From Microcella alkalica (lineage in GTDB: Bacteria; Actinomycetota; Actinomycetes; Actinomycetales; Microbacteriaceae): a stretch of 64,000 bases of DNA. A program made the position numbers and the translations under genes. Below the pieces are notes generated by a model. It saw nothing but the letters and a program-made list of their open reading frames with translations, had not been told where the DNA came from and did no database searches. Positions 1 to 64,000 of this stretch are shown one piece after another (position 1 is the stretch's first letter; the number at the start of each line of letters is the position of its first letter). The stretch spans positions 310,001 through 374,000 of the forward strand of contig NZ_JABUKC010000003.1 in NCBI RefSeq assembly GCF_014595885.1. The letters run 5' to 3'.

Positions 1-3000
1 GGGTCGCCTGGCTGCCGCGACGCTCCTCGATCGTGGCGATGTCGAAGGTCGGCAGCAGGTGCACCGTGGTGATGCCCGCCTCGGCGAGCTGGCGCAGCTG
101 CTGCGTGCCGGCCGAGTCGCGCGTGAAGGCCCGATACGTGCCGCGCTCCTCCGCCGGCACCGACTCGTCACCGATCGAGAAGTCGCGCACGTGCAGCTCG
201 TAGATGGCGCGGTCGACGCTGCGGTCGACGTCGGGCTGCGGGGTGTCAGCCCACAGCTGCGGCTGCAGCGCCGGGTCGTCGAGGTCGACGACGACGGAGC
301 GCGCCGAGTTGACCGTGAGGCCGACCGAGTACGGGTCGGTGACCGAGTTGGTCTCGAACTCACCCGTCGAGGGCGCGAAGACGTCGACGCTCCAGCGGTA
401 CTCGTCGCCCACGGCGAGACCGGAGTCGACGCTCCAGATGCCGCTCGCGGCGTCGAAGGCGGCCTCGATGACTTCGGCGTCGCCCGTCGTGCCCGCATCC
501 CAGCGCTCGAGCGCGACTGAGCGGGCGGTCGGCGCCCAGAGCGAGGCCGACACGTCCGCGCCGTCGACGATCGCACCGAGCGGTGCGCCGGCGAGGCCCT
601 CGGCGTAGAGGTCGTCGAGCACACCGGGCAGCTGCACACCCGTGAGGGCGGTCAGCGCGCCGTCGACGCGCTGTGCGACGAGCAGCTCGTGGCGCACGAG
701 CTCGGCGATCGCCGCGCGGTCGAGGCCCACGGGCGTGAGCGCGACGTAGCCCTCGAGGTGCGGGAAGGCCTGCAGCACACCGGCGGGCAGTCCCTCCGGG
801 TCGACCGCGAGCTCGATCGGCTCGCCGCCACCGGTGACCTCGCCCCCGGCAACGTCGAGGGTCGCGTCGGCGGAGTGCTCGAGCGTGAACGTCGCGTTCG
901 CGGCGGGCGTGCCGCCGAGCAGCGCGACCGGCCACGCGATCGTGTCGCCCGCGGCCCAGATGGCCTGCGAGGTGCCGGTGCCGGCGAGCGGCGGGTCGGT
1001 CACGATGATCTCGAGCACGTGCGTGGCGAGGGTGTACTCGAAGCGCACCTCCTTGCCCTCGCTCGCGGTGAACGAGTAGTTCGCACCGCCCGGCGCACCG
1101 CCGACACCGTAGTTCTCGTCCCACGACAGGCCGTGCGCGACCTTCACCTCGTACGAGCCGCTCGGCAGCGCCGAGGTCGCGAAGGTGTAGACGCCGTCCT
1201 TGTCGCCATCCTGGGCGAGGGTCACGAGGCAGTCAGGCTGCCAGTCGCCGGGGCAGCCGAGCTCCGACTGCAGGCTGCCGGGCAGCGTCACGATCGGACC
1301 CTCCGCGCTCGACGACACAATCTTGGTCACCGGGTTGAAGTAGAACGTGATCGGACCACCCTCGTGCGTGTACGCGATGTTGCCGCCGTCGCGCACACCG
1401 TTCGCGCCGTAGTTCTCGGCCCACGAGCTGTTGACGGCGACCTTGTACTCGTAGCTGCCGGCCGGCACGTCGAAGGTGCCCGTCCAGATGCCCGAGGCGG
1501 TGAGGGTCAGCTCGGCCGCGGCGCAGTCCGGCGTCCAGTCGCCGGCGCAGCCCATCTCGCTGTTGTGGTTGCCGGGCACGACGACCATGTCGTACGTCGG
1601 CTCGGGCTCGCCGCCGTCGTCGACGGCGCCGTTGATCGCGTTGCCGACCGAGGCGTAGGTCGAGGCGGCGGCGCGGTTGCCCGCGGCGTCGACGGTCACG
1701 GCCCGGTACTCGACGAGCGTGCCGGCGGCGAGGCCGCGCACGTCGTGGAACAGGCGAGGCTCGGTGTCCTCCGCGGTGCCGAGCGGGGTCCACTCGCTCG
1801 AGCCGGCCACGCGCCAGGCGAAGCTGGTCTCGACCCACGTGCTGTCGTCCACGTCGGCGGCGACGGGGGCGAGATCCGTCAGCGCGGCACCGGCGGCGGG
1901 CACCGCGACGCTGAGCGCCTGTGCGGCCTCCGGGGCCGTGACGGTCGCGTCGGCGACCCACACCACGGCGGCGAGCGGCGGCACCGTGACGGTCGCGAGC
2001 CCGGCCGCGTCGGAGGTCACGGCCGCGCCGTCACCGTGCAGCACCGAGAAGGATGCTCCCGCCGTGAGCGTCGGCACCTCGACGGTGCGCTCCGAGGTCG
2101 AGTTGTTGACCGCCACGAGGTGCTCGATCTTCTCGTCGCGGTGCACGCGGCTGAAGGCGTAGACGCCCGCGCCGTCGTCGACGAAGCGCTCGATCTGGGC
2201 GCCGGTGTCGAGCGCGGGGTGCGCGTCGCGCAGGGCGGCGAGCTCGCTGATCGCGGCGTAGAGCGGGGCATCCGTGCTGTACCGGTCGACGCTGCCGGCC
2301 TGCTCGCCCGTGACGAGCTCCTGGTTCGCGTACTCGGCGGTCTGCGTGGCGAAGAGGGTCTGACGGGCATCCTTGTCGCCGCCGGCGCCCGCGAAGCCCT
2401 GCTCGTCGCCGTAGTAGACGACCGGCTGGCCGCGCGTGAGGTACATGAGCTCGTGCGCGAGCACGGTGCGCTCGAGCGGCTGCGCGGTGTTCTGCAGGAA
2501 GAAGCCGACGCGGCCCATGTCGTGGTTGCCGAGGAAGGTCGGCAGCGCCGTCGACGACGAGTCGGGGGTCGTGTAGCGGTCGTCGCCCGCGAAGAGCTCC
2601 TGCAGGCCCTTCGCCGAGTTGCCGGCCGCGAACGAGACGGCCTTCTGCTGGAAGGTGAAGTCGAGCACCGAGTTCATGTCGGTGTCTCGGATGTACGGCG
2701 CGAGCTTGACCGGGTCGGCGTCGTAGACCTCGCCGAACATGAAGAAGTCGGGCTTGCCAGCGACGTTCTGCGCGTAGTCGAGCACCTCGGTGCTCCACTG
2801 CTCCCAGAACTCGAAGTTCACGTGCTTCGCGGTGTCGATGCGGAAGCCGTCGATGCCGAGGTCGATCCACTGCTGGTAGACGTCGACGAAGCCGTTCACG
2901 ACGGTCGGATGCTCGGTCATGAGGTCGTCGAGCCCGACGAAGTCGCCGAAGGTGACCGACTCGCCCGTCCACGTCGAGTCGCCGCGGTTGTGGTACAGCG

Positions 3001-4072
3001 TCGGGTCGTTGAGCCAGGCCGGAACCTTCAGCTCCTCTTTGCCCGGCGCGATCACCGGCGTGTACGGGAAGCTCGTCGCCGCGTCGAGCGCGGGGAAGTC
3101 ACCGGTGCCGGCGTAGTCGCCCGGGTCGAACGCGGTGCCGTTCGCGTCGCGGTACGGCTCGGTGGCCTGGTCGATGTACGAGTACTGGCCCTCCTCGTAC
3201 GAGATGACGTCGGCGGTGTGGTTGGTGATGATGTCGAAGTAGATCTTGAAGCCGCGCGCGTGCGCCTCGTCGATGAGGGCCTCGAGCTCGGCGTTCGTGC
3301 CGAGGTGCGGGTCGATCTGGGTGAAGTCGGTGATCCAGTAGCCGTGGTAGCCGGCCGAGGCGTTGGCGCCCTCGCCCTGCACGGGCTGGTTCTTGAAGCT
3401 CGGCGTGAACCAGATCGCGGTCGTGCCGAGGCCCGCGATGTAGTCGAGGTTCTCGCGGATGCCCGCGATGTCGCCGCCGTGGTAGAAGCCCTTGTCGGTC
3501 GGGTCGAAGCCCGTGACCATGCGGTCGCCCTCGAGCCCGCCGGTGTCGTTCGAGGCGTCGCCGTTGGCGAAGCGGTCGGTCATGACGAAGTAGAAGCTCT
3601 CGTCGCTGCCAGCCTGGCGCACGGGCGGGGCGACGATGGCGTCGTCGGCGGGCGAGTAGGCGCCCGCCATGCTGAGCAGCTCGAGGCCGACGCGCTGCGT
3701 GGCCTCGTCGAAGGTGACGCGCACGGTCGCGTCGCCGGCCACGGTGAGCGGGATGTTGCTGCCACCGCCGTCGAGGCCCCACGAGGCATCCCACGTGTCG
3801 TTCGCCGCGACCTTGTACTCGTAGTTGCCGGCCGGGATCGTGAACTCGGCCGAGACGACGCCGGGCGTGCCGGTCGGGGCGAGCTCGGTCTCGGCGCACG
3901 CGGGATCCCAGTCGCCGGCGCAGCCGAGCTCGGACTGCAGCGAGCCGACGAGGGCGTACGTGTCGCCCTCGGCGGAAGCGGCGGGCAGCGGCACCGTCGC
4001 GAGGAGGGAGCCGGCGAGCGCTCCGGCGGTGAGGGTGGCGGTCAGCGTGCGGATGCTCGCGCGTGAGGTCAT
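1..4072 (-). CDS. Secreted amylopullulanase (alpha-amylase plus pullulanase), 3' end outside window
   Basis: Degrades starch-like glucans outside the cell. The reading frame runs from an ATG at 4072 through the left window edge, about 1357 codons without a stop. The first 30-35 residues form a Sec signal peptide ending near PLPAASAE. Next come an X25-type starch module (about 35-115), then a GH13 alpha-amylase domain with all four conserved regions visible (DIITNHT, GFRIDTAKH, GEVYD, FLGNHD). After a fibronectin-like stretch there are two more X25 modules, each with a GCxGDW motif, then a CBM48-like region (SLWAPTARSV) and the start of a second GH13 domain (AIYELHVRDF) typical of type I pullulanases. 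The domain order indicates a bifunctional alpha-1,4/alpha-1,6 enzyme. The start is preceded by CCGGAG. The C-terminus is not seen. Confidence 0.9.
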   Translation of the reverse strand, partial: MTSRASIRTLTATLTAGALAGSLLATVPLPAASAEGDTYALVGSLQSELGCAGDWDPACAETELAPTGTPGVVSAEFTIPAGNYEYKVAANDTWDASWGLDGGGSNIPLTVAGDATVRVTFDEATQRVGLELLSMAGAYSPADDAIVAPPVRQAGSDESFYFVMTDRFANGDASNDTGGLEGDRMVTGFDPTDKGFYHGGDIAGIRENLDYIAGLGTTAIWFTPSFKNQPVQGEGANASAGYHGYWITDFTQIDPHLGTNAELEALIDEAHARGFKIYFDIITNHTADVISYEEGQYSYIDQATEPYRDANGTAFDPGDYAGTGDFPALDAATSFPYTPVIAPGKEELKVPAWLNDPTLYHNRGDSTWTGESVTFGDFVGLDDLMTEHPTVVNGFVDVYQQWIDLGIDGFRIDTAKHVNFEFWEQWSTEVLDYAQNVAGKPDFFMFGEVYDADPVKLAPYIRDTDMNSVLDFTFQQKAVSFAAGNSAKGLQELFAGDDRYTTPDSSSTALPTFLGNHDMGRVGFFLQNTAQPLERTVLAHELMYLTRGQPVVYYGDEQGFAGAGGDKDARQTLFATQTAEYANQELVTGEQAGSVDRYSTDAPLYAAISELAALRDAHPALDTGAQIERFVDDGAGVYAFSRVHRDEKIEHLVAVNNSTSERTVEVPTLTAGASFSVLHGDGAAVTSDAAGLATVTVPPLAAVVWVADATVTAPEAAQALSVAVPAAGAALTDLAPVAADVDDSTWVETSFAWRVAGSSEWTPLGTAEDTEPRLFHDVRGLAAGTLVEYRAVTVDAAGNRAAASTYASVGNAINGAVDDGGEPEPTYDMVVVPGNHNSEMGCAGDWTPDCAAAELTLTASGIWTGTFDVPAGSYEYKVAVNSSWAENYGANGVRDGGNIAYTHEGGPITFYFNPVTKIVSSSAEGPIVTLPGSLQSELGCPGDWQPDCLVTLAQDGDKDGVYTFATSALPSGSYEVKVAHGLSWDENYGVGGAPGGANYSFTASEGKEVRFEYTLATHVLEIIVTDPPLAGTGTSQAIWAAGDTIAWPVALLGGTPAANATFTLEHSADATLDVAGGEVTGGGEPIELAVDPEGLPAGVLQAFPHLEGYVALTPVGLDRAAIAELVRHELLVAQRVDGALTALTGVQLPGVLDDLYAEGLAGAPLGAIVDGADVSASLWAPTARSVALERWDAGTTGDAEVIEAAFDAASGIWSVDSGLAVGDEYRWSVDVFAPSTGEFETNSVTDPYSVGLTVNSARSVVVDLDDPALQPQLWADTPQPDVDRSVDRAIYELHVRDFSIGDESVPAEERGTYRAFTRDSAGTQQLRQLAEAGITTVHLLPTFDIATIEERRGSQAT

Positions 4073-4123
4073 CGTCGACTCCGGTTGTTGCGGCGCAGCG
4101 ACGCGCCAGGGGTGGTCGGGCCG

Positions 4124-4161
4124 ACGCTAGCAAGCGGCGAGACGATCTGCAAGCGTTTGCA
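4124..4161 (-). promoter_or_regulatory. Amylopullulanase promoter with LacI/MalR-type operator
   Basis: Read on the minus strand, TTGCAG (4152-4147) and TAGCGT (4129-4124) are separated by exactly 17 bases and suit a sigma-70 type -35/-10 pair. A near-perfect palindrome TGCAAGCGTTTGCA (4148-4161) overlaps the -35. This is the sequence class bound by LacI-family sugar repressors (central CG, TGCAA/TTGCA arms). A further half site CGCTTGCA lies at about 4278. The inferred logic is repression of the amylase in the absence of maltodextrins. No LacI gene lies in the window. Confidence 0.6.
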
Positions 4162-4306
4162 CGATCATCCCCCGAATGCGGGCCGTCAGGGCCCGGAACC
4201 GGCGGTGCGAGTGCACCCTGAATCGGCTTCACTCCCTGTGGAACCGGCCTGGAACGCAGCGGGAACGGAGTGGAACCGCTTGCACTCCGGGCGCCTGGCA
4301 CAGCAC

Positions 4307-4340
4307 GACGCCCCGCGATCGCCCAGGATCGCGGGGCGTC
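4307..4340 (-). terminator. Terminator after ccsB
   Basis: Perfect 14-bp stem GACGCCCCGCGATC / GATCGCGGGGCGTC around a 6-base loop, 17 bases past the ccsB stop. There is no strong U-tract, as usual in high-GC actinobacteria. Confidence 0.7.
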
Positions 4341-4357
4341 GGAGCAGCCGCTGGGGC

Positions 4358-5398
4358 CTACAGGCCGCTGTACGAGTGCAGGCCCTTGAAGAAGAGGTTG
4401 ACGACCGTGTAGTTGAAGATCACGGCGCTGAAGCCGATGATCGCGAGCCACGCCGAGCGGTCGCCGCGCCAGCCGCGAGTCGCGCGCGCGTGGATGTAGC
4501 CGGCGAAGAGCGTCCAGATGATGAAGGTCCAGACCTCCTTCGTGTCCCAGCCCCAGTAGCGGCCCCAGGCGCGCTCGGCCCAGATGGCGCCGGCGATGAG
4601 GGTGAAGGTCCAGAACACGAAGCCGACGACGTTGACCCGGTAGGCGAGCGACTCGAGGGCGGATGCTCCCGGCAGAGTGTGCACGAAACGCAGCCCCTCA
4701 GCCTTCGACGCGGCGGCCCGCGAGCGGATGAGCTGCATGATCGACAGCCCGGCGCCGATCGCGAAGAAGCCGGTCGCGAGCGTCGCCACGAGCACGTGGA
4801 TGACGAGCCAGCTCGACTGCAGCGGCGGCGGGGTCGGCACGACGTCGACGTAGAAGTTCGTCGTCACGATGCCGAGCGACAGCAGCGTGAAGCCCGAGAT
4901 GTAGGCGCCGAGGTAGCGCACGTCCTTCCAGAGCAGCGCGCCGAGGAAGGTGCCCATGCCCATGGCCGTCGCAGTGAGGCCGAACTCGAACATGTTGGCC
5001 CAGGGCACGCGCTCGGCCGCGATGCCGCGGGTCAGCACCGCGCCGAGGTGCAGCAGCCAGCCGAGGGCGGCGAGGGCGACCGCGGCCCGCTGGAAGCGGG
5101 TCGCACCGACGGGGGCGGCCCCGCCCGGGGTGTCGAGACCGGATGCCCGGCTCGACGTGGGGCGCACGGCCGTGGCCGTCGCGGCTCCGCCCGCGGCGGC
5201 GCGCACGGCACCGGCCGCGCTCGCGCTCGAGGCGTTCAGCACGGGTGCGGCCTCGGTGCGGGCGGCCTCGGCCGCATCCGCCGCCGACGGCGCAGCCGAC
5301 CGCTTCGCGAGGTCGAGCGTGAACAGGATGAAGGCGATCGTGTACACGCCCATGGCGGAGTACACGGCGACGAGCGAGTAGGCGACGAGGTTCTCCAT
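4358..5398 (-). CDS. ccsB: Cytochrome c biogenesis protein CcsB (CcsA/ResC family)
   Basis: Multi-pass membrane protein of 346 residues that, with ResB, delivers haem for covalent attachment to apocytochrome c (system II). The tryptophan-rich haem-handling motif WGWDTKEVW is clear near residue 285, flanked by hydrophobic helices. An Ala/Pro-rich loop around residues 40-90 separates the first membrane segment from the conserved core. Its ATG at 5398 overlaps the last base of resB, so the two are co-translated. Last gene of the histidine phosphatase-resA-ccdA-resB-ccsB unit. Confidence 0.93.
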   Translation of the reverse strand: MENLVAYSLVAVYSAMGVYTIAFILFTLDLAKRSAAPSAADAAEAARTEAAPVLNASSASAAGAVRAAAGGAATATAVRPTSSRASGLDTPGGAAPVGATRFQRAAVALAALGWLLHLGAVLTRGIAAERVPWANMFEFGLTATAMGMGTFLGALLWKDVRYLGAYISGFTLLSLGIVTTNFYVDVVPTPPPLQSSWLVIHVLVATLATGFFAIGAGLSIMQLIRSRAAASKAEGLRFVHTLPGASALESLAYRVNVVGFVFWTFTLIAGAIWAERAWGRYWGWDTKEVWTFIIWTLFAGYIHARATRGWRGDRSAWLAIIGFSAVIFNYTVVNLFFKGLHSYSGL

Positions 5399-7044
5399 CA
5401 GGTCTCCAGGGTAGGCGCGAGTCGCTGGGAATGAGCATCGGCGAGGTCGGCGACGGCCTGCTCGAGGCCGGGGTCGTCGCCGCGGGCGAGGCCGGCGTAC
5501 TCCAGGCGCACGCCGTCGGCGGTCGACGTCGCGACGACCCAGAGGCGGCGGCGCGGCACGAAGAGGCTCACGATGAGCCCGCCGAGCACGAGCAGCGAGA
5601 AGATCAGCACGCCCGTCTGCGTCGGGTCGTGGTGGATCTCGATCGAGACGAATCGGCGGAGGTCACGAAACTCGACCGTCCCCAGGCCGTCCGGCAGACT
5701 CACCGTCTGCCCGAGGCCGAGGACGAGCGGCTCCGCTGGCGCGTCCCGACCGGCGATCGGAGTGAGCCCGTCGGTATCCAGCGCGTAGGCATTTCGAGAA
5801 ACGCCGTCGTCGAGCCCCAGGTCGCCGGTGAAGGCGTTGAACGTCAGCACCGGCTGGTCGGGCTCGGGGAAGACCGACGACAGGGCGCCCGAGTCGAGCT
5901 GGATCGCCGAGGGATACAGGAACCCGATCATGCCGAGCTGCTCGTCGAGACCCTGCGGCACCTTGATGATGCCGAGACTCGTGAGATTGGCATCCTGCGG
6001 CAAGTACGGCACGGGCTCGTCGAAGACCACCTGACCATCGCCGTTGCGGATGGTGATCACCGGGGCGAACCCGTTGCCGAGCAGGTACACGGTGGTGCCG
6101 GCGATACTGAGCGGCTCGTTGACTTTCAGCTGCCGCTCGCGCTCCACGCCACCCGTCACCTCCGTCAGCGTGGCCGTGAAGTCGAGCGGTTGAGCCTGGC
6201 CCGTCGTGCGATCGATGCCGTACTCCGGGTCGAACTCGTCAAGACGAAGACCGTACGGGTCGAGGCGGACATCGTCGAAGAAGCGACCGGGGTTGAAGGA
6301 GTCGTAGGTGCCGAGCTGGTTCACGAAGGTCTGCCCCTCGACGATGACCTTCTGACCGTTGTAGCCGAAGCCGCCGGCGAAGCCGATCGTGGCGAGCACC
6401 CCGACGAGGGCCATGTGGAACACGAGGTTGCCGGTCTCGCGCAGGTATCCGCGCTCGGCCGAGAGCGAGTCGCCGTAGCGCTCGACGCGGTACCGGCGGC
6501 GGCGCAGCTCGGCGCGCGCGGCCTCGAGCGCCGTCTCGACGTCGGCGGGGGCATCCGTCGCCCGGTAGCCGACCAGGCGGTTGAGGCGAGCCGGCGTCTT
6601 CGGCGGGGCCGCCCGCAGCGCGCGGGCGTGGTGCACCGTGCGCGGGATGATGCAGCCGATGAGCGAGACGAACAGCAGCAGGTAGATGGCCGAGAACCAC
6701 ACCGAGGTGTAGGTGTCGAAGACCTGCAGGGTGTTGAGGACGTCGTAGAGCTCGGGATTGTTGCGTCGGTACTGCACGACGCCGTTCGGGTCGGCCGAGC
6801 GCTGCGGCACGAGCGAGCCGGGGATCGCCGCGACCGCGAGCAGCAGCAGCAGCACGAGCGCCGTGCGCATACTGGTCAGCTGGCGCCAGGCGAAGCGCAG
6901 CCAGCCGACGACGCCGAGGGCCGGCTGGGCGATCGCGGATGCTGCGCTTGCCTCGCCCGACCGCTCGCGCTCGGCGCTCGACTCAGCGCGCTCCGCGGCG
7001 AGCGCCTCCGCGTCGATGTGGTCAGAGGGGCGTAACGGTTCCAC
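5398..7044 (-). CDS. resB: Cytochrome c biogenesis protein ResB
   Basis: 548 residues, the normal size for actinobacterial ResB. A cytoplasmic N-terminus precedes membrane segments near WLRFAWRQLTSMRTALVLLL, a large extracytoplasmic domain, and a last helix (GVLIFSLLVLGGLIVSLFV). It partners CcsB in system II cytochrome c maturation. A GTG at 7044 gives the start and overlaps ccdA by 23 bp. A later start is possible, because the first 40 residues look like a disordered extension. Confidence 0.92.
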   Translation of the reverse strand: MEPLRPSDHIDAEALAAERAESSAERERSGEASAASAIAQPALGVVGWLRFAWRQLTSMRTALVLLLLLAVAAIPGSLVPQRSADPNGVVQYRRNNPELYDVLNTLQVFDTYTSVWFSAIYLLLFVSLIGCIIPRTVHHARALRAAPPKTPARLNRLVGYRATDAPADVETALEAARAELRRRRYRVERYGDSLSAERGYLRETGNLVFHMALVGVLATIGFAGGFGYNGQKVIVEGQTFVNQLGTYDSFNPGRFFDDVRLDPYGLRLDEFDPEYGIDRTTGQAQPLDFTATLTEVTGGVERERQLKVNEPLSIAGTTVYLLGNGFAPVITIRNGDGQVVFDEPVPYLPQDANLTSLGIIKVPQGLDEQLGMIGFLYPSAIQLDSGALSSVFPEPDQPVLTFNAFTGDLGLDDGVSRNAYALDTDGLTPIAGRDAPAEPLVLGLGQTVSLPDGLGTVEFRDLRRFVSIEIHHDPTQTGVLIFSLLVLGGLIVSLFVPRRRLWVVATSTADGVRLEYAGLARGDDPGLEQAVADLADAHSQRLAPTLET

Positions 7045-7768
7045 TGATCACCGCCCCGAGGCTCGAGACGAACAGCTGCCAGAGGCCCGTGACCATGGCC
7101 AGGCCGATGACGATGAGCAGGGCGCCTCCGATGATGTTGATGACGCGGATGTTGCGCCGAAGCCACGCCGTCGCCCCCGCCGCCCAGCGGAAGCCGAGTG
7201 CGATGAGCAGGAACGGCACGCCGAGGCCCAGGCAGTACACGAGGGCGATGAGCGCCGCCCGCCCGAGGTCGCCCTCGTTGAGCACGAGCGCGTTGACGGC
7301 CACGAGGGTCGGGCCGATGCACGGCGCCCAGCCGAGCCCGAAGACGATGCCGAGCACGGGGGCGCCCGCGAGGCCCGTGCGCGCCGCGATGCGGGGCTTC
7401 AGCGTGCGCTGCAGGAACGACACCTGCCCGATGAAGACGAGCCCCATGATCACGACGACGACGCCCGCGACGCGCGTAATGAGGTCGAGGTACTGCTGCA
7501 GCAGGAACCCCGCGGTCGCGAACACGATCGAGAACGCGACGAACACGACCGAGAAGCCGAGCACGAACAGCAGCACGCCGAGCACCAGTCGGCCGCGCTC
7601 GGAGCGATTCTGCGCCGGCCGGGTGATGCCGCCGACGTAGGCGAGGTAGGCGGGCACGAGCGGCAGCACGCACGGCGAGGCGAAGGCCAGGAACCCGGCG
7701 GCGAGCGCGATCGGCAGCGCGAGCAGCAGGTTGCCGCTCAGCACGATCTCGCCGATCGGGTTGACCAC
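7022..7768 (-). CDS. ccdA: Cytochrome c biogenesis membrane protein CcdA (DsbD-type electron carrier)
   Basis: Six-helix integral membrane protein (248 residues) that passes reducing equivalents from cytoplasmic thioredoxin to extracytoplasmic thiol carriers such as ResA. The signature FASPCVLPLVPAYLAYVGG is present near the N-terminus and the second cysteine sits in GWAPCIGPT, the conserved intramembrane pair. The start is taken as GTG (VVNPIGEIV) at 7768, six bases after the resA stop, because an ATG further upstream would lie inside resA. Confidence 0.92.
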   Translation of the reverse strand: MVNPIGEIVLSGNLLLALPIALAAGFLAFASPCVLPLVPAYLAYVGGITRPAQNRSERGRLVLGVLLFVLGFSVVFVAFSIVFATAGFLLQQYLDLITRVAGVVVVIMGLVFIGQVSFLQRTLKPRIAARTGLAGAPVLGIVFGLGWAPCIGPTLVAVNALVLNEGDLGRAALIALVYCLGLGVPFLLIALGFRWAAGATAWLRRNIRVINIIGGALLIVIGLAMVTGLWQLFVSSLGAVISGTVTPL

Positions 7769-7773
7769 GCCGA

Positions 7774-8406
7774 TCAGCTCGACTCGGCGAGGGTGTCGGT
7801 GATCATGGCGCGCAGGGTCGAGGGCTCGGAGACGAGACCCGAGATGCGCGCCGCGACCCGGCCCTGAGCATCCACGACGAGGGTCGTCGGCACGGCCGTC
7901 GGCGAGACCTGGCCGGCGAAAGCGAGGCGCACCGCACCGCTGTCGACATCGAGGATCGAGGGGTAGGAGATGCCGAACTCCTCCGCGAAGGCGAGAGACT
8001 GGGCGGCCGAATCGCGGATGTTCACGCCGACGAAGGGCACGCCGGCGCCGCCCTGCTCGTCGGCGAACTCCTGGTACAGCGCCTCGAGGTCGGGTGCCTC
8101 GACTCGGCACGGCGGGCAGGAGGCGTACCAGAAGTTCACGACGTACACCTGGCCGGCGAGGTCGTCGCTGGAGAGGGTGCCCCCCTCATCGAGCGGGGCA
8201 GCCTCCCAGCTGATCGGCTCGCCGCGATCCTCCGGCGCGATGACCGTGTAGGCGCCGTCGCCCGAGATGTAGCCCTGCCCGGAGCCCGAGCGGTACTGCT
8301 CGGCGAGCGGGTTGGACGTGCAGCCGGAGAGCACGAGCGCGGCGGCCGCGGCGAGCGCGGCGACGACGCGCAGCGGGCGACGGCGGGAGGGAAGGGGGCT
8401 GGTCAC
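7774..8406 (-). CDS. resA: TlpA/ResA-like thioredoxin-fold lipoprotein
   Basis: 210 residues. A lipoprotein signal peptide ends in the lipobox LSGC (Cys about 28), so it is anchored outside the membrane. The thioredoxin-fold domain carries the active site WYASCPPCR, a CxxC that keeps apocytochrome c cysteines reduced for haem ligation. It takes electrons from CcdA, encoded directly downstream. The GTG start at 8406 overlaps the upstream phosphatase stop by 4 bp, so the genes are translationally coupled. Confidence 0.9.
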   Translation of the reverse strand: MTSPLPSRRRPLRVVAALAAAAALVLSGCTSNPLAEQYRSGSGQGYISGDGAYTVIAPEDRGEPISWEAAPLDEGGTLSSDDLAGQVYVVNFWYASCPPCRVEAPDLEALYQEFADEQGGAGVPFVGVNIRDSAAQSLAFAEEFGISYPSILDVDSGAVRLAFAGQVSPTAVPTTLVVDAQGRVAARISGLVSEPSTLRAMITDTLAESS

Positions 8407-9035
8407 ACTGCTCCGAGGTCGATGGCGTTCTCAAGTAAGTCTGCCGCGGGATCCTGATAGCCGATCTCAGTGAAGGCCCCGTCGCGCCACGCGAAGCTCG
8501 TCACGCTCGACAGCGAGCAGCGGCGCTTGCGCGGGTCGTGGGCGAGACGCTTGCCGGCCACGGCGCGGTGGGCCATCCAGATCGGCAGCTGATGGCTCAC
8601 CATGACGACCTCGCCCGAGTCGGTGCGCTCGTGGGCGTCGCGCATGGCGGCGAGCATCCGCGCCGCGATCTCGGCGAAGGGCTCGCCCCAGCTGGGCGTC
8701 GACGGGTCGCGCATGAGGTGCCAGTGCTTGGGGTGCATGAGGGTGCGACGATCCATGCGCTTGCCCTCGAACCGGTTCGTCGGCTCGATGATGCGCTCGT
8801 CGGTGTGGATCGGCAGGCCGAACGCCTCCGCCCACGGGGCCGCGCTCTCCTGGGCGCGCTGCAGCGGACTCGCGTACACGGCCGTCACCGGATGCCCGGC
8901 GAGCGCCTGCACGGCCGACGCGGCCATGCGGTGCCCGAGCTCGCTGAGCCCGAAGCCCTCCAGCCGCCCGTAGAGCACGCGCTTCGGGTTGTGCACCTCG
9001 CCGTGCCGCACGAGATGGACGAGGTCGGCGGGCAT
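8403..9035 (-). CDS. Histidine phosphatase family protein (phosphoglycerate mutase-like)
   Basis: 210 residues with the phospho-acceptor motif LVRHGEVHN at residues 8-16 and the second catalytic His in VMVSHQLPIW. The substrate is not evident. The family includes broad small-molecule phosphatases, and true dPGM function cannot be asserted. In many actinobacteria, including mycobacteria, a gene of this family heads the resA-ccdA-resB-ccsB cluster, as here. Its promoter appears leaderless. Confidence 0.85.
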   Translation of the reverse strand: MPADLVHLVRHGEVHNPKRVLYGRLEGFGLSELGHRMAASAVQALAGHPVTAVYASPLQRAQESAAPWAEAFGLPIHTDERIIEPTNRFEGKRMDRRTLMHPKHWHLMRDPSTPSWGEPFAEIAARMLAAMRDAHERTDSGEVVMVSHQLPIWMAHRAVAGKRLAHDPRKRRCSLSSVTSFAWRDGAFTEIGYQDPAADLLENAIDLGAV

Positions 9036-9041
9036 GCCCCC

Positions 9042-9047
9042 AGTCTA
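9042..9047 (-). promoter_or_regulatory. Leaderless promoter (-10) of the cytochrome c maturation operon
   Basis: On the minus strand, TAGACT lies six bases before the ATG at 9035, so transcription would begin at or next to the start codon. There is no Shine-Dalgarno sequence. Confidence 0.5.
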
Positions 9048-9075
9048 GAAGCGGGCGGATGCTCGGACGCACGCG

Positions 9076-9426
9076 TCAGTGAGCCGCGGGCCCGTAGTTC
9101 GTGCACAGCGCCACGGAGTCGCCGGTCGCGTCGAGAAGCCGTTCGGCCGTGCGGAGCAGATCGATGAGCTCCGGGTGAGCGATTGAGTACAGCGAGGAGC
9201 GGCCGACTGGGCGCACCACCACCAGATCGCATTCGCGGAGACAGGCGAGATGCTGGGAGACGGTGGACTGCGCCATGCCGAGCTGCGCGGTGATCTCGGC
9301 AACCTTCCTCTCGCCGCTCATCAGGAGCTGCAGGATACCCAGGCGAGTGGGATCCGCGAGCCCATGGAAGAGGGCAGCCGCCGGTTGGAGGGCGGCCCGA
9401 GGGGAAACGGACGTCATCATCGTCAT
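9076..9426 (-). CDS. cmtR: ArsR/SmtB-family metal sensor, CmtR-like
   Basis: 116-residue winged-helix repressor. The recognition helix region reads AQLGMAQSTVSQHLACLRECDLV. The cysteines in CLREC together with a third in the C-terminal tail (ALCTNYG) match the Cys57/Cys61/Cys102 ligand set described for mycobacterial CmtR, which senses Cd(II)/Pb(II). The start is placed at ATG 9426 (MTMMTSV), 17 bp after cadD, so the repressor is the second gene of a cadD-cmtR operon and probably autoregulates. The metal specificity is inferred from the cysteine pattern. Confidence 0.8.
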   Translation of the reverse strand: MTMMTSVSPRAALQPAAALFHGLADPTRLGILQLLMSGERKVAEITAQLGMAQSTVSQHLACLRECDLVVVRPVGRSSLYSIAHPELIDLLRTAERLLDATGDSVALCTNYGPAAH

Positions 9427-9443
9427 GACCCGAATGCTAGGTG

Positions 9444-10052
9444 TCAGGTGAGGAGGTCGAGGAGCCGAGGAACCACACCCGACTCGATGAGGATGAAGAG
9501 GCCCAGGCCGATGAAGACCGCGGGAACGAGCCAGTGCTCGATCCTCTCGAGCATCTCCGTGATACTCCGATTCGTGCCGATCGCCCGCCCCAGCAGGCAC
9601 CACACGGCTACAAGAACCAGGAATACCGCGATGGTGATCGCCGTGTCGGTCGGGGAGATGGTCCGGAACACGGGCGTGTAGAGGGAGATGTTGTCCGCGC
9701 CGTTCGCGATCGTTATCCCGGCGACACCGAGAAGCCCGACCGCTTTTAGCGCGGATTCCGCTTCGTCGTCGTCACGGCCTTTGCGGAGCGCACGGACGAG
9801 CCCGATCACTCCGATGACCAAGGGAATCATGCCGAGGAAGCCGACCCACTGGTCCGGAACGATGGTCAGGCCCAGCGCGGCGACCACGCTGATCGCGACC
9901 AGGGTGCTGAAACCGAGGTACTGACCCAGCACGATCTGCCACGGACGAGGGCCGCCCCGCGTGGAGGCGAGGAACAGCACCGTGAGCACCACGATGTCGT
10001 CGATATTGGTCGCGGCGAACATGCCGGCGGCGGCGGCGATCGTCGAAAACAC
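9444..10052 (-). CDS. cadD: CadD-family cadmium resistance transporter
   Basis: 202-residue integral membrane protein with about five hydrophobic segments. The family motif ATNIDDIVVL near the N-terminus and the related NGADNISLY in the second half are both present, as expected for the LysE-superfamily CadD efflux proteins. The start is a GTG at 10052 (VFSTIAAAAG) with AGGGAG upstream. Co-transcription with the CmtR-like sensor supports a role in divalent heavy-metal export. Cadmium is the likely but unproven substrate. Confidence 0.82.
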   Translation of the reverse strand: MFSTIAAAAGMFAATNIDDIVVLTVLFLASTRGGPRPWQIVLGQYLGFSTLVAISVVAALGLTIVPDQWVGFLGMIPLVIGVIGLVRALRKGRDDDEAESALKAVGLLGVAGITIANGADNISLYTPVFRTISPTDTAITIAVFLVLVAVWCLLGRAIGTNRSITEMLERIEHWLVPAVFIGLGLFILIESGVVPRLLDLLT

Positions 10053-10179
10053 CTGAACTCCCTGAGTGAGGCAAACATCAGACTTTGCCGATGATATCGC
10101 AAGCCAGCGATGATCTGCGCGCGGGAGGGCGCCCGGTCTCGCGCCCTGGCCGGGCCCGAGCCGCGCATCCGCCCGCCGG

Positions 10180-10185
10180 TAGGCT
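10180..10185 (+). promoter_or_regulatory. -10 element of aspS
   Basis: TAGGCT eight bases before the GTG start at 10194, consistent with a leaderless or nearly leaderless transcript. The 141-bp gap to cadD holds both divergent promoters. Confidence 0.45.
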
Positions 10186-10193
10186 GTTCTCTC

Positions 10194-11534
10194 GTGACTC
10201 GCACCCTCATCAAGAACCTCGCCCCCCTGCCCGACGGAACCGTGACCGTGGCCGGGTGGGTGGATACGGTGCGCGACCAGAAGAAGGTGCAGTTCGTCAT
10301 CCTGCGCGACGAGTCGGGCGCAGTGCAGCTCGTGAACCCCGCCGTTCGCGAGCTCGGCGACGACGCCGACGACGCCGCGCGGTCGGCGCTCGCGCTCACC
10401 GAGACGATCTCGGGCCTCGCGCACGGCTCGATGGTGCGCGTCACCGGCGAGCTCAAGCACGACGAGCGGGTGAAGCTCGGCGGTATCGAGGTGAAGATCG
10501 GCTCGCTCGAGGTCGTGAGCGAGGCGCTGCCCGAGACGCCCATCGCCGACGACTCGAGCCTCGACAAGCGGCTCGACTGGCGGTTCCTCGACCTGCGGCG
10601 CCCCGAGGCGAACCTCATCTTCCGCGTGCAGACGACGTTCGAGCACGCGCTGCGCACCTGGTGGGTCGAGCACGACTTCGTCGAGATCCACACCCCGAAG
10701 CTCATGGCGAGCGCCTCCGAGTCGCGCGCCGAGCTGTTCGAGCTCGAGTACTTCGAGGGCAAGGCGTACCTCTCGCAGAGCCCCCAGTTCTTCAAGCAGA
10801 TGGCGCAGCCGGCCGGCTTCGGCCGCGTGTTCGAGATCGCCCCCGCCTTCCGCGCCGACCCCTCGTTCACCTCGCGCCACGCGACCGAGTTCACGTCGAT
10901 CGACGCCGAGTTCAGCTGGATCGACTCGCACGAGGACGTCATGGCCATGCACGAGCAGGTGCTGGTGGCCGCCTTCACGGCCGTCGTCGAGCAGCACGGT
11001 GCCGAGATCGAAGCGGCGTTCGGGGTCCAGCTACAGGTGCCGACGACGCCGTTCCCGCGCATCCCCCTCGCGGAAGCGCTCGAGATCGTGAAGGCCCGCG
11101 GCTACGAGGTGCCCCGCACCGACGGCGACCTCGACCCGGAGGGCGAACGCCAGCTGTCGGCCCACGTGCGCGAGGCGTACGGCCACGACTTCGTGTTCGT
11201 CACCGACTACGCCAGCGGGATCCGGCCGTTCTACCACATGCGTCACGAGGGGGATGCGGGGCTCACGAACAGCTACGACCTCGTGTACAACGGCACCGAG
11301 ATCTCCACCGGGGCCCAGCGCGAGCACCGGGTCGACGTGCTCATGGCGCAGGCGCAGGAGAAGGGCCTCGAGCCCGAGGAGCTCGAGTTCTACCTCGACT
11401 TCTTCCGCTACGGCGTGCCGCCCCACGGTGGCTTCGGCATGGGGCTCGCTCGCGTGCTCATGCTCATGCTCGGGCTCGGGTCGATCCGCGAGACCACGTA
11501 CCTGTTCCGCGGGCCGACGCGCCTGCTGCCGTAG
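10194..11534 (+). CDS. aspS: Aspartyl-tRNA synthetase, archaeal/eukaryotic type (probably non-discriminating)
   Basis: 446 residues. An N-terminal OB-fold anticodon domain (VTVAGWVDTVRDQKKVQFVILRD is its core; residues about 14-36) is followed by the class II catalytic domain. Visible are motif 2 in FEIAPAFRADPSFTSRHATE and motif 3 in GGFGMGLARVLMLML. The protein is much shorter than the usual bacterial AspRS (about 590 residues with a GAD insertion), which is absent, so this is the archaeal-type enzyme. The closing FRGPTRLLP favours AspRS over AsnRS. Such enzymes often charge both tRNA-Asp and tRNA-Asn. The GTG start was chosen over an upstream ATG because of the adjacent -10 element. Confidence 0.85.
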   Translation: MTRTLIKNLAPLPDGTVTVAGWVDTVRDQKKVQFVILRDESGAVQLVNPAVRELGDDADDAARSALALTETISGLAHGSMVRVTGELKHDERVKLGGIEVKIGSLEVVSEALPETPIADDSSLDKRLDWRFLDLRRPEANLIFRVQTTFEHALRTWWVEHDFVEIHTPKLMASASESRAELFELEYFEGKAYLSQSPQFFKQMAQPAGFGRVFEIAPAFRADPSFTSRHATEFTSIDAEFSWIDSHEDVMAMHEQVLVAAFTAVVEQHGAEIEAAFGVQLQVPTTPFPRIPLAEALEIVKARGYEVPRTDGDLDPEGERQLSAHVREAYGHDFVFVTDYASGIRPFYHMRHEGDAGLTNSYDLVYNGTEISTGAQREHRVDVLMAQAQEKGLEPEELEFYLDFFRYGVPPHGGFGMGLARVLMLMLGLGSIRETTYLFRGPTRLLP

Positions 11535-11556
11535 CGGGCGATCGCTCGGGGGCGGC

Positions 11557-11736
11557 TCAGGTCTCGTCGACCACCGTCGCCCCGCCGGCGCTCTTCATGA
11601 CCGACTCGATCGCGCTCACGCACGAGGCCTTGGCGACGTAGGTCTCGCTGATCGCAAGGGTCTGCCCGTTGGAGGAGACGATCTTCCACATGAAGGGCTC
11701 CTTCTCGCTCTTCGTGCGGCTGATGACGAACTTCAT
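11557..11736 (-). CDS. DUF1508 (YegP-like) small protein
   Basis: 59 residues forming a single DUF1508 unit: a beta-rich core WKIVSSNGQTLAISETY followed by the helix KASCVSAIESVMKSA. Function unknown. The start is ATG 11736 with a purine-rich site (GGGAGCC) upstream. It is convergent with aspS, 22 bp away. Confidence 0.75.
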   Translation of the reverse strand: MKFVISRTKSEKEPFMWKIVSSNGQTLAISETYVAKASCVSAIESVMKSAGGATVVDET

Positions 11737-11834
11737 GGCGGGCTCCCTCGAACCGGGCCGCTCCGTTGCGGCCGCTCTGACGCGAGCGTACGACCAGGAA
11801 GGCGGTGCCGCTAGAGGCGATCGATTCCGCGCCT

Positions 11835-12203
11835 CTACACCTCGAAATCGGGGCGGATGCTCCAGCCGGTGTACTGCTCGAGCGCGGCCATGAGGCGCAG
11901 CGCCTCGAGCACCGCGTGCTCGTGGCTGACCGTCGAGTAGACGTCGATGGCGAGCGGCGGCGGCTCGCCGAACTTGGGGATCTCGATCTCGGCGCGGGCC
12001 CCGCCCTCGAGCTCGATGTACGGCCGCATTGTGCGGGCCTCGCGCACCGGGCTGTCGACGGCGAGGGCGACGATCGCGAGCGCGTCGATCTTCGTGACGG
12101 GGCTGCGCACGACGATGGTCGCGCACCACTCCGGGGTGCCGTCACCGGCGCGGCCGGCGCGCGGCCGGAGGGCGGCCAGGAAGTCGCGGACGGGGTCGAT
12201 CAC
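11835..12203 (-). CDS. Hypothetical protein, 122 aa
   Basis: Not recognised. Soluble, acidic, mixed alpha/beta composition. A GTG start at 12203 lies six bases after a TATCGT -10 element. Reading frame quality (GC3 pattern and absence of competing frames) supports a real gene. It resembles small actinobacterial proteins of unknown function that lie next to YegP-like genes, but no domain can be named. Confidence 0.6.
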   Translation of the reverse strand: MIDPVRDFLAALRPRAGRAGDGTPEWCATIVVRSPVTKIDALAIVALAVDSPVREARTMRPYIELEGGARAEIEIPKFGEPPPLAIDVYSTVSHEHAVLEALRLMAALEQYTGWSIRPDFEV

Positions 12204-12209
12204 GCCGCC

Positions 12210-12215
12210 ACGATA
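12210..12215 (-). promoter_or_regulatory. Leaderless -10 of the 122-aa gene
   Basis: Minus-strand TATCGT with exactly six bases to the GTG start codon. Confidence 0.45.
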
Positions 12216-12342
12216 GGCGGCGCGGCTGAGCGGCGGCTCGGCGCGCGGGCGAGCATCCGCGGAGAGGTCGAGTGCCGGGGAATAACGCTGGCATCTATGC
12301 GTTTGCATGGATATCATCGGCACGATACGTCAGGAGACCACC

Positions 12343-13311
12343 ATGACCGCCGCCACCGAGGGCCTGCACCACGTCACCGCGATCGCGGGCGACCCGCAGA
12401 AGAACATCGACTTCTACATCACCGGGCTCGGGCTGCGGCTCGTGAAGAAGACCGTCAACTTCGACGACCCCGGCACCTACCACCTGTACTACGGCGACGA
12501 GTCGGGCCGCCCCGGCACGCTCATGACGTTCTTCCCGTGGCGGGGCATCCAGCCCGGGCGCATCGGCGCCGGCCAGTCGACCTCGACCGCGTTCAGCGTG
12601 CCCGCCGGGTCGCTCGGCTGGTGGGTCGACCACTTCGCCTCCGTCGGCGCCGAGGCGCGCATCACCTCGACCTCGTCGAGCGAGGAGCGCCTGCTCGTGC
12701 ACGACCCCGACGGTCTCGCCATCGAGCTCGTCGCCACCCACGAGCACGACCCGCGCGACCCCTGGGATTCGGCGAGCGTGCCGGCCGAGCACGCCATCCG
12801 CGGCCAGCACTCGAGCGTGCTCACCGTGCGCGACGCCGACAGCACCATCGCGCTCATGGTCAACGACCTCGGGATGCGCGTCGTCGAGCAGGAGGGCAAC
12901 CGCACCCGTCTGGCCGCCGGTGAGGGGATGCCCGGCGCCCTCGTCGACGTGCACGCCTCGTCGCTCGCGCCCACCGGCCTGACCGCCGGCGGCACCGTGC
13001 ACCACATCGCCTTCCGCGTGCCCGACCAGGCGACGCAGCAGCGCTGGCGCGACGAGCTCGCGAGCAAGGGGCACCGGGTCACCGAGATCCTCGACCGGCA
13101 GTACTTCACCTCCATCTACTTCCGCGAGCCGGGCGGCGTGCTGTTCGAGATCGCGACCGACACCCCCGGCTTCGCGATCGACGAGCCGCTGCTCGAGCTC
13201 GGCCGCGCGCTCAAGCTGCCGCCGTGGCTCGAGCCCTCGCGCGAGGCGATCGAGGCGCGCGTCGTGCCCGTGACGCTGCCGGCGGAGAACAACCCGGAGG
13301 TCGCCGCGTGA
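12343..13311 (+). CDS. Ring-cleaving dioxygenase, MhqO/YkcA-like VOC protein
   Basis: 322 residues made of two vicinal-oxygen-chelate (glyoxalase-fold) halves. The first begins GLHHVTAIAGDPQKNIDFY and the second contains TVHHIAFRVPD and FYREPGG-like YFREPGGVLFEIAT, supplying the His/Glu metal ligands. The family includes the Bacillus hydroquinone-specific extradiol dioxygenase MhqO, linked to quinone/hydroquinone detoxification. The start is the second ATG at 12343 because CAGGAGA sits 6 bp upstream; the ATG at 12307 lies in the leader. It overlaps the downstream esterase by 4 bp. A palindrome ATGCGTTTGCAT lies at 12297-12308. Confidence 0.82.
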   Translation: MTAATEGLHHVTAIAGDPQKNIDFYITGLGLRLVKKTVNFDDPGTYHLYYGDESGRPGTLMTFFPWRGIQPGRIGAGQSTSTAFSVPAGSLGWWVDHFASVGAEARITSTSSSEERLLVHDPDGLAIELVATHEHDPRDPWDSASVPAEHAIRGQHSSVLTVRDADSTIALMVNDLGMRVVEQEGNRTRLAAGEGMPGALVDVHASSLAPTGLTAGGTVHHIAFRVPDQATQQRWRDELASKGHRVTEILDRQYFTSIYFREPGGVLFEIATDTPGFAIDEPLLELGRALKLPPWLEPSREAIEARVVPVTLPAENNPEVAA

Positions 13312-13943
13312 GCGGGGCAGTCTCGCTCGACGCCTGGCCGCACCTGTTCGAGCCGGGGTCGCCCGACGCTCCCGTGCTGCTCACGCTGCACGGCACGGGC
13401 GGGAACGAAGCCGAGATCGCCGCGATCGCACCGCACCTGCTGCCGGGGGCGGGCATCCTCTCGCCGCGCGGTCGGGTGAGCGAGCACGGCATGAACCGGT
13501 GGTTCCGGCGCATCGCCGAGGGAGTGTTCGACGTCGACGACGTCATCGCGCGCGCCGGCGAGCTCGCCGCCTTCATCGCCCTCGCCCGGGCGCACTACGG
13601 CCTGGGCGATCGGCGGATGCTCGCCGTCGGCTTCTCGAACGGCGCCAACATCGCCCTCGCCACGGCCCTGCTGCACCCCGAGGCGCTCGACCGCGTCGTC
13701 GCGTTCAGCGGCATGTTCCCGTTCGGCGACCGCGACCCGATCGGCGACGTCTCGGGTGTGCGGCTGCTGCTCGCCAACGGCGTCGCCGACCCGATGGCGC
13801 CCGCGGCGAGCGTCGCGCACCTGGCCGCGGTGGCGGCCGCGCACGGTGCCGAGGTGACGCGGCACGAGCGCGCCGGCGGGCACGGCATCGACGGCAGCGA
13901 CCTCGCGGCCGCGCGGGAGTTCGTCGCCGCCCAGGCGGCGTAG
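13308..13943 (+). CDS. Carboxylesterase/phospholipase-like alpha/beta hydrolase (MhqD-like)
   Basis: 211 residues. The early motif LTLHGTGGNEAE gives the oxyanion region, the nucleophile is Ser in AVGFSNGAN, and later DPMAP and GGHGID suit the Asp and His of the triad. It is translationally coupled (GTGA) to the MhqO-like dioxygenase, the same pairing as mhqO and mhqD in Bacillus, so a role in handling quinone or ring-cleavage products is likely. The last codons are part of a 39-bp tandem duplication that continues past the stop. Confidence 0.8.
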   Translation: MSGAVSLDAWPHLFEPGSPDAPVLLTLHGTGGNEAEIAAIAPHLLPGAGILSPRGRVSEHGMNRWFRRIAEGVFDVDDVIARAGELAAFIALARAHYGLGDRRMLAVGFSNGANIALATALLHPEALDRVVAFSGMFPFGDRDPIGDVSGVRLLLANGVADPMAPAASVAHLAAVAAAHGAEVTRHERAGGHGIDGSDLAAAREFVAAQAA

Positions 13944-14000
13944 GCGGCCGCGCGGGCCTTCGTCGCCGCGCAGGCGGGGTAGGCGGCCGCGCGGGCGGAG
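13905..14000 (+). repeat. 39-bp direct tandem repeat at the 3' end of the esterase gene
   Basis: Unit 1 (13905-13943) is the last 12 codons plus stop of the esterase. Unit 2 (13944-13982) repeats it with four substitutions, again ending in TAG. A third partial copy (13983-14000) follows. The in-frame stop in unit 1 means the extra copies are untranslated. Confidence 0.85.
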
Positions 14001-14002
14001 GA

Positions 14003-14058
14003 CGTGCCCTTGCGACGAGAGCGTGCGCTCACGCGCACGTGGTTGTCGGAAGGGCACG
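14003..14058 (+). terminator. Two-stage hairpin between convergent genes
   Basis: Outer stem CGTGCCCTTGCGAC (14003-14016) pairs with GTCGGAAGGGCACG (14045-14058) with one mismatch. An inner stem CGTGCGC / GCGCACG (14022-14039) closes over TCAC. It follows the mhqO-like operon and could act as its terminator, but it is larger than the other terminators in the window. Confidence 0.5.
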
Positions 14059-14174
14059 GGCGGGCCTCGGGCGCGGCGGGCGCCGCGCGCGGCGCTCGCT
14101 GCAGCGGCAGCTGCGCAGATACGCAACTGGCAGCGGGCGGCGCAGCGTCGCACGGGATGTACCGAGCGGGGCGA

Positions 14175-14981
14175 CTAGCGCATGCGCAGGTCGGCCTCGA
14201 TCGAGGCCGTCGCGCGCTGCAGGGCGGGCAGCACGCGGGCGAGCTCCGACTCGGGGTCGCCGCGGCGGGCCGTGGAGACGTTGACCGCCGCGACCACGGA
14301 GCCCGAGGCGTCGCGCACCGGGGCGGCGATCGACCGCAGGCCCTCCTCCAGCTCGCCGTCGACGAGGGCGAAGCCCCCGCGGCGCACGCGCTCGAGCTCG
14401 GCGAGCAGCACCGTGCGGTCGACGAGCGTGGTCGGCGTGAACGGGTGCGGGCGCGATGCGGCGAGCACGGCATCCGCCTCATCGACGGGAAGCGCCGCGA
14501 GGAGCACGCGACCCAGCGAGGTCGCCCAGGCGGGGAAGCGGGTGCCGAGCTGGATGCTCACGCTCATGATGCGCCGCGTGGGCACCCGCGCGACGTAGAC
14601 GACGTCGAGCCCGTCGAGCACCGCGAGCGACGACGACTCGTCGACCGCGTGCGACAGCCGCTCGAGGTGCGGCTGCGCGACCGCCGGCAGCGACAGCGAC
14701 GACAGGTAGCTGTAGCCCAGCTCGAGCACGCGCGGGGTGAGCGCGAAGCGACGCTCGCTCGCGCGCACGTAGCCGAGCGTGACTAGCGTCGCGAGGAAGC
14801 GGCGGGCGGCGGCGCGCGGCACCTCGGCGCGCGCCGCAACCTCGCTCAGCGTGAGCTCGGCGTGGTCGGCGTCGAAGGCGCGGATGACCGCGAGGCCGCG
14901 CGCGAACGACTGCACGAAGTCGGCGCTCGCCTCGCCCGCAGCACCGCCGGCCTCGGCGGCGTCGACGGGCTCAGCGGTCAT
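14175..14981 (-). CDS. pcaR: IclR-family regulator, PcaR/PcaU-like
   Basis: 268 residues: N-terminal winged helix (TLSEVAARAEVPRAAARRFLATLVTLGYV, residues about 42-70) and a C-terminal IclR effector domain. Opening with FVQSFARGLAVIRAF is typical of the PcaR/PobR subgroup that controls protocatechuate catabolism. It lies 4 bp after pcaF on the same strand, so it is probably the last gene of a pcaIJF-pcaR operon. The tripartite operator at 17636-17664 in front of pcaI is its likely target. Whether it activates or represses cannot be read from sequence. Confidence 0.82.
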   Translation of the reverse strand: MTAEPVDAAEAGGAAGEASADFVQSFARGLAVIRAFDADHAELTLSEVAARAEVPRAAARRFLATLVTLGYVRASERRFALTPRVLELGYSYLSSLSLPAVAQPHLERLSHAVDESSSLAVLDGLDVVYVARVPTRRIMSVSIQLGTRFPAWATSLGRVLLAALPVDEADAVLAASRPHPFTPTTLVDRTVLLAELERVRRGGFALVDGELEEGLRSIAAPVRDASGSVVAAVNVSTARRGDPESELARVLPALQRATASIEADLRMR

Positions 14982-14985
14982 GCGC

Positions 14986-16155
14986 TCATCTTTCCAGAAC
15001 GACCGCGAGGCCCTGGCCGACGCCGATGCACAGCGCGACGACCGCGACGCCGCCGCCGCGCCGCCGCAGCTCGTGCGCGGCGTGGCCGAGGATGCGCCCG
15101 CCCGAGGCGCCGAGCGGGTGGCCGATCGCGATGGCGCCGCCGTGGATGTTCACGCGCTCGGGGTCGAGCTCGGGCCACAGGCGGATGCACGCGAGCGACT
15201 GCGACGAGAACGCCTCGTTGAGCTCGACGAGGTCGACATCGGCCCACGTGCGGCCGGCGCGGGCGAGCGCCCGGTTCGCGGCCTCGACGGGCGCGACGCC
15301 GAACACGTCGGGGTCGTTGCCGAAGGCGGCGCGACCCGCGATGCGGGCGAGCGGCTCGGCGTCGATCGCGCCCTCGGCGCCGAGCAGCACGGCCGAGGCG
15401 CCGTCGTTGATCGACGAGGAGTTGCCGGCCGTGACCGTGCCGTCGGCGGCGAAGAGCGCCTTGAGGCCGCCGAGGCGCTCGAGGGTCGTGTCGTCGCGGA
15501 TGCCCTCGTCGCGCGCGAGCTCGTGCCCCTGCACCTGCACGATCTCGCCGTCGTAGACGCCGTCGGCCCAGGCGCGCGCGGCGAGCTCGTGGCTGCGCAG
15601 CGCGAAGGCGTCCTGGTCGCCGCGCGAGATCCCGTGGATGGTCGCGAGCTTCTCGGCCGACTCGCCGTTCGAGATCGTCCACTCCTTGGGCAGGGCGCGG
15701 TTGACCATGCGCCAGCCGATCGCGGTGTTCCACAGCGTCGGGTTGCCGATCGCGGGGTAGGGCTTCGGCGACTTCTCGAGCACGTACGGGGCGCGGCTCA
15801 TCGACTCGACGCCGCCGGCGAGGATCACCTCGGCGTCGCCCGACTCGATGGCGCGCGAGCCCTGGATGACCGCGTCGAGCGACGAGCCGCACAGGCGATT
15901 GACGGTCGTGCCCGTGACGGTGGTCGGGAAGCCCGCGAGCAGGGCACCGAAGCGCGCGACGTTGCGGTTGTCCTCCCCCGCCTGGTTCGCGTCGCCGAAG
16001 ACGACGTCGTCGATGCGGGCCGGGTCAAGGCCAGCCCGATCGACGGCGGCGCGCATGACCGTCGCCGCGAGGTCGTCGGGCCGCACGTCGGCGAGGGCCC
16101 CGCCCGCGCGGCCGAACGGGGTGCGCACGGCGTCGTAGACGAAGGTCGCGGTCAT
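14986..16155 (-). CDS. pcaF: Beta-ketoadipyl-CoA thiolase
   Basis: 389 residues, class II thiolase. The nucleophilic Cys is in NRLCGSSLDAV (about residue 90), the catalytic His in GGAIAIGHPLGASG and the second Cys in VVALCIGVGQG. In this operon it would cleave 3-oxoadipyl-CoA to succinyl-CoA and acetyl-CoA, the last step of the beta-ketoadipate pathway. The start at ATG 16155 overlaps the pcaJ stop (TGATG). A generic acetyl-CoA acetyltransferase cannot be told apart by motif alone; the context decides. Confidence 0.88.
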   Translation of the reverse strand: MTATFVYDAVRTPFGRAGGALADVRPDDLAATVMRAAVDRAGLDPARIDDVVFGDANQAGEDNRNVARFGALLAGFPTTVTGTTVNRLCGSSLDAVIQGSRAIESGDAEVILAGGVESMSRAPYVLEKSPKPYPAIGNPTLWNTAIGWRMVNRALPKEWTISNGESAEKLATIHGISRGDQDAFALRSHELAARAWADGVYDGEIVQVQGHELARDEGIRDDTTLERLGGLKALFAADGTVTAGNSSSINDGASAVLLGAEGAIDAEPLARIAGRAAFGNDPDVFGVAPVEAANRALARAGRTWADVDLVELNEAFSSQSLACIRLWPELDPERVNIHGGAIAIGHPLGASGGRILGHAAHELRRRGGGVAVVALCIGVGQGLAVVLER

Positions 16156-16823
16156 CAGGACTCCTCGGGGGTGGCGGCCTCGACGACCACGGTCAGGGCG
16201 AGCCCGGTGAGCTCGCGCAGCTCGTCGAGGGTCGTCGTGCCGAACAGCTCGCGCACGGCGAAGCCCTCGGGAGTCACGTCGAAGACGGCCCGGTCGGTGT
16301 AGACGCGCGTGACGCAGCCGACGCCCGTGAGCGGGTAGGTGCAGGCCGCGACGAGCTTCGACTCGCCTCCCTTGGTCATGAGGTCGGTCATGACGTAGAC
16401 GTCCTTCGCGCCGATGGCGAGATCCATTGCGCCGCCGACGGCGGGAATCGCGTCGGGTGCGCCCGTCGACCAGTTGGCGAGGTCGCCGGTCTGCGACACC
16501 TGGAAAGCCCCGAGGATGCACAGATCGAGGTGCCCGCCACGCATCATGCCGAACGAGTCGGCGTGGTGGAAGTAGGCGGCGCCCGGCAGCTCGGTGACGG
16601 CGAGCTTGCCGGCGTTGATGAGGTCGGGGTCGACGTGACCCGGTGCCGGCGCGGGGCCCATGCCGAGCATCCCGTTCTCGGTGTGGAGGATGACCTCCGA
16701 GCCGGGCGGCAGATGATCGGCGACGAGCGTCGGTGCGCCGATGCCCAGGTTGACGTAGGCGCCGTCGGGGATGTCCGCGGCGACGCGGCGCGCGAGGGCG
16801 TCGCGATCGAGACGGTCGGTCAT
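16155..16823 (-). CDS. pcaJ: 3-oxoadipate CoA-transferase subunit B
   Basis: 222 residues. The catalytic glutamate lies in HTENGMLGMGP, and NLGIGAPTLVADHLP is the CoA-transferase beta-subunit opening. Together with PcaI it moves CoA from succinyl-CoA to 3-oxoadipate. It overlaps pcaI by 4 bp and pcaF by 1 bp, so the three are tightly coupled. Confidence 0.9.
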   Translation of the reverse strand: MTDRLDRDALARRVAADIPDGAYVNLGIGAPTLVADHLPPGSEVILHTENGMLGMGPAPAPGHVDPDLINAGKLAVTELPGAAYFHHADSFGMMRGGHLDLCILGAFQVSQTGDLANWSTGAPDAIPAVGGAMDLAIGAKDVYVMTDLMTKGGESKLVAACTYPLTGVGCVTRVYTDRAVFDVTPEGFAVRELFGTTTLDELRELTGLALTVVVEAATPEES

Positions 16824-17596
16824 CGGTCTCCTCCAGCGGTCGAGGTGGCGGCCGGGTCGTCGAGTCGCTCGGCGAGCGGCTCGCCCTGCAGATCGACGCC
16901 GCCGACGAACTCGCCGTCGCGCAGCCAGCGGCGGTTGCCGACCGCGACGACGCGGTCGACGAAGATGCCGGGCGTCACGATGGCCTCGGGGTCGAGCGAG
17001 CCGAGCGGCACGATCTCGTCGACCTGCACGACCGTGGTCGTCGCGGCGGTCGCCATGATGGGGCCGAAGTTGCGGGCCGTGCGGCGGTAGACGACGTTGC
17101 CCCAGCGGTCGGCGCGCAGGCCGCTGATGAGCGCGACGTCGGCACGGATGGGGTGCTCGAGCAGGTAGGTGCGGCCGTCGATCTCGCGGTGCTCCTTGCC
17201 CTCGGCGAGCGGCGTGCCGACGGCGGTCGGCGAGTAGAAGGCGCCGATGCCGGCCCCGGCGGCGCGGATGCGCTCGGCGAGGTTGCCCTGCGGCACGAGC
17301 TCGAGCTCGAGGCGGCCCTCGCGGTAGGCGCGGTCGAAGTGCCACGAGTCGCTCTGGCGCGGGAACGAGCAGACGACCTTGCGCACGCGGCCCTCGGCGA
17401 TGAGGCGGGCGAGCCCGACGTCGCCGCCGCCGGCGTTGTTGCTGACGATCGTGAGCTCGCTCGCTCCGGCGTCGATGAGGGCGTCGATGAGCTCGACGGG
17501 CTGGCCGGCGCGGCCGAAGCCGCCGACCATCACGGTCGCCCCGTCGCGGATGCCGGCGACCGCCTCGCGGAGGTCGGCGACGGTCTTGTCGATCAT
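16820..17596 (-). CDS. pcaI: 3-oxoadipate CoA-transferase subunit A
   Basis: 258 residues from the preferred start ATG 17596 (MIDKTVADLREAVAGI). The glycine-rich GGFGRAGQPVELIDAL and the later ADVALISGLRADRWGN are typical of family I CoA-transferase alpha subunits. Earlier ATGs (to 17671) would put codons through the operator at 17636-17664 and match no family sequence, so they are not used. First gene of pcaIJF-pcaR. Confidence 0.88.
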   Translation of the reverse strand: MIDKTVADLREAVAGIRDGATVMVGGFGRAGQPVELIDALIDAGASELTIVSNNAGGGDVGLARLIAEGRVRKVVCSFPRQSDSWHFDRAYREGRLELELVPQGNLAERIRAAGAGIGAFYSPTAVGTPLAEGKEHREIDGRTYLLEHPIRADVALISGLRADRWGNVVYRRTARNFGPIMATAATTTVVQVDEIVPLGSLDPEAIVTPGIFVDRVVAVGNRRWLRDGEFVGGVDLQGEPLAERLDDPAATSTAGGDR

Positions 17597-17635
17597 GCTG
17601 CGGTCCGCTTCTGCGACGGATGCCCGCCGCGAGTT

Positions 17636-17664
17636 GTTCGCTATGCGAACGAGTGTTCGCATAG
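17636..17664 (-). promoter_or_regulatory. Tripartite IclR (PcaR) operator in front of pcaI
   Basis: Three half-sites occur in a row: GTTCGC (17636-17641), TAT, GCGAAC (17645-17650), GAGT, GTTCGC (17655-17660). The latter pair extends to a perfect 10-bp palindrome CTATGCGAAC-GAGT-GTTCGCATAG (17641-17664). Three repeats, two palindromic plus one direct, is the arrangement reported for PcaU/PobR of Acinetobacter. A minus-strand TACTAT at the upstream edge could be the -10, so binding would overlap the transcription start. Confidence 0.75.
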
Positions 17665-17679
17665 TATCCATCGTAACGC

Positions 17680-17715
17680 CGACGCCCGCCGAGCGGAAGA
17701 GCTCGACGGGCGTCG
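17680..17715 (-). terminator. Terminator at the end of the cre operon
   Basis: Stem CGACGCCCG(C)CGAGC / GCTCG(A)CGGGCGTCG with one mismatch and a GGAAGA loop, 16 bases past the aldehyde dehydrogenase stop. It separates the cre operon from the pcaI promoter. Confidence 0.7.
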
Positions 17716-17731
17716 GGGGTGCGGCGTTCGC

Positions 17732-19243
17732 TCAGCGCCGGCGGCGGTGCACCGACTGCGGCGTGAGGTAGGCCTCGAGACCCTCGACGCCGTACTCCAC
17801 GCCCATGCCCGAGTCATGGCGACCGCCGAACGGCGCGGAGTGGTTCGAGGCGAAGAAGTTGATGCCGACCGATCCCGTGTCGACGCGGCGGGCCACCTCG
17901 AACGCGCGATCCTCATCGGCGCCGAAGACGATGCCGCCGAGGCCGAAGGGGGTGTCGTTCGCCACCTCGATCGCGTGCTCGACATCGCGCACCGGGATGA
18001 TCGTGATGACGGGCCCGAAGATCTCCTCGCGCGCGATCGTCATCTCGGGGGTCACGTCGGCGAAGACGGTCGGCACGACGAAGGTGCCGATGCCGGCCGG
18101 GTTGGGCAGGTCGCCGCCGGCGACGACGCGCGCGCCCTCGTCGACGCCCGAGCGGATGTACCCGCGTACGGTCGCCTCCTGGGCGGCGGTCGCCGTCGGC
18201 CCGAAGACCGTGATCGGGTCGAGCGGGTCGCCGAGGGGCGAGTTCGCGATCGTCTCCGCGACGAGATCGACGACCGCGGCCTCGTTCTCGGGCGTGACCA
18301 GGATGCGCGTGGAGATGTAGCAGGTCTGGCCCGTGTTGCGCAGGCAGCTGCGCACGAGCACCGACCGCAGGTGCTCGAGGTCGGCGTCGGGCAGCACGAT
18401 CGCCGACGACTTGCCGCCGAGCTCGAGCGTGACGGGGCGCAGCAGCTCGCCGCAGGCCGCGGCGATCCTGCGACCCACGGGCGTCGAGCCCGTGAAGGCG
18501 ACCTTCGCGACGTCGGGGTGACGCACGAGCAGGTCGCCCGCGGCGCCGTTGCCGGTGAGGAAATTCACGACGCCCGGCGGGAACCCCGCGGCGGCGGCCG
18601 CGTCGACGAGGAAGCGCGTCGACAGCGGCGTCGGCGAGGCGGGCTTCATGACGACCGTGCAGCCCGCGAGCAGGGCGGGCGCGAGCTTGATGACGACGAG
18701 GTTGATGGGGAAGTTCCACGGCGCGATGAGTGCGCACACCCCGATCGGGTCGCGGTTCACGACCGTCTCGTTGACGCCGTCGGGGAAGGGCCGGATGTCG
18801 TCGCGCTCGAGGTGCGAGGCGAGCCCGGCGAAGTGGCGCAGGATCGACGCGGCGTTCGCCGCCGCCTTCGCCGTCTCGGCGACCGGCGAGCCGTTCTCGA
18901 GCGTGTTGGTGAGGCCGAGGGGCACGGCGCGCGCCTCCACCTCGTCGGCCATACGGCGCAGCAGCTCGGCACGGTGCGCGGGGGTGGTCGCCCGCCAGCC
19001 GGCGAGCGCGGAGCGCGCGGCGGCGACAGCGGCATCCACATCGCGCTCGTCGGCGACCGGCACCGAGCCCCACTGCTCGCCCGTCGCCGGGTCGATGACG
19101 GGCGAGGTCGCGGTGCTGTGCGAGGGGCGCCAGGCTCCGTCGATGAACTGGTCGGTCACGTGCCGGTACGGCAGGCTCTCGACGGCCTCGGCGTGCGCCC
19201 GGCGCAGCGCCCCGACGTCGATCGTCACGGTCGAGGCGCTCAC
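17732..19243 (-). CDS. creG: Aldehyde dehydrogenase of the 4-cresol pathway (CreG-like)
   Basis: 503 residues, NAD(P)-dependent aldehyde dehydrogenase. The catalytic Glu is in LELGGKSSAIV, the catalytic Cys in NTGQTCYIS, and the cofactor loop in FTGSTPVGRRIA. In the described cre pathway this enzyme oxidises 4-hydroxybenzaldehyde to 4-hydroxybenzoate, which PobA then uses. The GTG start overlaps the creD stop (GTGA). Last gene of the operon. The letter follows the published assignment of CreG as aldehyde dehydrogenase. Confidence 0.82.
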   Translation of the reverse strand: MSASTVTIDVGALRRAHAEAVESLPYRHVTDQFIDGAWRPSHSTATSPVIDPATGEQWGSVPVADERDVDAAVAAARSALAGWRATTPAHRAELLRRMADEVEARAVPLGLTNTLENGSPVAETAKAAANAASILRHFAGLASHLERDDIRPFPDGVNETVVNRDPIGVCALIAPWNFPINLVVIKLAPALLAGCTVVMKPASPTPLSTRFLVDAAAAAGFPPGVVNFLTGNGAAGDLLVRHPDVAKVAFTGSTPVGRRIAAACGELLRPVTLELGGKSSAIVLPDADLEHLRSVLVRSCLRNTGQTCYISTRILVTPENEAAVVDLVAETIANSPLGDPLDPITVFGPTATAAQEATVRGYIRSGVDEGARVVAGGDLPNPAGIGTFVVPTVFADVTPEMTIAREEIFGPVITIIPVRDVEHAIEVANDTPFGLGGIVFGADEDRAFEVARRVDTGSVGINFFASNHSAPFGGRHDSGMGVEYGVEGLEAYLTPQSVHRRRR

Positions 19244-19884
19244 GAGAGCAGCTCCGTCTTCAGCAGCGCCTCGGCGCGCGCGAGCTCGGCCTCGGCCATC
19301 TGCACGGCCGCGTCGGTCAGCAGCTCGGGGACGATCTCCGAGCGCAGGCGACGGACGTACTCCGCGGGGCTGAGCCCGAACCAGCCGGAGGCGAGCGCGA
19401 TGCCCGTCGGCGTGAAGCGCCACAGGCGGTCGGCGTCGCGCACGAGGCTATCCTCCAGCGAATGCGAGACCTGGCGCGTGTCGTGCCCGTCGATGATCGC
19501 CGTCACGCGCTCGATGAACGCGTCGTCGTATCCGAGCCCGGGCAGCACCTCGCGGGCGATGTCGCAGCCGAAGCGCTCGTGCTGGAACCGGATGTCGGCC
19601 TTGCGCCAGTCGCCGCCGAAGCCCTCGGAGATGATCTTCGTCTCGTCGACGCGCGCCCAGCCGGTGTCGTGCAGCAGGGTCGTGACGCGCACGAGTAGGG
19701 CATCCGCCTCGGGGTACGCGTCGCACAGGCGCTCGGCGTACGCGACCGAGATCGGGAGGTGGATGTCGTTGCTGCGCGTGCGCGACTCGGTCACGATCGC
19801 GCGCCAGACCGGATCGAGATCGGTGATCGCGGGGTTGCCCTGGATGGGCGAGGTGTCGACGGCGAGGGCGGTGGGAAGAGGCAT
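19240..19884 (-). CDS. creD: HD-domain phosphohydrolase (CreD-like)
   Basis: 214 residues with an HD metal-phosphohydrolase pattern: LLHDTGWARVDE, AIIDGHDTRQ and VRDADRLWRF supply the His and Asp ligands. In the cre pathway CreD removes the phosphate from the oxidised aryl phosphates, giving free 4-hydroxybenzyl alcohol or aldehyde. It sits between the aldehyde dehydrogenase (4-bp overlap) and the ferredoxin reductase (14-bp gap). A related protein is encoded at 27644-28321. Confidence 0.82.
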   Translation of the reverse strand: MPLPTALAVDTSPIQGNPAITDLDPVWRAIVTESRTRSNDIHLPISVAYAERLCDAYPEADALLVRVTTLLHDTGWARVDETKIISEGFGGDWRKADIRFQHERFGCDIAREVLPGLGYDDAFIERVTAIIDGHDTRQVSHSLEDSLVRDADRLWRFTPTGIALASGWFGLSPAEYVRRLRSEIVPELLTDAAVQMAEAELARAEALLKTELLS

Positions 19885-19898
19885 GGCGGGCTCCTGGA

Positions 19899-21170
19899 TC
19901 AGACGAGCGTGGGCGCGGCCGGCTCGACCACGGACTTCTTGAGCGGGACGGAGGTGTCGGCGGCCGCCTCGGGCGGGATCGTCGCGCCGCGGCCCAGGGC
20001 CGAGCGCACCGCCATGAAGTCGAGCGGCTGGTTGACGCAGTCGGCGGCGAGCAGCTCGCCGTCGCGGTAGTAGAGCACCGAGAACTTCTCGGTGTCGGGG
20101 TCGCCGCGCAGCACCGTCGCGTCGTACCCGGTCGACAGGCCCGCGATCTGCAGCTTGATGTCGGCCTGGTCGCTCCAGAACCAGGGCGTCGTGCGGTACT
20201 CGTGCGGGTCGCCCATGAGGGTCGCCGCGGCGACCTTCGCCTGCTCGAGCGCGTTGTGCACGCTCTCGAGGCGCACGCGCGGCAGGCTCCCGCGCGCGTA
20301 GGGGTTCGGCATGAGGGCGCAGTCGCCCGCGGCCACGATCGACGGGTCGGAGGTGCGGCACGCGGCGTCGACGACGATGCCGCCGTCGACCTCGAGGCCC
20401 AGCTGCTCGGCGAGCTCGGTGCGCGGCACGACGCCGATGCCGACGAGCACGACGTCGGCGAGGATCACGGTGCCGTCCTCGAGGCGCACGCCGCTGACGG
20501 CGTCGGCTCCCTCGATCGCGGCGATGCGGGCATCCAGCACCACATCGATGCCGCGCCGGCGGTGCGCGTCGAGGTAGAACGCGCTCGTCTGCTCGGAGAC
20601 GACGCGGCCGACCAGGCGCGGCGCCGCCTCGAGCACGGTCACGGCGAGCCCGCGCTTGCGGGCTGAGGCCGCGACCTCGAGCCCGATGAAGCCGCCGCCG
20701 ATGACGACGAGCGAGCGGGCCGACTCGAGGCCCTCGGCGATCGCGGCGGCGTCGTCGGCGGTGCGCAGGTAGTGCACGCCCGGCAGGTCGATGCCGGGCA
20801 GGTCGAGGCGGCGGGGCGCGGCTCCCGTGGTAAGCGCGAGACGCGCGAAGGGGATGCGGCGGCCGGTCTCGGTGACCGCCTCGCCTCCGCCGTCGGCGTG
20901 CCGCTCGATCGCGGCGATCGTCTCGCCCGTGACGACCTCGACATCGTGCTGCGCGAACCAGTCGGCGGTGCGGAAGATGAGGTCGTCGCTCGTGATCTCG
21001 CCCTGCAGGTACGCCTTCGACAGCGGGGGGCGCTGGTACGGGGCGTGCGGCTCGTCGCCGACGAGCACGATGGGGCGCTCGTCGCCGAGCTCGCGGAGTG
21101 TCGCCGCGAGCTGCACGCCCGCCTGCGATGCTCCGACGATCAGGGTCGCGTCGTTCGCGGTGGCGGCCAT
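19899..21170 (-). CDS. creE: FAD-dependent ferredoxin reductase (CreE-like)
   Basis: 423 residues. Two dinucleotide-binding motifs are visible, IVGASQAGVQLAATL for FAD at the N-terminus and VVIGGGFIGLEVAAS for NAD(P)H near residue 150, plus the FAD-contacting AAGDCALMP. This is the putidaredoxin reductase type. It ends 1 bp from the ferredoxin gene and would feed electrons from NAD(P)H via that ferredoxin to the P450 CreJ. Confidence 0.88.
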   Translation of the reverse strand: MAATANDATLIVGASQAGVQLAATLRELGDERPIVLVGDEPHAPYQRPPLSKAYLQGEITSDDLIFRTADWFAQHDVEVVTGETIAAIERHADGGGEAVTETGRRIPFARLALTTGAAPRRLDLPGIDLPGVHYLRTADDAAAIAEGLESARSLVVIGGGFIGLEVAASARKRGLAVTVLEAAPRLVGRVVSEQTSAFYLDAHRRRGIDVVLDARIAAIEGADAVSGVRLEDGTVILADVVLVGIGVVPRTELAEQLGLEVDGGIVVDAACRTSDPSIVAAGDCALMPNPYARGSLPRVRLESVHNALEQAKVAAATLMGDPHEYRTTPWFWSDQADIKLQIAGLSTGYDATVLRGDPDTEKFSVLYYRDGELLAADCVNQPLDFMAVRSALGRGATIPPEAAADTSVPLKKSVVEPAAPTLV

Positions 21171-21171
21171 C

Positions 21172-21492
21172 TCACACCTGCTCGCTGGGGGTCGTGACCC
21201 GGTAGGTCTCGCCCTCGATGAGCTTGATCTGGCACGACAGGCGCGAGCGCTCCTCGCGCTCGACCGCGGTGCCGTCGAGCATCTCGTCCTCGAGCTCGCT
21301 CATCTCGCCGGCGATCGCCGCGGTCTCGTCGGAGACGAAGACGTGGCAGGTGGCGCACGACATGCTGCCGCCGCACTCGCCCACGATGCCGGGCACGCCG
21401 TTGCGCAGGGCGGTCTCCATGATCGAGACGCCGGGCGTGCCCTCGACGATGGTCTCGGTGCCGTCGTGGGCGGTGTAGATGACGGTGGTCAC
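21172..21492 (-). CDS. creF: [2Fe-2S] ferredoxin, adrenodoxin/putidaredoxin type (CreF-like)
   Basis: 106 residues. The cluster ligands are C-x5-C-x2-C in ECGGSMSCATCHVF and a fourth Cys in SRLSCQI, the vertebrate-type [2Fe-2S] pattern used by class I bacterial P450 systems. The GTG start (VTTVIYTAHDG) is fixed by an unusually good AGGAGG site 4-5 bases upstream. It shuttles electrons between the adjacent reductase and CreJ. Confidence 0.9.
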   Translation of the reverse strand: MTTVIYTAHDGTETIVEGTPGVSIMETALRNGVPGIVGECGGSMSCATCHVFVSDETAAIAGEMSELEDEMLDGTAVEREERSRLSCQIKLIEGETYRVTTPSEQV

Positions 21493-21527
21493 GGTTCCTC
21501 CTGGTGGTGTGGGTGGGCGGCGGAGCG

Positions 21528-22271
21528 TCAGAGGTACTGGCGGCCGCCGTCGACGACGAGGGTCTGCCCGGTGACGGAGCGGCTCGCCTCGTCGGCGAGG
21601 TAGAGCACGGTGCCGACGATGTCGTCGGGCTGGATGGCGCGGCGCAGCGCGCTGCGCTCGACGCCGTAGGTCTCGGCGCCCTCGATGAGGCCGTGGCTCG
21701 CCTCGGTGAGGGTAAAGCCCGGCGCGACGGTGTTGGCGGTGATGCCGCGCGGCCCGAGCTCGGTCGCCATGACGCGGGTGAGCCCGATGACGGCGGCCTT
21801 GCTCGCGACGTAGTGGGCCCACTGGGCCGAGCCGCTCATGACGGTCGCCGACGAGATGTTGATGATGCGCGAGCCTGCGCCGAGGTGCGGCGAGCAGGCC
21901 CGGACGACCTGCCAGGGACCCTTGGCGTTGACCGCCATGACGCGATCCCACTCGCCCTCGGCGATCTGCTCGAGCGGTGAGCGCGTGAGGGTCGCGTAGA
22001 TCGCGGCGTTGTTGATGACGACGTCGATGCGCCCCCCGCCGAGCTCGGCGGCGGCCGCCGCGAGCGCGTCGGTCGAGTCGGCGCGCGTGACGTCTACGCC
22101 GACCGCGATGGCCCCGGCGAGGCCCGCCGCGACGCGCGTCGCGGCGGGCTCGTCGATGTCGGCGACGACCACGCGGTCACCGAGCGCGGCGAAGGCTTCG
22201 GCGAAGGCGCGGCCGAGGCCGCCCCCCGCCCCCGTCACGATCACCGTGCGCGGATTCCGCGTGGTCGTCAT
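21528..22271 (-). CDS. creC: SDR-family alcohol dehydrogenase of the 4-cresol pathway (CreC role)
   Basis: 247 residues, classical short-chain dehydrogenase: cofactor motif TGAGGGLGRAFAE, NNAA at about residue 87, catalytic Ser in INISSATVM and Tyr/Lys in YVASK. The likely reaction is oxidation of 4-hydroxybenzyl alcohol (or its phosphate) to the aldehyde. The published CreC is the pathway's alcohol dehydrogenase; assigning that letter rests on role and operon position, not on a sequence comparison. Confidence 0.72.
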   Translation of the reverse strand: MTTTRNPRTVIVTGAGGGLGRAFAEAFAALGDRVVVADIDEPAATRVAAGLAGAIAVGVDVTRADSTDALAAAAAELGGGRIDVVINNAAIYATLTRSPLEQIAEGEWDRVMAVNAKGPWQVVRACSPHLGAGSRIINISSATVMSGSAQWAHYVASKAAVIGLTRVMATELGPRGITANTVAPGFTLTEASHGLIEGAETYGVERSALRRAIQPDDIVGTVLYLADEASRSVTGQTLVVDGGRQYL

Positions 22272-22314
22272 CGTCGTCTCCTCGTGTGCTCTCTGGCGGT
22301 TCCGGTGCGATCGC

Positions 22315-24168
22315 TCAGTCGAGGATCGTGACGGTGCCGGTGTTGCCGTCGACGCGGATGCGCTGACCGGTGCGGATCTCGGTCGACCCGGTGCCCGTGC
22401 CGGTGACGGCGGGCATGCCGTACTCGCGGCAGACGATGGCGGCGTGGCTCATCATGCCGCCGATGTCGGTCACGGTCGCCCGAATCTTGCCGAAGACCGG
22501 CACCCAGCTCGGCGCCGTGACGGGGGCGACGAGGATGTCGCCCTCCTGCACCTCGCTGAGCTGGCTCGCGCTCGAGATGACGCGCGCCGGGCCCTCGACG
22601 ATGCCGGGCGAGGCCGCCATGCCCTTGAGGGTGCCCTCGACCTGCTCGCCCTCGCCGAGCCAATTCTGGATCTGCTCGGTCGTGATGCCCCACAGCATGA
22701 GCGTGAAAGGCTCGGTGATGACCTCCGGCGGGGTGTTGAGCGCCGGCTGCGGCCGAGCGGTCTCGAGCGCGGCGATGATGCCGCGGCGACGCTCGACCTC
22801 GGCGGGCCAGTAGTCGGGCCCGATCGCCGGTGCCCCGACCATCCACCCGTTGACGTAGTCGAACAGCACCTCGCGCACCTCGTCGCGGCGCAGGTAGAAC
22901 ATGTCGTTCGCCTGCGGCCAGAAGCCCTCGGCGTGCAGCACGCCGGAGAGCTGGCGCATCTTGCGCCAGAAGACGCCCATCGTCCAGTGCTCGATGTAGA
23001 AGTTGTGGTTCTCGACGTACGGGTACACCGTGCGGGCGAGACCCAGCTTGCCGCGGAAGGTCTCGAGTGCCTCGCCGTCGAGCAGCTCGGCGTACTCCTC
23101 GGTGATGCGGTCGCGCTCGACCACGAGGTGATCGATGTCGCGGTCGATGTCGGCGCCCGAGTGGATGCGGTCGATGTAGCCCTTGATGAACGCCAGCGGC
23201 GTCGAGGGCACGTCGCGCCAGTACTCGTCGTGAGCGTAGAAGCCGTTGCCCGTGGTGAAGTTGAACCACGGCTCCTGCGACTCCTTCCACTGCGCGAGCC
23301 ACTCGGCGCCGCCGCTGCGGCCCGCGATGGCGGCGAGCACCGCATCCGCGTCGGAGGTGTCGGCGAAGACGTCGCTGAGGCCGTTCTTGACCGCGAGCTT
23401 GGCGAGCTTCTTGAGCTCGTCGTCAGGGCGGAAGAGCTCCATGTCGACGCCCTGCACCATCGTCGCGATCGCCTGGTCGGAGATGCGCGGGAAGACCGAC
23501 TTGCAGAACATGAACAGGTCGAGGTAGGCGACGTAGCCCAGGTTGAGGAACTCGAAGTGGTACTGCCACGCGCGGTACGCCAGCGCGATCATGCGGTCGT
23601 AGTCGCCGAGCAGCTCGGTGCCGGGCCCCGTGCCCTTGCCGCTGAGCACGTCGTCGAGCGCGATCTTCTCGGGCAGGGCCGAGAACTCGATCGACTCCAT
23701 CTCGTCGATCGTGGCGCGCAGCTTCGTGTGCCAGTTCTGAAGCAGGGTCTCCCAGTTCTGGAAGTAGTGACCGGCGCGCTCCATGAACTGGGGCACGCGC
23801 GCCTCGATCTGCTCGGGCGCGACGGCGACGGGCGACATGTACAGGTACCCGTTGTGGATGCGGTACTCGATGCCGTTCGCCGTCGGGATGAGCAGCTGGC
23901 GCGAGTTGTACTGCCCGAGGCAGCCGACCGCGAACTCGAAGCCGATCGTCTCGAACGGCTTCGTCACGGTGGGCCAGTGCTGGCTGTCGCAGAACCAGAA
24001 CTTCGCCTCCTCGACGGCGCGGCGGTTCTCCTGGAAGACCAGGTTGTAGGCGTAGAGGTCCTTCCAGCCCTCGGCGCCGGCCGGCGGGGCCTGGTCGTAG
24101 GGGCTCGGGAACGACCGGGGGGCGGTCGACTCCCCCTCGAGGGAGGGGGCTGCAGTCGTCGTTGACAT
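22315..24168 (-). CDS. Aryl phosphate synthase (CreHI), large PEP-synthase-like subunit with phosphohistidine domain
   Basis: 617 residues. The C-terminal 80 residues are a PEP-utiliser swivelling domain with the phosphate-carrying His in GGMMSHAAIVCREYGMPAV (near residue 573). The first 520 residues carry no ATP-grasp and resemble the central/large subunit of phenylphosphate synthases. With the neighbouring ATP-binding subunit it should phosphorylate the hydroxyl of 4-cresol, the committing step. The start at ATG 24168 has a weak AAAGGATCC site. Which of the published letters H and I belongs to which subunit could not be settled here. Confidence 0.8.
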   Translation of the reverse strand: MSTTTAAPSLEGESTAPRSFPSPYDQAPPAGAEGWKDLYAYNLVFQENRRAVEEAKFWFCDSQHWPTVTKPFETIGFEFAVGCLGQYNSRQLLIPTANGIEYRIHNGYLYMSPVAVAPEQIEARVPQFMERAGHYFQNWETLLQNWHTKLRATIDEMESIEFSALPEKIALDDVLSGKGTGPGTELLGDYDRMIALAYRAWQYHFEFLNLGYVAYLDLFMFCKSVFPRISDQAIATMVQGVDMELFRPDDELKKLAKLAVKNGLSDVFADTSDADAVLAAIAGRSGGAEWLAQWKESQEPWFNFTTGNGFYAHDEYWRDVPSTPLAFIKGYIDRIHSGADIDRDIDHLVVERDRITEEYAELLDGEALETFRGKLGLARTVYPYVENHNFYIEHWTMGVFWRKMRQLSGVLHAEGFWPQANDMFYLRRDEVREVLFDYVNGWMVGAPAIGPDYWPAEVERRRGIIAALETARPQPALNTPPEVITEPFTLMLWGITTEQIQNWLGEGEQVEGTLKGMAASPGIVEGPARVISSASQLSEVQEGDILVAPVTAPSWVPVFGKIRATVTDIGGMMSHAAIVCREYGMPAVTGTGTGSTEIRTGQRIRVDGNTGTVTILD

Positions 24169-24189
24169 GCGGATCCTTTCGGCAGGGCA

Positions 24190-24215
24190 GAGAGGTGGTG
24201 CGGAGAGGTGGTGCG
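24190..24215. repeat. Perfect 13-bp tandem duplication in the CreHI intergenic gap
   Basis: GAGAGGTGGTGCG occurs twice without a gap inside the 89-bp spacer between the two synthase subunit genes, followed by a partial third copy (GAGGG). Confidence 0.8.
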
Positions 24216-24257
24216 GAGGGCGTCGGCCGCGGGTCGGGCCGATGCGGGTCCGATCGG

Positions 24258-25331
24258 TCAGCGACCGATCTGGGTCAGGAGCGAGCGCGTGATGCTCTCG
24301 ATGCCGAACCCCGACGTCGCCGTCGAGGGCTCGGTGGTCTTCGTCGACCAGACGGTCTCGGGTCGCGACTGCAGCAGCAGGAGGTTCTCGCCCTCCGGCA
24401 GCCCGCGGTCGATCGCCCACTCGATGTCCTGCGGGCAGCCGAAGTGCTTCTCGGCGCGCTTGGCGATCGCGGCGATCGCGGCGACGTCGGCGTCGCTCAG
24501 GCAGCGCACCGTGCGCCGCTCGGGCTCGACCTCGCGCTCGACGACGCCGCGGGCGGCGACGTCGGGGACGAGCTCGATGTGCTTGTCGCCGATGATCTCC
24601 TCCGACACGGTGCGCATGACCTTGTCGACGCGGAGGTTGTCGGGCGTGACGGTGCCCGAGACGACGAGCTCGCCGAGGCCCCAGGAGGCGTCGATCACGA
24701 TGGTGGAGCGGTCGCCGTTCACGGGGTCGATCGTCATCGCGACGCCGGCGGTGCGCGCGTCGACCATCTTCTGCACGGCGACCGCCATCGACAGGCCCTC
24801 GTTGGGGATGCCGTTCTTGAGCCGGTAGACGATCGCGCGCGACGTGTAGAGGGAGGCCCAGCACCGGCGCACGTGCGCGGCGACCTCGTCGCGGCCGACG
24901 AGCCACAGGTAGGTGTCCTGCTGGCCGGCGAAGCTCGCGTCGGGGAGATCCTCGGCCGTGGCCGAGGAGCGCACCGCGACCGGGGCGGGCGCGTCGAAGC
25001 GCGACTGCAGCGACTCGTAGGCGGCCGTGAACGCGTCGTGGATCTCGGCCGGCACCGGGAGGCCCGTGATCTCGGCGCGGATCTGCTCGGACACGGCGTC
25101 GATGCTCGCCGTGTCGTCCGGGTCGATCGTGCCGAGCATCCGGTGGATGTCGTCGGCGATGCCGGCGGCGTGGATGAAGGCATCGAAGGCGACCGTCGTG
25201 ACGGCGAACCCGGGAGGGACCGGCAGGCCGGCCTCGGTGAGGGCGACGAGCGAGGCGCACTTGCCGCCGAGGAGGTCGTGGGCGGCGGGCTCGCCGCCGT
25301 CGAAGAACTGGATGTACGCGGGCGCAGTCAT
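24258..25331 (-). CDS. Aryl phosphate synthase (CreHI), ATP-binding PPDK_N-like subunit
   Basis: 357 residues that match only the N-terminal ATP-grasp part of PEP synthase/PPDK: GGKCASLVALTEAGLPVPPGF near residue 22, VAVRSSATAEDLPDASFAGQ near 118, WGLGELVVSG, and the ending DIEWAIDRG...LLLLQSRPE. It lacks the phosphohistidine and PEP domains, which are in the next gene. This split matches phenylphosphate synthase and CreHI: this subunit takes a phosphoryl group from ATP and passes it to the His of the partner. It begins 1 bp after the P450 gene. Confidence 0.82.
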   Translation of the reverse strand: MTAPAYIQFFDGGEPAAHDLLGGKCASLVALTEAGLPVPPGFAVTTVAFDAFIHAAGIADDIHRMLGTIDPDDTASIDAVSEQIRAEITGLPVPAEIHDAFTAAYESLQSRFDAPAPVAVRSSATAEDLPDASFAGQQDTYLWLVGRDEVAAHVRRCWASLYTSRAIVYRLKNGIPNEGLSMAVAVQKMVDARTAGVAMTIDPVNGDRSTIVIDASWGLGELVVSGTVTPDNLRVDKVMRTVSEEIIGDKHIELVPDVAARGVVEREVEPERRTVRCLSDADVAAIAAIAKRAEKHFGCPQDIEWAIDRGLPEGENLLLLQSRPETVWSTKTTEPSTATSGFGIESITRSLLTQIGR

Positions 25332-25332
25332 G

Positions 25333-26652
25333 TCAGGCCTTCCAGGTGACGGGGACGGAGGTCGGGGCGCGGAAGGAGAGGTTCTCGCCGAAGGAGATCT
25401 CGGCGCCCTCCACGAGGCGCAGCTGCGGTGCGCGGGCGATCGTCTCCTCGAGCACGATCTTCGCCTGCAGCTTCGCGAGCTGGTTGCCGAGGCAGTAGTG
25501 GATGCCGTAGCCGAACGAGAGGTGGCTGCGCGCGTCGGGGCGCGTGATGTCGAACTCGTCCGGGTTCTCGAAGACGGCCTCGTCGCGGTTCGCCGAGCCC
25601 ATGACGAGCAGGATGTCGGCACCCTTCGGCACGGCGACGCCGCCGATCTCGGCATCCTTGAGCGCACGCCGGCGCCAGGCGAGGATCGAGCCGCTGTAGC
25701 GCAGCACCTCGTCGATCGCGCCGGGGATGAGCTTCTGGTCCTCCAGCAGGCGCTCCCATTGCTCGCGGTGGCTCAGCAGGACGCGCGCCGAGTTGGCGAT
25801 GAGGGTCGTCGTGGTCTCATGGCCCGCGAAGAGGAGGCTGTAGCAGAGCGAGGCGATCTCGTGGTCGCTGATCTCGGCGCCGTCCTCCTGGGCGCGCACG
25901 AGGTCGCTGACAAGGCTGTCGCCGCCGTCGCGGTGCGCCCGGACGACGAGCTGGATGCACTCCTGCCAGTACTCGACGAGGTTGCGCGCGTGCGGCAGCT
26001 GCTCCTCGTCGGTCAGGTCGCCCCAGGTCATGGCGGCGCGCGAGTCGCTCCAGCGCTTGTAGGTCGGCACCATCGCCGGGTCGACGCCGAGCAGGGTCAG
26101 GATCGTGATGGTGGGGATGTCGTAGGCGATATCGGTGAGGAAGTCGCCGGTCGCGTCGGGCGAGGCGAGCATCGCGTCGAGCGCGGCGATCGTGTTCTCG
26201 CGGATGGTCGGCTCGAGGACCTTGAACCGTCGCGGGGTGAAGGCGCGCTGCGCAATGGCGCGGATGCGGGTGTGCTCCGGGGGCACGCGAGCCGAGAGGC
26301 CGGAGTAGGCCGTGAAGCCGCCCTCGTCCATGATCTTCTTCGCGCCCTCGCTGCGGGGGCGCACGGGTGCCTGCGCGTTCTCGCTCGAGAAGGTCTCCCA
26401 GTCGTCGAAGACGCCCTTGACGTCGTCGTAGCGCGTCACGACCCAGTAGCCGATGCGCTCGTCGAAGTAGACGGGGGCGTGGTGACGCAGGCGCTCGTAG
26501 GAGGGGAACGGGTCCGTCATGTCGAACGGCTCGTACCCGTAGTGGTCCTCGGCGCTGTCGCCGCTCGCGTCGTGGCTCGCGGCGCCGAACTGCCCGTGGT
26601 CGACGGGGCAGCGTCCCGTCGAGGCGGGGGCGGTGGTGATGTCGGTGGCCAT
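25333..26652 (-). CDS. creJ: Cytochrome P450 acting on phosphorylated cresol (CreJ-like)
   Basis: 439 residues, soluble bacterial P450. The I-helix oxygen-binding motif is FAGHETTTT, the K-helix ExxR is EVLR, and the haem-thiolate loop is FGYGIHYCLGNQLAK. Together with its ferredoxin and reductase genes, it should oxidise the methyl group of 4-methylphenyl phosphate in steps. First gene of the creJ-to-creG operon, with an IclR-type operator 81 bp upstream. The order P450-CreHI-SDR-Fd-FdR-HD-ALDH is seamless, all on one strand. Confidence 0.85.
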   Translation of the reverse strand: MATDITTAPASTGRCPVDHGQFGAASHDASGDSAEDHYGYEPFDMTDPFPSYERLRHHAPVYFDERIGYWVVTRYDDVKGVFDDWETFSSENAQAPVRPRSEGAKKIMDEGGFTAYSGLSARVPPEHTRIRAIAQRAFTPRRFKVLEPTIRENTIAALDAMLASPDATGDFLTDIAYDIPTITILTLLGVDPAMVPTYKRWSDSRAAMTWGDLTDEEQLPHARNLVEYWQECIQLVVRAHRDGGDSLVSDLVRAQEDGAEISDHEIASLCYSLLFAGHETTTTLIANSARVLLSHREQWERLLEDQKLIPGAIDEVLRYSGSILAWRRRALKDAEIGGVAVPKGADILLVMGSANRDEAVFENPDEFDITRPDARSHLSFGYGIHYCLGNQLAKLQAKIVLEETIARAPQLRLVEGAEISFGENLSFRAPTSVPVTWKA

Positions 26653-26732
26653 GACGACTCCTTCGTGGTCCGGCAGCGCGTCGGTGCGCTGGGTTCATTA
26701 GAGGCCCGCGCCACGGGAAGGGGGAGCGGTTC

Positions 26733-26747
26733 TTCCGCTCAGTGGAA
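26733..26747 (-). promoter_or_regulatory. IclR-type operator before creJ
   Basis: TTCCGCTCAGTGGAA: six of seven base pairs of a 15-bp palindrome are complementary. It lies between the end of creR and the start of creJ. The same architecture recurs at 27588 and 32386. Confidence 0.6.
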
Positions 26748-26752
26748 ACGAC

Positions 26753-27556
26753 TTAGGAGGGCGGGTTCGCTGGTCGAACACCGAGGCTGCGCAGCGGGAA
26801 GGCGCCGACGCTGAGCTCGATGCGACGGGCGATGCCGCGCATCGCCGGCAGATGGCGCTCGAGCGACTCGGCCTGACCCGTCTCGACGACGAGGCCGAGC
26901 GCCGCCCCGATGCCGCCGGAGCGCTGGAACACGGGCACCGCGATCGACGCCGAGCCCTCGCGCACCTCCTCGATCGCGATCGCGTATCCGCGCTTCACGA
27001 CGAGGGCGAGCTCCTGCCGCAGCGCCTCCGGGTCGACGTGCGTGCGCGAGGTGCGGCTCTCCAACGGCTGCGCGAGGATCGCCTCGCGCACCCACGGCTC
27101 CTCGAAGGCCAGCAGCACCTTGCCGACGGCGGTCGCGTGCAGCGGCAGCCGCCCGCCGACGCGCGAGGCCTGCGGCACGCGCCGGGTGCCGTAGACGCGG
27201 TCGATGTAGAGCGCCTCGCCGTTCTCGCGGATCGCGATGTGCACGGTGCACTGGGTGAGGCTGTAGAGATCCTGCAGCAGCGGCCGCGCGATGTCGCGCA
27301 CCTGCCGACCGGCGTGCTGCCCGAGCTCCCACAGGCGCAGGCCGATCTGGTAGCGGCCGTTCGGGTCGCGCTGGAGGGCCCCCCACTGCTCGAGCTCGCC
27401 CACGAGTCGATGCGTGGTGCTGAGGGCGAGGCCGGTCTCGGCGCTGATCTCGGTGAGGCTGCGCGGCGCGAGGCTCTGCTCGAACACCGACAGGATCGAC
27501 AGCACGCGCCCGGTCACGCTCGACGGCGGGGTCGCGCGCGCGTCGCCCTCCGCCAT
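26753..27556 (-). CDS. creR: IclR-family regulator of the cre operon
   Basis: 267 residues: HTH (SLTEISAETGLALSTTHRLVGELEQWGAL, about residues 36-64) and an IclR effector-binding domain. It sits just upstream of creJ on the same strand, with 100 bp and an operator between, and divergent to a second HD phosphohydrolase. Three palindromes of similar sequence lie before creJ, before creR and before pcaH/pobR, so this protein or the PobR-like paralogue is the probable reader. The ligand is likely a cresol-pathway intermediate, unknown. Confidence 0.78.
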   Translation of the reverse strand: MAEGDARATPPSSVTGRVLSILSVFEQSLAPRSLTEISAETGLALSTTHRLVGELEQWGALQRDPNGRYQIGLRLWELGQHAGRQVRDIARPLLQDLYSLTQCTVHIAIRENGEALYIDRVYGTRRVPQASRVGGRLPLHATAVGKVLLAFEEPWVREAILAQPLESRTSRTHVDPEALRQELALVVKRGYAIAIEEVREGSASIAVPVFQRSGGIGAALGLVVETGQAESLERHLPAMRGIARRIELSVGAFPLRSLGVRPANPPS

Positions 27557-27587
27557 CTCCGCCTCCTTGCGACCGGATGCTCGACGC

Positions 27588-27602
27588 TTCCGGTGAGCGG
27601 AA
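27588..27602. promoter_or_regulatory. IclR-type operator between creR and the second HD gene
   Basis: TTCCGGTGAGCGGAA, arms TTCCG/CGGAA perfect, centred in the 87-bp divergent gap. It could govern creR and the HD protein together. Confidence 0.6.
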
Positions 27603-27643
27603 GCATAGTTGTGCCGGGCCCGCGCCGGTGCGACCGTCGGCTC

Positions 27644-28321
27644 ATGAGCTCACCGACGAGCACGCGGTACCACCGCGACGTGCGCGGCCACATCCCGCCC
27701 GCCGAGGCCGTGCCCGGCTACCTCGCCCTGACCGAGCGGGACGCCGCCATCTGGGAGCGGGCCCGCGAGCACCTCGCCGTCCGCAACAACGACACCCACA
27801 CCCTCTACGCCTACGGGCTCGCCCGCGCGCTCGTCGAGCGGGTGCCGGGCGCCGACGAGCGCGTCGTGCTGCCGGCGATCCTGCTGCACGACACCGGGTG
27901 GTCGACCGTGCCCGACGAGCTCATCCTGGAGGCGATCGCGCCCGGTGGGGGGCGGCCCGACCTCGTGCGGCAGCACGAGGTGGAGGGCGCTCGGATCGCG
28001 AGGGAGGTGCTCGGCGACCTCGGGCATCCGGCCGACGTCATCGAGCGCGTCGTCGCGATCATCGACGGGCACGACTCGCGGCTCGAGGCCCTCTCGGTCG
28101 ACGACGCCTGCGTGAAGGACGCCGACAAGCTGTGGCGCGTCACTCCGCACGGCATCGGCATCGTGTGCGGCTGGTTCGGGCTCACGCGCGACGAGTCGCT
28201 GCGCATCACCTCGGCGCGCGTGCAGAACAGCCTGTTCACCGACGAGGCGCGGGCGATGGGGCTCGCGCTCGCCGCGACCGCCTCGATCGACCTCGTGCCG
28301 CAGCGGCAGGGGCTCGAGTAG
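27644..28321 (+). CDS. Second HD-domain phosphohydrolase, CreD-like
   Basis: 225 residues with the same three metal-ligand blocks as CreD (LLHDTGWSTVPDE, AIIDGHDSRLEA, VKDADKLWRVTPHG) and a shared C-terminal GWFGLTRDE region. The two differ in the N-terminal 40 residues. It is transcribed away from creR and shares its operator. No counterpart is assigned in the described cresol pathway. It may act on another phosphorylated intermediate or alkylphenol phosphate, or be redundant. The start ATG 27644 lacks a clear ribosome site. Confidence 0.78.
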   Translation: MSSPTSTRYHRDVRGHIPPAEAVPGYLALTERDAAIWERAREHLAVRNNDTHTLYAYGLARALVERVPGADERVVLPAILLHDTGWSTVPDELILEAIAPGGGRPDLVRQHEVEGARIAREVLGDLGHPADVIERVVAIIDGHDSRLEALSVDDACVKDADKLWRVTPHGIGIVCGWFGLTRDESLRITSARVQNSLFTDEARAMGLALAATASIDLVPQRQGLE

Positions 28322-28368
28322 CCGCGCGCGGGGCGGGTCGTCGGTCGGGCGGCCAGCCGCGCTCGCGG

Positions 28369-28791
28369 TCAGTCGGTTCGGCGGGCCTCGTCGAGGATGG
28401 GCTTGGCGAGCTTGAACGCGATGTTCGCCGCCGGCACGCCCGCGTAGATCGCGCTCTGCAGGATCACCTCGACGATCTCGTCGGGGGTGAGCCCGTTGCG
28501 CAGCGCGGCGTGCACGTGCATCTCGAACTCCTCCTCGTGGCCGAGAGCGATCATCGAGCTCAGCACCGCGATCGAGCGGTCGCGGCGCGCGAGGCCCGGC
28601 CGCGACCAGATCTCGCCCCACGCGTAGCGCGTGATGAGGTCCTGGAAGTCGGCCGTCGACGGCGTCGTGCCGGCGATCGCGCGGTCGACGTGCGCGTCGG
28701 AGAGCACCTCGCGGCGCACGACCATCCCGCGGTCGTAGCGGGCGCCGTCGGTGAGGCCCTCGCCCTCGGGGCGCGGCGTCGAGACGCTCAT
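28369..28791 (-). CDS. pcaC: 4-carboxymuconolactone decarboxylase
   Basis: 140 residues, AhpD-like fold. The conserved stretch SMIALGHEEEFEMHVHAALRNGLTPDEI carries the family residues. It converts 4-carboxymuconolactone to beta-ketoadipate enol-lactone. In some actinobacteria PcaC is fused to PcaD as PcaL; here the two are separate genes overlapping by 4 bp (ATGA). Last gene of pcaHGBDC. Confidence 0.9.
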   Translation of the reverse strand: MSVSTPRPEGEGLTDGARYDRGMVVRREVLSDAHVDRAIAGTTPSTADFQDLITRYAWGEIWSRPGLARRDRSIAVLSSMIALGHEEEFEMHVHAALRNGLTPDEIVEVILQSAIYAGVPAANIAFKLAKPILDEARRTD

Positions 28792-29573
28792 CGCGCACCT
28801 CCGTGGGCGGTGAGGAAGTCGAGCAGGGCGGCCGCGGTCGCGGCGGGGTCCTCGGCGGGGGGCAGGTGCGCGACGCCGGGCACCATGACCGCCCGGCCAT
28901 CGGCGACGCCGCGGGCGATCTCGTCGGCCTTCGCCTCGGGCGCCACGGCGTCGTGCTCGCCCCAGAGCGCGAGCACGGGCATCCGGATCTCGCCGAGCCG
29001 GTCGCGCACGTCGTAGTCGGTCAGCGCCTCGCAGCAGCGGGCGTAGCTCTCGTCGTCGGCGCCCTGCAGCACGTGCAGCAGGCGGCCGCTGAGCTCGGGC
29101 TCGCGCTCCATCGAGCCGGGCGCGAACCAGCGCTGCGCGGAGGGGACGATGAGCACCGAGGTCGACTGCTCGCGCACCGTCGCGGCGCGCTCGCGCCAGG
29201 CCTCGGGCGTGCCGAGCTGCGCGCCCGAGGCGACGATCGCGGCGGCGGTCACGAGATCGGGATGCCGCAGGGCGAGCTCGAGGCCCGTCGCACCGCCGAG
29301 CGAGACCCCGGCGTAGAGGATGCTGCGCTCGCCCCGATCGCGGACGGCGGCGGCGACCGCGTCGGCCAGCTCGCCGACCGTGAACGGCTCGCTCGTCGGC
29401 GGCGCGTCGCCGTGCCCCGGGAGATCCCAGGCGGCGACGCGGAAGCGCTCGCGCAGCAGCGGCGCGGCGGTCTCCCACAGGATCGTCGACGTGCCGAGCG
29501 AGGGGCCCAGCACGAGCAGCGGGGCGCCCTCCGGGCCGACGGTCGGGGCGAGGTGCACGGCGGGCACGGTCAT
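28788..29573 (-). CDS. pcaD: 3-oxoadipate enol-lactonase
   Basis: 261 residues, alpha/beta hydrolase. The nucleophile Ser lies in YAGVSLGGATGLE, the acid in WGEHDAVAP and the His in VAHLPPAE. It hydrolyses beta-ketoadipate enol-lactone to beta-ketoadipate. ATG 29573 overlaps the pcaB stop by 4 bp. Confidence 0.9.
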   Translation of the reverse strand: MTVPAVHLAPTVGPEGAPLLVLGPSLGTSTILWETAAPLLRERFRVAAWDLPGHGDAPPTSEPFTVGELADAVAAAVRDRGERSILYAGVSLGGATGLELALRHPDLVTAAAIVASGAQLGTPEAWRERAATVREQSTSVLIVPSAQRWFAPGSMEREPELSGRLLHVLQGADDESYARCCEALTDYDVRDRLGEIRMPVLALWGEHDAVAPEAKADEIARGVADGRAVMVPGVAHLPPAEDPAATAAALLDFLTAHGGAR

Positions 29574-30943
29574 CGGTCGTCCTCCTCGAGGGCGCGGTCG
29601 ACGAGGGCGCTCGTGGCGCCCGTGTAGGCGGCGGGGTCGAGCAGGGCGTCGAGGTCGAGCCCCGCGACGGCCGGCTCGGCGCGCAGCAGGCGCTCGAGCT
29701 CAGCGGCGTCCGCGGCCCGGCCGAGCAGGGCCGTCGCGCGGTCGGCGCCCAACAGCGGCGCGAGCACGATGCCGAGCCGCTCGGCCACGAGCAGCCCGCC
29801 GGTCAGCGAGAGCGTGCGGGCGGCGGCGGCCGGGTCGACGACGAGCCCGTCGGCGAGCGCGCGGGCCGTGCTCGCCGCACCGAGCGCGAGCCGCAGCAGC
29901 TCGCGCAGCGTCGACCACTCGGCGTGCCAGGCGCCGTCGGGCCGCTCGTCGACGGCGAGGGCGGACGCCGTGTGCAGGGTCGCGGCGAGCTGCGGCGCGC
30001 GCAGCGCGGCCGAGCGGACGAGCACCGCTCCCACCGGGTTGCGCTTCTGCGGCATCGCCGACGACCCGCCCGGCGCCGACTCGGCGACCTCGCCGACCTC
30101 GGTGCGCGCGAGCAGCGCGACATCGCCTGCGAGCACGCCGAGCGCATCGATGGCCTGCACGAGCGCGTCGCCGAGCTCGGTCACCGGCCAGCGCGTCGTG
30201 TGCCAGGGCAGCTCGGGCGCGGCGAGGGCGAGCTCGGCGGCGAAGGCGTCGACGAGCGCGAGCGCGGTGCGCGCGGGGTCGGCCGCGTCGCTCGCGCGCG
30301 CGTGCTCGACCAAGGCCGCGAGCGTGCCCGCGGCACCGCCGAGCTGCGCCGGCAGCTGCTCGAGCACGGCGGCGAGGCGGCGGCGCGCGCGACGCACGGC
30401 GACCAGCCAGGTCGCGGCGCGCATCCCCATCGTGGTCGGCACGGCGTGCTGGCCGAGGGTGCGGGCGGCGACGACGAGGTCGCGATGGTCGCGCGCGAGG
30501 GTCGCGAGCGCGGCCTCGACGCCCCCGAGCTCGACGACGGTGCGCTCGCCGGCGCGGCGGGCCAGCAGCATGAGGGCGGAGTCGACGATGTCCTGACTCG
30601 TCGCGCCGCGGTGCACCCAGGCCCGGTCGGCCTCGTCGACGCAGCCGCGCAGCCGGCTCACGAGCGGGATGACGGGGTTGCCGCCGCCGACGGCCGCCTC
30701 GGCGACGTCGTCGACGCCGACGCCGTGGCCGTGGGCCGGATGCCCGGCACCGCGCCAGCCGAGCGCGACGCTGATCCGCTCGGCGGCGTCGGCCGGCGCG
30801 ACGCCCACCGTCGCCCACGCACGGGTGAGCGCGACCTCGGCGGCGACGAGCGCGTCGAGCAGCACCGCGTCGCCCACGGCGTCGGCGGCGCCGATCGAGA
30901 CCGGGGAGGCCAGGCCCCGGTCGACGCTCGGATCAGTAGGCAA
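29570..30943 (-). CDS. pcaB: 3-carboxy-cis,cis-muconate cycloisomerase
   Basis: 457 residues, fumarase/aspartase superfamily, with the signature GGSSAMPQKRNPVGA near residue 297 and HRGATSQDIVDSA around 110. It lactonises 3-carboxymuconate, the product of PcaHG. The start is most likely the TTG at 30943 (reading PTDPSVDRGL next), which overlaps pcaG by 11 bp. A weak start in a tightly overlapped position suggests coupling to pcaG translation. Confidence 0.88.
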   Translation of the reverse strand: MPTDPSVDRGLASPVSIGAADAVGDAVLLDALVAAEVALTRAWATVGVAPADAAERISVALGWRGAGHPAHGHGVGVDDVAEAAVGGGNPVIPLVSRLRGCVDEADRAWVHRGATSQDIVDSALMLLARRAGERTVVELGGVEAALATLARDHRDLVVAARTLGQHAVPTTMGMRAATWLVAVRRARRRLAAVLEQLPAQLGGAAGTLAALVEHARASDAADPARTALALVDAFAAELALAAPELPWHTTRWPVTELGDALVQAIDALGVLAGDVALLARTEVGEVAESAPGGSSAMPQKRNPVGAVLVRSAALRAPQLAATLHTASALAVDERPDGAWHAEWSTLRELLRLALGAASTARALADGLVVDPAAAARTLSLTGGLLVAERLGIVLAPLLGADRATALLGRAADAAELERLLRAEPAVAGLDLDALLDPAAYTGATSALVDRALEEDDR

Positions 30944-31496
30944 GGAACACGGTCTCCTTCTCGCCCTGCAGGCGGATGTCGAAGGTCAGCCCGCCGTCGG
31001 GGGTGCGCGTGGCGATGAGCGTAGCGCGCTCCTCGCCGCTCAGGCTCGCCAGCAACGGGTCGGCGGCGAGCGCCGCCGCATTCTCCGGCAGGTAGGCGCG
31101 AGTGTGCAGCTTGTTCGGCAGACCGCGGGCGTAGACGATGACCGCGAAGAACGGGGCCTTCCCCGGCTCGGCGCCGGGGTTCCTCGTCCAGAACTCGTAC
31201 CGTCCCTCGTCGGAGGTGAAGGCGCGACCGAAGCCGGTGAAGGTGTGGCCGTCGCGGCGGCAGGCGCCGCGGGCGCGCGGGATCGAGCCGTCGGCGTCGG
31301 CCTGCCAGATCTCGACGAGGGCGTCGGGGATCGCCGCGCCCTCGCCGTCGGTGATCGTGCCGCCGAGCACGAGCGAGCCGGGCGAGTGCGGAAAGACGAC
31401 CTGGTTCATCGCCGGGTAACCGAGGCCGAAGGCGAAGAACGGCCCCACGGTCTGCCCGGGGGTGGGCGCGTGCGTGCGCGGCGGGACGACGGTCAT
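30933..31496 (-). CDS. pcaG: Protocatechuate 3,4-dioxygenase alpha subunit
   Basis: 187 residues, intradiol dioxygenase fold (TPGQTVGPFFAFGL opening, LVEIWQADADG, FTSDEGRYEFWTRNPG). The alpha subunit lacks the iron ligands that PcaH supplies and helps shape the active site. Start ATG 31496 overlaps the pcaH stop by one base. Confidence 0.92.
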   Translation of the reverse strand: MTVVPPRTHAPTPGQTVGPFFAFGLGYPAMNQVVFPHSPGSLVLGGTITDGEGAAIPDALVEIWQADADGSIPRARGACRRDGHTFTGFGRAFTSDEGRYEFWTRNPGAEPGKAPFFAVIVYARGLPNKLHTRAYLPENAAALAADPLLASLSGEERATLIATRTPDGGLTFDIRLQGEKETVFLAY

Positions 31497-32314
31497 CAGT
31501 GCTCCTTCTCGGGCTCGAACCAGGTGGCGTCGGGACCGTCGACGACGATGTCGAAGCGGTACCCCATCGAGAACTCGGGGCTCGTGAGGTCGTGGTCGTA
31601 GACGCCGACGAGCCGGTCGCGATCCTTCTGGCTGCGGATCGACTGGTAGATGGGGTCGAGCGCGAACAGCGGGTCGCCGGGGAAGTACATCTGCGTGATG
31701 ATGCGCTGCGTGAACGACGAGCCGAAGATCGAGAAGTGGATGTGGGCGGGGCGCCAGGCGTTCACGTGGTTGCGCCAGGGGTACGGCCCCGGCTTGATCG
31801 TCGTGAAGCGGTAGCGGCCCTCGTCATCGGTGACGGTGCGGCCCGCACCCGTGAAGTTCGGGTCGAGCGGCGCGGGGTGCTGGTCGCGCTGGTGGATGTA
31901 GCGGCCCGCGGCGTTGGCCTGCCAGATCTCGACGAGCTGGTTGCGCAGCGGGCGCCCCCACGAGTCGAGCAGTCGCCCCTCGACCGTCATGCGCTCGCCG
32001 AGCGGCTCGCCGGCGTGCTGCAGCGTGAGGTCGGATTCGATCGCGGCGACGTCGCGCTGGCCGAAGGCCGGTGAGAGCAGCTCGATCGTCTCGGGGTCGA
32101 CCAGGCGCGGGTTCTTAGTGGGGTGGCGCAGGATGCTGGAGCGGTACGGCGGGAAGTCGTAGAGCGTCGTCGGCAGCGGCTCGCCGGCGGCGACGCGGCG
32201 CTCGGCGTCGGCGTGCGCCGCGGCGATCTCGGCGCTGATCTGCGCCTGCGATGCCTGGTCGGGGGCCGCGAGCAGCGACTCGGGCGCTGCGGCGGGGGGC
32301 GGTGTCGTCGTCAT
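31496..32314 (-). CDS. pcaH: Protocatechuate 3,4-dioxygenase beta subunit
   Basis: 272 residues. The non-haem Fe(III) ligands are all visible: Tyr in GRYIHQRDQ, Tyr in PGPYPWRN and two His in RPAHIHFSIFG. It cleaves protocatechuate to 3-carboxy-cis,cis-muconate. The start is ATG 32314 with AAGGAG upstream. The N-terminal 40 residues are Ala/Pro-rich. It heads the pcaHGBDC operon, divergent from the IclR regulator at 32421. Confidence 0.94.
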   Translation of the reverse strand: MTTTPPPAAAPESLLAAPDQASQAQISAEIAAAHADAERRVAAGEPLPTTLYDFPPYRSSILRHPTKNPRLVDPETIELLSPAFGQRDVAAIESDLTLQHAGEPLGERMTVEGRLLDSWGRPLRNQLVEIWQANAAGRYIHQRDQHPAPLDPNFTGAGRTVTDDEGRYRFTTIKPGPYPWRNHVNAWRPAHIHFSIFGSSFTQRIITQMYFPGDPLFALDPIYQSIRSQKDRDRLVGVYDHDLTSPEFSMGYRFDIVVDGPDATWFEPEKEH

Positions 32315-32385
32315 GGGGTCTCCTTGCGGTGCTGCGGAGGGCTGGTGCGATTGTCGTCGCGCGCACGCGGCGCGCGCCCCGCGCT

Positions 32386-32400
32386 TCCCACTCAATGGGA
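32386..32400. promoter_or_regulatory. IclR-type operator between pcaH and pobR
   Basis: TCCCACTCAATGGGA, six of seven pairs complementary, in the 106-bp divergent gap. It has the same 15-bp layout as the sites at 26733 and 27588 and would allow joint control of pcaHGBDC and the regulator. Confidence 0.6.
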
Positions 32401-32420
32401 GTCGGTGTCATCCTCGGAGC

Positions 32421-33173
32421 ATGGCGAACTCCCCCTCGGGCGACTCCGTGACCGATCGGCTCGTCCGCGTGCTCGAGACCTTCACTCCCGCCCGCACGGT
32501 GCAGACCGCCGCCGAGATCGGGCGGCGATCGGGCCTGCCGCGATCGACCGCCCACCGCATGGTCGGCGAGCTCGTCGACGCGGGGCTGCTCGAGCGCGAC
32601 GACGATCGGCGCATCCGCATCGGCATGCGGCTCTGGGAGCTCGCGACGCGCTCCTCCCAGGCCCTGCGCCTGCGGCAGGCCGCGATGCCCGCGATGGAGC
32701 GGGTGCAGGCCCGCGTCCGCGAGCACACCCAGCTGGCGGTGCTCGAGCAGGACGAGGCGCTCTTCCTCGAGCGGCTCAGCGGCCCGACCTCGGGGTCGAA
32801 CGTCACCCGTGTCGCCGGCCGGCTGCCGCTGCACGCCTCCTCCTCCGGCCTCGTGCTGCTGGCCTACGGCGGCCGCGAGCTGCAGGAGCGCATCCTCGCC
32901 GGTCGGCTACCCCGTCTCACGAGCGAGACGATCGGCGACCCGGCCGCGCTGCGCCGCAAGCTCGCCGAGGTGCGCACCCTTGGGCACGCGGTCGCGCCCG
33001 GCTCGATCGAACTCGTCTCGACGGGCGTCGCCGTGCCGGTGCGCGACGAGACCGGAGCCGTCGTCGCCGCCCTCTCGGTGGTGCTGCCTCGCGACGCGCA
33101 GACCGGGCCGGCGCTCGCCGAGCTGCACCGCGGTCGCATCGAAATCGAGCGCGCGCTCGGCGTGCGCTCGTAG
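32421..33173 (+). CDS. pobR: IclR-family regulator, PobR-like
   Basis: 250 residues: winged helix (TAAEIGRRSGLPRSTAHRMVGELVDAGLL) and IclR effector domain. It lies between the divergent pcaH operon and pobA on its own strand, the usual place for a 4-hydroxybenzoate or protocatechuate regulator. Whether it reads 4-hydroxybenzoate (PobR) or protocatechuate is undecided. Confidence 0.72.
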   Translation: MANSPSGDSVTDRLVRVLETFTPARTVQTAAEIGRRSGLPRSTAHRMVGELVDAGLLERDDDRRIRIGMRLWELATRSSQALRLRQAAMPAMERVQARVREHTQLAVLEQDEALFLERLSGPTSGSNVTRVAGRLPLHASSSGLVLLAYGGRELQERILAGRLPRLTSETIGDPAALRRKLAEVRTLGHAVAPGSIELVSTGVAVPVRDETGAVVAALSVVLPRDAQTGPALAELHRGRIEIERALGVRS

Positions 33174-33308
33174 CGCCCGTCCGTCGGCCACGGCGCCCAA
33201 CCGCTCGTCGCACGCGGTCTCATTCATCGGGATGCTCGCCTTACGTCGCCCGATCGTCGACGCACACTGTGCTCGCCCGATCACGGGCAGACGTCGAAGG
33301 AGACCACC

Positions 33309-34496
33309 ATGACCACGACCCTCCGCACCCGCGTCGCGATCGTCGGCGCCGGGCCCGCCGGCCTGCTGCTGTCGCACCTGCTCGACGAGGCGGGCATCGA
33401 CTCGATCGTCGTCGACCTGCGCACGCGCGGCGAGATCGAGAGCACGATCCGCGCCGGGATCCTCGAGCAGGGAACCGTCGAGCTGCTCGACCGCCTCGGC
33501 AAGCACAGCCGCGCCCGCACCGTCGGGCACCGCCACGACGGCATCGAGCTGCGCTTCCAGGGCGAGGGGCACCGCATCGACTTCCCGTCGCTCACCGGCC
33601 GCAGCGCCTGGCTGTACCCGCAGCACGAGGTGCTCAAAGACCTCATCGCCGCGCGCGTGGCCGCCGAGCAGGATCTGCGCTTCGGCATCACCGTGACCGC
33701 GATCGACGACACCGACCCCCTGCGCCCCCTCGTCATCGCGACCGACGCCGACGGCGACGAGCTCGTCATCGAGGCCGACGTCGTGGTCGGCGCCGACGGC
33801 TCGCGCAGCGTTGTGCGCCCCACCGTGACCGGCTCGAGCCAGGGCGGCTACTTCCGCGAGTACCCCTTCGCCTGGTTCGGCATCCTCTGCGAGGCGCCGC
33901 CGAGCTCGGAGGAGCTCATCTACAGCAACTCCCCCGACGGCTTCGCGCTCATCAGCCAGCGCAGCGCGACCGTGCAGCGCATGTACTTCCAGTGCGACCC
34001 CGAGCTCGACCCCGACTCGCTCAGCGAGGAGCAGATCTGGGTCGAGATGCAGAAGCGCGTGCCCGGCACGACCCTGCTCGAGGGGCCCATCTTCCAGCGC
34101 GACGTGCTGCGGTTCCGCAGCTTCGTCGCCCACGCCATGCGCAAGGGCCGCGTCGCGATCATCGGCGACGCCGCCCACACGGTGCCGCCGACGGGCGCGA
34201 AGGGCATGAACCTCGCCGTCGCCGACGTCGCGCTGCTGCACGAGGCGCTGCGCGCGCTGCTACTCGAGGGCGACGAGCGCCTCATCGACTCGTTCGAGGA
34301 GCGCGCCCTGCAGCGCATCTGGAAGGCCCAGCACTTCTCGTGGTGGATGACGACGATGCTGCACGTCACCGACGACGCGAGCGACTTCGACCGCCGCCGC
34401 CAGCTCGGCGAGCTGCGCTCGGTGGTCGAGTCGACGGCTGGGCAGACCTACCTCGCCGAGGCGTACACGGGCTGGCCGCTGCCCTCGGCGGAGTGA
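33309..34496 (+). CDS. pobA: 4-hydroxybenzoate 3-monooxygenase
   Basis: 395 residues, the standard length. FAD motifs IVGAGPAGLLLSHLLDEAGI at the N-terminus and GDAAHTVPPTGAKGMNLAVAD near residue 285 are those of p-hydroxybenzoate hydroxylase. It turns 4-hydroxybenzoate into protocatechuate and links the cre pathway to the pca pathway. Start ATG 33309 follows GAAGGAG. A direct repeat TCGCCCGATC sits twice in its 135-bp upstream gap (about 33246 and 33275). Confidence 0.93.
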   Translation: MTTTLRTRVAIVGAGPAGLLLSHLLDEAGIDSIVVDLRTRGEIESTIRAGILEQGTVELLDRLGKHSRARTVGHRHDGIELRFQGEGHRIDFPSLTGRSAWLYPQHEVLKDLIAARVAAEQDLRFGITVTAIDDTDPLRPLVIATDADGDELVIEADVVVGADGSRSVVRPTVTGSSQGGYFREYPFAWFGILCEAPPSSEELIYSNSPDGFALISQRSATVQRMYFQCDPELDPDSLSEEQIWVEMQKRVPGTTLLEGPIFQRDVLRFRSFVAHAMRKGRVAIIGDAAHTVPPTGAKGMNLAVADVALLHEALRALLLEGDERLIDSFEERALQRIWKAQHFSWWMTTMLHVTDDASDFDRRRQLGELRSVVESTAGQTYLAEAYTGWPLPSAE

Positions 34497-34510
34497 GCGC
34501 CGCTCGCCCC

Positions 34511-34516
34511 TAGGCT
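34511..34516 (+). promoter_or_regulatory. Leaderless -10 of the 210-aa membrane protein gene
   Basis: TAGGCT, exactly six bases before the GTG start. Confidence 0.5.
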
Positions 34517-34522
34517 GACGGG

Positions 34523-35155
34523 GTGACCCGCACGGCAGCCACCGCCGGCGCGACCGCGGCGGCCTGGCCGCCGGCCGTCGCGCTGTGGCTGCTCGCGCTC
34601 GCCGTAATGGCCGCGTTCCAGCTGTGGCGCGGCGCCGTCATCGACGGCATCGTGTTCGCGGCGCTCACCCTCGGCCTCGTCGTCGAACGGGCGGTGCGGA
34701 TGCGCCGGGCCGGCGCCGCCGACGCGGCCCCCGCATCCGCCGCCCCGCCCCGCGCCCCGCAGCTCGCGCTCGTCGTCGTCGCCGCGGTCGGCGCGGGCCT
34801 CGCGCTCGTGCTCGCACCGCGCACGGGCCCGGCGAGCATCGCGCTCGTCGTCGCGCTCGGCCTCGCGGCACTCGCGCTCGCGTGGCGCGGCGCACCCGAG
34901 ACCCCGCGCCGCTCGCCCCGCGCCCAGCACCGCTCGCGCGTCGTGTGGGCGAGCCTCGGCGTCGCACTGTGCCTGTGGGAGGCGGCGGCCTACGTGCTGT
35001 CGGTGACGGTGCCGCGGGGCTGGATCGGGTTCCCGACCGTGTCGCTGCTGCTGGAGCCGGTCGTCGAGCTCGACGCGGGCCGCGCCGTGCTCGTCGGCGC
35101 GTGGCTCACCGTCGGCGTGTGGCTCGTCGCCGGGGCGAGGAGGCGCCGGTGGTGA
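34523..35155 (+). CDS. Hypothetical membrane protein, 210 aa
   Basis: Not recognised. About six hydrophobic helices in two blocks, split by an Ala/Pro/Arg-rich cytoplasmic stretch near residues 60-75 and an Arg-rich loop near 125-140. It overlaps the next small membrane gene by 4 bp (GTGA), so they form a pair. Confidence 0.65.
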   Translation: MTRTAATAGATAAAWPPAVALWLLALAVMAAFQLWRGAVIDGIVFAALTLGLVVERAVRMRRAGAADAAPASAAPPRAPQLALVVVAAVGAGLALVLAPRTGPASIALVVALGLAALALAWRGAPETPRRSPRAQHRSRVVWASLGVALCLWEAAAYVLSVTVPRGWIGFPTVSLLLEPVVELDAGRAVLVGAWLTVGVWLVAGARRRRW

Positions 35156-35385
35156 TCGATGTCGAGCTCACCAGGGCGGTCACGATCGCCGGTTACGTCG
35201 CGGTCGTGCTCACGGCGCTCGTCGTCGACGTGCTCGCGAGGCGCGGAGCCAATGAGCTCGTGCCGCTCGGCGAGACGGTGGCCGCCGCGATGGGCGATCG
35301 CACGATCCGCGTCGCGGTGCTCGCGACGTGGTGGTGGCTCGGCTGGCACTTCCTCGCCGACCCGACCCGCACCTTCGGCCTCTAG
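35152..35385 (+). CDS. Small membrane protein, possibly DUF6186
   Basis: 77 residues with two membrane segments (VTIAGYVAVVLTALVVDVLA and VAVLATWWWLGWHFLA) and a short RTFGL tail. AGGAGG at 35138-35143 places the start at the second of two adjacent GTG codons. It resembles the DUF6186 family from memory only. Confidence 0.6.
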   Translation: MIDVELTRAVTIAGYVAVVLTALVVDVLARRGANELVPLGETVAAAMGDRTIRVAVLATWWWLGWHFLADPTRTFGL

Positions 35386-35407
35386 CCCGCGCGCGACCGT
35401 CGTCGCG

Positions 35408-35761
35408 CTACGGCAGGTCTTTGCGCTTGACGCTGTTGCCCTTCGCCGTCACCTGGCGCTTCATCCGCGGGTCGTCACTGAGGTCGAGACCGTTGGGGCC
35501 GAGCGAGGCGACCGCCATCTCCTCGAGCCACTCGCGGTCGAGGGGGCCGTGGGCGGCCGAGTCGTACTTGAAGTAGATGGGCACCGAGGTGTCGATCCAG
35601 ATCGCGCTGCGGCCGTCGCCCACCGACTGCGGGTCGCGCCAGTTGAGGAAGAAGTTCTCGCCGCGGCGGAGCTTGGCCGAGAAGAGCGCCTGCAGGTGCG
35701 CGAGCACGCGGTCGTCGAAGTCGAACTGCTGGCCGACCGTTCCGTAGATGAGAGTTCCCAT
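35408..35761 (-). CDS. DUF7882-type small protein (copy 1)
   Basis: 117 residues. The layout MGTLIYG...FDDRVLAHLQALFSAKLRRGENFFLNWRD, GDGRSAIWIDTSVP and a C-terminal basic tail (KGNSVKRKDLP) match small proteins seen in Microbacteriaceae, often misnamed as ATP-dependent DNA ligase. Function unknown. Paralogue of the next gene. Confidence 0.72.
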   Translation of the reverse strand: MGTLIYGTVGQQFDFDDRVLAHLQALFSAKLRRGENFFLNWRDPQSVGDGRSAIWIDTSVPIYFKYDSAAHGPLDREWLEEMAVASLGPNGLDLSDDPRMKRQVTAKGNSVKRKDLP

Positions 35762-35884
35762 ACCGAGAGCGTCCTTCTGAGGGTGGTGCGCGATCGGGCC
35801 TGGCCCGAGGTTCGCATCGTAACCCGCGCGCCACAGAATCAATGCATCCGAATATTCGCTCAACCGCACAGCGCCCGAACGGCG

Positions 35885-36247
35885 TCAGACGGCGAGCGGC
35901 ACGTCGTGGCGCTTGACGGCGTTGTGCAGCGGCATCGCCGTGCGGCTGAGCTTGCTGTCGTCGTCGAGATCGAGTCCGGTCGGGCTGAGTGCCGCGATCG
36001 ACATCTCCTCGAGCAGCTGACGGTCGAGCTGGGGCCGCGCGACGGCGTCGAAGTGGAACCCGATCGGCACCGACGGGTGCAACCACAGGGCGCTGCGCCC
36101 TCCCCCGACCGCGCGAGGGTCGCGCCAGCTGAGGAAGAACGGTTCACCGCGTCGCAGCTTCGCCGTGATGAGCGCCTGCAGGTGCGCCAGCACGTCGTCG
36201 TCGAAGTAGAAGCTCATGCGCTCCGCGCCGTACGCGAGCACGCCCAT
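35885..36247 (-). CDS. DUF7882-type small protein (copy 2)
   Basis: 120 residues. It shares the core VLAHLQALITAKLRRGEPFF and the GGGRSALWLHPSVP strand with copy 1, about half the residues identical by eye. The 123-bp gap between the copies has its own A/T-rich stretch (35838-35862) that may hold a promoter, so the two may be expressed separately. Confidence 0.72.
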   Translation of the reverse strand: MGVLAYGAERMSFYFDDDVLAHLQALITAKLRRGEPFFLSWRDPRAVGGGRSALWLHPSVPIGFHFDAVARPQLDRQLLEEMSIAALSPTGLDLDDDSKLSRTAMPLHNAVKRHDVPLAV

Positions 36248-36332
36248 GCCGAACCTCCCGGGGTCGCCACTGCCAGGTCTGGCTCAGTCTGGCCCGAGCC
36301 GGCGGCGGTGGCAAGAGTTCTCCACCGCCCGC

Positions 36333-38471
36333 TCAGGCGCGCTCGCGCACAGCCGCGACGCTCGCCTCGGGGCGCAGGTCGAGCCGGCGCAGCAGCTGCG
36401 CGTTGAGCGCGACGACGATCGTCGACAGCGACATGAGCACGGCGCCGACCGACATCGGCAGCACGAAGCCGACGGGGGCGAGGATGCCCGCCGCGAGCGG
36501 CACCGACAGCAGGTTGTAGCCGGCCGCCCACCACAGGTTCTGCCGCATCTTGCGGTAGCTCGCGCGCGACAGCTCGATGACCGAGAGCACGCTGCGCGGG
36601 TCGTCGCTCGCGAGGATCACCCCGGCCGAGCCGATCGCGACGTCGGTGCCGGCGCCGATCGCGATGCCGACGTCGGCCGCGGCGAGCGCCGGAGCGTCAT
36701 TGACGCCGTCGCCGACCATCGCGACGCTGAGCCCCTCGGCCTGGAGCTCCGCGACCTTCGCGGCCTTGTCCTCCGGGCGCACGCCGGCGAACACGCGGTC
36801 GATGCCGAGGTCGGCGGCGACGGCGTGCGCCACAGCCTCCGCATCGCCGGTGATCATGACGACGGTGATGCCGAGCGCGTGCAGGGCATCCACCGCCTCG
36901 CGCGATTCGGCGCGCACCTCGTCGGCGAGCGCGAGCGCCCCGATGACCTCGCCGTCGGCGAGCACGTGCAGGATGATCGCCCCGCGCTCGCGCCAGCCCG
37001 CGACGACCGGCAGCTCGTCGGCGTCGTGCTGTTCGAGCATGCGCGGGCCGCCGACGCTCACCTCGCGGCCGTCGACGGTCGCGGTGACGCCGGTGGCGGG
37101 GCTCGAGGTGAACCCGCTCGCCGCCGACAGGGTCAGCGAGCGCTCGGCGGCGGCGCGCACGATCGCGCGGGCGAGGGGGTGCTCGCTGTCCTGCTCGGCG
37201 CTCGCGGCGAGCCGCAGCAGCTCGTCGGCGTCGTGACCCGCCGCGGGCTCGACGTCGGTGACGGTCGGGGCGCCCTTCGTGAGGGTGCCGGTCTTGTCGA
37301 ACAGCACCGCGCCGATTGTGCGCATCTGCTCGAGGGCGAGGCGGTCCTTCACGAGCACGCCTCCGCGCGCCGCGCGCTCGGTGGCGATCGAGACGACGAG
37401 CGGGATCGCGAGCCCGAGCGCGTGCGGGCAGGCGATGACGAGCACGGTCACCGCGCGCACGACGGCGTCGTCGGGCGCGCCGACGAGGCTCCAGGCGACC
37501 GCCGTGATGACGGCCGCGCCGAGCGCGAACCAGAACAGCCAGGCGGCGGCGACGTCGGCGAGGCGCTGCGCGCGCGAGCTGGAGGCCTGCGCCTCGGACA
37601 CCAGGCGGCGGATGCCCGCGAGCGCCGTGTCGTCGCCGACCGCCGTGATCGAGAGGCGCACCCCCGAATCGGTGGCCACGGTGCCGGCGACGACCGGGTC
37701 GCCGGGCTCGCGGCGCACCGTGCGCGATTCGCCCGTGATCATCGACTCGTCGAACTCGGCCGAGCCCTCGACGATGCGGCCGTCGGCGGGCACGCGCGCA
37801 CCGGGCCGCACGATCACGACGTCGTCGATGCGCAGCTCGGCGGGGGCGACGGTCTCGACGCCGGCATCCGTGACGCGCTCGGCCTCGTCGGGCAGCAGCG
37901 CGGCGAGCGAGTCGAGGGCGCTCGTGGTCTGGGCGAGCGAGCGCATCTCGATCCAGTGCCCGAGCAGCATGATGACGATGAGCAGCGCGAGCTCCCACCA
38001 GAAGTCGAGCTCGTGCGGCAGCAGGCCCAGGCTCGCGCCGAGGCTCGCGACGGTCGCCGTCGTGATGGCGAGCGCGATGAGCAGCATCATGCCGGGGCGC
38101 CGCGCGCGCAGCTCGTCGACGGCGCCGGTGAGGAACGGGCGGCCGCCCCAGACGAACATGACGAGCCCGAGCACGGGCGAGATCCACGGCACGAGGCCGT
38201 CGCGCGGCAGCTCGTAGCCGACGATCATGGCGAACATCGCGCTGAACGCGACGACGGGCACGGCGAGCACGAGGTTGACCCAGAAGAGTCGGCGGAACTG
38301 CCCGACGTGGTCGCCGTGACCGGCGTGGCCGCCGCGGCCCGCGTGAGCGCTGTGACCGCCGTGATCGTCGGCGATGCCGTGACCGGCGTGCTGATCGTGG
38401 TGAGCGTCGTGCGCGGCAGGGTCGTGCGCCTCGTGCTCAGGCTGGTGAGTGTGCTCGGCGTTCGTGCTCAT
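36333..38471 (-). CDS. copB: Copper-transporting P1B-type ATPase, CopB class
   Basis: 712 residues. The N-terminus (8-56) is rich in His with no CxxC domain. The transmembrane metal site is CPH (IACPHALGLAIPL) rather than CPC, the mark of the P1B-3/CopB group. TGES, DKTGTLTKG, GDGVNDAPAL and a final helix pair with GYNLLSVPLAAG are all intact. It exports copper from the cytoplasm; the Cu(I)/Cu(II) preference is unsettled for the group. A CsoR-like box sits at the promoter. The -10 (TATACA, 38480-38485) is eight bases from ATG, so the transcript is probably leaderless. Confidence 0.9.
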   Translation of the reverse strand: MSTNAEHTHQPEHEAHDPAAHDAHHDQHAGHGIADDHGGHSAHAGRGGHAGHGDHVGQFRRLFWVNLVLAVPVVAFSAMFAMIVGYELPRDGLVPWISPVLGLVMFVWGGRPFLTGAVDELRARRPGMMLLIALAITTATVASLGASLGLLPHELDFWWELALLIVIMLLGHWIEMRSLAQTTSALDSLAALLPDEAERVTDAGVETVAPAELRIDDVVIVRPGARVPADGRIVEGSAEFDESMITGESRTVRREPGDPVVAGTVATDSGVRLSITAVGDDTALAGIRRLVSEAQASSSRAQRLADVAAAWLFWFALGAAVITAVAWSLVGAPDDAVVRAVTVLVIACPHALGLAIPLVVSIATERAARGGVLVKDRLALEQMRTIGAVLFDKTGTLTKGAPTVTDVEPAAGHDADELLRLAASAEQDSEHPLARAIVRAAAERSLTLSAASGFTSSPATGVTATVDGREVSVGGPRMLEQHDADELPVVAGWRERGAIILHVLADGEVIGALALADEVRAESREAVDALHALGITVVMITGDAEAVAHAVAADLGIDRVFAGVRPEDKAAKVAELQAEGLSVAMVGDGVNDAPALAAADVGIAIGAGTDVAIGSAGVILASDDPRSVLSVIELSRASYRKMRQNLWWAAGYNLLSVPLAAGILAPVGFVLPMSVGAVLMSLSTIVVALNAQLLRRLDLRPEASVAAVRERA

Positions 38472-38482
38472 GTCGCCACTGT

Positions 38483-38499
38483 ATACCCCCCTGGGGTAT
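38483..38499 (-). promoter_or_regulatory. CsoR-like copper operator at copB
   Basis: Perfect 7-bp arms ATACCCC / GGGGTAT around CCT, the G/C-tract palindrome known for actinobacterial CsoR. It overlaps the putative -10 of copB and the last base of the upstream TetR gene's stop codon. No csoR gene is in the window. Confidence 0.75.
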
Positions 38500-39137
38500 C
38501 AGTCCAATGGTTCCGACGGATCTCCCAGGACGCGCTTCACGAGCTCGATCGAATCCTCGATCAGCTCGCGCACGGTGCGGTCGAAGCCCGGTTCGTACCA
38601 TTTCGCGGCCGTGTACGTCAGCACACCGCGGGCGAGCGCGATAACCATGTGCGCCTCGTCGTCGAGCTGGGCATCCGTCGCCTCGAGGCGCCCCGCCGCC
38701 CGGAAGCGCTCCGCGATGACCGCCCGGTAACGCGCCTCGAGCTCGCCGTCGATCGCGAGGCGCTTCGCCGAGAGCTCGGGCGTCGTGTAGATGACGCGCT
38801 GCCGCAGCTGATAGAGCTCGCGATCCACCGGCGTCTCGGTGAGCGAGTCGATGACCATGCTCAGGAAGTCGACGAGCACGTCGGGCCCGCGCTCGTGCAC
38901 GAAGCGCTCGACCTGCTCGGGCGAGGCGAAGGGCGTGCGCGGCCCGAGGATGGCCGCCTCCTTCGACCCCAGGTAGTTGTAGAAGGTGCGCGGCGAGGTC
39001 ATGCACGCCTCGCTGATCATCTCGACCGTCACGTGGTCGTAGCCGTGCTCGGCGGCCAGCTCGACGGCCGCGCGCTCGAGCGCCTCGAGCATCGCCACGC
39101 GCTTGCGCTCGCGCAGCGATGCCCGATGCGGGCTCAC
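38499..39137 (-). CDS. TetR-family transcriptional regulator
   Basis: 212 residues. The N-terminal HTH (VTVEMISEACMTSPRTFYNYLGSKEAAI, about 32-59) is typical, and the C-terminal domain is unassigned. The GTG start at 39137 overlaps the upstream 67-residue gene by 4 bp. In related actinobacteria such genes often control an efflux pump, but none is adjacent here except copB downstream. Confidence 0.82.
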   Translation of the reverse strand: MSPHRASLRERKRVAMLEALERAAVELAAEHGYDHVTVEMISEACMTSPRTFYNYLGSKEAAILGPRTPFASPEQVERFVHERGPDVLVDFLSMVIDSLTETPVDRELYQLRQRVIYTTPELSAKRLAIDGELEARYRAVIAERFRAAGRLEATDAQLDDEAHMVIALARGVLTYTAAKWYEPGFDRTVRELIEDSIELVKRVLGDPSEPLD

Positions 39138-39337
39138 GAGGCGATCGGCGGAACGTCGTCGGCGCAGTGGCAGCGCGCGGAGGGCAGGTCGAGGTCCCAC
39201 TCCGAGAAGTAGGCGACGGCGGCGGCGCGGCGCGGCGCGGGGTGAGGGGCGAAGTCGTAGTCGAGGTCGTCCTGCAGCGCGAGGGCGGTGGAGAGGTTCA
39301 CGCGGCGAGCGAGCTCCGGTGAGTACTGGACGATCAT
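39134..39337 (-). CDS. Hypothetical small protein, 67 aa
   Basis: Not recognised. It starts MIVQYSPELARRVNLS and ends with a pair of cysteines (ARCHCADD). It has GGAGT upstream and is coupled to the TetR gene by a GTGA overlap, which supports it being real. The role is unknown. Confidence 0.5.
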   Translation of the reverse strand: MIVQYSPELARRVNLSTALALQDDLDYDFAPHPAPRRAAAVAYFSEWDLDLPSARCHCADDVPPIAS

Positions 39338-39548
39338 CAGGGACTCCGTTCGGCGGCAGCGGCGTCGAGTGGTCGGGTCGCTGGTTCGTGCAGGGTGTGC
39401 AGAATTGTAGGCATTGCGCGATTCCACCTCACAAGAGGCCCGGGGCACCTCGGAACGGCCAGGAACGAAGCCCGACCGTGCCGTATTCGCAAAGCGAACG
39501 TCGCCCCGGTCGAACACGACGCCGAGGCTTTGCTACGCTCGACCCACC

Positions 39549-39596
39549 ATGGCTCGCCTGCTCTGTCGCCGCTGCTGTTGTCGCTCGTCGCTCTGA
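39549..39596 (+). CDS. Cysteine-rich leader peptide (attenuator), MARLLCRRCCCRSSL
   Basis: A 15-codon ORF with four Cys including three in a row, ending in TGA, 149 bases before the 2OG-type oxygenase gene. TACGCT (39534-39539) lies nine bases before the ATG, so the peptide is probably translated from a leaderless message. Such polycysteine mini-ORFs act as cysteine-responsive attenuators in mycobacteria: ribosomes stall on the Cys run when cysteine is scarce. The rest of the 400-base gap (39338-39533) shows no other gene. Confidence 0.7.
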   Translation: MARLLCRRCCCRSSL

Positions 39597-39695
39597 CCGA
39601 CCAGCCCCTCTCGCGCACTCGCGCATCCCGCTGACGCTCGTCATCCGCACCCGCTCAGCTCCGACAGCAGCATCGACTTCCGCTCCGCGCTCGCC

Positions 39696-39715
39696 GGCAT
39701 CCCTCGACGGATGCC
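39696..39715 (+). promoter_or_regulatory. Hairpin between cysteine leader and oxygenase gene
   Basis: GGCATCC-ctcgac-GGATGCC forms a perfect 7-bp stem, directly followed by CCCGCGGG (39718-39725) and then the ribosome site. It is a candidate switch element for the attenuator. Confidence 0.4.
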
Positions 39716-39745
39716 CGCCCGCGGGCCCCTGCGAAAGGCCACACC

Positions 39746-40774
39746 ATGACCGCGAACACCGCCGCCCTCTCCCTCCCCATCCTCGACCTGAGCCTGCTCG
39801 ATGGCTCGGCGGACGACGCCGCCCGCTTCCGCGACGAGCTGCGCCGCGCCACCCACGAGGTGGGCTTCTTCTATCTCGTCGGCCACGGCGTGCCCGCCGA
39901 GCTCATCGCCCGCGCGTTCGACACCGCGCGGGCCTTCTTCGCCCTGCCCGAGGCCGACAAGCTCGCCATCGAGAACGTCACGAGCCCGCACTTCCGCGGC
40001 TACACGCGCATGGGCGGCGAGCAGACGCAGGGCAAGACCGACTGGCGCGAGCAGATCGACATCGGCGCCGAGCGCCCCGCCGTGCCGCTCACCGAGGGCG
40101 TCGAGCGCTACTGGGCGCTCGAGGGCCCGAACCTCTGGCCAGAGGCCCTGCCCGCCTTGCGCGAGGTCGCCGAGGAGTGGATCGCGCGCCTCGAGGTAGT
40201 CGGCAACCGCCTGCTACGGGCGTGGGCCGAAGCCCTGGGCGCACCGGCCGACACGTTCGATGCCGCCTTCGCCACCGCATCCCCCCACATGAAGATCGCC
40301 CGGTACCCGGGCGTCGACGCCCCCGAGCCGACCCAGGGCGTCGGATCGCACAAGGACCTCGGCGTGCTGACGCTGCTGTACGTGGAGGAGGGGCGCGGCG
40401 GCCTGCAGGTCGAGAAGGACGGCGCCTGGATCGACGCGCCGCCGGTCGACGGCGCGTTCGTCGTCAACATCGGCGAGCTGCTCGAGATCGCGACCGACGG
40501 CTACCTCAAGGCGACGAAGCACCGCGTGCTCTCGCCGAAGGCGGGCGTGGAGCGCATCTCGATCCCGTACTTCCACGGCCCCGCGCTCGACGCGACCATC
40601 CCGACGATCGCGCTGCCGCCGGAGCTCGCCGCCGAATCGCCCGGCGTCGACCGCGACCCGGACAACCCGCTGCACCCGGTGTTCGGTCAGAACTGGCTGA
40701 AGAGCCGGGTGCGCGCGCACCGCAACGTGGTCGAGGCGCAGTACCCGCAGTGGCTGGTGCAGCCCGCTTCCTGA
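39746..40774 (+). CDS. Isopenicillin-N-synthase-like 2-oxoglutarate/Fe(II) oxygenase
   Basis: 342 residues. The N-terminal DIOX_N region (LPILDLSLLDG...GFFYLVGHGVP) and the 2OG-FeII domain are present. Iron ligands are the His/Asp in VGSHKDLGVLTLLY and the His in KATKHRVLSP, with the 2OG-binding Arg in ERISIPYF. The substrate is unknown. The cysteine leader upstream suggests a role in sulfur supply, for instance releasing sulfite from an organosulfur compound, but this is inference. The start has GAAAGG 8 bp upstream. Confidence 0.82.
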   Translation: MTANTAALSLPILDLSLLDGSADDAARFRDELRRATHEVGFFYLVGHGVPAELIARAFDTARAFFALPEADKLAIENVTSPHFRGYTRMGGEQTQGKTDWREQIDIGAERPAVPLTEGVERYWALEGPNLWPEALPALREVAEEWIARLEVVGNRLLRAWAEALGAPADTFDAAFATASPHMKIARYPGVDAPEPTQGVGSHKDLGVLTLLYVEEGRGGLQVEKDGAWIDAPPVDGAFVVNIGELLEIATDGYLKATKHRVLSPKAGVERISIPYFHGPALDATIPTIALPPELAAESPGVDRDPDNPLHPVFGQNWLKSRVRAHRNVVEAQYPQWLVQPAS

Positions 40775-40828
40775 GCGCGCGCTCGGCGCCCGCTGACCCC
40801 CCTCCCGGGTGCCCCCCGAACGAAGGCT

Positions 40829-40872
40829 CCCCCTAGTGGGGGATGAACGGTGCTTGCCCCAGCGATTACGGT
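40829..40872 (+). promoter_or_regulatory. CCCCC-TAGT-GGGGG palindrome with spaced -10
   Basis: Perfect 5-bp arms (40829-40842) followed after 24 bases by TACGGT (40867-40872). The same layout occurs on the other strand at 62477-62520. It looks like an activator site of the LuxR type. A transcript would run towards the quinone oxidoreductase at 41063 with a long leader containing GGATCC-gggg-GGATCC and a stable GC hairpin (about 40941-40972). No convincing gene lies between. Confidence 0.5.
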
Positions 40873-41062
40873 CGTCTCAGCGACGGAGGGATCCGGGGGG
40901 ATCCGACACCGTCGACTTCTGGGGGGCACGTACCGTGCACACTGCTTCCCCGGCTCGGGGGAGCCGGGGAGCAGGGTACCCCGCCCGCTCCGCCGGTCAT
41001 GCTGCTGACCCGGCGTCGAGCGCCTGGCTAGGCTCGTTCCGCACCCTGCGGAGAGGACGAGC

Positions 41063-42025
41063 ATGCGCGCGATCACGATGACCGAGACCGGCGGCCCCGA
41101 GGTGCTGCGGGCGGTGGATGCTCCGCCTCCCGCCCCCGGCCCTGGCGAGGTGCTCGTGCGCACGCACGCCGCTGGCGTGAACTTCATCGAGATCTACCAG
41201 CGCAGCGGCGGCTACCCCGTGCCGCTGCCCTTCACGCCGGGTTCGGAGGCCTCCGGCGTCGTGGAGCAGCTCGGCGAGGGCGTCACGTCCCTCCGCGTCG
41301 GCGACCGCGTGACGACGTGCGAGGCGACCGCCACCTACGCGGAGGCCTTCGTCGTGCCCGCCGACCGCGCGGTCGTCGTGCCCGACGCCGTCGACCTCGA
41401 CACCGCGGCGGCGCTGCCGCTGCAGGGCCTCACCGCCCACTACCTCTCGCACTCGGTCGCCCACCCGCAGGGCGGCGAGACGGTGCTCGTGCACGCCGGT
41501 GCGGGCGGGGTCGGCCTGCTGCTGACGCAGCTGCTCGCCGCGCGCGACGTGCGCGTCATCACGACGACCTCCGACGACGAGAAGGCGGCGCTGAGTCGCG
41601 CGGCCGGAGCGTGGCGGACCATCGGCTACGACGGCTTCCGCGAGCGGGTTCGCGAGCTCACCGACGGCGACGGTGTGCCCGTCGTCTACGACGGCGTCGG
41701 CCGCGCGACCTTCGACGACTCGCTCGCCTCACTCGCCGTGCGCGGCACGATGGTGCTGTTCGGTGCCGCGAGCGGGCCCGTACCGCCGTTCGATCTGCAG
41801 CGGCTCAACGCGGGCGGCTCGCTCATGGTCACGCGACCGACGCTCGGGCACTTCCTGCGCACCGCCGACGAGCGCGCCTGGCGCTACCGCGACCTCTTCG
41901 CCGCGATGGCGGCGGGCGAGCTCGAGGTGCGGATCGGCGGGCGCTTCCCGCTCGCGGAGGCAGGAGCGGCGCAGGCGGCGCTCGCGAGCCGCGGCACGAC
42001 GGGCAAGCTGCTGCTGACCGCCTAG
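41063..42025 (+). CDS. NADPH:quinone oxidoreductase (zinc-free MDR family)
   Basis: 320 residues. GroES-like N-terminal half (GVNFIEIYQRSGGYPVPLPFTPGSEASG is the QOR signature region, residues about 34-61) and a Rossmann domain with VLVHAGAGGVGLLLTQLL. No structural or catalytic zinc cysteines are seen, consistent with Qor/zeta-crystallin enzymes that reduce quinones with NADPH. Start follows GGAGAGGA. The stop codon shares the four bases CTAG with the convergent gene's stop. Confidence 0.87.
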   Translation: MRAITMTETGGPEVLRAVDAPPPAPGPGEVLVRTHAAGVNFIEIYQRSGGYPVPLPFTPGSEASGVVEQLGEGVTSLRVGDRVTTCEATATYAEAFVVPADRAVVVPDAVDLDTAAALPLQGLTAHYLSHSVAHPQGGETVLVHAGAGGVGLLLTQLLAARDVRVITTTSDDEKAALSRAAGAWRTIGYDGFRERVRELTDGDGVPVVYDGVGRATFDDSLASLAVRGTMVLFGAASGPVPPFDLQRLNAGGSLMVTRPTLGHFLRTADERAWRYRDLFAAMAAGELEVRIGGRFPLAEAGAAQAALASRGTTGKLLLTA

Positions 42026-43281
42026 GGGGTCGGTGTCGGAGCCGACTCCGGCCGGGGCACCTCGGGTCGGCCGGTCCGTCGGCCGAGCACGAGCAGCGCC
42101 GCCGCGACGAGCGGCGTCGCGAACGCGAGCGCCGGCAGGAGCATCGCGGCCAGCTGCACGCCGAGCGTGAGCGCCACGGCGAGGCCGACCACGATCGCGG
42201 CGGAGCGCGGGATCGGCAGCAGGAGGGACATCCCGCCCACCGCGACGCCGAGCAGCAGCGAGGCGAGGGGCAGGGCCCACGCGTGCTCCGCCCCGGCGGG
42301 TGCGCCCGTGTACCAGAGCGCCATGACGGCGAGCGCGAGGGCGAGCGCCGCGGCCGAGCCGCTCACGACGGCCGGCGCGATCGCGACGCGGTCGAGGGCG
42401 AGCACGGCGAGCGCGGCGACGAGCGGCAGGGCGGCGGCGAGCAGGATGCTGATGCCGACGCCCATCGCCTGCGTGCCGTCGATCGGCACGGGCCACCAGG
42501 CCGAGCCGGTGAGCGCGACGGCCACGCCGAGCGCGCCGGCGACGAGGGCGAACCGCGCGAGCGTCGGCACGAGGGCCCGCGCGCGGCGCGCGGGCGGCAC
42601 GGCCCCTCGGAGGCGATCGTCTCGAGCATCGGGAGCCGGGCGGGGCGCGGTGGCGGCGCGCGCCCCCGCGCCGCCCGCGGGCGCGGTGAGCACGACGATG
42701 ACGAGCGCACCGACGGCGATGCCCGCCCCGGTCGGCGGTGCGGCGAGACCGCCGACGAGCACCGGAGCACCCAGCGCGCCGCAGACGACCGAGAGCGCCC
42801 ACGCGCTGGCCGAGCCGATGCCGGTGCGGCCGACGACGGCCTGCAGCAGGAGCGTGAACAGTACGGCGACGAGGAGGAGTGCGGCGACTCCGAGCGGCAC
42901 CGTCGCGGCGGCGAACCCGGTGACGGGGCGGCCCGCGTCGGCGTCCGCGAAGCCGAGGCCCCACGACGCGGCAGTGAGGGCGACGAGCGGCAGTGCGAGG
43001 CTCGCGAGGGCGAGCAGGGCGGCGGTGCGCGAGGGCGACAGGGCGCCGCGCATCCGCAGCAGCACGATGATGCTCGCCGTGGCCAGCAGGGGCGCGACGC
43101 CCGAGCCGAGCGCGAGGGCGAGCCCCGCGAGCGCCGGGCGGTCGCCCGCGGCCCGCAGGAGCAGCATCCACAGCACGGTGCCGATCAGGGCGACGGCGAC
43201 CGACGCGACGGCGAGGCCGACGGCGAGCGCGCGCCGCCGCGCGGGGGCGTGCAGCGTGAGAGGGGCGTCGACGTCGACCAT
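42022..43281 (-). CDS. Hypothetical polytopic membrane protein, 419 aa
   Basis: Not recognised. About eleven hydrophobic segments, separated in the middle by an Ala/Arg/Pro-rich cytoplasmic loop (residues about 205-240), and a Pro-rich C-terminal tail. No transporter motif seen. Its promoter is leaderless. Confidence 0.7.
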   Translation of the reverse strand: MVDVDAPLTLHAPARRRALAVGLAVASVAVALIGTVLWMLLLRAAGDRPALAGLALALGSGVAPLLATASIIVLLRMRGALSPSRTAALLALASLALPLVALTAASWGLGFADADAGRPVTGFAAATVPLGVAALLLVAVLFTLLLQAVVGRTGIGSASAWALSVVCGALGAPVLVGGLAAPPTGAGIAVGALVIVVLTAPAGGAGARAATAPRPAPDARDDRLRGAVPPARRARALVPTLARFALVAGALGVAVALTGSAWWPVPIDGTQAMGVGISILLAAALPLVAALAVLALDRVAIAPAVVSGSAAALALALAVMALWYTGAPAGAEHAWALPLASLLLGVAVGGMSLLLPIPRSAAIVVGLAVALTLGVQLAAMLLPALAFATPLVAAALLVLGRRTGRPEVPRPESAPTPTP

Positions 43282-43287
43282 GGCGCG

Positions 43288-43293
43288 AGCCTA
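43288..43293 (-). promoter_or_regulatory. Leaderless -10 of the 419-aa membrane protein gene
   Basis: Minus-strand TAGGCT, exactly six bases before ATG. Confidence 0.5.
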
Positions 43294-43301
43294 ACGATCG
43301 C

Positions 43302-43919
43302 TCACCTTCTCGTCGAGCGTCGGCGGCGGTCGATGTCTGCTGGCGGCTGTCTGGCGAGGTAGCGACGCTCGCCGTCGACCCGCCACGCGCTCGTGCGCTG
43401 CATCGGATGCCGCGGCTCGCCCTGCGCGGTCAGCTCGCCGAAGCAGAACACGCGCACGCCCCGCTCGGCGAGCGCCGGCACGAGCAGCGCCCGCGCGCGG
43501 CGGATCGTCGCGTTCGGCGGATTGCCCCACGCGCCGAGCACCTCGCGCACGTCGAAGCGCTGCAGCACCTCGTCGATCGCGGCGAGGTTCGCCCGCCACA
43601 GCCCCTCGTCGAAGGGCCGGAGGTCGCGCGGCGAGGTCGCGCGCTCGGGGTAGAGGTTGAGCAGGATCCAGCCGTCGTGGCCGAGCGCCTCGCTCGCGGC
43701 GACGAGGCGCAGCACCGTGCGGTCGGCCTCCGAGCGGCCGGCGTACGAGGGGTTCATCGCGACCGTCACGAGCGGGTTCGCCGCGGCGGCCGCACCGGTG
43801 ACGCCCCCGCCGACCCGGCCGAGCACGAACCGATGGTCAGGATGCTCGGGGTCGGGCCGCCACAGATCCGGCTGCTGCCCGGGCGGGTAGCGCAGGGGCG
43901 AGCGGGCCGGCATGGTCAC
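43302..43919 (-). CDS. DUF1643 family protein
   Basis: 205 residues. The motifs TVAMNPSYAGRSEADRT, GWILLNLYPERATSP and GAWGNPPNATIRRA are those of DUF1643, a family of unknown function often found near mobile or phage-related DNA. Start GTG 43919; an ATG two codons later is also possible. It is the last gene before the transferred segment. Confidence 0.78.
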   Translation of the reverse strand: MTMPARSPLRYPPGQQPDLWRPDPEHPDHRFVLGRVGGGVTGAAAAANPLVTVAMNPSYAGRSEADRTVLRLVAASEALGHDGWILLNLYPERATSPRDLRPFDEGLWRANLAAIDEVLQRFDVREVLGAWGNPPNATIRRARALLVPALAERGVRVFCFGELTAQGEPRHPMQRTSAWRVDGERRYLARQPPADIDRRRRSTRR

Positions 43920-43960
43920 AGCCTGCCAGGCTCGCGGCGGGCGAGGCCGCCCGGGAAGGC

Positions 43961-43993
43961 GAAGGGCCCCGAGTCGCCTGACTCGGGGCCTTC
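43961..43993. terminator. Hairpin terminator at the left edge of the island
   Basis: GAAGG(G)CCCCGAGTC-gcct-GACTCGGGGCCTTC with one bulged G. It resembles the tRNA-Ser terminator at 51567 (CCCCGAGTC / GACTCGGGG core in both). Confidence 0.6.
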
Positions 43994-44079
43994 ACGATGC
44001 TGGGCTCCTTGCGAAATTCCAGGAGCCGCGCCAATGATTGGAGCCTGCCCCGGTTTCCCGGACACTTCTCTTGTGTTGA

Positions 44080-44904
44080 TCATGCCGCGATTTCTGCGGC
44101 GGCGTGAAGGGCTTCGAACTCGGCGGGGCTGAGGTTTCCGAGGCTGCTGTGCCGACGGCGGGGGTTGTAGAACCCTTCGATCCGCTCGAACATGGCCGAC
44201 GCTAGCTGTGTTCTCGAGTCCGAGCTGGTGCGGTCCAGCAGCTCGCGTTGCATCGTGGACCAGAACGACTCGATGAGCGCGTTGTCGACGCTTGAAGCGA
44301 CGCGGCCCATCGAACCGAGCAGCCCTGCTTGTCGCAGCCGGTGCCCGAAGAGCCAAGAGGTGTGTTGCGCGCCCCTGTCCGCGTGAACGACTGTTCCAGG
44401 CTCGGGTCGCCGTCGCCACCGGGCCATCTCCAGCGCGTCGACGACGATCTCCGCGGTGATCCGATCGGAGATCGACCAGCCAACGATGCGGCGTGAGTAG
44501 GCGTCGATGACGGCAGCGCAATAGACCCAGCCGTCTTTCGCGCGGTGTTGCGTGATGTCGCAGAACCAGAGCCGGTTTGGCCCATCAGCGCGGAACTGCC
44601 GCTTCACGAGGTCCTCGTGCGTGGCCGTGTCCGGCCTCCAGCCTCGCCGCTTGCGACGATGGGAGACGCCGACCAACCCGTCTTGCCGCATCAGCCTGGC
44701 GACGCGTTTGCGGGCAACGTGAACGCCAAGCCCGAGCCGCAACTCGGCCAGCACCCGCGGCGCACCATAGGTTGCTCGCAAGTCGGCGTGGATCCGTCGG
44801 ATCGTGGTCGTCAGCTCAGCGTCCGCGATCGCGCGCGCCGATGGCGGCCGGCTCGCCCAGTCGTAGTAGCCAGACGTTGAGACCTTCAAGAACCGGCAGG
44901 CCAC
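44080..44904 (-). CDS. IS3-family transposase OrfB
   Basis: 274 residues from the GTG at 44904. The N-terminal HTH_21 region (YGAPRVLAELRLGLGVHVARKRVARLM; about residues 45-71) is followed by the rve/DDE integrase domain with LWFCDITQ, VHADRGAQHTS and NALIESFWSTMQRELL carrying the D, D and E. The same frame is open further upstream (reading KIGFRLVQELSRDGIRVA) up to the end of orfA, so the active product is probably an OrfAB fusion. It looks intact. Confidence 0.9.
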   Translation of the reverse strand: MACRFLKVSTSGYYDWASRPPSARAIADAELTTTIRRIHADLRATYGAPRVLAELRLGLGVHVARKRVARLMRQDGLVGVSHRRKRRGWRPDTATHEDLVKRQFRADGPNRLWFCDITQHRAKDGWVYCAAVIDAYSRRIVGWSISDRITAEIVVDALEMARWRRRPEPGTVVHADRGAQHTSWLFGHRLRQAGLLGSMGRVASSVDNALIESFWSTMQRELLDRTSSDSRTQLASAMFERIEGFYNPRRRHSSLGNLSPAEFEALHAAAEIAA

Positions 44905-44951
44905 CGCGACGCGGATCCCGTCGCGGCTGAGCTCCTGGACCAGCCGGAACC

Positions 44952-45263
44952 CTATTTTGGGAGCACGTTCTCCCGCGCAAGATAGGCCGACGCGCGCTTG
45001 AGGATCTCGTTCTCCATCTCCAGCACCCGCAACCGGCGCCGCAGCTCGACCAGCTCCCGATGCTCATGGGAGCTCACGCCAGGTTTGCGGCCGGAGTCAA
45101 CCGCGTCGCGGTGCATCCAGTTGCGAAGACAGGACTCGCTGATCCCGAGATCGCGGGCGGTCTGAGGGACCGGGTTTCCCTGCGCGACCAGATCCAGGGC
45201 TCGACGCCGGAACTCCGGCGGGTGAGCAGCAAGCATCTCACGGACTCCTTCCGAGCCGATCAT
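44952..45263 (-). CDS. IS3-family transposase OrfA
   Basis: 103 residues: HTH_Tnp_1 (FRRRALDLVAQGNPVPQTARDLGIS...) and a leucine-zipper helix (LVELRRRLRVLEMENEIL). It ends with ...CCA AAA TAG; slipping back one base on the A run (AAA ATA GGG) enters the orfB frame, the usual IS3 programmed frameshift. Confidence 0.9.
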   Translation of the reverse strand: MIGSEGVREMLAAHPPEFRRRALDLVAQGNPVPQTARDLGISESCLRNWMHRDAVDSGRKPGVSSHEHRELVELRRRLRVLEMENEILKRASAYLARENVLPK

Positions 45264-45308
45264 CGTCTCAACTCAGGTATCCGGGAAACCGGGTCAGGCT
45301 CCCAGCGT

Positions 45309-48300
45309 TCAGGCGCCAGACCCGAGGACGAGCCCACCACCGCCTTCAACCAACAGTCCCTCATCGGTCATCTCAGCAATCAGTGATTCCAAACGGGCGC
45401 GGATATCTGGTCCCGTCCGACGCCACCCGAACACGCCCGCCACTGCGGTGACCACCTCCGCGCGACCGACACCTACCGCGTCAGCCACGAACAACACGAC
45501 AGCACGTCGCATCTCCTCGTCCGGGACTTGAGCGACAGTGCGAATGCAACCCTCTACCGGTCGCCGAACAAGCACAGGCTGCTCTCGACTGCTCCTAACC
45601 CACTCGCCATCGAAGTCCACGTCGGCGAGCTCGGCCGCACGAAGCAGGGTTTGGCGGATCCTCGCGCCAATGCGGTCATACTGGCTGTTCTCGCGAATCC
45701 TCTGCGCGATCAGATCGATATGAACCGGGGCTTCTACGCGGGCCACCGCCTCTACGAAAGCTCCGAGCCAACGAGCATTGCGTATGTCCCCAAGCTCTTT
45801 TCCTCTTGGAATCCGTTCTACTCTCGCGGTCTTGTAGTCGACCACCCAATCCGGGTCAATATCAAGCCGGTGTTCTTCGAACTCGTATTCCACCGGGGCC
45901 TTACCTGCGAACTCGAAAGTCGCCGCTCGCGTATGAGAGGAGACGCGTCCCGACACCGGCCTAGTCGCCAAGCGGTCCAATAGCTCGCTCAGCCTCGCCT
46001 TCTCTCGTTCCGGATGCCGGTACCAGGCGGTCCCCCAGATGTGATGGATCTGCCATCCGAGACCTTCGAGGATCTGATGACGAATCCGATCTCGATCGCG
46101 AGCAGCCTTACTCGAGTGGTAGGCAGCTCCGTCGCACTCGACACCCAACATGAACGCGCCCGGTTGGGTCGGATGCCTCACACCAAGGTCGATGCGGTAC
46201 CCGGCTACTCCCACCTGAGGTTGAACGTCAAATCCCTTGCCACGGATGAATGCCATGACAGCGTCCTCGAAGGGGGACTCGGTGTCGAGGCCGTCCGGTC
46301 CGAGCTCTAGTGCCAGAGCAGCCGGCCCTCGCTCGGCGAAGTCGAGATACCGGCGCAGGTGCCTGCCACCCTCGCTTCCGACATCACCGATATCGGAAGC
46401 GCTCATGGAGGACACGACTTCAACAAGTTGCTTCGCCCGTGTCACTGCGACGTTGAGTCGCCGCTCACCACCGCTTCTGCTGACCGGACCGAACGTCCGA
46501 TAGATCTTCCCGTTCTCGTCGGGACCGTATCCAATAGAGAAGATGATGACGTCGCGTTCATCTCCCTGCACCGATTCCAGACTCTTGACGAAGAATCCGC
46601 TGCCACGCTCGTCGGTGAAGTGATCGTCGAGGTCGGGTCGCTCCGCACGCGCCAGTTCGACGGCGGCGTCAATGGCATCTCGCTGCGCAGTGGAAAAAGC
46701 GACGACCCCAAGAGATTTCCCGGGACGCGTAGAGAAATGGTGAATGACGCGCTCCGCCACGTGCCGAGCCTCGATTGGGTTGTCGCGTGCTGCGGAACGT
46801 CGGTACACGCCCGGGACCTTGAGGAAGTGGACACCCGCATCCTCGCTTTCGTCGACGGCTCCAGGAAAGGTGATGAGCCGCGACTGATAGAACGAGGCGT
46901 TCGAGTAAGCGATCAAGTGTTCGTGCCGGCTCCGATAGTGCCAGCGAAGCGATTGCGCCGTGAAGGCTCCGCACGACTTCATGAGATCGAGGATCGACTC
47001 GTAGTCGTGCGCCAAGTCCTCTGCATCTTCGTCGTCCGACTCCTCAGCAGTTGCCTCGAAGAAGGATGTTGGCGGAAGCTGCTTCTGATCGCCGGCGGTG
47101 ATCACGGCCGATGCACGGTAGATGCAGTTGATTGAATCGGCTGGCATCACCTGACTTGCCTCATCGAAGATCACGACGTCGAACAGTTGCTCGGGCGGCA
47201 GGTATTGGCTAACCGCAAGCGGGCTCATCATGAAGCATGGATGCAAGGCCATGATTACGTCCCGGGACTGTGCGATTAGGTCCCGCACCGCAATGTGCCG
47301 TCGCTTCTTCTCGGCCTCCCGGCGAATCACGGCTGCCTGACCCAGCTGCGACTTGGGCCTGCGTGAAACGCCTGACGCAATAACCCGCGCGACTGCAGCT
47401 TGCGCAAGTTCAGCGTCAAGTCGGCGGAACTTTTCGACGAGGCCGTCCCGGGTGGCGCTGTCAGCGCCGACGAGTCGAGCGTCATTGCGCAATTGGTGGT
47501 CTAGCCATGAGCGGTAGACGCTTGCACGAAGGTACTGCTGGATGTCGCTCGCGGGGAATCGTTGCTGTCGGGCGTGAGTCACAGCGGGGCCGAGACCCAG
47601 TCGTTCGCAGTCCGAAGATGCCCGCTGAAGTTCAAACCAGTCGTCAACGTCTTCGAGACGATCGAGCATCAGGTCCACAAGTTCCCGTGCTGAGTCAAAG
47701 TCGTCGAGGTCCTCCTGCAACTCCTCTGCCCTGTCATCGTCGAAGGCGAGAAGGAAGGCCTGTCGCGCGTCCGCGTAGCGCCGGACAACCTCCTCAATGC
47801 CGGTGGCAGGCTGGCTGGACCTGAGCGCTTGTAGATGGTTGGAGGTCAGGCTCACCGATCCCGAGAGCTTCGCTGCCTCGAAGACACCACTGGCCCAGCG
47901 AACGCGGTGCCTGACCGCTTCCGCGTGAGAGGGATCAACGCCGAAGAGATCCGGCGTCTTCTTCGCGGCCTCGGCGAGCTCGATACGAGCGGCTTGAGCG
48001 GAAGCGTCCGCTTCATCGAACAGCGCACGCGCGACCGCCACATCCAAGTGCGATCTGAGAGAAGCGTTTGGACCAACTGTGAAGGATTGCGCGGACACGA
48101 ACGCGAGCACATCGCTGAGAGACGAAAGCGCGTCGATTAGCTCTCGATCTGATGCATCGAACGCCACATTGCGGGGCTCGTCCCCCTCCGCGTCCCCGCC
48201 GGCGAGCCCGCGCCACTCGGCCAAAACCCTCTGCAAGGCCACCAATGACTCGCGACAGGAGTTCACGGCGGACTCGTTAGCGATGAGAATCTGTGTCGCG

Positions 48301-50810
48301 TCGGGCAAGTAGAACCCAGTGGCACTGGCGGCCTCTGCTGCTCTCAATGCCATCGCTAGTTTGTCCCAGTCGGTACCTCCGCCGGGACTGAAACCGGAGC
48401 CGAGGTGAGGCTTAGCCTGTTCCGCCGACTCAGCTCGTTGCCGGTGCGCGTCCACCCATGCCCGCGCCTGCGGAAGGGCATCTCGACTGACCTTCCATTT
48501 CGCCGGGGAGATTGTGGACAACAGTGCCCGCATGCGGCGATGGTCTGCACTGAACCGCTTTCCAATACCTCGTGTCAGCTCAACCAGGCGTTCCAGCTCG
48601 TCGATGTCCGTTAGAAGGGTCGCATCGGTGAACACCACTCGCGCGCGAGTCTCAGCCGACTCGAGGAACTTCTCATCCGCTTGGCATTGCGTCGCGAGAG
48701 CTCCCGCTCGGCTGCGTGCCTCCTGGTTGTAGATCCACTCGGTTCGCATGACCGTGGCCGAGTTGAGCAGCTCCCGGACTGCGGTGATCAGCTCGCCTAG
48801 AGCGGAGGTATTCGAGGGGGCTTTCGCGCCAACTGATGTCGCTAGAGCCTGCGCGAGACGCGTGATCTCACGGAGAAGCGTGAGCGAGCGTTCGGCGTGC
48901 GCCGAAGCGCCTTTCACGTCCGCCTCAGTCATATCCAGATTGAGCCAGGAGGACGTACTGGCGGATTCCCTAAGGGCCGCGATGCGGTCGGTGGGAAGTG
49001 TCTTCAGCTCCTGCCATTGCGGGCCACCTAACGATTCGATCGTCCTTCGACGTTCCTCACGCTGGGTTACTGCGCTCTCATAGACCCCGACGCGGTCGAG
49101 CAAGGCTGCGAAGTTGGGAACGTCGAGCCATGAGTCGTCGTGGTAGCCGGGCTCCGCGTGCCAGTGCGCGAGGAGCGCCTCGACTGCCGGCAAATCAGAT
49201 ATCCGACTCATATCGAAGCTGGAGCGGACAGACTTGGCCTGGATGAGGTGCGGCGCCATCTCATCGAGAAGCGCGCGCAGTTGATTGAGCGGAAACGCAA
49301 GAGCTCCTCCTTCTCGGAGCCCAAACCACGTGGCCGCATTCCCCTGGAGACTGAGCTCCCAAGTGCGCTCGACTCGGGGGGCGACCGTCTCGACCTCCGC
49401 CAAAGCAGCCGCGGACAGCTGCCCGACGTCACCGGCGAAACCGGGACCTACATGTTCAGAGTTGGCTTGCTCTAGCCAACCGAGCACCTGATGGAAGCTG
49501 GCGCCGAGCGGCTCGCGGAGTTCGTTTGCAGCCATTGCGTAGTCACTCAACGACCGCCGCGCTTCTCGGAGTTGCCCCAGGGCGATCTCGGACATTCCCG
49601 GGGGCGGGAGCGGGCGTGCGCTCAGCGCTTGCCCGAGTTTCGAGGCCACCTCTTTTCGTGCCGCCTTGCTGCTATGCAACTCGAACAGGAACGGCTCCAG
49701 TCCCCGCTCCGAGAGTCGATCCCTCACCACATCGAGGGCAACGGCCTTCTCGGACACGAAAAGCACCGATTTACCGGCCGCGATGAGGGCCGCGATCATG
49801 TTGGCGATCGTCTGGCTCTTTCCGGTGCCCGGAGGTCCGTCGAGGGTGAAACTGCGCCCCTCGACTGCAGCTTGGATCGCGGCACGCTGACTCGCGTCAG
49901 CATCGAGAACCAGTGGCGCGGTCTCGGGCGGGGAGACCGTATCGATTTCGTCCTCGCCATACGGCTCGAAGAGGAAGTTGCCCGACTCCGAGTCACCTCC
50001 CCCGGCCAAGGCTTGGATTAGGCCAGATTCTTCGATCCTGGCTTCGTTGTCCAAGAGGTCTCGGTACATCGCTTCCTTGGCGAACATGAACGCGCCAAGC
50101 GCTGAAAGCTCCGCGACCTCCCATCCGTCGGGGTACTCCACTTGCCGGAACAGGTCAAGTGCAGCCGCGATCCCGTCGTTCTCGATCTTCGCGAGCACGT
50201 CCTCCAATAAAGGCAGGTCAATTCCGTACTCTTCCGAGAGCCGCAGCGCCAATGCGGGGTTGATCGCCACGTCATCATCAGAGAACTCCACGTACATGCG
50301 CTCCCTTGGACCGGGAGCGGTTAGCTCAACCGGCAGGAGCAGCAAGGGGCTCCTCCGCTTGTCCCCCGAGTCTTCCAGCCAACGAAGTTCCCCCAGCGCG
50401 AGGTACAGCACCCGGAGTCCCTTATCCAGGAACTCTCGCTTGGCTATTCCCGCCAGGTTCCGCAGGCACTTATCCACCTCCCGTTGCGTCTTGTCCGCGA
50501 ACAGGTGGTCTGGATAACTATCGAAGTCGAACTCGTGGATCTGGGAGAGGACGGCCTCCTCGAGGTTCTCGAGCGCGACTTCAGCTTCGTCGTCTCCTAC
50601 CACTTTGGTCTTCTCGGGCGGCCGAGTTCCCTTGGTGAAGGTGGGAGCCGGTGAGTTGATTGTGGAGAAGACGGTCTCTGGATCGTGGCGCGTGAACTCG
50701 ATGGTGGACGAGCGGGTCGGCCGATAGTTGATAAGGCGATTCCGGCTGCTCAGGTTGACGAGAGAGTCACGCCACTGCCCGATCGCCGAACGAACTCTTT
50801 CCTCACTCAA
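45309..50810 (-). CDS. DUF4011-type SF1 helicase fused to a Vsr/MTES_1575-like nuclease
   Basis: 1833 residues. The N-terminal DUF4011 region covers about 1-260. The helicase core has Walker A GPPGTGKSQTIANMIAALIA (near 325), motif II FDEASQVMPAD (near 1210) and motif VI VAVTRAKQLVEVV. A coiled central insertion lies between. Near 1555 comes a PD-(D/E)xK-like nuclease (GVECDGAAYHSS...RDRIRHQILEGLGW), then a DUF3320-like tail. Its GC is visibly lower than its surroundings, and it sits beside an IS and a restriction relic. Anti-phage defence or recombination is likely. Start TTG 50810. Confidence 0.82.
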   Translation of the reverse strand: MSEERVRSAIGQWRDSLVNLSSRNRLINYRPTRSSTIEFTRHDPETVFSTINSPAPTFTKGTRPPEKTKVVGDDEAEVALENLEEAVLSQIHEFDFDSYPDHLFADKTQREVDKCLRNLAGIAKREFLDKGLRVLYLALGELRWLEDSGDKRRSPLLLLPVELTAPGPRERMYVEFSDDDVAINPALALRLSEEYGIDLPLLEDVLAKIENDGIAAALDLFRQVEYPDGWEVAELSALGAFMFAKEAMYRDLLDNEARIEESGLIQALAGGGDSESGNFLFEPYGEDEIDTVSPPETAPLVLDADASQRAAIQAAVEGRSFTLDGPPGTGKSQTIANMIAALIAAGKSVLFVSEKAVALDVVRDRLSERGLEPFLFELHSSKAARKEVASKLGQALSARPLPPPGMSEIALGQLREARRSLSDYAMAANELREPLGASFHQVLGWLEQANSEHVGPGFAGDVGQLSAAALAEVETVAPRVERTWELSLQGNAATWFGLREGGALAFPLNQLRALLDEMAPHLIQAKSVRSSFDMSRISDLPAVEALLAHWHAEPGYHDDSWLDVPNFAALLDRVGVYESAVTQREERRRTIESLGGPQWQELKTLPTDRIAALRESASTSSWLNLDMTEADVKGASAHAERSLTLLREITRLAQALATSVGAKAPSNTSALGELITAVRELLNSATVMRTEWIYNQEARSRAGALATQCQADEKFLESAETRARVVFTDATLLTDIDELERLVELTRGIGKRFSADHRRMRALLSTISPAKWKVSRDALPQARAWVDAHRQRAESAEQAKPHLGSGFSPGGGTDWDKLAMALRAAEAASATGFYLPDATQILIANESAVNSCRESLVALQRVLAEWRGLAGGDAEGDEPRNVAFDASDRELIDALSSLSDVLAFVSAQSFTVGPNASLRSHLDVAVARALFDEADASAQAARIELAEAAKKTPDLFGVDPSHAEAVRHRVRWASGVFEAAKLSGSVSLTSNHLQALRSSQPATGIEEVVRRYADARQAFLLAFDDDRAEELQEDLDDFDSARELVDLMLDRLEDVDDWFELQRASSDCERLGLGPAVTHARQQRFPASDIQQYLRASVYRSWLDHQLRNDARLVGADSATRDGLVEKFRRLDAELAQAAVARVIASGVSRRPKSQLGQAAVIRREAEKKRRHIAVRDLIAQSRDVIMALHPCFMMSPLAVSQYLPPEQLFDVVIFDEASQVMPADSINCIYRASAVITAGDQKQLPPTSFFEATAEESDDEDAEDLAHDYESILDLMKSCGAFTAQSLRWHYRSRHEHLIAYSNASFYQSRLITFPGAVDESEDAGVHFLKVPGVYRRSAARDNPIEARHVAERVIHHFSTRPGKSLGVVAFSTAQRDAIDAAVELARAERPDLDDHFTDERGSGFFVKSLESVQGDERDVIIFSIGYGPDENGKIYRTFGPVSRSGGERRLNVAVTRAKQLVEVVSSMSASDIGDVGSEGGRHLRRYLDFAERGPAALALELGPDGLDTESPFEDAVMAFIRGKGFDVQPQVGVAGYRIDLGVRHPTQPGAFMLGVECDGAAYHSSKAARDRDRIRHQILEGLGWQIHHIWGTAWYRHPEREKARLSELLDRLATRPVSGRVSSHTRAATFEFAGKAPVEYEFEEHRLDIDPDWVVDYKTARVERIPRGKELGDIRNARWLGAFVEAVARVEAPVHIDLIAQRIRENSQYDRIGARIRQTLLRAAELADVDFDGEWVRSSREQPVLVRRPVEGCIRTVAQVPDEEMRRAVVLFVADAVGVGRAEVVTAVAGVFGWRRTGPDIRARLESLIAEMTDEGLLVEGGGGLVLGSGA

Positions 50811-50969
50811 TCTCGCACCCCATCGAAACGCCCTTCAAACTGCCGGAATATCTCAATCTAAGTGACGAACGGAAATCCTCACCTGCATGTGGTCTGGCAA
50901 GCCGTGTTCGACGATAAACCGCAAAGCTGTCGTCCTTACTCTCGATAGCCATCGGGTGAATCGATTCGG

Positions 50970-51422
50970 TCATGCGGCTGCAAGCACCTCAGCCTCGGCC
51001 AGCACCAGCCCAGTCGCGCCGTCAGCCTGGTCCGGCGGGTATCCGTACTCGCGAAGTAGCCGCTTGATCGTCGCCCGAGGCTTCGCGCGCACCTGCGCCT
51101 TGACCGCCCAGTCGGTCCTCGCGTCCCTCCGCTCAATCTCCACCAGTTCGTGGGCGATCGCCTTCAGCACTCGTCGCGGTTCCCGCGCCGGCTTTGCCGT
51201 GCCTCCTCGGTGGGAATATAGAGATCGGTGGCAGTGTCGCGGGACAGCGGGTCGAGCTTCAGGCGCTGCTGCTCGAACACATCGGAAACGTAATCGAGGA
51301 AGATCATCCTGAGGACGACCAGCTTGTCGTGGGCGGCATCCGTGCTCGAGTGCAACCGGTTCGCACACTCCCCGAGGGCGTCTTCGAGGCTCGCCCCCGC
51401 TGCCTTTTGACTTCGTTGTCAC
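50970..51422 (-). pseudogene. Relic of a type I restriction-modification operon: hsdM start joined to hsdR end
   Basis: From GTG 51422 (AGGGAG upstream) the reading begins MTTKSKGSGG. A frameshift in the GGGGG run is needed to continue into SLEDALGECANRLHSSTDAA and VVLRMIFLDYVSDVFEQQ, the N-terminus of HsdM. The last 75 codons (VLKAIAHELVEIERRD...IKRLLREYGYPP) match the C-terminal end of HsdR. The methylase core, hsdS and most of hsdR are missing, so an internal deletion fused the operon ends. No function is expected. Confidence 0.75.
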
Positions 51423-51566
51423 GCAGTACTCCCTATGAGGGCCGGCGCACGACGAGGTCCTTGCTGCAGCCCGGCCGCTACTCCACTTTAGTGACAGAAG
51501 CACAGCCCTCCGACACGCGACTCGCGCCTCGGTTGCTCAAGGCCTCTACGTCCCGCTCGAGACGCG

Positions 51567-51599
51567 GAAAGCCCCGAGTCACACAGACTCGGGGCTTTC
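51567..51599 (-). terminator. Terminator of tRNA-Ser
   Basis: Perfect 14-bp stem GAAAGCCCCGAGTC / GACTCGGGGCTTTC with a 5-base loop, 10 bases past the tRNA 3' end. Confidence 0.8.
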
Positions 51600-51608
51600 G
51601 AACGATGG

Positions 51609-51696
51609 CGGTGACGGTGGGATTTGAACCCACGGTGGGCTCAACACCCACACAACTTTTCGAGAGTTGCACCTTCGGCCGCTCGGACACGTCACC
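51609..51696 (-). tRNA. tRNA-Ser(CGA)
   Basis: 88 nt with acceptor stem GGTGACG/CGTCACC, discriminator G, long variable arm (class II), T-loop GGTTCAAATCC, and an anticodon stem CAACT/AGTTG enclosing CTCGAAA, giving anticodon CGA. CCA is not encoded. The lower-GC island lies at its 3' side. Confidence 0.93.
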
Positions 51697-51765
51697 GGGG
51701 AAGACTGTAGTACAGCGGCGCGGCCTGGTCGAATCCGCCAGGGTCGGTCGGGCATCCGCCACCGC

Positions 51766-51771
51766 TACGAT
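51766..51771 (+). promoter_or_regulatory. Leaderless -10 of the SGNH hydrolase gene
   Basis: TACGAT, exactly six bases before ATG. Confidence 0.5.
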
Positions 51772-51777
51772 GCGGCC

Positions 51778-52428
51778 ATGTCGTGGAGCCTGCGCACCCC
51801 GTGGCTGCGGGCCCGGCAGGCGGCCTGGCGGCGCCGCGCCGACGAGGGCGGCGAGCTGCTGTACGTCGCGATCGGCGACTCCGCGGCGCAGGGCATCGGG
51901 GCGAGGATGCCCGCCGGCTACGTCAGCCGCCTCGCCGAACGCCTCGACCGCCTCAGCGGGCGCTCGGTGCGCACCGTGAACCTCTCGCGCTACGGCGCCC
52001 GGCTCGACGACGCGATCGCCGAGCAGCTGCCGCGGCTCGCCGCCCTCGAGCGCGAGCCCGACATGCTGACGGTCGCGATCGGCGCCAACGACATGCGCCG
52101 CTTCGACGCCGACGCCTTCGCGGCCTCATTCGACATGCTGCTCGCGGGCCTGCCGCGGCACGCGATCGTCGCCGACGTGCCGTGCTTCCACGTCGGGCCC
52201 CGCGAGCTGGATGCCGTGGTCGCCTCGCGCGTGATCGAGGCACGGGTGCGGGCGGCCGGCCTCGTCTTTGCACCACTCCACCGCGTCACCGAGGTGCGGC
52301 GGGGGTGGGGCTCGTTCCCCGAGTTCGCGTGGGACCAGTTCCACCCCTCCGCGCTGGGGTACCGCGTGTGGGAGTCGGCGTTCGCGGGCGCCGTGAACCG
52401 GCGGGCGAAGCAGCTGCGCCACCGATGA
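51778..52428 (+). CDS. SGNH/GDSL-type hydrolase
   Basis: 216 residues. Block I is YVAIGDSAAQGIGAR (nucleophile Ser), the Gly of block II lies in LSRYGARLDD, block III is AIGANDMRRF, and the catalytic Asp/His pair is in WDQFHPSALGY. A soluble esterase or lipase with no signal peptide; substrate unknown. The start at ATG 51778 fits the -10. Confidence 0.85.
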   Translation: MSWSLRTPWLRARQAAWRRRADEGGELLYVAIGDSAAQGIGARMPAGYVSRLAERLDRLSGRSVRTVNLSRYGARLDDAIAEQLPRLAALEREPDMLTVAIGANDMRRFDADAFAASFDMLLAGLPRHAIVADVPCFHVGPRELDAVVASRVIEARVRAAGLVFAPLHRVTEVRRGWGSFPEFAWDQFHPSALGYRVWESAFAGAVNRRAKQLRHR

Positions 52429-52441
52429 CGGTGGTGGCGCC

Positions 52442-52447
52442 TATCCT
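52442..52447 (+). promoter_or_regulatory. Leaderless -10 of radA
   Basis: TATCCT, six bases before ATG. Confidence 0.5.
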
Positions 52448-52453
52448 GGCCGC

Positions 52454-53806
52454 ATGGCCCGCCCGACCACAACCTTCCGCTGCTCCGAGTGCGGGTGGCA
52501 GACCGCTAAGTGGGTCGGCCGCTGCGGCGAGTGCCAGCAGTGGGGCACGGTCGTCGAGGCCGGCCCGCAGCCGGTGACGCGGCGCACGACGTCGAGCCGC
52601 GTCGCCGGGTCGCGCGTCGCGCGGCCCATCACCGAGATCATCGCGCGCGGCGAGACGCACCGACCGACCGGCATCGCCGAGTTCGACCGCGTGCTCGGCG
52701 GTGGAATCGTGCAGGGCGCCGCGATCCTGCTCTCCGGCGAGCCCGGCGTCGGCAAGTCGACGCTGCTGCTCGAGGTCGCCGCGCGCGCGGCCCGCCGCGG
52801 GCAGCGGGTGCTCTACGTCTCCGCCGAGGAGTCGACGGCCCAGGTGCGGCTGCGCGCCGGCCGCACGGGCGCGCTCGTCGACGAGCTCTACCTGGCCTCC
52901 GAGACCGACCTCTCGGTGATCCTCGGCCAGATCGACGAGGTGCGGCCCGAACTCGTCATCGTCGACTCGGTGCAGACCGTGGCATCCCCCCTCATCGACG
53001 GCCTCGCCGGCGGCGTCTCGCAGGTGCGCGAGGTGGCGGCCACGCTCATCCGCGTCGCGAAAGAGCGCGACCTGCCCGTGCTCATCGTCGGCCACGTCAC
53101 GAAAGACGGCACGATCGCCGGCCCCCGCCTGCTGGAGCACCTGGTGGATGTCGTGTGCCAGTTCGAGGGCGACCGCCAGACCGCGCTGCGCTTCGTGCGA
53201 GCCCACAAGAACCGCTTCGGGCCGACCGACGAGGTGGGGTGCTTCGAAATGACCGGCGACGGCATCGCCGAGGTCGCCGACCCGAGCGCGCTGTTCCGGT
53301 CGCACGCACCCGTGCCGGTGAGCGGCACGTGCGTCGCGATCGCCATGGAGGGTCGCCGCGCGATCCCCGTCGAGGTGCAGGCGCTCGTCGTCGCGTCGAG
53401 CGCCCCGCAGCCGCGTCGCGTCGTCAACGGCGTCGACGCCTCGCGCGTCGCCATGCTGCTCGCGGTGCTCGAGCGGCGCTGCGGGCTGCCGCTGTCGAGC
53501 TTCGACGTCTACGTCTCCACCGTCGGCGGCATCAGGCTTACCGAGCCGGGCGCCGACCTCGCGATCGCGCTCGCCATCGCGAGCGCCCGCCGCGAGAAGG
53601 CCCTCGACGGGCACCTCGCGGCGATCGGCGAGATCAGCCTCGCCGGCGAGATCCGCGCCGTCGCCTCCGCGAAGCAGCGCTCGGCCGAAGCGCAGCGGCT
53701 CGGGTACCGCACGCTCGTCGACGCTTCGGCGCTGCACGTGCGCGAAGCCGTGCGGCTCGCGTTCGGGAGCGCGAGCGACGAGAAGGTCGACGTCCCCGAG
53801 TTCTAG
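52454..53806 (+). CDS. radA: DNA repair protein RadA
   Basis: 450 residues. The N-terminal C4 zinc finger is FRCSECGWQTAKWVGRCGEC, the RecA-like ATPase has Walker A GEPGVGKSTLLLE near 96, the RadA-specific KNRFGPTDEVG is near 255, and a Lon-like C-terminal domain follows. It promotes branch migration in recombination. Convergent with the next gene, 30 bp away. Confidence 0.95.
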   Translation: MARPTTTFRCSECGWQTAKWVGRCGECQQWGTVVEAGPQPVTRRTTSSRVAGSRVARPITEIIARGETHRPTGIAEFDRVLGGGIVQGAAILLSGEPGVGKSTLLLEVAARAARRGQRVLYVSAEESTAQVRLRAGRTGALVDELYLASETDLSVILGQIDEVRPELVIVDSVQTVASPLIDGLAGGVSQVREVAATLIRVAKERDLPVLIVGHVTKDGTIAGPRLLEHLVDVVCQFEGDRQTALRFVRAHKNRFGPTDEVGCFEMTGDGIAEVADPSALFRSHAPVPVSGTCVAIAMEGRRAIPVEVQALVVASSAPQPRRVVNGVDASRVAMLLAVLERRCGLPLSSFDVYVSTVGGIRLTEPGADLAIALAIASARREKALDGHLAAIGEISLAGEIRAVASAKQRSAEAQRLGYRTLVDASALHVREAVRLAFGSASDEKVDVPEF

Positions 53807-53836
53807 GGCCGCGCGGCCGCGGTGGCCGCCCGCGGG

Positions 53837-54295
53837 CTACTCGGCGGGCGCCTCGAGCTCGAGCGCGTCGAGCACCGTCTGCGGCTCGGCCTGCATCGCG
53901 TGCGGCCCGGCGACGTCGAACCACACCGCCTCAAGCACGCCGATGTTCTGCCGCAGGAAGTCGACGAGCGTCGCCCCGTCGTACGCGAGCACGCGGTGGT
54001 CGGTCTCGTTCGGCAACATCGCCACGTACGTCTCGGGGCTCGAGAACAGCAGCAGCATGTACTTCTCCGACTCGCCGCGGCGGAACACCCTCACCTGCGG
54101 CGGCCCCTCCACCGGCAGCAGCGGCACGATCACGTGATCGTTGCGCAGCGCGAAGGCGACGGCCGCGGCGTCCTGCCGTTCGAGGGCCGCGGCGAGACGC
54201 TGCTCCACGGGGAGGGTCGACTGCGGCAGCGGGCTCGCGGCCGCGGCGCGGCGCGCGGCCCCGCCCGGGCGGCTGGGGCGCTTCTTCTTCGGCAT
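53837..54295 (-). CDS. SseB-like protein of unknown function
   Basis: 152 residues. A basic Ala/Pro-rich N-terminus (MPKKKRPSRPGG) precedes a domain of alternating helices and strands (AALERQDAAAVAFALRN, MLLLFSSPETYVAML, HRVLAYDGATLVDFL) that suggests the SseB N-terminal domain. A -10 (TAGGCT, 54304-54309) lies 8 bases before ATG. Role unknown. Confidence 0.6.
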   Translation of the reverse strand: MPKKKRPSRPGGAARRAAAASPLPQSTLPVEQRLAAALERQDAAAVAFALRNDHVIVPLLPVEGPPQVRVFRRGESEKYMLLLFSSPETYVAMLPNETDHRVLAYDGATLVDFLRQNIGVLEAVWFDVAGPHAMQAEPQTVLDALELEAPAE

Positions 54296-54394
54296 CGCCC
54301 TCCAGCCTACGCGCGGCGGGGGGCGGATGCCCGGCGCGGGCCGACCGGACGGGCTCGAGGGCGGGCGGCGCGAGCGCAGCATCCGCCGCCGGGC

Positions 54395-55018
54395 TCACTC
54401 GAGGATGAAGGGCTTCGCCTCCGAGGTGAACCCGCCGATCGTGACCGTCAGCCGGTAGGTCGCGCCGCCGCCGATCGCGGCCGTGCGCTCGCCCTCGCAG
54501 GCCCCGCCCGGCTCGGAGCGCACGCGCTGCCAGGCGAACGGCGTCGTCGACAGCGGCGTGCCGGGCTCAAGCGTGACCTCGGCGGGGGCGGGGTTCGTCT
54601 GGCAGTCCTTCGACGACCAGATGCGGTCGCTGCCGGAGGTAATGACGTACTCCTGTACGTCGGTGCCGACCGTCGCGATGCACGGCGTCGAGCCCGTGTT
54701 GGTGAGCGTCAGCGACAGCAGCGGCTGCTGCTCGGGCGGGTACGAGTCGGCGTCGGTGACGGCCGCGACCTGCACCTGCTCGGGCGTGCACGCGGTCGGG
54801 TCGGTCGGCGCGGCGGGCTCGTCGGCGGCGTCGCTCTCGGCGGTCGCCGACGGCGAGGGGTCCGGGTTCGTCGAGCTGGTCGGCTCGCCCCCGCCGGGGC
54901 GCACGATGATGAGCACGACGATGACGATGATCGCCAGCAGGCCGAGGCCGACGACGGCGCGGCGGCGCCAGTAGACCTGGGGCGGCAGAGGCCCCCGCGG
55001 CTCGCGCAGGCTCGACAT
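54395..55018 (-). CDS. Membrane-anchored extracytoplasmic protein, 207 aa
   Basis: One helix (AVVGLGLLAIIVIVVLIIV) near residue 27, then a Ser/Thr/Pro/Asp linker and an outside domain of about 130 residues with four cysteines (TACTPE, TPCIATV, DCQTNP, GACEGE), likely forming two disulfides. The fold looks Ig-like. Function unknown. Confidence 0.7.
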   Translation of the reverse strand: MSSLREPRGPLPPQVYWRRRAVVGLGLLAIIVIVVLIIVRPGGGEPTSSTNPDPSPSATAESDAADEPAAPTDPTACTPEQVQVAAVTDADSYPPEQQPLLSLTLTNTGSTPCIATVGTDVQEYVITSGSDRIWSSKDCQTNPAPAEVTLEPGTPLSTTPFAWQRVRSEPGGACEGERTAAIGGGATYRLTVTIGGFTSEAKPFILE

Positions 55019-55024
55019 GGGGCC

Positions 55025-55030
55025 AGGGTA
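55025..55030 (-). promoter_or_regulatory. Leaderless -10 of the 207-aa gene
   Basis: Minus-strand TACCCT, six bases before ATG. Confidence 0.45.
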
Positions 55031-55103
55031 CGGCGGGGCGGGGGCGAATCCGGGGCGCGGGTGCGGCGTGTGGGCGGATCGCCGCCCCGACGGCACGACC
55101 GCG

Positions 55104-55619
55104 CTAGGCGAGCTGCTTGAGCATGCGGGTGTTGCCGAGAGTGTTCGGCTTCACGCGCGACAGGTCGAGGAACTCGGCGATGCCCTCGTCGGGCGAGCGC
55201 AGCAGCTCGCTGTAGACCTCCGGGTCGACGAGCAGCTGCTCGCCGATGGGCTCGAAGCCCGCCGCGGTGAAGAAGTCGACCTCGAAGGTGAGGCAGAACA
55301 GCCGACGCAGGCCGAGCGCGCGCGCAGCATCCTCGAGGGTCGCCAGGATGCTGCGGCCGACCCCCCTGCCCAGCCACGCGTCGGCGACGGCGAGCGTGCG
55401 CACCTCGCCGAGGTCCTCCCACAGCACGTGCAGGGCGCCGCAGCCGACGACGCGGTCGTCGTCGTCGACGGCGACGACGAACTCCTGCACCGACTCGAAG
55501 AGCACCACGAGCTCTTTGCCGAGCAGGATGCGCCGGTGCACGAGCGGCTCGACGAGCTGCTTGATCGCGCGCACGTCGGAGGTGCGGGCGGGCCGCACGC
55601 GGAAGCCGGGGGTGGTCAC
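55104..55619 (-). CDS. GNAT N-acetyltransferase, short actinobacterial amino-acid (glutamate) acetyltransferase type
   Basis: 171 residues, one GNAT domain. The acetyl-CoA loop lies in RTLAVADAWLGRGVGRSIL. The overall pattern (VRPARTSDVRAIKQLVEPL start, FEVDFFTAAGFEPIGEQLL later) resembles the short N-acetylglutamate synthases of actinobacteria (mycobacterial ArgA type) used for arginine synthesis. No arg gene is adjacent, so the substrate is tentative. Confidence 0.75.
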   Translation of the reverse strand: MTTPGFRVRPARTSDVRAIKQLVEPLVHRRILLGKELVVLFESVQEFVVAVDDDDRVVGCGALHVLWEDLGEVRTLAVADAWLGRGVGRSILATLEDAARALGLRRLFCLTFEVDFFTAAGFEPIGEQLLVDPEVYSELLRSPDEGIAEFLDLSRVKPNTLGNTRMLKQLA

Positions 55620-55625
55620 GCGATC

Positions 55626-55631
55626 AGCCTA
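55626..55631 (-). promoter_or_regulatory. Leaderless -10 of the acetyltransferase gene
   Basis: Minus-strand TAGGCT, six bases before the GTG start at 55619. Confidence 0.5.
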
Positions 55632-55703
55632 GAGCCGGGCATCCGCGCCCGATGACGCGACCCGGCGGGCACGCGACCGCGCCGTGCGTCGACCGCACGG
55701 CAC

Positions 55704-55735
55704 GGAGCCCCGGCCACCCGAAGGGCCGGGGCTCC
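55704..55735 (-). terminator. Terminator after the fasciclin gene
   Basis: Perfect 12-bp stem GGAGCCCCGGCC / GGCCGGGGCTCC with an 8-base loop, 38 bases past the stop. Confidence 0.7.
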
Positions 55736-55773
55736 GCTGCGGCGCGGTCCGTGTGCCGCGCCGGTGGCGACGA

Positions 55774-56346
55774 TCAGGAACCGGGGACGAGCACGCGGTC
55801 GATCGTGTGGATCACGCCGTTCGAGGCCTTGATGTTCGAAGCCTGCGGCACGATCTTCGGGTCGGCGAGGGGGGCGCCGTCGCGCAGGTTGATGCCCTGC
55901 ACGCCGAAGCTCGAGCCCTGCAGCGTGGCGACGCTGCCCGCCTTCGCGAGCTGCTGGCGCGACTGCTCGCCCGCCGACACGTGGTAGAGCAGCACGTCGA
56001 CGACGTTGGGCAGGCCGGCAGCGGCCGCCAGCGCATCCTGCTCGGTCGCGGGGCGCGAGCCCGTGAGGTCGGTCACGAGGCGCATGAAGGCCTCGTCGTT
56101 GGGGGCGAACACCGTGAGGTCGGCGTTCGGGTCGGCCGTCGCGGCGGCGAGGCCGGTGGCGACGAGCGCGCCGACGAGGATGTCGTAGTCGCCGCCGTTG
56201 GTGTCGTAGGCGCCGACGCCGCCCGAGACGTTGACGGCGATGTCGGTGATGGTCGGGCCGGCGTGGTCGTCGGCGACGGCCGGGGAGGCGACGCTCGCGG
56301 CGAGGGCGATCGAGGCCAGCGAGGCGAGGGCGAGACGCTTCTTCAT
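55774..56346 (-). CDS. Secreted fasciclin-domain protein
   Basis: 190 residues. The signal peptide MKKRLALASLASIALAASVA...AVADD is followed by one FAS1 domain with TVFAPNDEAF (H1) and NGVIHTIDRVLVP (H2/YH region). It is probably a surface or matrix adhesion protein. GGAGG precedes the ATG. The upstream gap 56347-56606 (260 bp) holds its promoter region; I see no gene or clear operator there. Confidence 0.88.
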   Translation of the reverse strand: MKKRLALASLASIALAASVASPAVADDHAGPTITDIAVNVSGGVGAYDTNGGDYDILVGALVATGLAAATADPNADLTVFAPNDEAFMRLVTDLTGSRPATEQDALAAAAGLPNVVDVLLYHVSAGEQSRQQLAKAGSVATLQGSSFGVQGINLRDGAPLADPKIVPQASNIKASNGVIHTIDRVLVPGS

Positions 56347-56606
56347 TGAGGTACCTCCAGAGTGGGCCGCGGGGGCGGCGAGGGGATCGGAGCGGGGCGC
56401 CGGCCGACGATGGCGTGGCCCCCGAACGAGGGTCGCGCGGGGCGGTCGCGGCAGACAAGGCGTCGCAGGGTTCGCGCGGCCGAGTCGCGGCTCGCATACG
56501 GCGCGCCTGCAGGTGCGACTCGGCGAGGTCGCGGCGGATCCGCGGCGCAGGGTGCATCCGGCGGCGGGGTTCCGCCGGTACGCGCGCGCGAGGATCCGGT
56601 AGACAC

Positions 56607-56643
56607 GACGACGCCCCGCACCCGGCGAACCGGGGCGGGGCGT
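56607..56643 (-). terminator. Terminator after clpC
   Basis: 11-bp stem CGACGCCCCGC / GCGGGGCGTCG around a 15-base loop, 28 bases after the clpC stop. Confidence 0.7.
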
Positions 56644-56670
56644 CGATCGTGCGGGTGACTGCCCGGGCGA

Positions 56671-59166
56671 CTACTCGACCGGGGGCAGCTCGCCGGCGAC
56701 GGCGGGGCCGGCCTCGACGGCCGCGAGCTCCTTGCGCGAGGTCGTGAAGGTGAACTCGCCGTCGACGAAGTCGACGTCGACGTGGTCGCCGCCGTTGAGG
56801 CGACCGTGCAGGATCTCCTCCGACAGGCGGTCTTCGATCTCGTGCTGCACCGCGCGGCGCAGCGGTCGAGCGCCGAGCGAGGGATCCCAGCCGAGCTTGA
56901 TGAGCTGGGCCTTGGCCGCCTCACTGACGTCGATGGTGAGGTCGCGGTCGAGCATCCGGTCACGCAGCCGCTTGATGAAGAGGTCGACGATCTGCAGCAG
57001 CTCGTCCTGGCTGAGCTGCGGGAAGACGATCGTCTCGTCGACGCGGTTCAAGAACTCCGGCTTGAAGTGCTTCTTGAGCTCCTCCACGACCTTCGCGCGC
57101 ATGGCGCTGTAGGTCGCCGCGGTGTTGCCCTCGATCGTGAAGCCGACCGGGCCGCCCGTGATGTCCTTCGTGCCGAGGTTGGTCGTCATGATGATGACCG
57201 TGTTCTTGAAGTCGACGACGCGGCCCTGACCGTCGGTCAGGCGGCCCTCCTCGAGCACCTGCAGCAGCGAGTTGAAGATGTCGGGGTGCGCCTTCTCGAT
57301 CTCGTCGAAGAGCACGACGCTGAACGGCTTGCGCCGCACCTTCTCGGTCAGCTGGCCGCCCTCCTCGAAGCCGACAAAGCCGGGAGGGGCACCGAACAGT
57401 CGCGAGACGGTGTGCTTCTCGCCGTACTCCGACATGTCGAGCGCGATGAGCGCGCCCTCGTCGTCGAAGAGGAACTCGGCGAGCGCCTTCGCCAGCTCGG
57501 TCTTTCCGACACCCGTGGGGCCGGCGAAGATGAACGAGCCCGACGGGCGCTTCGGGTCCTTGAGGCCGGCACGCGTGCGGCGGATCGTCTTGGCGAGCAC
57601 CGAGATCGCCTCCTCCTGGCCGATGACCCGCTCGTGCAGGGCCTTCTCCATGAAGATGAGGCGGCTCGACTCCTCCTCCGTGAGCTTGAACACGGGGATG
57701 CCCGTGGCCTGGGCCAGCACCTCGGCGATGACGCCCTCGTCGACGGTGCCGCCGACGCCGGCCTCGCCCGAGCGCCACTGCTTCTCGAGGCGCAGCCGCT
57801 CGCCGAGCAGCTTCTTCTCTTCATCGCGCAGGCTCGCGGCCTTCTCGAAGTCCTGATCCTCGATCGCGGCCTCCTTCTGCGCGCGGACGCCGGCGATCTT
57901 CTCGTCGAACTCGCGCAGCTCCGGCGGCGCCGACAGGATCGACAGGCGCAGGCGAGCGCCGGCCTCGTCGATCAGGTCGATGGCCTTGTCGGGCAGGAAG
58001 CGATCCTGCACGTAGCGGTCGGCGAGGTTCACGGCCGAGACGATCGCACCATCGGTGATCGAGACCTTGTGGAACGCCTCGTACTTGTCGCGAAGCCCCT
58101 TGAGGATGTTGATGGCGTGCGGCAGCGACGGCTCCTGCACCTGCACCGGCTGGAAGCGGCGCTCGAGCGCAGCATCCTTCTCGAAGTGCTTGCGGTACTC
58201 GTCGAGGGTGGTCGCACCGATCGTCTGCAGCTCGCCGCGGGCCAGCAGCGGCTTGAGGATGCTCGCCGCATCGATCGCGCCCTCGGCGGCACCCGCGCCC
58301 ACGAGGGTGTGGATCTCGTCGATGAAGACGATGATGTCGCCGCGCGTGCGGATTTCCTTCGTGACCTTCTTCAGGCGCTCCTCGAAGTCACCGCGGTAGC
58401 GGCTGCCGGCGATGAGCGAGCCGAGGTCGAGCGAGTAGAGCTGCTTGTCCTTCAGCGTCTCGGGCACCTCGCCCTTGACGATCGCCTGCGCGAGGCCCTC
58501 GACGACGGCGGTCTTGCCGACGCCGGGCTCACCGATCAGCACGGGGTTGTTCTTGGAGCGGCGCGAAAGGATCTGCATGACCCGCTCGGCCTCCTTCTCG
58601 CGGCCGATGACGGGGTCGAGCTTGCCGTCGCGCGCGGCCTGCGTGAGATTGCGGCCGAACTGGTCGAGCACCTGCGAGCCCTTGTCGGCGCTGGGGGTGT
58701 CGCCGCCGACGGCGACGGCCTCCTTGCCCTGGTAGCCCGAGAGCAACTGGATGACCTGCTGGCGCACGCGATTGAGGTCGGCGCCGAGCTTCACGAGCAC
58801 CTGGGCGGCGACGCCCTCGCCCTCGCGGATGAGGCCGAGGAGGATGTGCTCGGTGCCGATGTAGTTGTGACCGAGCTGCAGCGCCTCGCGCAGGCTGAGC
58901 TCGAGCACTTTCTTCGCGCGCGGCGTGAACGGGATGTGCCCGGTCGGCTGCTGCTGGCCCTGGCCGATGATGTCTTGCACCTGCTCGCGCACGGCGTCGA
59001 GCGAGATGCTGAGCGACTCGAGCGCCTTCGCGGCGACGCCCTCGCCCTCGTGGATGAGGCCGAGGAGGATGTGCTCGGTGCCGATGTAGTTGTGGTTGAG
59101 CATCTTGGCCTCTTCCTGGGCCAGGACGACCACCCGACGGGCACGGTCGGTGAAGCGTTCGAACAT
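56671..59166 (-). CDS. clpC: ATP-dependent Clp protease ATP-binding subunit ClpC
   Basis: 831 residues. Two N-terminal Clp_N repeats (each with [14 protein letters not shown]), AAA-1 with [13 protein letters not shown] near 212, a UVR-type middle segment ([19 protein letters not shown]), and AAA-2 with [13 protein letters not shown] near 550. It is an unfoldase that feeds ClpP. Full length. A ClgR-like box lies about 90 bp upstream. Confidence 0.96.
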
Positions 59167-59252
59167 CGGATACCTCCTCAGGCGCCGGGAGCGCAGGCGG
59201 CCCCGGTTGGTATCGAGGGTAACCAGGGGATGCGGTCGAAACTGCCCCTGTT

Positions 59253-59263
59253 CGCCCTAGGCG
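59253..59263 (-). promoter_or_regulatory. ClgR-like operator upstream of clpC
   Basis: Minus-strand CGCCTAGGGCG fits the actinobacterial ClgR consensus CGCYNANRGCG, followed by AAC as in the extended motif. ClgR activates clp genes in corynebacteria and streptomycetes. Confidence 0.6.
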
Positions 59264-59333
59264 TGCGGGATTCGGGGGCGAGCGTTCGCTCCGGCGAAAT
59301 CGATGCTTGCTCGGGTCGGGGGCGAGCGCTATC

Positions 59334-59366
59334 TTATCGATATTCGTTATTCATGATTGTCGATAA
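59334..59366 (+). promoter_or_regulatory. Inverted repeat TTATCGA...TCGATAA before the DUF2975 gene
   Basis: Perfect 7-bp arms 19 bases apart, in an A/T-rich stretch that stands out in this genome. The right arm touches the AAGGAG ribosome site. Probable operator for the HTH protein encoded two genes on. Confidence 0.55.
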
Positions 59367-59377
59367 GGAGCGCGCTC

Positions 59378-60157
59378 ATGGGACTCGTGTGGTGGTCGAT
59401 CATCGTCGTGGGCCTGGCCGCCCTCGTCGTGGGCGTGCTCGTCTGGGCGATGCGGCGCCCGGGGCGCCCAGGGGAAGCCGCGGAGGGCACCCTGCCCGCG
59501 AGGCTCGTGCTCGGGCTCGCCGTCATCGGAGCGGCCCTCAGCGCGATCGGCGCGATCGTCTCGGTGCTGCAGACCGCGCTCGCCGAAGAGGTCGCCGTGA
59601 CGGTGCCGGTGCAGGGATTCCTGCCCCCCGTCGACGCGGAGGTCTTCGATGTCGTGGGGCCGACGGCGGATGCGCTGCCGTCGAGCCCCGGCTTCACCGA
59701 GGCCGCGCTCACCGTCGCCGGCCTCGACGGCTGGACCCGCGCGTGGCTCGCGCTCGGCCACGCCGTCAATGGCGCCGTGATCGTCGTGCTGCTGCTGCTC
59801 GTGGCCGGGCTCGCGCGCCGCGCCCTGCGCACCGAGCCCTTCGTGCAGCCGCTTGGCGGGCGGTTGGCGCTCGGCGGCGCGGCCCTCGCCATCGGGTCGT
59901 TCATCTGGCAGGCGGCGTACGGCGTCGCCGGATCGCTCGCGTCGACCCAGGTGTTCGCCGCCACCTCGTGGGCGAGCACGGCCGACGTCAGCATGCGCTA
60001 CGAGGGCACGGGGCTGCAGGGCACCGGTCAGCCGACGCCGGCCTTCGCCTTCGAGATCGAGTTCTGGCCCATCGGAGTCGGCTTCGCGCTCATCGTCCTG
60101 GCCGGGCTGCTGCGGACCGCGGAGCGGCTGCAGCGCGACACCGCGGGGCTGGTGTGA
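59378..60157 (+). CDS. DUF2975 family membrane protein
   Basis: 259 residues with four membrane segments and a longer outside loop between helices 2 and 3. The pairing with a small XRE-type regulator is characteristic of DUF2975. AAGGAG at 59365-59370 selects ATG 59378. Function unknown. Confidence 0.78.
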   Translation: MGLVWWSIIVVGLAALVVGVLVWAMRRPGRPGEAAEGTLPARLVLGLAVIGAALSAIGAIVSVLQTALAEEVAVTVPVQGFLPPVDAEVFDVVGPTADALPSSPGFTEAALTVAGLDGWTRAWLALGHAVNGAVIVVLLLLVAGLARRALRTEPFVQPLGGRLALGGAALAIGSFIWQAAYGVAGSLASTQVFAATSWASTADVSMRYEGTGLQGTGQPTPAFAFEIEFWPIGVGFALIVLAGLLRTAERLQRDTAGLV

Positions 60158-60396
60158 TGGCGCCAGCACCCGCGATCTCCGACGACGATGAGACGGGCAT
60201 CCACTGCCGGCTCGACGAGCTGCTCGACGAACGCGGCATGACGCTCACCCGGCTGAGCGAGCTCGTCGGCGTGAGCCTCGTCAACCTGTCGGTGCTGAAG
60301 AACGACCGCGCTCGGGCGATCAGGTTCTCGACGCTGCGGGCGATCTGCGAGGCGCTCGAGTGCGAGGTCGGCGAGCTGCTCGTCGTCGAGCGCTGA
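60157..60396 (+). CDS. Small XRE-type HTH regulator (YozG-like)
   Basis: 79 residues. The HTH is RLDELLDERGMTLTRLSELVGVSLVNLSVLKN, followed by ALECEVGELLVVE. It starts inside the DUF2975 stop (TGATG), so the pair is coupled and probably autoregulated. Confidence 0.85.
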   Translation: MAPAPAISDDDETGIHCRLDELLDERGMTLTRLSELVGVSLVNLSVLKNDRARAIRFSTLRAICEALECEVGELLVVER

Positions 60397-60415
60397 TCGC
60401 ACCCCGCCCGCGACG

Positions 60416-60421
60416 TAGGGT
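60416..60421 (+). promoter_or_regulatory. Leaderless -10 of the pirin gene
   Basis: TAGGGT, six bases before ATG. Confidence 0.5.
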
Positions 60422-60427
60422 GGCGGC

Positions 60428-61402
60428 ATGAGCAACCTCGAGGCCGAGCCCGCCGAACTCGTGTGCGACGAGCGGCCGGCGGCGAGCATCCAGGTGCTCG
60501 AACCGCGCGAGGTGCCGCTCGGCGGGCCCCGCGCGATGACGGTGCGCCGCACGCTGCCGCAGCGCGAGCGCAGCCTCATCGGAGCCTGGTGCTTCGTCGA
60601 CCACTACGGCCCCGACGACGTGGCTGAGACGGGCGGCATGACGGTGCCGCCGCATCCGCACACGGGGCTGCAGACGGTGACGTGGCTGTTCGAGGGCGAG
60701 GTCGAGCACCGCGACTCGACGGGAGCCCACCAGCTCGTGCGCCCCGGCGAGCTCAACCTCATGACGGCGGGCACGGGCATCCAGCACAGCGAGGTGTCGA
60801 CGCCCACGACCACGCGCCTGCACGGCGCCCAGCTGTGGCTCGCGCTGCCCGACGCCGACCGCCGCGTCGCCCCGTTCTTCGAGCACACCGAGCCGACCCC
60901 GGTCACCGTCGGCGAGGCGACCGTGCGGGTCTTCATCGGCGCGCTGCCGGGCGTCGGCGCGGCGGATGCTCGCGTCTTCAGCCCCCTCGTCGGCGCCCAG
61001 CTCGACCTGCCGGCCGGCGCGAGCGTCGAGCTGCCCGTCGACCCGCGCTTCGAGCACGGCCTGCTGGTGGATGCCGGCATCGCGACGATCGACGACGTCG
61101 CGATCGCGCCCGCGCACCTCGCCTACACGCCCACGGGCCGCGCCACGCTGCGGGTCACGGCGGGGGATGCTCCGCTGCGCGCGCTCCTCATCGGCGGCGA
61201 GCCGTTCGGCGAGTCGATCGTCATGTGGTGGAACTTCATCGGCCGCGACCACGACGAGATCGTCGGCTTCCGCTCCGCGTGGCAGGCCGAGGTGATCGAG
61301 GGCACGGCGCCGGCCGCGACCTTCGGCCGGGTCGAGGGGTGGCCGGGCTCGGCGCTTCCGGCACCGGTGCTGCCGGGCATCCGCCTCAAGCCTCGCTCGT
61401 AG
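60428..61402 (+). CDS. Pirin family protein
   Basis: 324 residues, bicupin. The N-terminal cupin has the metal site PPHPHTGLQTVTWLFEGEVEH and later GTGIQHSEV. The C-terminal pirin domain ends near IVMWWNFIGRDHDEI. Bacterial pirins include quercetin 2,3-dioxygenases; the role here is unknown. Confidence 0.9.
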   Translation: MSNLEAEPAELVCDERPAASIQVLEPREVPLGGPRAMTVRRTLPQRERSLIGAWCFVDHYGPDDVAETGGMTVPPHPHTGLQTVTWLFEGEVEHRDSTGAHQLVRPGELNLMTAGTGIQHSEVSTPTTTRLHGAQLWLALPDADRRVAPFFEHTEPTPVTVGEATVRVFIGALPGVGAADARVFSPLVGAQLDLPAGASVELPVDPRFEHGLLVDAGIATIDDVAIAPAHLAYTPTGRATLRVTAGDAPLRALLIGGEPFGESIVMWWNFIGRDHDEIVGFRSAWQAEVIEGTAPAATFGRVEGWPGSALPAPVLPGIRLKPRS

Positions 61403-61438
61403 CGGGGCACCGACAAGGCGGCGGATGCTGCGCCGACG

Positions 61439-61621
61439 CTACTCGTGCGGGTCGGCGGTGAGCTTCTCGAAGCGAGCGCGCTCCTGGGCCTCGATGTCGC
61501 TGTAGGCCTCGCGCTCGGCGCGGTCGGCGCGGATGATCGCGCGCATCGCGAACCAGAAGATGAGGCCGACGACGATCGTCGGCGTCACGGAGAACACCGC
61601 GTTCGTCCAGAAGTCGTCCAC
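61439..61621 (-). CDS. Small single-pass membrane protein, 60 aa
   Basis: One helix (AVFSVTPTIVVGLIFWFAM) then a basic/acidic amphipathic tail (RADRAEREAYSDIEAQERARF). GTG start with TATCCT (61629-61634) seven bases upstream, leaderless. This type of protein is common in actinobacteria; function unknown. Confidence 0.65.
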   Translation of the reverse strand: MDDFWTNAVFSVTPTIVVGLIFWFAMRAIIRADRAEREAYSDIEAQERARFEKLTADPHE

Positions 61622-61763
61622 GGGGGCAAGGATACGCCGGTCGGCTGGGGCGCAGATGATGAAGGCCGGGCCCTCGCTCCGCTTGGGGGGTTCGGAGGTG
61701 GGGCCCGGCCTGTGGAGCATCCCGCCCTCGGGGGGGTCGGCGGGCTGCTCCGGGTGGAGAGGT

Positions 61764-62345
61764 CTAGGTGGCCATGAGCTTGCGGCTCGAGACGATGCCG
61801 AAGACGGCGACGCCGACGGCGATGACGCCGGCCGCCGCGAACGCGACGGTCGCGATCGCCGGGCCGGACTGGGTGGGCACCGCGGCCTCGATCGCGGAGG
61901 CCCCGTCGGTCGGAGCGGGCTCGGCCAGGGTCGGGAGGTCGATGAAGCCGCGCAGGATCGCGTTGTCGATCGTGATGTCGCCCTGGACATCCGACATGCG
62001 ACCGCGGTCGGCGACCGCGACGAGGCAGTAGGTTCCGTCGGCGACGGCCATGGTGTCGACCAGCGCGGTGAAGCCGGCCTCGGCGCTCACGGTCGTCGTC
62101 GTCTCCGCGACGGGGGCGCCGCACTCGCCGAGCTTCTGCGGCGAGAGCTGCAGCGTGAGCTCGTGGTCGCCGTCACCGGCGATCGTGCCGGCGACGTAGA
62201 GCTCGCCGGAGACGACCGAGCCGGCCAGCGGCGTCGTGATGCGGAGCGCGTCGGCCGCGAGGCCGGGCGAGGAGGTGACGAGGAGCAGCCCCGTCGAGAG
62301 GGCCGCTGTCGCCAGCGTGAGCGTGAGTGCGTGGGTGCGCAGCAT
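61764..62345 (-). CDS. Secreted cell-envelope protein with C-terminal membrane anchor
   Basis: 193 residues. Signal peptide (ALTLTLATAALSTGLLLVTSSPGLA), an Ig-like beta domain with two cysteines (GECGAP, TYCLVA), and a C-terminal helix (AIATVAFAAAGVIAVGVAVFGIV) with a short basic tail. No LPXTG motif. It lies behind the same kind of CCCC/GGGG activator site as 40829. Confidence 0.72.
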   Translation of the reverse strand: MLRTHALTLTLATAALSTGLLLVTSSPGLAADALRITTPLAGSVVSGELYVAGTIAGDGDHELTLQLSPQKLGECGAPVAETTTTVSAEAGFTALVDTMAVADGTYCLVAVADRGRMSDVQGDITIDNAILRGFIDLPTLAEPAPTDGASAIEAAVPTQSGPAIATVAFAAAGVIAVGVAVFGIVSSRKLMAT

Positions 62346-62476
62346 GGGGGGTTCGCCTTCGGGTGTGGCGAGGTCGGCGGCTCGTGGGGCGGGCTGCCGG
62401 CGTCGTATCGGGTGGGCGCTCGGCGGGCGGCGGGGGTGTCCGGTGGGTAGCCGGCCGCTGCTCGTCGTGCAGGTTC

Positions 62477-62520
62477 AGCGTAGGAGGACAGACAGACTCG
62501 TCGCCTTCCCCAGATAGGGG
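62477..62520 (-). promoter_or_regulatory. CCCC-TATCT-GGGG palindrome with spaced -10
   Basis: Minus strand: CCCCTATCTGGGG (62520-62508), then 25 bases, then TACGCT (62482-62477). It lies in the 308-base gap 62346-62653, which holds no other gene. Same architecture as 40829-40872. Confidence 0.5.
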
Positions 62521-62653
62521 GGCATTTCGTCACTGCCACCACTACATGTTGTGGCCAGAGTGGCAGGAGTGAGTGTCTGCACCTCGCGGGGCAGGTGTGA
62601 CTCGTGTGATCAGTGTGACTCGCGTGACGGGTGGCGTCGGCGAGGCGCGCCGG

Positions 62654-62806
62654 TCAGCCCTTGCCGACGATGCCGACGAGCCCCGAGATCAGCAGGTACG
62701 CGCCGAACCCGCCGATGATGAGCCACAGGGCCAGGCGCGTGAGCGTGATCTCGCGCTTCTTCTTCTCGGCGTCGCCGGGCAGGGGGAGCTCGTTCTTGTC
62801 GGCCAT
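62654..62806 (-). CDS. Small membrane protein, 50 aa
   Basis: Charged N-terminus (MADKNELPLPGDAEKKKREI) and one helix (LALWLIIGGFGAYLLISGLV). GGAGG stands before the ATG. It starts 12 bases after lysS on the same strand, so it is probably co-transcribed with it. Function unknown. Confidence 0.7.
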   Translation of the reverse strand: MADKNELPLPGDAEKKKREITLTRLALWLIIGGFGAYLLISGLVGIVGKG

Positions 62807-62818
62807 GGGTGCCTCCGG

Positions 62819-64000
62819 CTACTTGACCAGCGGGAAAAGGATCGTCTCGCGGATGCCGAGCCCGGTCAGCGCCATGAGCAGGCGATCGATGCCCATGCCC
62901 ATGCCGCCGCTGGGGGGCATCCCGTGCTCGAGGGCGGTGAGGAAGGCCTCGTCGAGCCGCATCGCCTCGGGGTCGCCGCCCGCCGCCAGTCGCGCCTGCG
63001 CCACGAAGCGCTCGCGCTGGATGACCGGGTCGACGAGCTCGGAGTACGCCGTCGCGAGCTCGAAGCCGCGCACGTAGAGGTCCCACTTCTCGACGCGGCC
63101 GGGCAGGCTGCGGTGCTCGCGCACGAGCGGGCTCGTGTCGACGGGAAAGTCCATGACGAAGGTGGGGCGCTCGAGGCCGCCCTTGACGAAGTGCTCCCAC
63201 AGCTCTTCGACGTACTTGCCGGGCAGCGGGTGGTCGATCTCGATGTCGACGCTGTCGGCGAGGCGCTTGAGCTCGGCCATCGGCGTCTCGGGCGTGATCT
63301 CGACGCCCGCGGCGGCGCTCAGCGAGTCGTACATGCTGAGGCGATCCCAGTCGCCGCCGAGGTCGTACTCGGTGCCGTCGGCCCACGTCACGACGTGCGA
63401 GCCGGCGACGGCGAGCGCCGCGTTCTGGATCATCTCCTGCGTCAGGTCAGCCATCTGGTGGTAGTCGCCGTACGCCTGGTACGCCTCGAGCATCGCGAAC
63501 TCGGGGCTGTGCGTCGAGTCGGCGCCCTCGTTGCGGAAGTTGCGGTTGATCTCGAACACGCGCTCGATGCCGCCGACGACCGCGCGCTTCAGGAACAGCT
63601 CGGGCGCGATGCGCAGGAACAGCTCGGTGTCGAAGGCGTTCGAGTGGGTGACGAAGGGGCGGGCGGATGCTCCGCCGTGCATCGTCTGCAGCATCGGCGT
63701 CTCGACCTCGAGGTAGCCGTGACTCGCGAACGTGCTGCGCAGGCTGGCGACGGCGAGCGCCCTGGCGCGGACCGTCTGGCGCGCCTGCTCGCGCACGATC
63801 AGGTCGAGGTAGCGCTGCCGCACGCGAGTCTCCTCATTGAGCTCGTTGTGCAGATTCGGCAGCGGCAGGATCGCCTTCGCCGCGATCGCCCAGCTGCTCA
63901 CCATGATGCTGAGCTCGCCGCGGCGGCTCGTGATGACCTCGCCCTCGACGAAGACGTGGTCGCCGAGGTCGACGAACTCCTTCCAGCGGGCGAGCTCATC
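62819..64000 (-). CDS. lysS: Lysyl-tRNA synthetase, class II (5' end outside window)
   Basis: About 394 C-terminal residues. Class II motif 2 is in [21 protein letters not shown] and motif 3 in [15 protein letters not shown]. The frame is open to the right window edge (reading [21 protein letters not shown], the OB-fold anticodon domain). The N-terminal part is beyond the window. Confidence 0.94.

Follow-up and report, generated by a model that had tools for sequence, protein, structure and literature searches.

The window, the whole stretch of 64,000 nucleotides of Microcella alkalica DNA that was analysed, carries at positions 14175-34496 the genes creC to creJ joined to pobA, pcaHGBDC, pcaIJF and three IclR regulators, and we consider it very likely that this block is a full 4-cresol degradation locus, in which a phosphate-tagged route would lead into the beta-ketoadipate pathway; its activities, substrate and regulation are deduced from sequence. 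The pathway itself is already known, and what is new here is a second HD-domain protein (HD2), the palindrome TTCC-N7-GGAA, the patchy block with its empty sites and a linkage to Hpe-like genes. A literature search for Microcella and aromatics returned no relevant title.

Gene content of the block

The features of the block are as follows.

14175..14981, minus: IclR1, PcaR-type regulator (TIGR02431 pcaR_pcaU 316 bits, over cut-off)
14986..16155, minus: pcaF, 3-oxoadipyl-CoA thiolase (TIGR02430 432 bits, under equivalog cut-off 597; PRK09050 3-oxoadipyl-CoA thiolase 444, cut-off 605)
16155..16823, minus: pcaJ, CoA-transferase subunit B (TIGR02428 288 bits, over cut-off)
16820..17596, minus: pcaI, CoA-transferase subunit A (TIGR02429 358 bits, over cut-off; start codon assigned by us)
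17732..19243, minus: creC-like aldehyde dehydrogenase (PF00171 503 bits; 65.5% to Corynebacterium G097; start assigned by us)
19240..19884, minus: creD-like HD phosphohydrolase, HD1 (PF01966; 60.6% to G097; HD1 clade)
19899..21170, minus: creE-like ferredoxin reductase (Pyr_redox_2 and Reductase_C; 53.6% to G097)
21172..21492, minus: creF-like [2Fe-2S] ferredoxin (PF00111; 57.1% to G097; start assigned by us)
21528..22271, minus: creG-like SDR, 4-hydroxybenzyl alcohol dehydrogenase (adh_short_C2; 64.8% to G097)
22315..24168, minus: creH-like swivel/substrate-binding subunit of phenol dikinase (NF006150 1047 bits; 64.4% to G097; TDIGGMMSH)
24258..25331, minus: creI-like ATP-grasp subunit (PF01326 373 bits; 57.5% to G097)
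25333..26652, minus: creJ-like cytochrome P450 (71% over 403 aa to PDB 5GWE; heme motif FGYGIHYCLG)
26732..26748, no strand: predicted IclR2 operator upstream of creJ (CTTCCGCTCAGTGGAAA)
26753..27556, minus: IclR2, adjoining the cre operon (IclR_C 129 bits)
27587..27603, no strand: predicted IclR2 operator between IclR2 and HD2 (CTTCCGGTGAGCGGAAG; perfect 5-bp arms)
27644..28321, plus: HD2 (PF01966 42.5 bits; 41% to HD1; own deep clade; His/Asp common with HD1)
28369..28791, minus: pcaC, 4-carboxymuconolactone decarboxylase (TIGR02425 165.5 bits, over cut-off)
28788..29573, minus: pcaD, 3-oxoadipate enol-lactonase (TIGR02427 210 bits, under cut-off 256)
29570..30943, minus: pcaB, 3-carboxy-cis,cis-muconate cycloisomerase (TIGR02426 325 bits, under cut-off 356)
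30933..31496, minus: pcaG, protocatechuate 3,4-dioxygenase alpha (TIGR02423 176 bits, over cut-off)
31496..32314, minus: pcaH, protocatechuate 3,4-dioxygenase beta (TIGR02422 344 bits, over cut-off; start assigned by us)
32385..32401, no strand: candidate IclR3 operator between pcaH and IclR3 (kept in aligned Microcella copies)
32421..33173, plus: IclR3 regulator (IclR_C 100 bits; start assigned by us)
33309..34496, plus: pobA, 4-hydroxybenzoate 3-monooxygenase (NF006091 486 bits, over cut-off; TIGR02360 381, under 539)

The earlier note had read this stretch as the whole 4-cresol pathway in one catabolic locus, and the eight cre genes, lying in Corynebacterium order, support it. The genes it named (PcaF, PcaJ, PcaI, aldehyde dehydrogenase, HD protein, ferredoxin reductase, [2Fe-2S] ferredoxin, SDR, the split PEP-synthase-like pair, P450, PcaC, PcaD, PcaB, PcaG, PcaH and PobA) are all open frames at the positions given, but its list had omitted HD2 and the three IclR regulators. 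Each of the eight cre proteins shares 54-71% identity with its counterpart in G097, a Corynebacterium genome with a CreJ-matching P450. Coincidence can be set aside for this locus: the cre genes keep the order of the Corynebacterium operon, which other named genomes show as well. The window is akin to the creCDEFGHIJ operon of Corynebacterium glutamicum, which serves 4-cresol degradation by way of phosphorylated intermediates, in its eight genes, their order and the swivel motif, and differs from the Corynebacterium operon by the addition of HD2, the adjoining IclR2 and the pob-pca genes on both sides. In the readable part of an 18-kb stretch of G097 there was no pca, IclR2 or HD2 match; the Corynebacterium loci L021 and L025 do carry an IclR2 match.

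The P450, which has its own ferredoxin and reductase in the block and a heme ligand motif, shares 71.2% identity with PDB 5GWE over 403 residues; we take this entry, like 5XJN, to be CreJ of C. glutamicum. In a PDB search these two entries scored 663-666 bits and the next P450 260 bits; with all other PDB neighbours at or below this value, a P450 of other function was ruled out. Neither low identity to CreHIJ nor closer relatives of other function were found. A quick tree placed the window P450 within a 28-row clade with CreJ (SH-aLRT 98). The fetched DNA around the P450s of Chloroflexota (38-44%) holds no other cre match, and the four of them included in the tree form a separate clade. The CreH-like subunit (617 residues) has a swivel motif (T/SxxGGxxxH, Ser before His) identical in the window and G097. 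The order creC to creJ appears in a table of PMC7764795.

Two other systems begin in a similar manner. The Hpe pathway of Rhodococcus rhodochrous GD02 (HpeHI, HpeCBA and HpeD; acetovanillone and 4-hydroxyacetophenone) likewise has a two-component phenol dikinase first, followed by phosphorylated intermediates (PMC9618137, PMC12167813), whereas the window route has no carboxylase, with a P450 and HD proteins instead, and Ser, not Cys, before His; Ser precedes the catalytic His in CreH and PpsA, and Cys in HpeH (PMC12167813). Phenylphosphate synthase PpsAB (Thauera aromatica, anaerobic phenol) is a homologous dikinase with this Ser (PMC12167813), likened here by its published description, and its route continues anaerobically, unlike that of the window.

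The protocatechuate branch of the beta-ketoadipate pathway is complete in the block, from pobA through pcaHG, B, C, D and IJ to F. PcaH, PcaG, PcaC, PcaI, PcaJ and PcaR pass the NCBIfam equivalog cut-offs, and PcaB, PcaD, PcaF and PobA are strong family matches below them; PobA is also over the PRK08243 subfamily cut-off, and for PcaB a nitrosuccinate lyase model scored higher (392 bits) but under its own cut-off of 650. The block has pcaD and pcaC as two genes, although each is matched best by the model of the fused PcaDC.

From these assignments the following route may be proposed. CreHI would phosphorylate the phenol hydroxyl at the expense of ATP through a phospho-histidine relay, CreJ-CreE-CreF, a class I P450 system, would oxidise the phosphate ester at its methyl group, and the phosphate tag would be removed by CreD and probably also by HD2. 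CreG and CreC would complete the oxidation to 4-hydroxybenzoate, which PobA would convert to protocatechuate and PcaHG, B, C, D, IJ and F to succinyl-CoA and acetyl-CoA. Phosphorylation may also trap the freely diffusing phenol, as proposed in PMC12167813, and such trapping would fit a block without a transporter: as the earlier note had stated, no PcaK-type gene was seen among the block frames scanned. When the whole genome was searched with TIGR00895, an MFS family for aromatic acids, nine weak matches emerged, none over the cut-off, which no match in the 14 control genomes passed either.

IclR regulators and palindromic sites

An IclR2 match was present in all 22 actinobacterial loci (8 kb on both sides). 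The palindrome TTCC-N7-GGAA was found before creJ in 19 of 32 actinobacterial loci and before HD2 in 9 of 23, was not found in the other 13 and 14, respectively, and occurred before none of 206 other cre genes tested; for relatives, the P450 and HD2 were taken to start at the first aligned residue, on which the site distances rest. IclR2 is predicted to bind these sites and would thereby control both creJ and HD2. The site between pcaH and IclR3 carries a different palindrome, TTCCC-N7-GGGA, and matches the symmetric pattern with one mismatch; at least one such match arose in 2 of 100 shuffles.

The two different palindromes (cre/HD2 versus pcaH/IclR3) and the three IclR regulators suggest that the cre and pca parts may be adjacent but separately controlled, with pca/pob serving 4-hydroxybenzoate generally and cre serving 4-cresol, and 13 of the 22 actinobacterial loci had no pca/pob gene over thresholds within the fetched DNA. 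All nine pca/pob genes adjoined cre genes in three of the 22 (8 kb each side), one of them Microcella. Against separate control, the complete set in the relative G007, pobA through pcaF, is found as one group at a different place in the chromosome, which would be expected if its genes are useful jointly. We regard separate control as a serious possibility, though one short of an even chance; it is compatible with the block being a 4-cresol locus.

HD2, the second HD-domain protein

HD2 falls outside the CreD clade in a separate 41-row clade (support 100/100), and HD1/CreD and HD2 form two deep clades in the tree, each with Actinomycetota and Pseudomonadota. In the alignment H52, H82-D83, H111, H143 and D161 of HD2 are kept in 41 of 41 HD2 rows, while of the matching HD1 positions H42 is kept in 47 of 48 rows and H72-D73, H102, H134 and D152 in all 48; these residues are presumably metal ligands, as known from the HD family. 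HD2 is probably a second phosphate-removing enzyme of the same pathway, whose specificity might be, for example, for the fully oxidised 4-carboxyphenyl phosphate or for release of over-trapped substrate.

It could instead be a mere neighbour at the locus, acting on an unrelated substrate such as a nucleotide. PDB sequence searches with HD1 and with HD2 gave no match, and the structures nearest to the HD2 model in Foldseek were general HD hydrolases such as YpgQ, as were those for HD1 (none at E<=0.001 for either). Moreover, a search of 13 CreJ-bearing Corynebacterium genomes found no HD2, and one of these genomes we take for C. glutamicum, where the cre pathway is described as working; and in four of the nine site-bearing HD2 loci the site lies in the gap common to IclR2 and HD2 and could serve IclR2 alone. 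However, in the other five HD2 and IclR2 are co-directional, with the site 73-114 bases ahead of HD2 itself. The HD2 of a Pseudarthrobacter genome is ~79 kb from creJ, yet has an exact site just upstream, and in five Microbacteriaceae loci HD2 sits inside the cre operon. Counted by tree clade, which leaves out the match of L021 as a CreD cross-match, HD2 goes with the cre genes in 19 of the 22 actinobacterial loci and in all 12 from Pseudomonadota (8 kb each side). Taken against these observations, an unrelated role for HD2 appears unlikely.

Spread, substrate and meaning

The block is patchy within the genus, its P450 occurring in 5 of 26 genomes, and empty-site counterparts exist; the single-locus form seems to travel whole between Microbacteriaceae. 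M. alkalica DSM 19663 (L008) is one of the carriers. G025, a member of the genus, has the P450 without a PcaH match, an observation that speaks against the 4-cresol reading.

In Pseudomonadota (alphaproteobacterial, mostly Rhodobacterales) and in two Microbacterium, related P450/CreHI loci lie next to genes that resemble the Hpe pathway for 4-hydroxyacetophenone and encode a biotin-dependent carboxylase, a HAD hydrolase and an acyl-CoA synthetase. L035 (Pseudoprimorskyibacter insulae) and L047 are alphaproteobacterial carriers. This linkage suggests another alkylphenol route, and the cre genes alone therefore do not fix the substrate. A search of the own genome with the Hpe-like carboxyltransferase of L149 (not a characterised HpeB, and the sole component of HpeCBA sought) gave a best match of 24%, in a 1135-residue frame, and an Hpe-type route there was ruled out. 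Those neighbours could be taken to mean that another para-alkylphenol (4-ethylphenol or longer) is preferred as substrate and that 4-cresol is a side activity, but this is very improbable, as the block holds no Hpe-like genes and feeds 4-hydroxybenzoate via pobA and pca, and in the tree its P450 clusters with CreJ, apart from the Hpe-linked P450s.

For the 4-cresol locus we tentatively propose, at close to an even chance, a wider history in which the phosphate-tag pathway anciently had two phosphohydrolases, HD2 being co-regulated, with its own specificity, and lost in Corynebacterium, and in which the cre set is an exchangeable front end, joined to pob/pca for 4-cresol and to Hpe-like carboxylase genes for 4-ethylphenol. 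Both compounds are pollutants and lignin-derived phenols. If this is true, 4-ethylphenol would be mineralised, with the Hpe-like genes, through phosphorylated hydroxyacetophenone, and the linkage suggests that a single front end for phosphate tagging may feed two alkylphenol routes. The block extends a pathway described from Corynebacterium to a single-locus form in Microbacteriaceae, with HD2 as an unstudied, probable second phosphohydrolase under a predicted operator. Why such pathways begin with phosphorylation is unclear (PMC12167813), and a second dedicated phosphatase would bear on this question.

Gene content of the block and its Corynebacterium counterpart

The genome carrying the window (G000:C3:310001-374000) is 2.49 Mb in 15 contigs, and at the block locus its closest named relatives belong to Microcella, M. 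alkalica DSM 19663 among them (P450 identity 94-95%). Family scans recovered every gene listed in the earlier note, which had read the 20-kb block as a complete 4-cresol route like that of C. glutamicum, in the following arrangement.

From 27556 downward, minus strand, in this order: IclR2 (IclR regulator beside creJ), P450 (creJ), ATP-grasp subunit (creI), swivel subunit (creH), SDR (creG), ferredoxin (creF), ferredoxin reductase (creE), HD protein (HD1, CreD-like phosphohydrolase), aldehyde dehydrogenase (creC), pcaI, pcaJ, pcaF, IclR1 (PcaR)
32314 to 28369, minus strand, in this order: pcaH, pcaG, pcaB, pcaD, pcaC
27644-28321, plus strand: HD2, a second HD-domain protein
32421-33173, plus strand: IclR3 (IclR regulator beside pcaH)
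33309-34496, plus strand: pobA

Apart from creJ, this genome gave a single P450 match, at G000:C1:612865-613347.

Of 242 genomes in the genus that includes Corynebacterium hylobatis, 13 encode a CreJ-like P450. One of these 13, G097, has a P450 identical (100% over 400 residues) to PDB entry 5GWE, which, along with 5XJN, we take to be C. glutamicum CreJ, the PDB title of both being just 'Cytochrome P450'. The gene order in G097 is ALDH, HD1, ferredoxin reductase, ferredoxin, SDR, creH, creI and P450, the same as that of C. glutamicum creC (cg0637) to creJ (cg0645) tabulated in PMC7764795. When the cre set was aligned with that of G097, as the earlier note had proposed for the C. glutamicum set, the products of creC to creI showed identities of 65.5, 60.6, 53.6, 57.1, 64.8, 64.4, and 57.5%, and the P450 was 71.2% identical to the Corynebacterium CreJ-like P450. 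The swivel subunit carries TDIGGMMSH in the window and G097 alike; according to PMC12167813, T/SxxGGxxxH is the motif leading up to the catalytic histidine, and the residue right before that histidine is Ser in CreH and PpsA and Cys in HpeH. Judged by homology, the functions assigned in the earlier note are correct. Since pobA and the pca genes are present, we argue that the product is 4-hydroxybenzoate, and the substrate, therefore, a para-methyl phenol. This route differs from that of Rhodococcus opacus 1CP, in which p-cresol is reported to be used via ortho and meta cleavage (PMC13101518).

A second HD protein and a predicted operator shared with creJ

HD2 and HD1 are 41% identical over 192 aligned positions. 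In a tree of 87 HD proteins from 80 loci plus the two of the window, drawn at the midpoint root with long branches flagged, 48 HD1 rows separated from 41 HD2 rows with a split support of 100/100, and this two-way split is independent of the root. Both sides contain Actinomycetota as well as Pseudomonadota (going by family names, chiefly Rhodobacterales); because each clade holds both, the HD1 and HD2 pair either existed before the operon spread between these phyla or travelled with it. Counting only loci flanked by 8 kb or more at both ends, and assigning HD2 by clade, we found it in 19 of 22 from Actinomycetota (not in L013, L015, or L021) and in all 12 from Pseudomonadota. The 13 CreJ-bearing Corynebacterium genomes gave one match to HD2 apiece, at 36-39% and fitting CreD, the absence of HD2 being less certain where the sequence is incomplete (at least one genome). 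The His and Asp residues typical of the HD fold are conserved in HD1 and HD2 alike, and the clades differ almost invariably at G88/I98, R99/V108, and R149/K158 (HD1/HD2 numbering), with the HD1 residue in 48/48 at each position and the HD2 residue in 38/41, 38/41, and 41/41, respectively. Foldseek searches with the AlphaFold models of HD1 and HD2 (pLDDT 94.2 and 93.5) returned general HD hydrolases only, none at E<=0.001.

Alignment of the IclR2-HD2 and creJ-IclR2 gaps from seven copies (window, L003, L004, L008, L139, L005, and L007) revealed one conserved palindrome per gap, the window sequences being CTTCCGGTGAGCGGAAG and CTTCCGCTCAGTGGAAA, respectively. Across the 64-kb window, the pattern TTCC-N2-T-N-A-N2-GGAA has just two occurrences, both at these palindromes, a number that none of 100 shuffles reached (mean 0.02). 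We surveyed the plain pattern TTCC-N7-GGAA within 260 bases before each gene, and found it before creJ in 19/32 genes and before HD2 in 9/23, the means in dinucleotide shuffles being 0.07 and 0.02 genes; before the other seven cre genes it occurred in 0/206 cases over the same distance. Removal of the five loci from which the pattern had been found left 14/27 at creJ and 5/18 at HD2. No site was found in seven loci from Microbacteriaceae: in five of these HD2 sits within the cre operon, and the other two are too short to show its position. With these seven alone removed, the counts were 19/25 and 9/18. Four HD2 loci have the site within the gap common to HD2 and the divergent IclR2, and five (L009, L012, L018, L024, and L027) have a separate HD2 site 73-114 bases upstream. 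After the site rule was fixed, it was applied to Pseudarthrobacter oxydans CC185, in which the cre locus (L013) is without HD2 and an HD2 (60%) is encoded elsewhere on that contig, some 79 kb away from creJ. The 4.5 kb around that HD2 held exactly one exact site, TTCCGCTGGACGGAA, with its first base about 55 bases upstream of the extrapolated start of HD2. We infer from these sequences that IclR2 controls both creJ and HD2, IclR2 being taken as the regulator because it stands beside creJ in 22/22 loci.

A second palindrome, TTCCCACTCAATGGGAG (window 32385-32401), lies between pcaH and IclR3, is conserved in the aligned Microcella copies and is a candidate IclR3 operator.

Related P450 and Hpe-like neighbourhoods

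In 12 of 19 Pseudomonadota loci (L035, L036, L037, L039-L041, L043, L044, L046, L047, L049, and L052) at least one Hpe-like gene accompanies cre-type genes (P450, CreHI, HD1, HD2, SDR, and ferredoxin), and a carboxylase subunit was reached in four of them (L043, L044, L046, and L052). The other seven showed no Hpe-like gene, L038, L048, and L050 despite about 9 kb or more of downstream sequence. In L149 (443-13970; genome of L035) the cre genes stand beside an SDR, an acyl-CoA synthetase, a HAD hydrolase, a carboxyltransferase, a biotin carboxylase, a biotin carrier and an IclR regulator, and L148 (genome of L047) has a similar set. Genes for the carrier, carboxylase, carboxyltransferase, HAD protein, and synthetase (36-47%) also adjoin the cre genes of Microbacterium L028 and L029. 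Of 10 such genomes searched, 9 encode a relative of the synthetase (at least 66%), in some cases away from the cre genes. HpeHI, HpeCBA, HpeD (NagD-like), and HpeE (AMP-forming acyl-CoA synthetase) degrade 4-hydroxyacetophenone via phosphorylated intermediates, as stated in PMC9618137. It is possible that these Pseudomonadota and Microbacterium possess a Cre-Hpe hybrid for 4-ethylphenol, proceeding through phosphorylated 4-hydroxyacetophenone. The hybrid does not apply to the window, since the best match to the Hpe-like carboxyltransferase in its genome is 24%.

In L082, 7.7 kb from an uncultured actinobacterium, a pcaHGBDC set on one side and pobA on the other enclose a P450 with 40% identity to that of the window, and creHI gave no match in the 7.7 kb fetched; this is perhaps another P450 feeding 4-hydroxybenzoate. 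Chloroflexota loci L054-L074 and L076-L080 have P450s 38-44% identical to that of the window, in each case the sole cre match in the DNA fetched there.

Distribution and probable movement of the block

The P450 was found in 5/26 genus genomes, its own included, and PcaH in 4/26, G025 having the P450 and no PcaH match. Among 398 sampled Microbacteriaceae the P450 was present in 29, with a stop inside the match in 11. The CreJ-like P450 genes of L126-L135 and L137, from small-genome Microbacteriaceae, have one or two internal stops, due to either decay or assembly error. The block is flanked by a glyoxalase gene and a gene of 712 residues, which are 23 kb apart in the window and 24 kb in G001; G024 and G025 have the glyoxalase gene and the P450 on one contig, spaced by about 12 kb as they are in the window. 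Besides the block, G001 carries an additional pcaH (92%) on a different contig (G001:C6:173088-173885; L098). The flank genes are just 1.2-6.2 kb apart in nine genus members (G004, G005, G006, G007, G011, G012, G013, G015, and G023), and in the five of these fetched the sole match to a block gene between them was a lone pcaD-like gene in G011. This gene (76%; L142, about 4023-4790) sits where the window has the 20-kb block and is likely a relic of block loss. In the remaining 13 genomes the flank genes lie on separate contigs or at a great distance from each other, or one of them is without a close match. G007 carries the block from pobA to pcaF in unchanged order at C1:1.64-1.66 Mb, with no IclR1 match after pcaF and no block gene at its flank site (0.84 Mb). 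We read the block as a unit gained, lost, and moved whole; mobile-element genes were covered by the family scans only.

In the titles, abstract openings, and passages of the open-access papers searched, we found no description of a cre locus in Microcella, of HD2 or its operator, or of the Cre-Hpe neighbourhood, which is weak evidence of novelty because most subscription papers fell outside the search. The pathway itself is already known and the window is a new carrier of it; what makes it a variant worth testing is the additional phosphohydrolase, the predicted operator common to HD2 and creJ, and the behaviour of the block as a unit.
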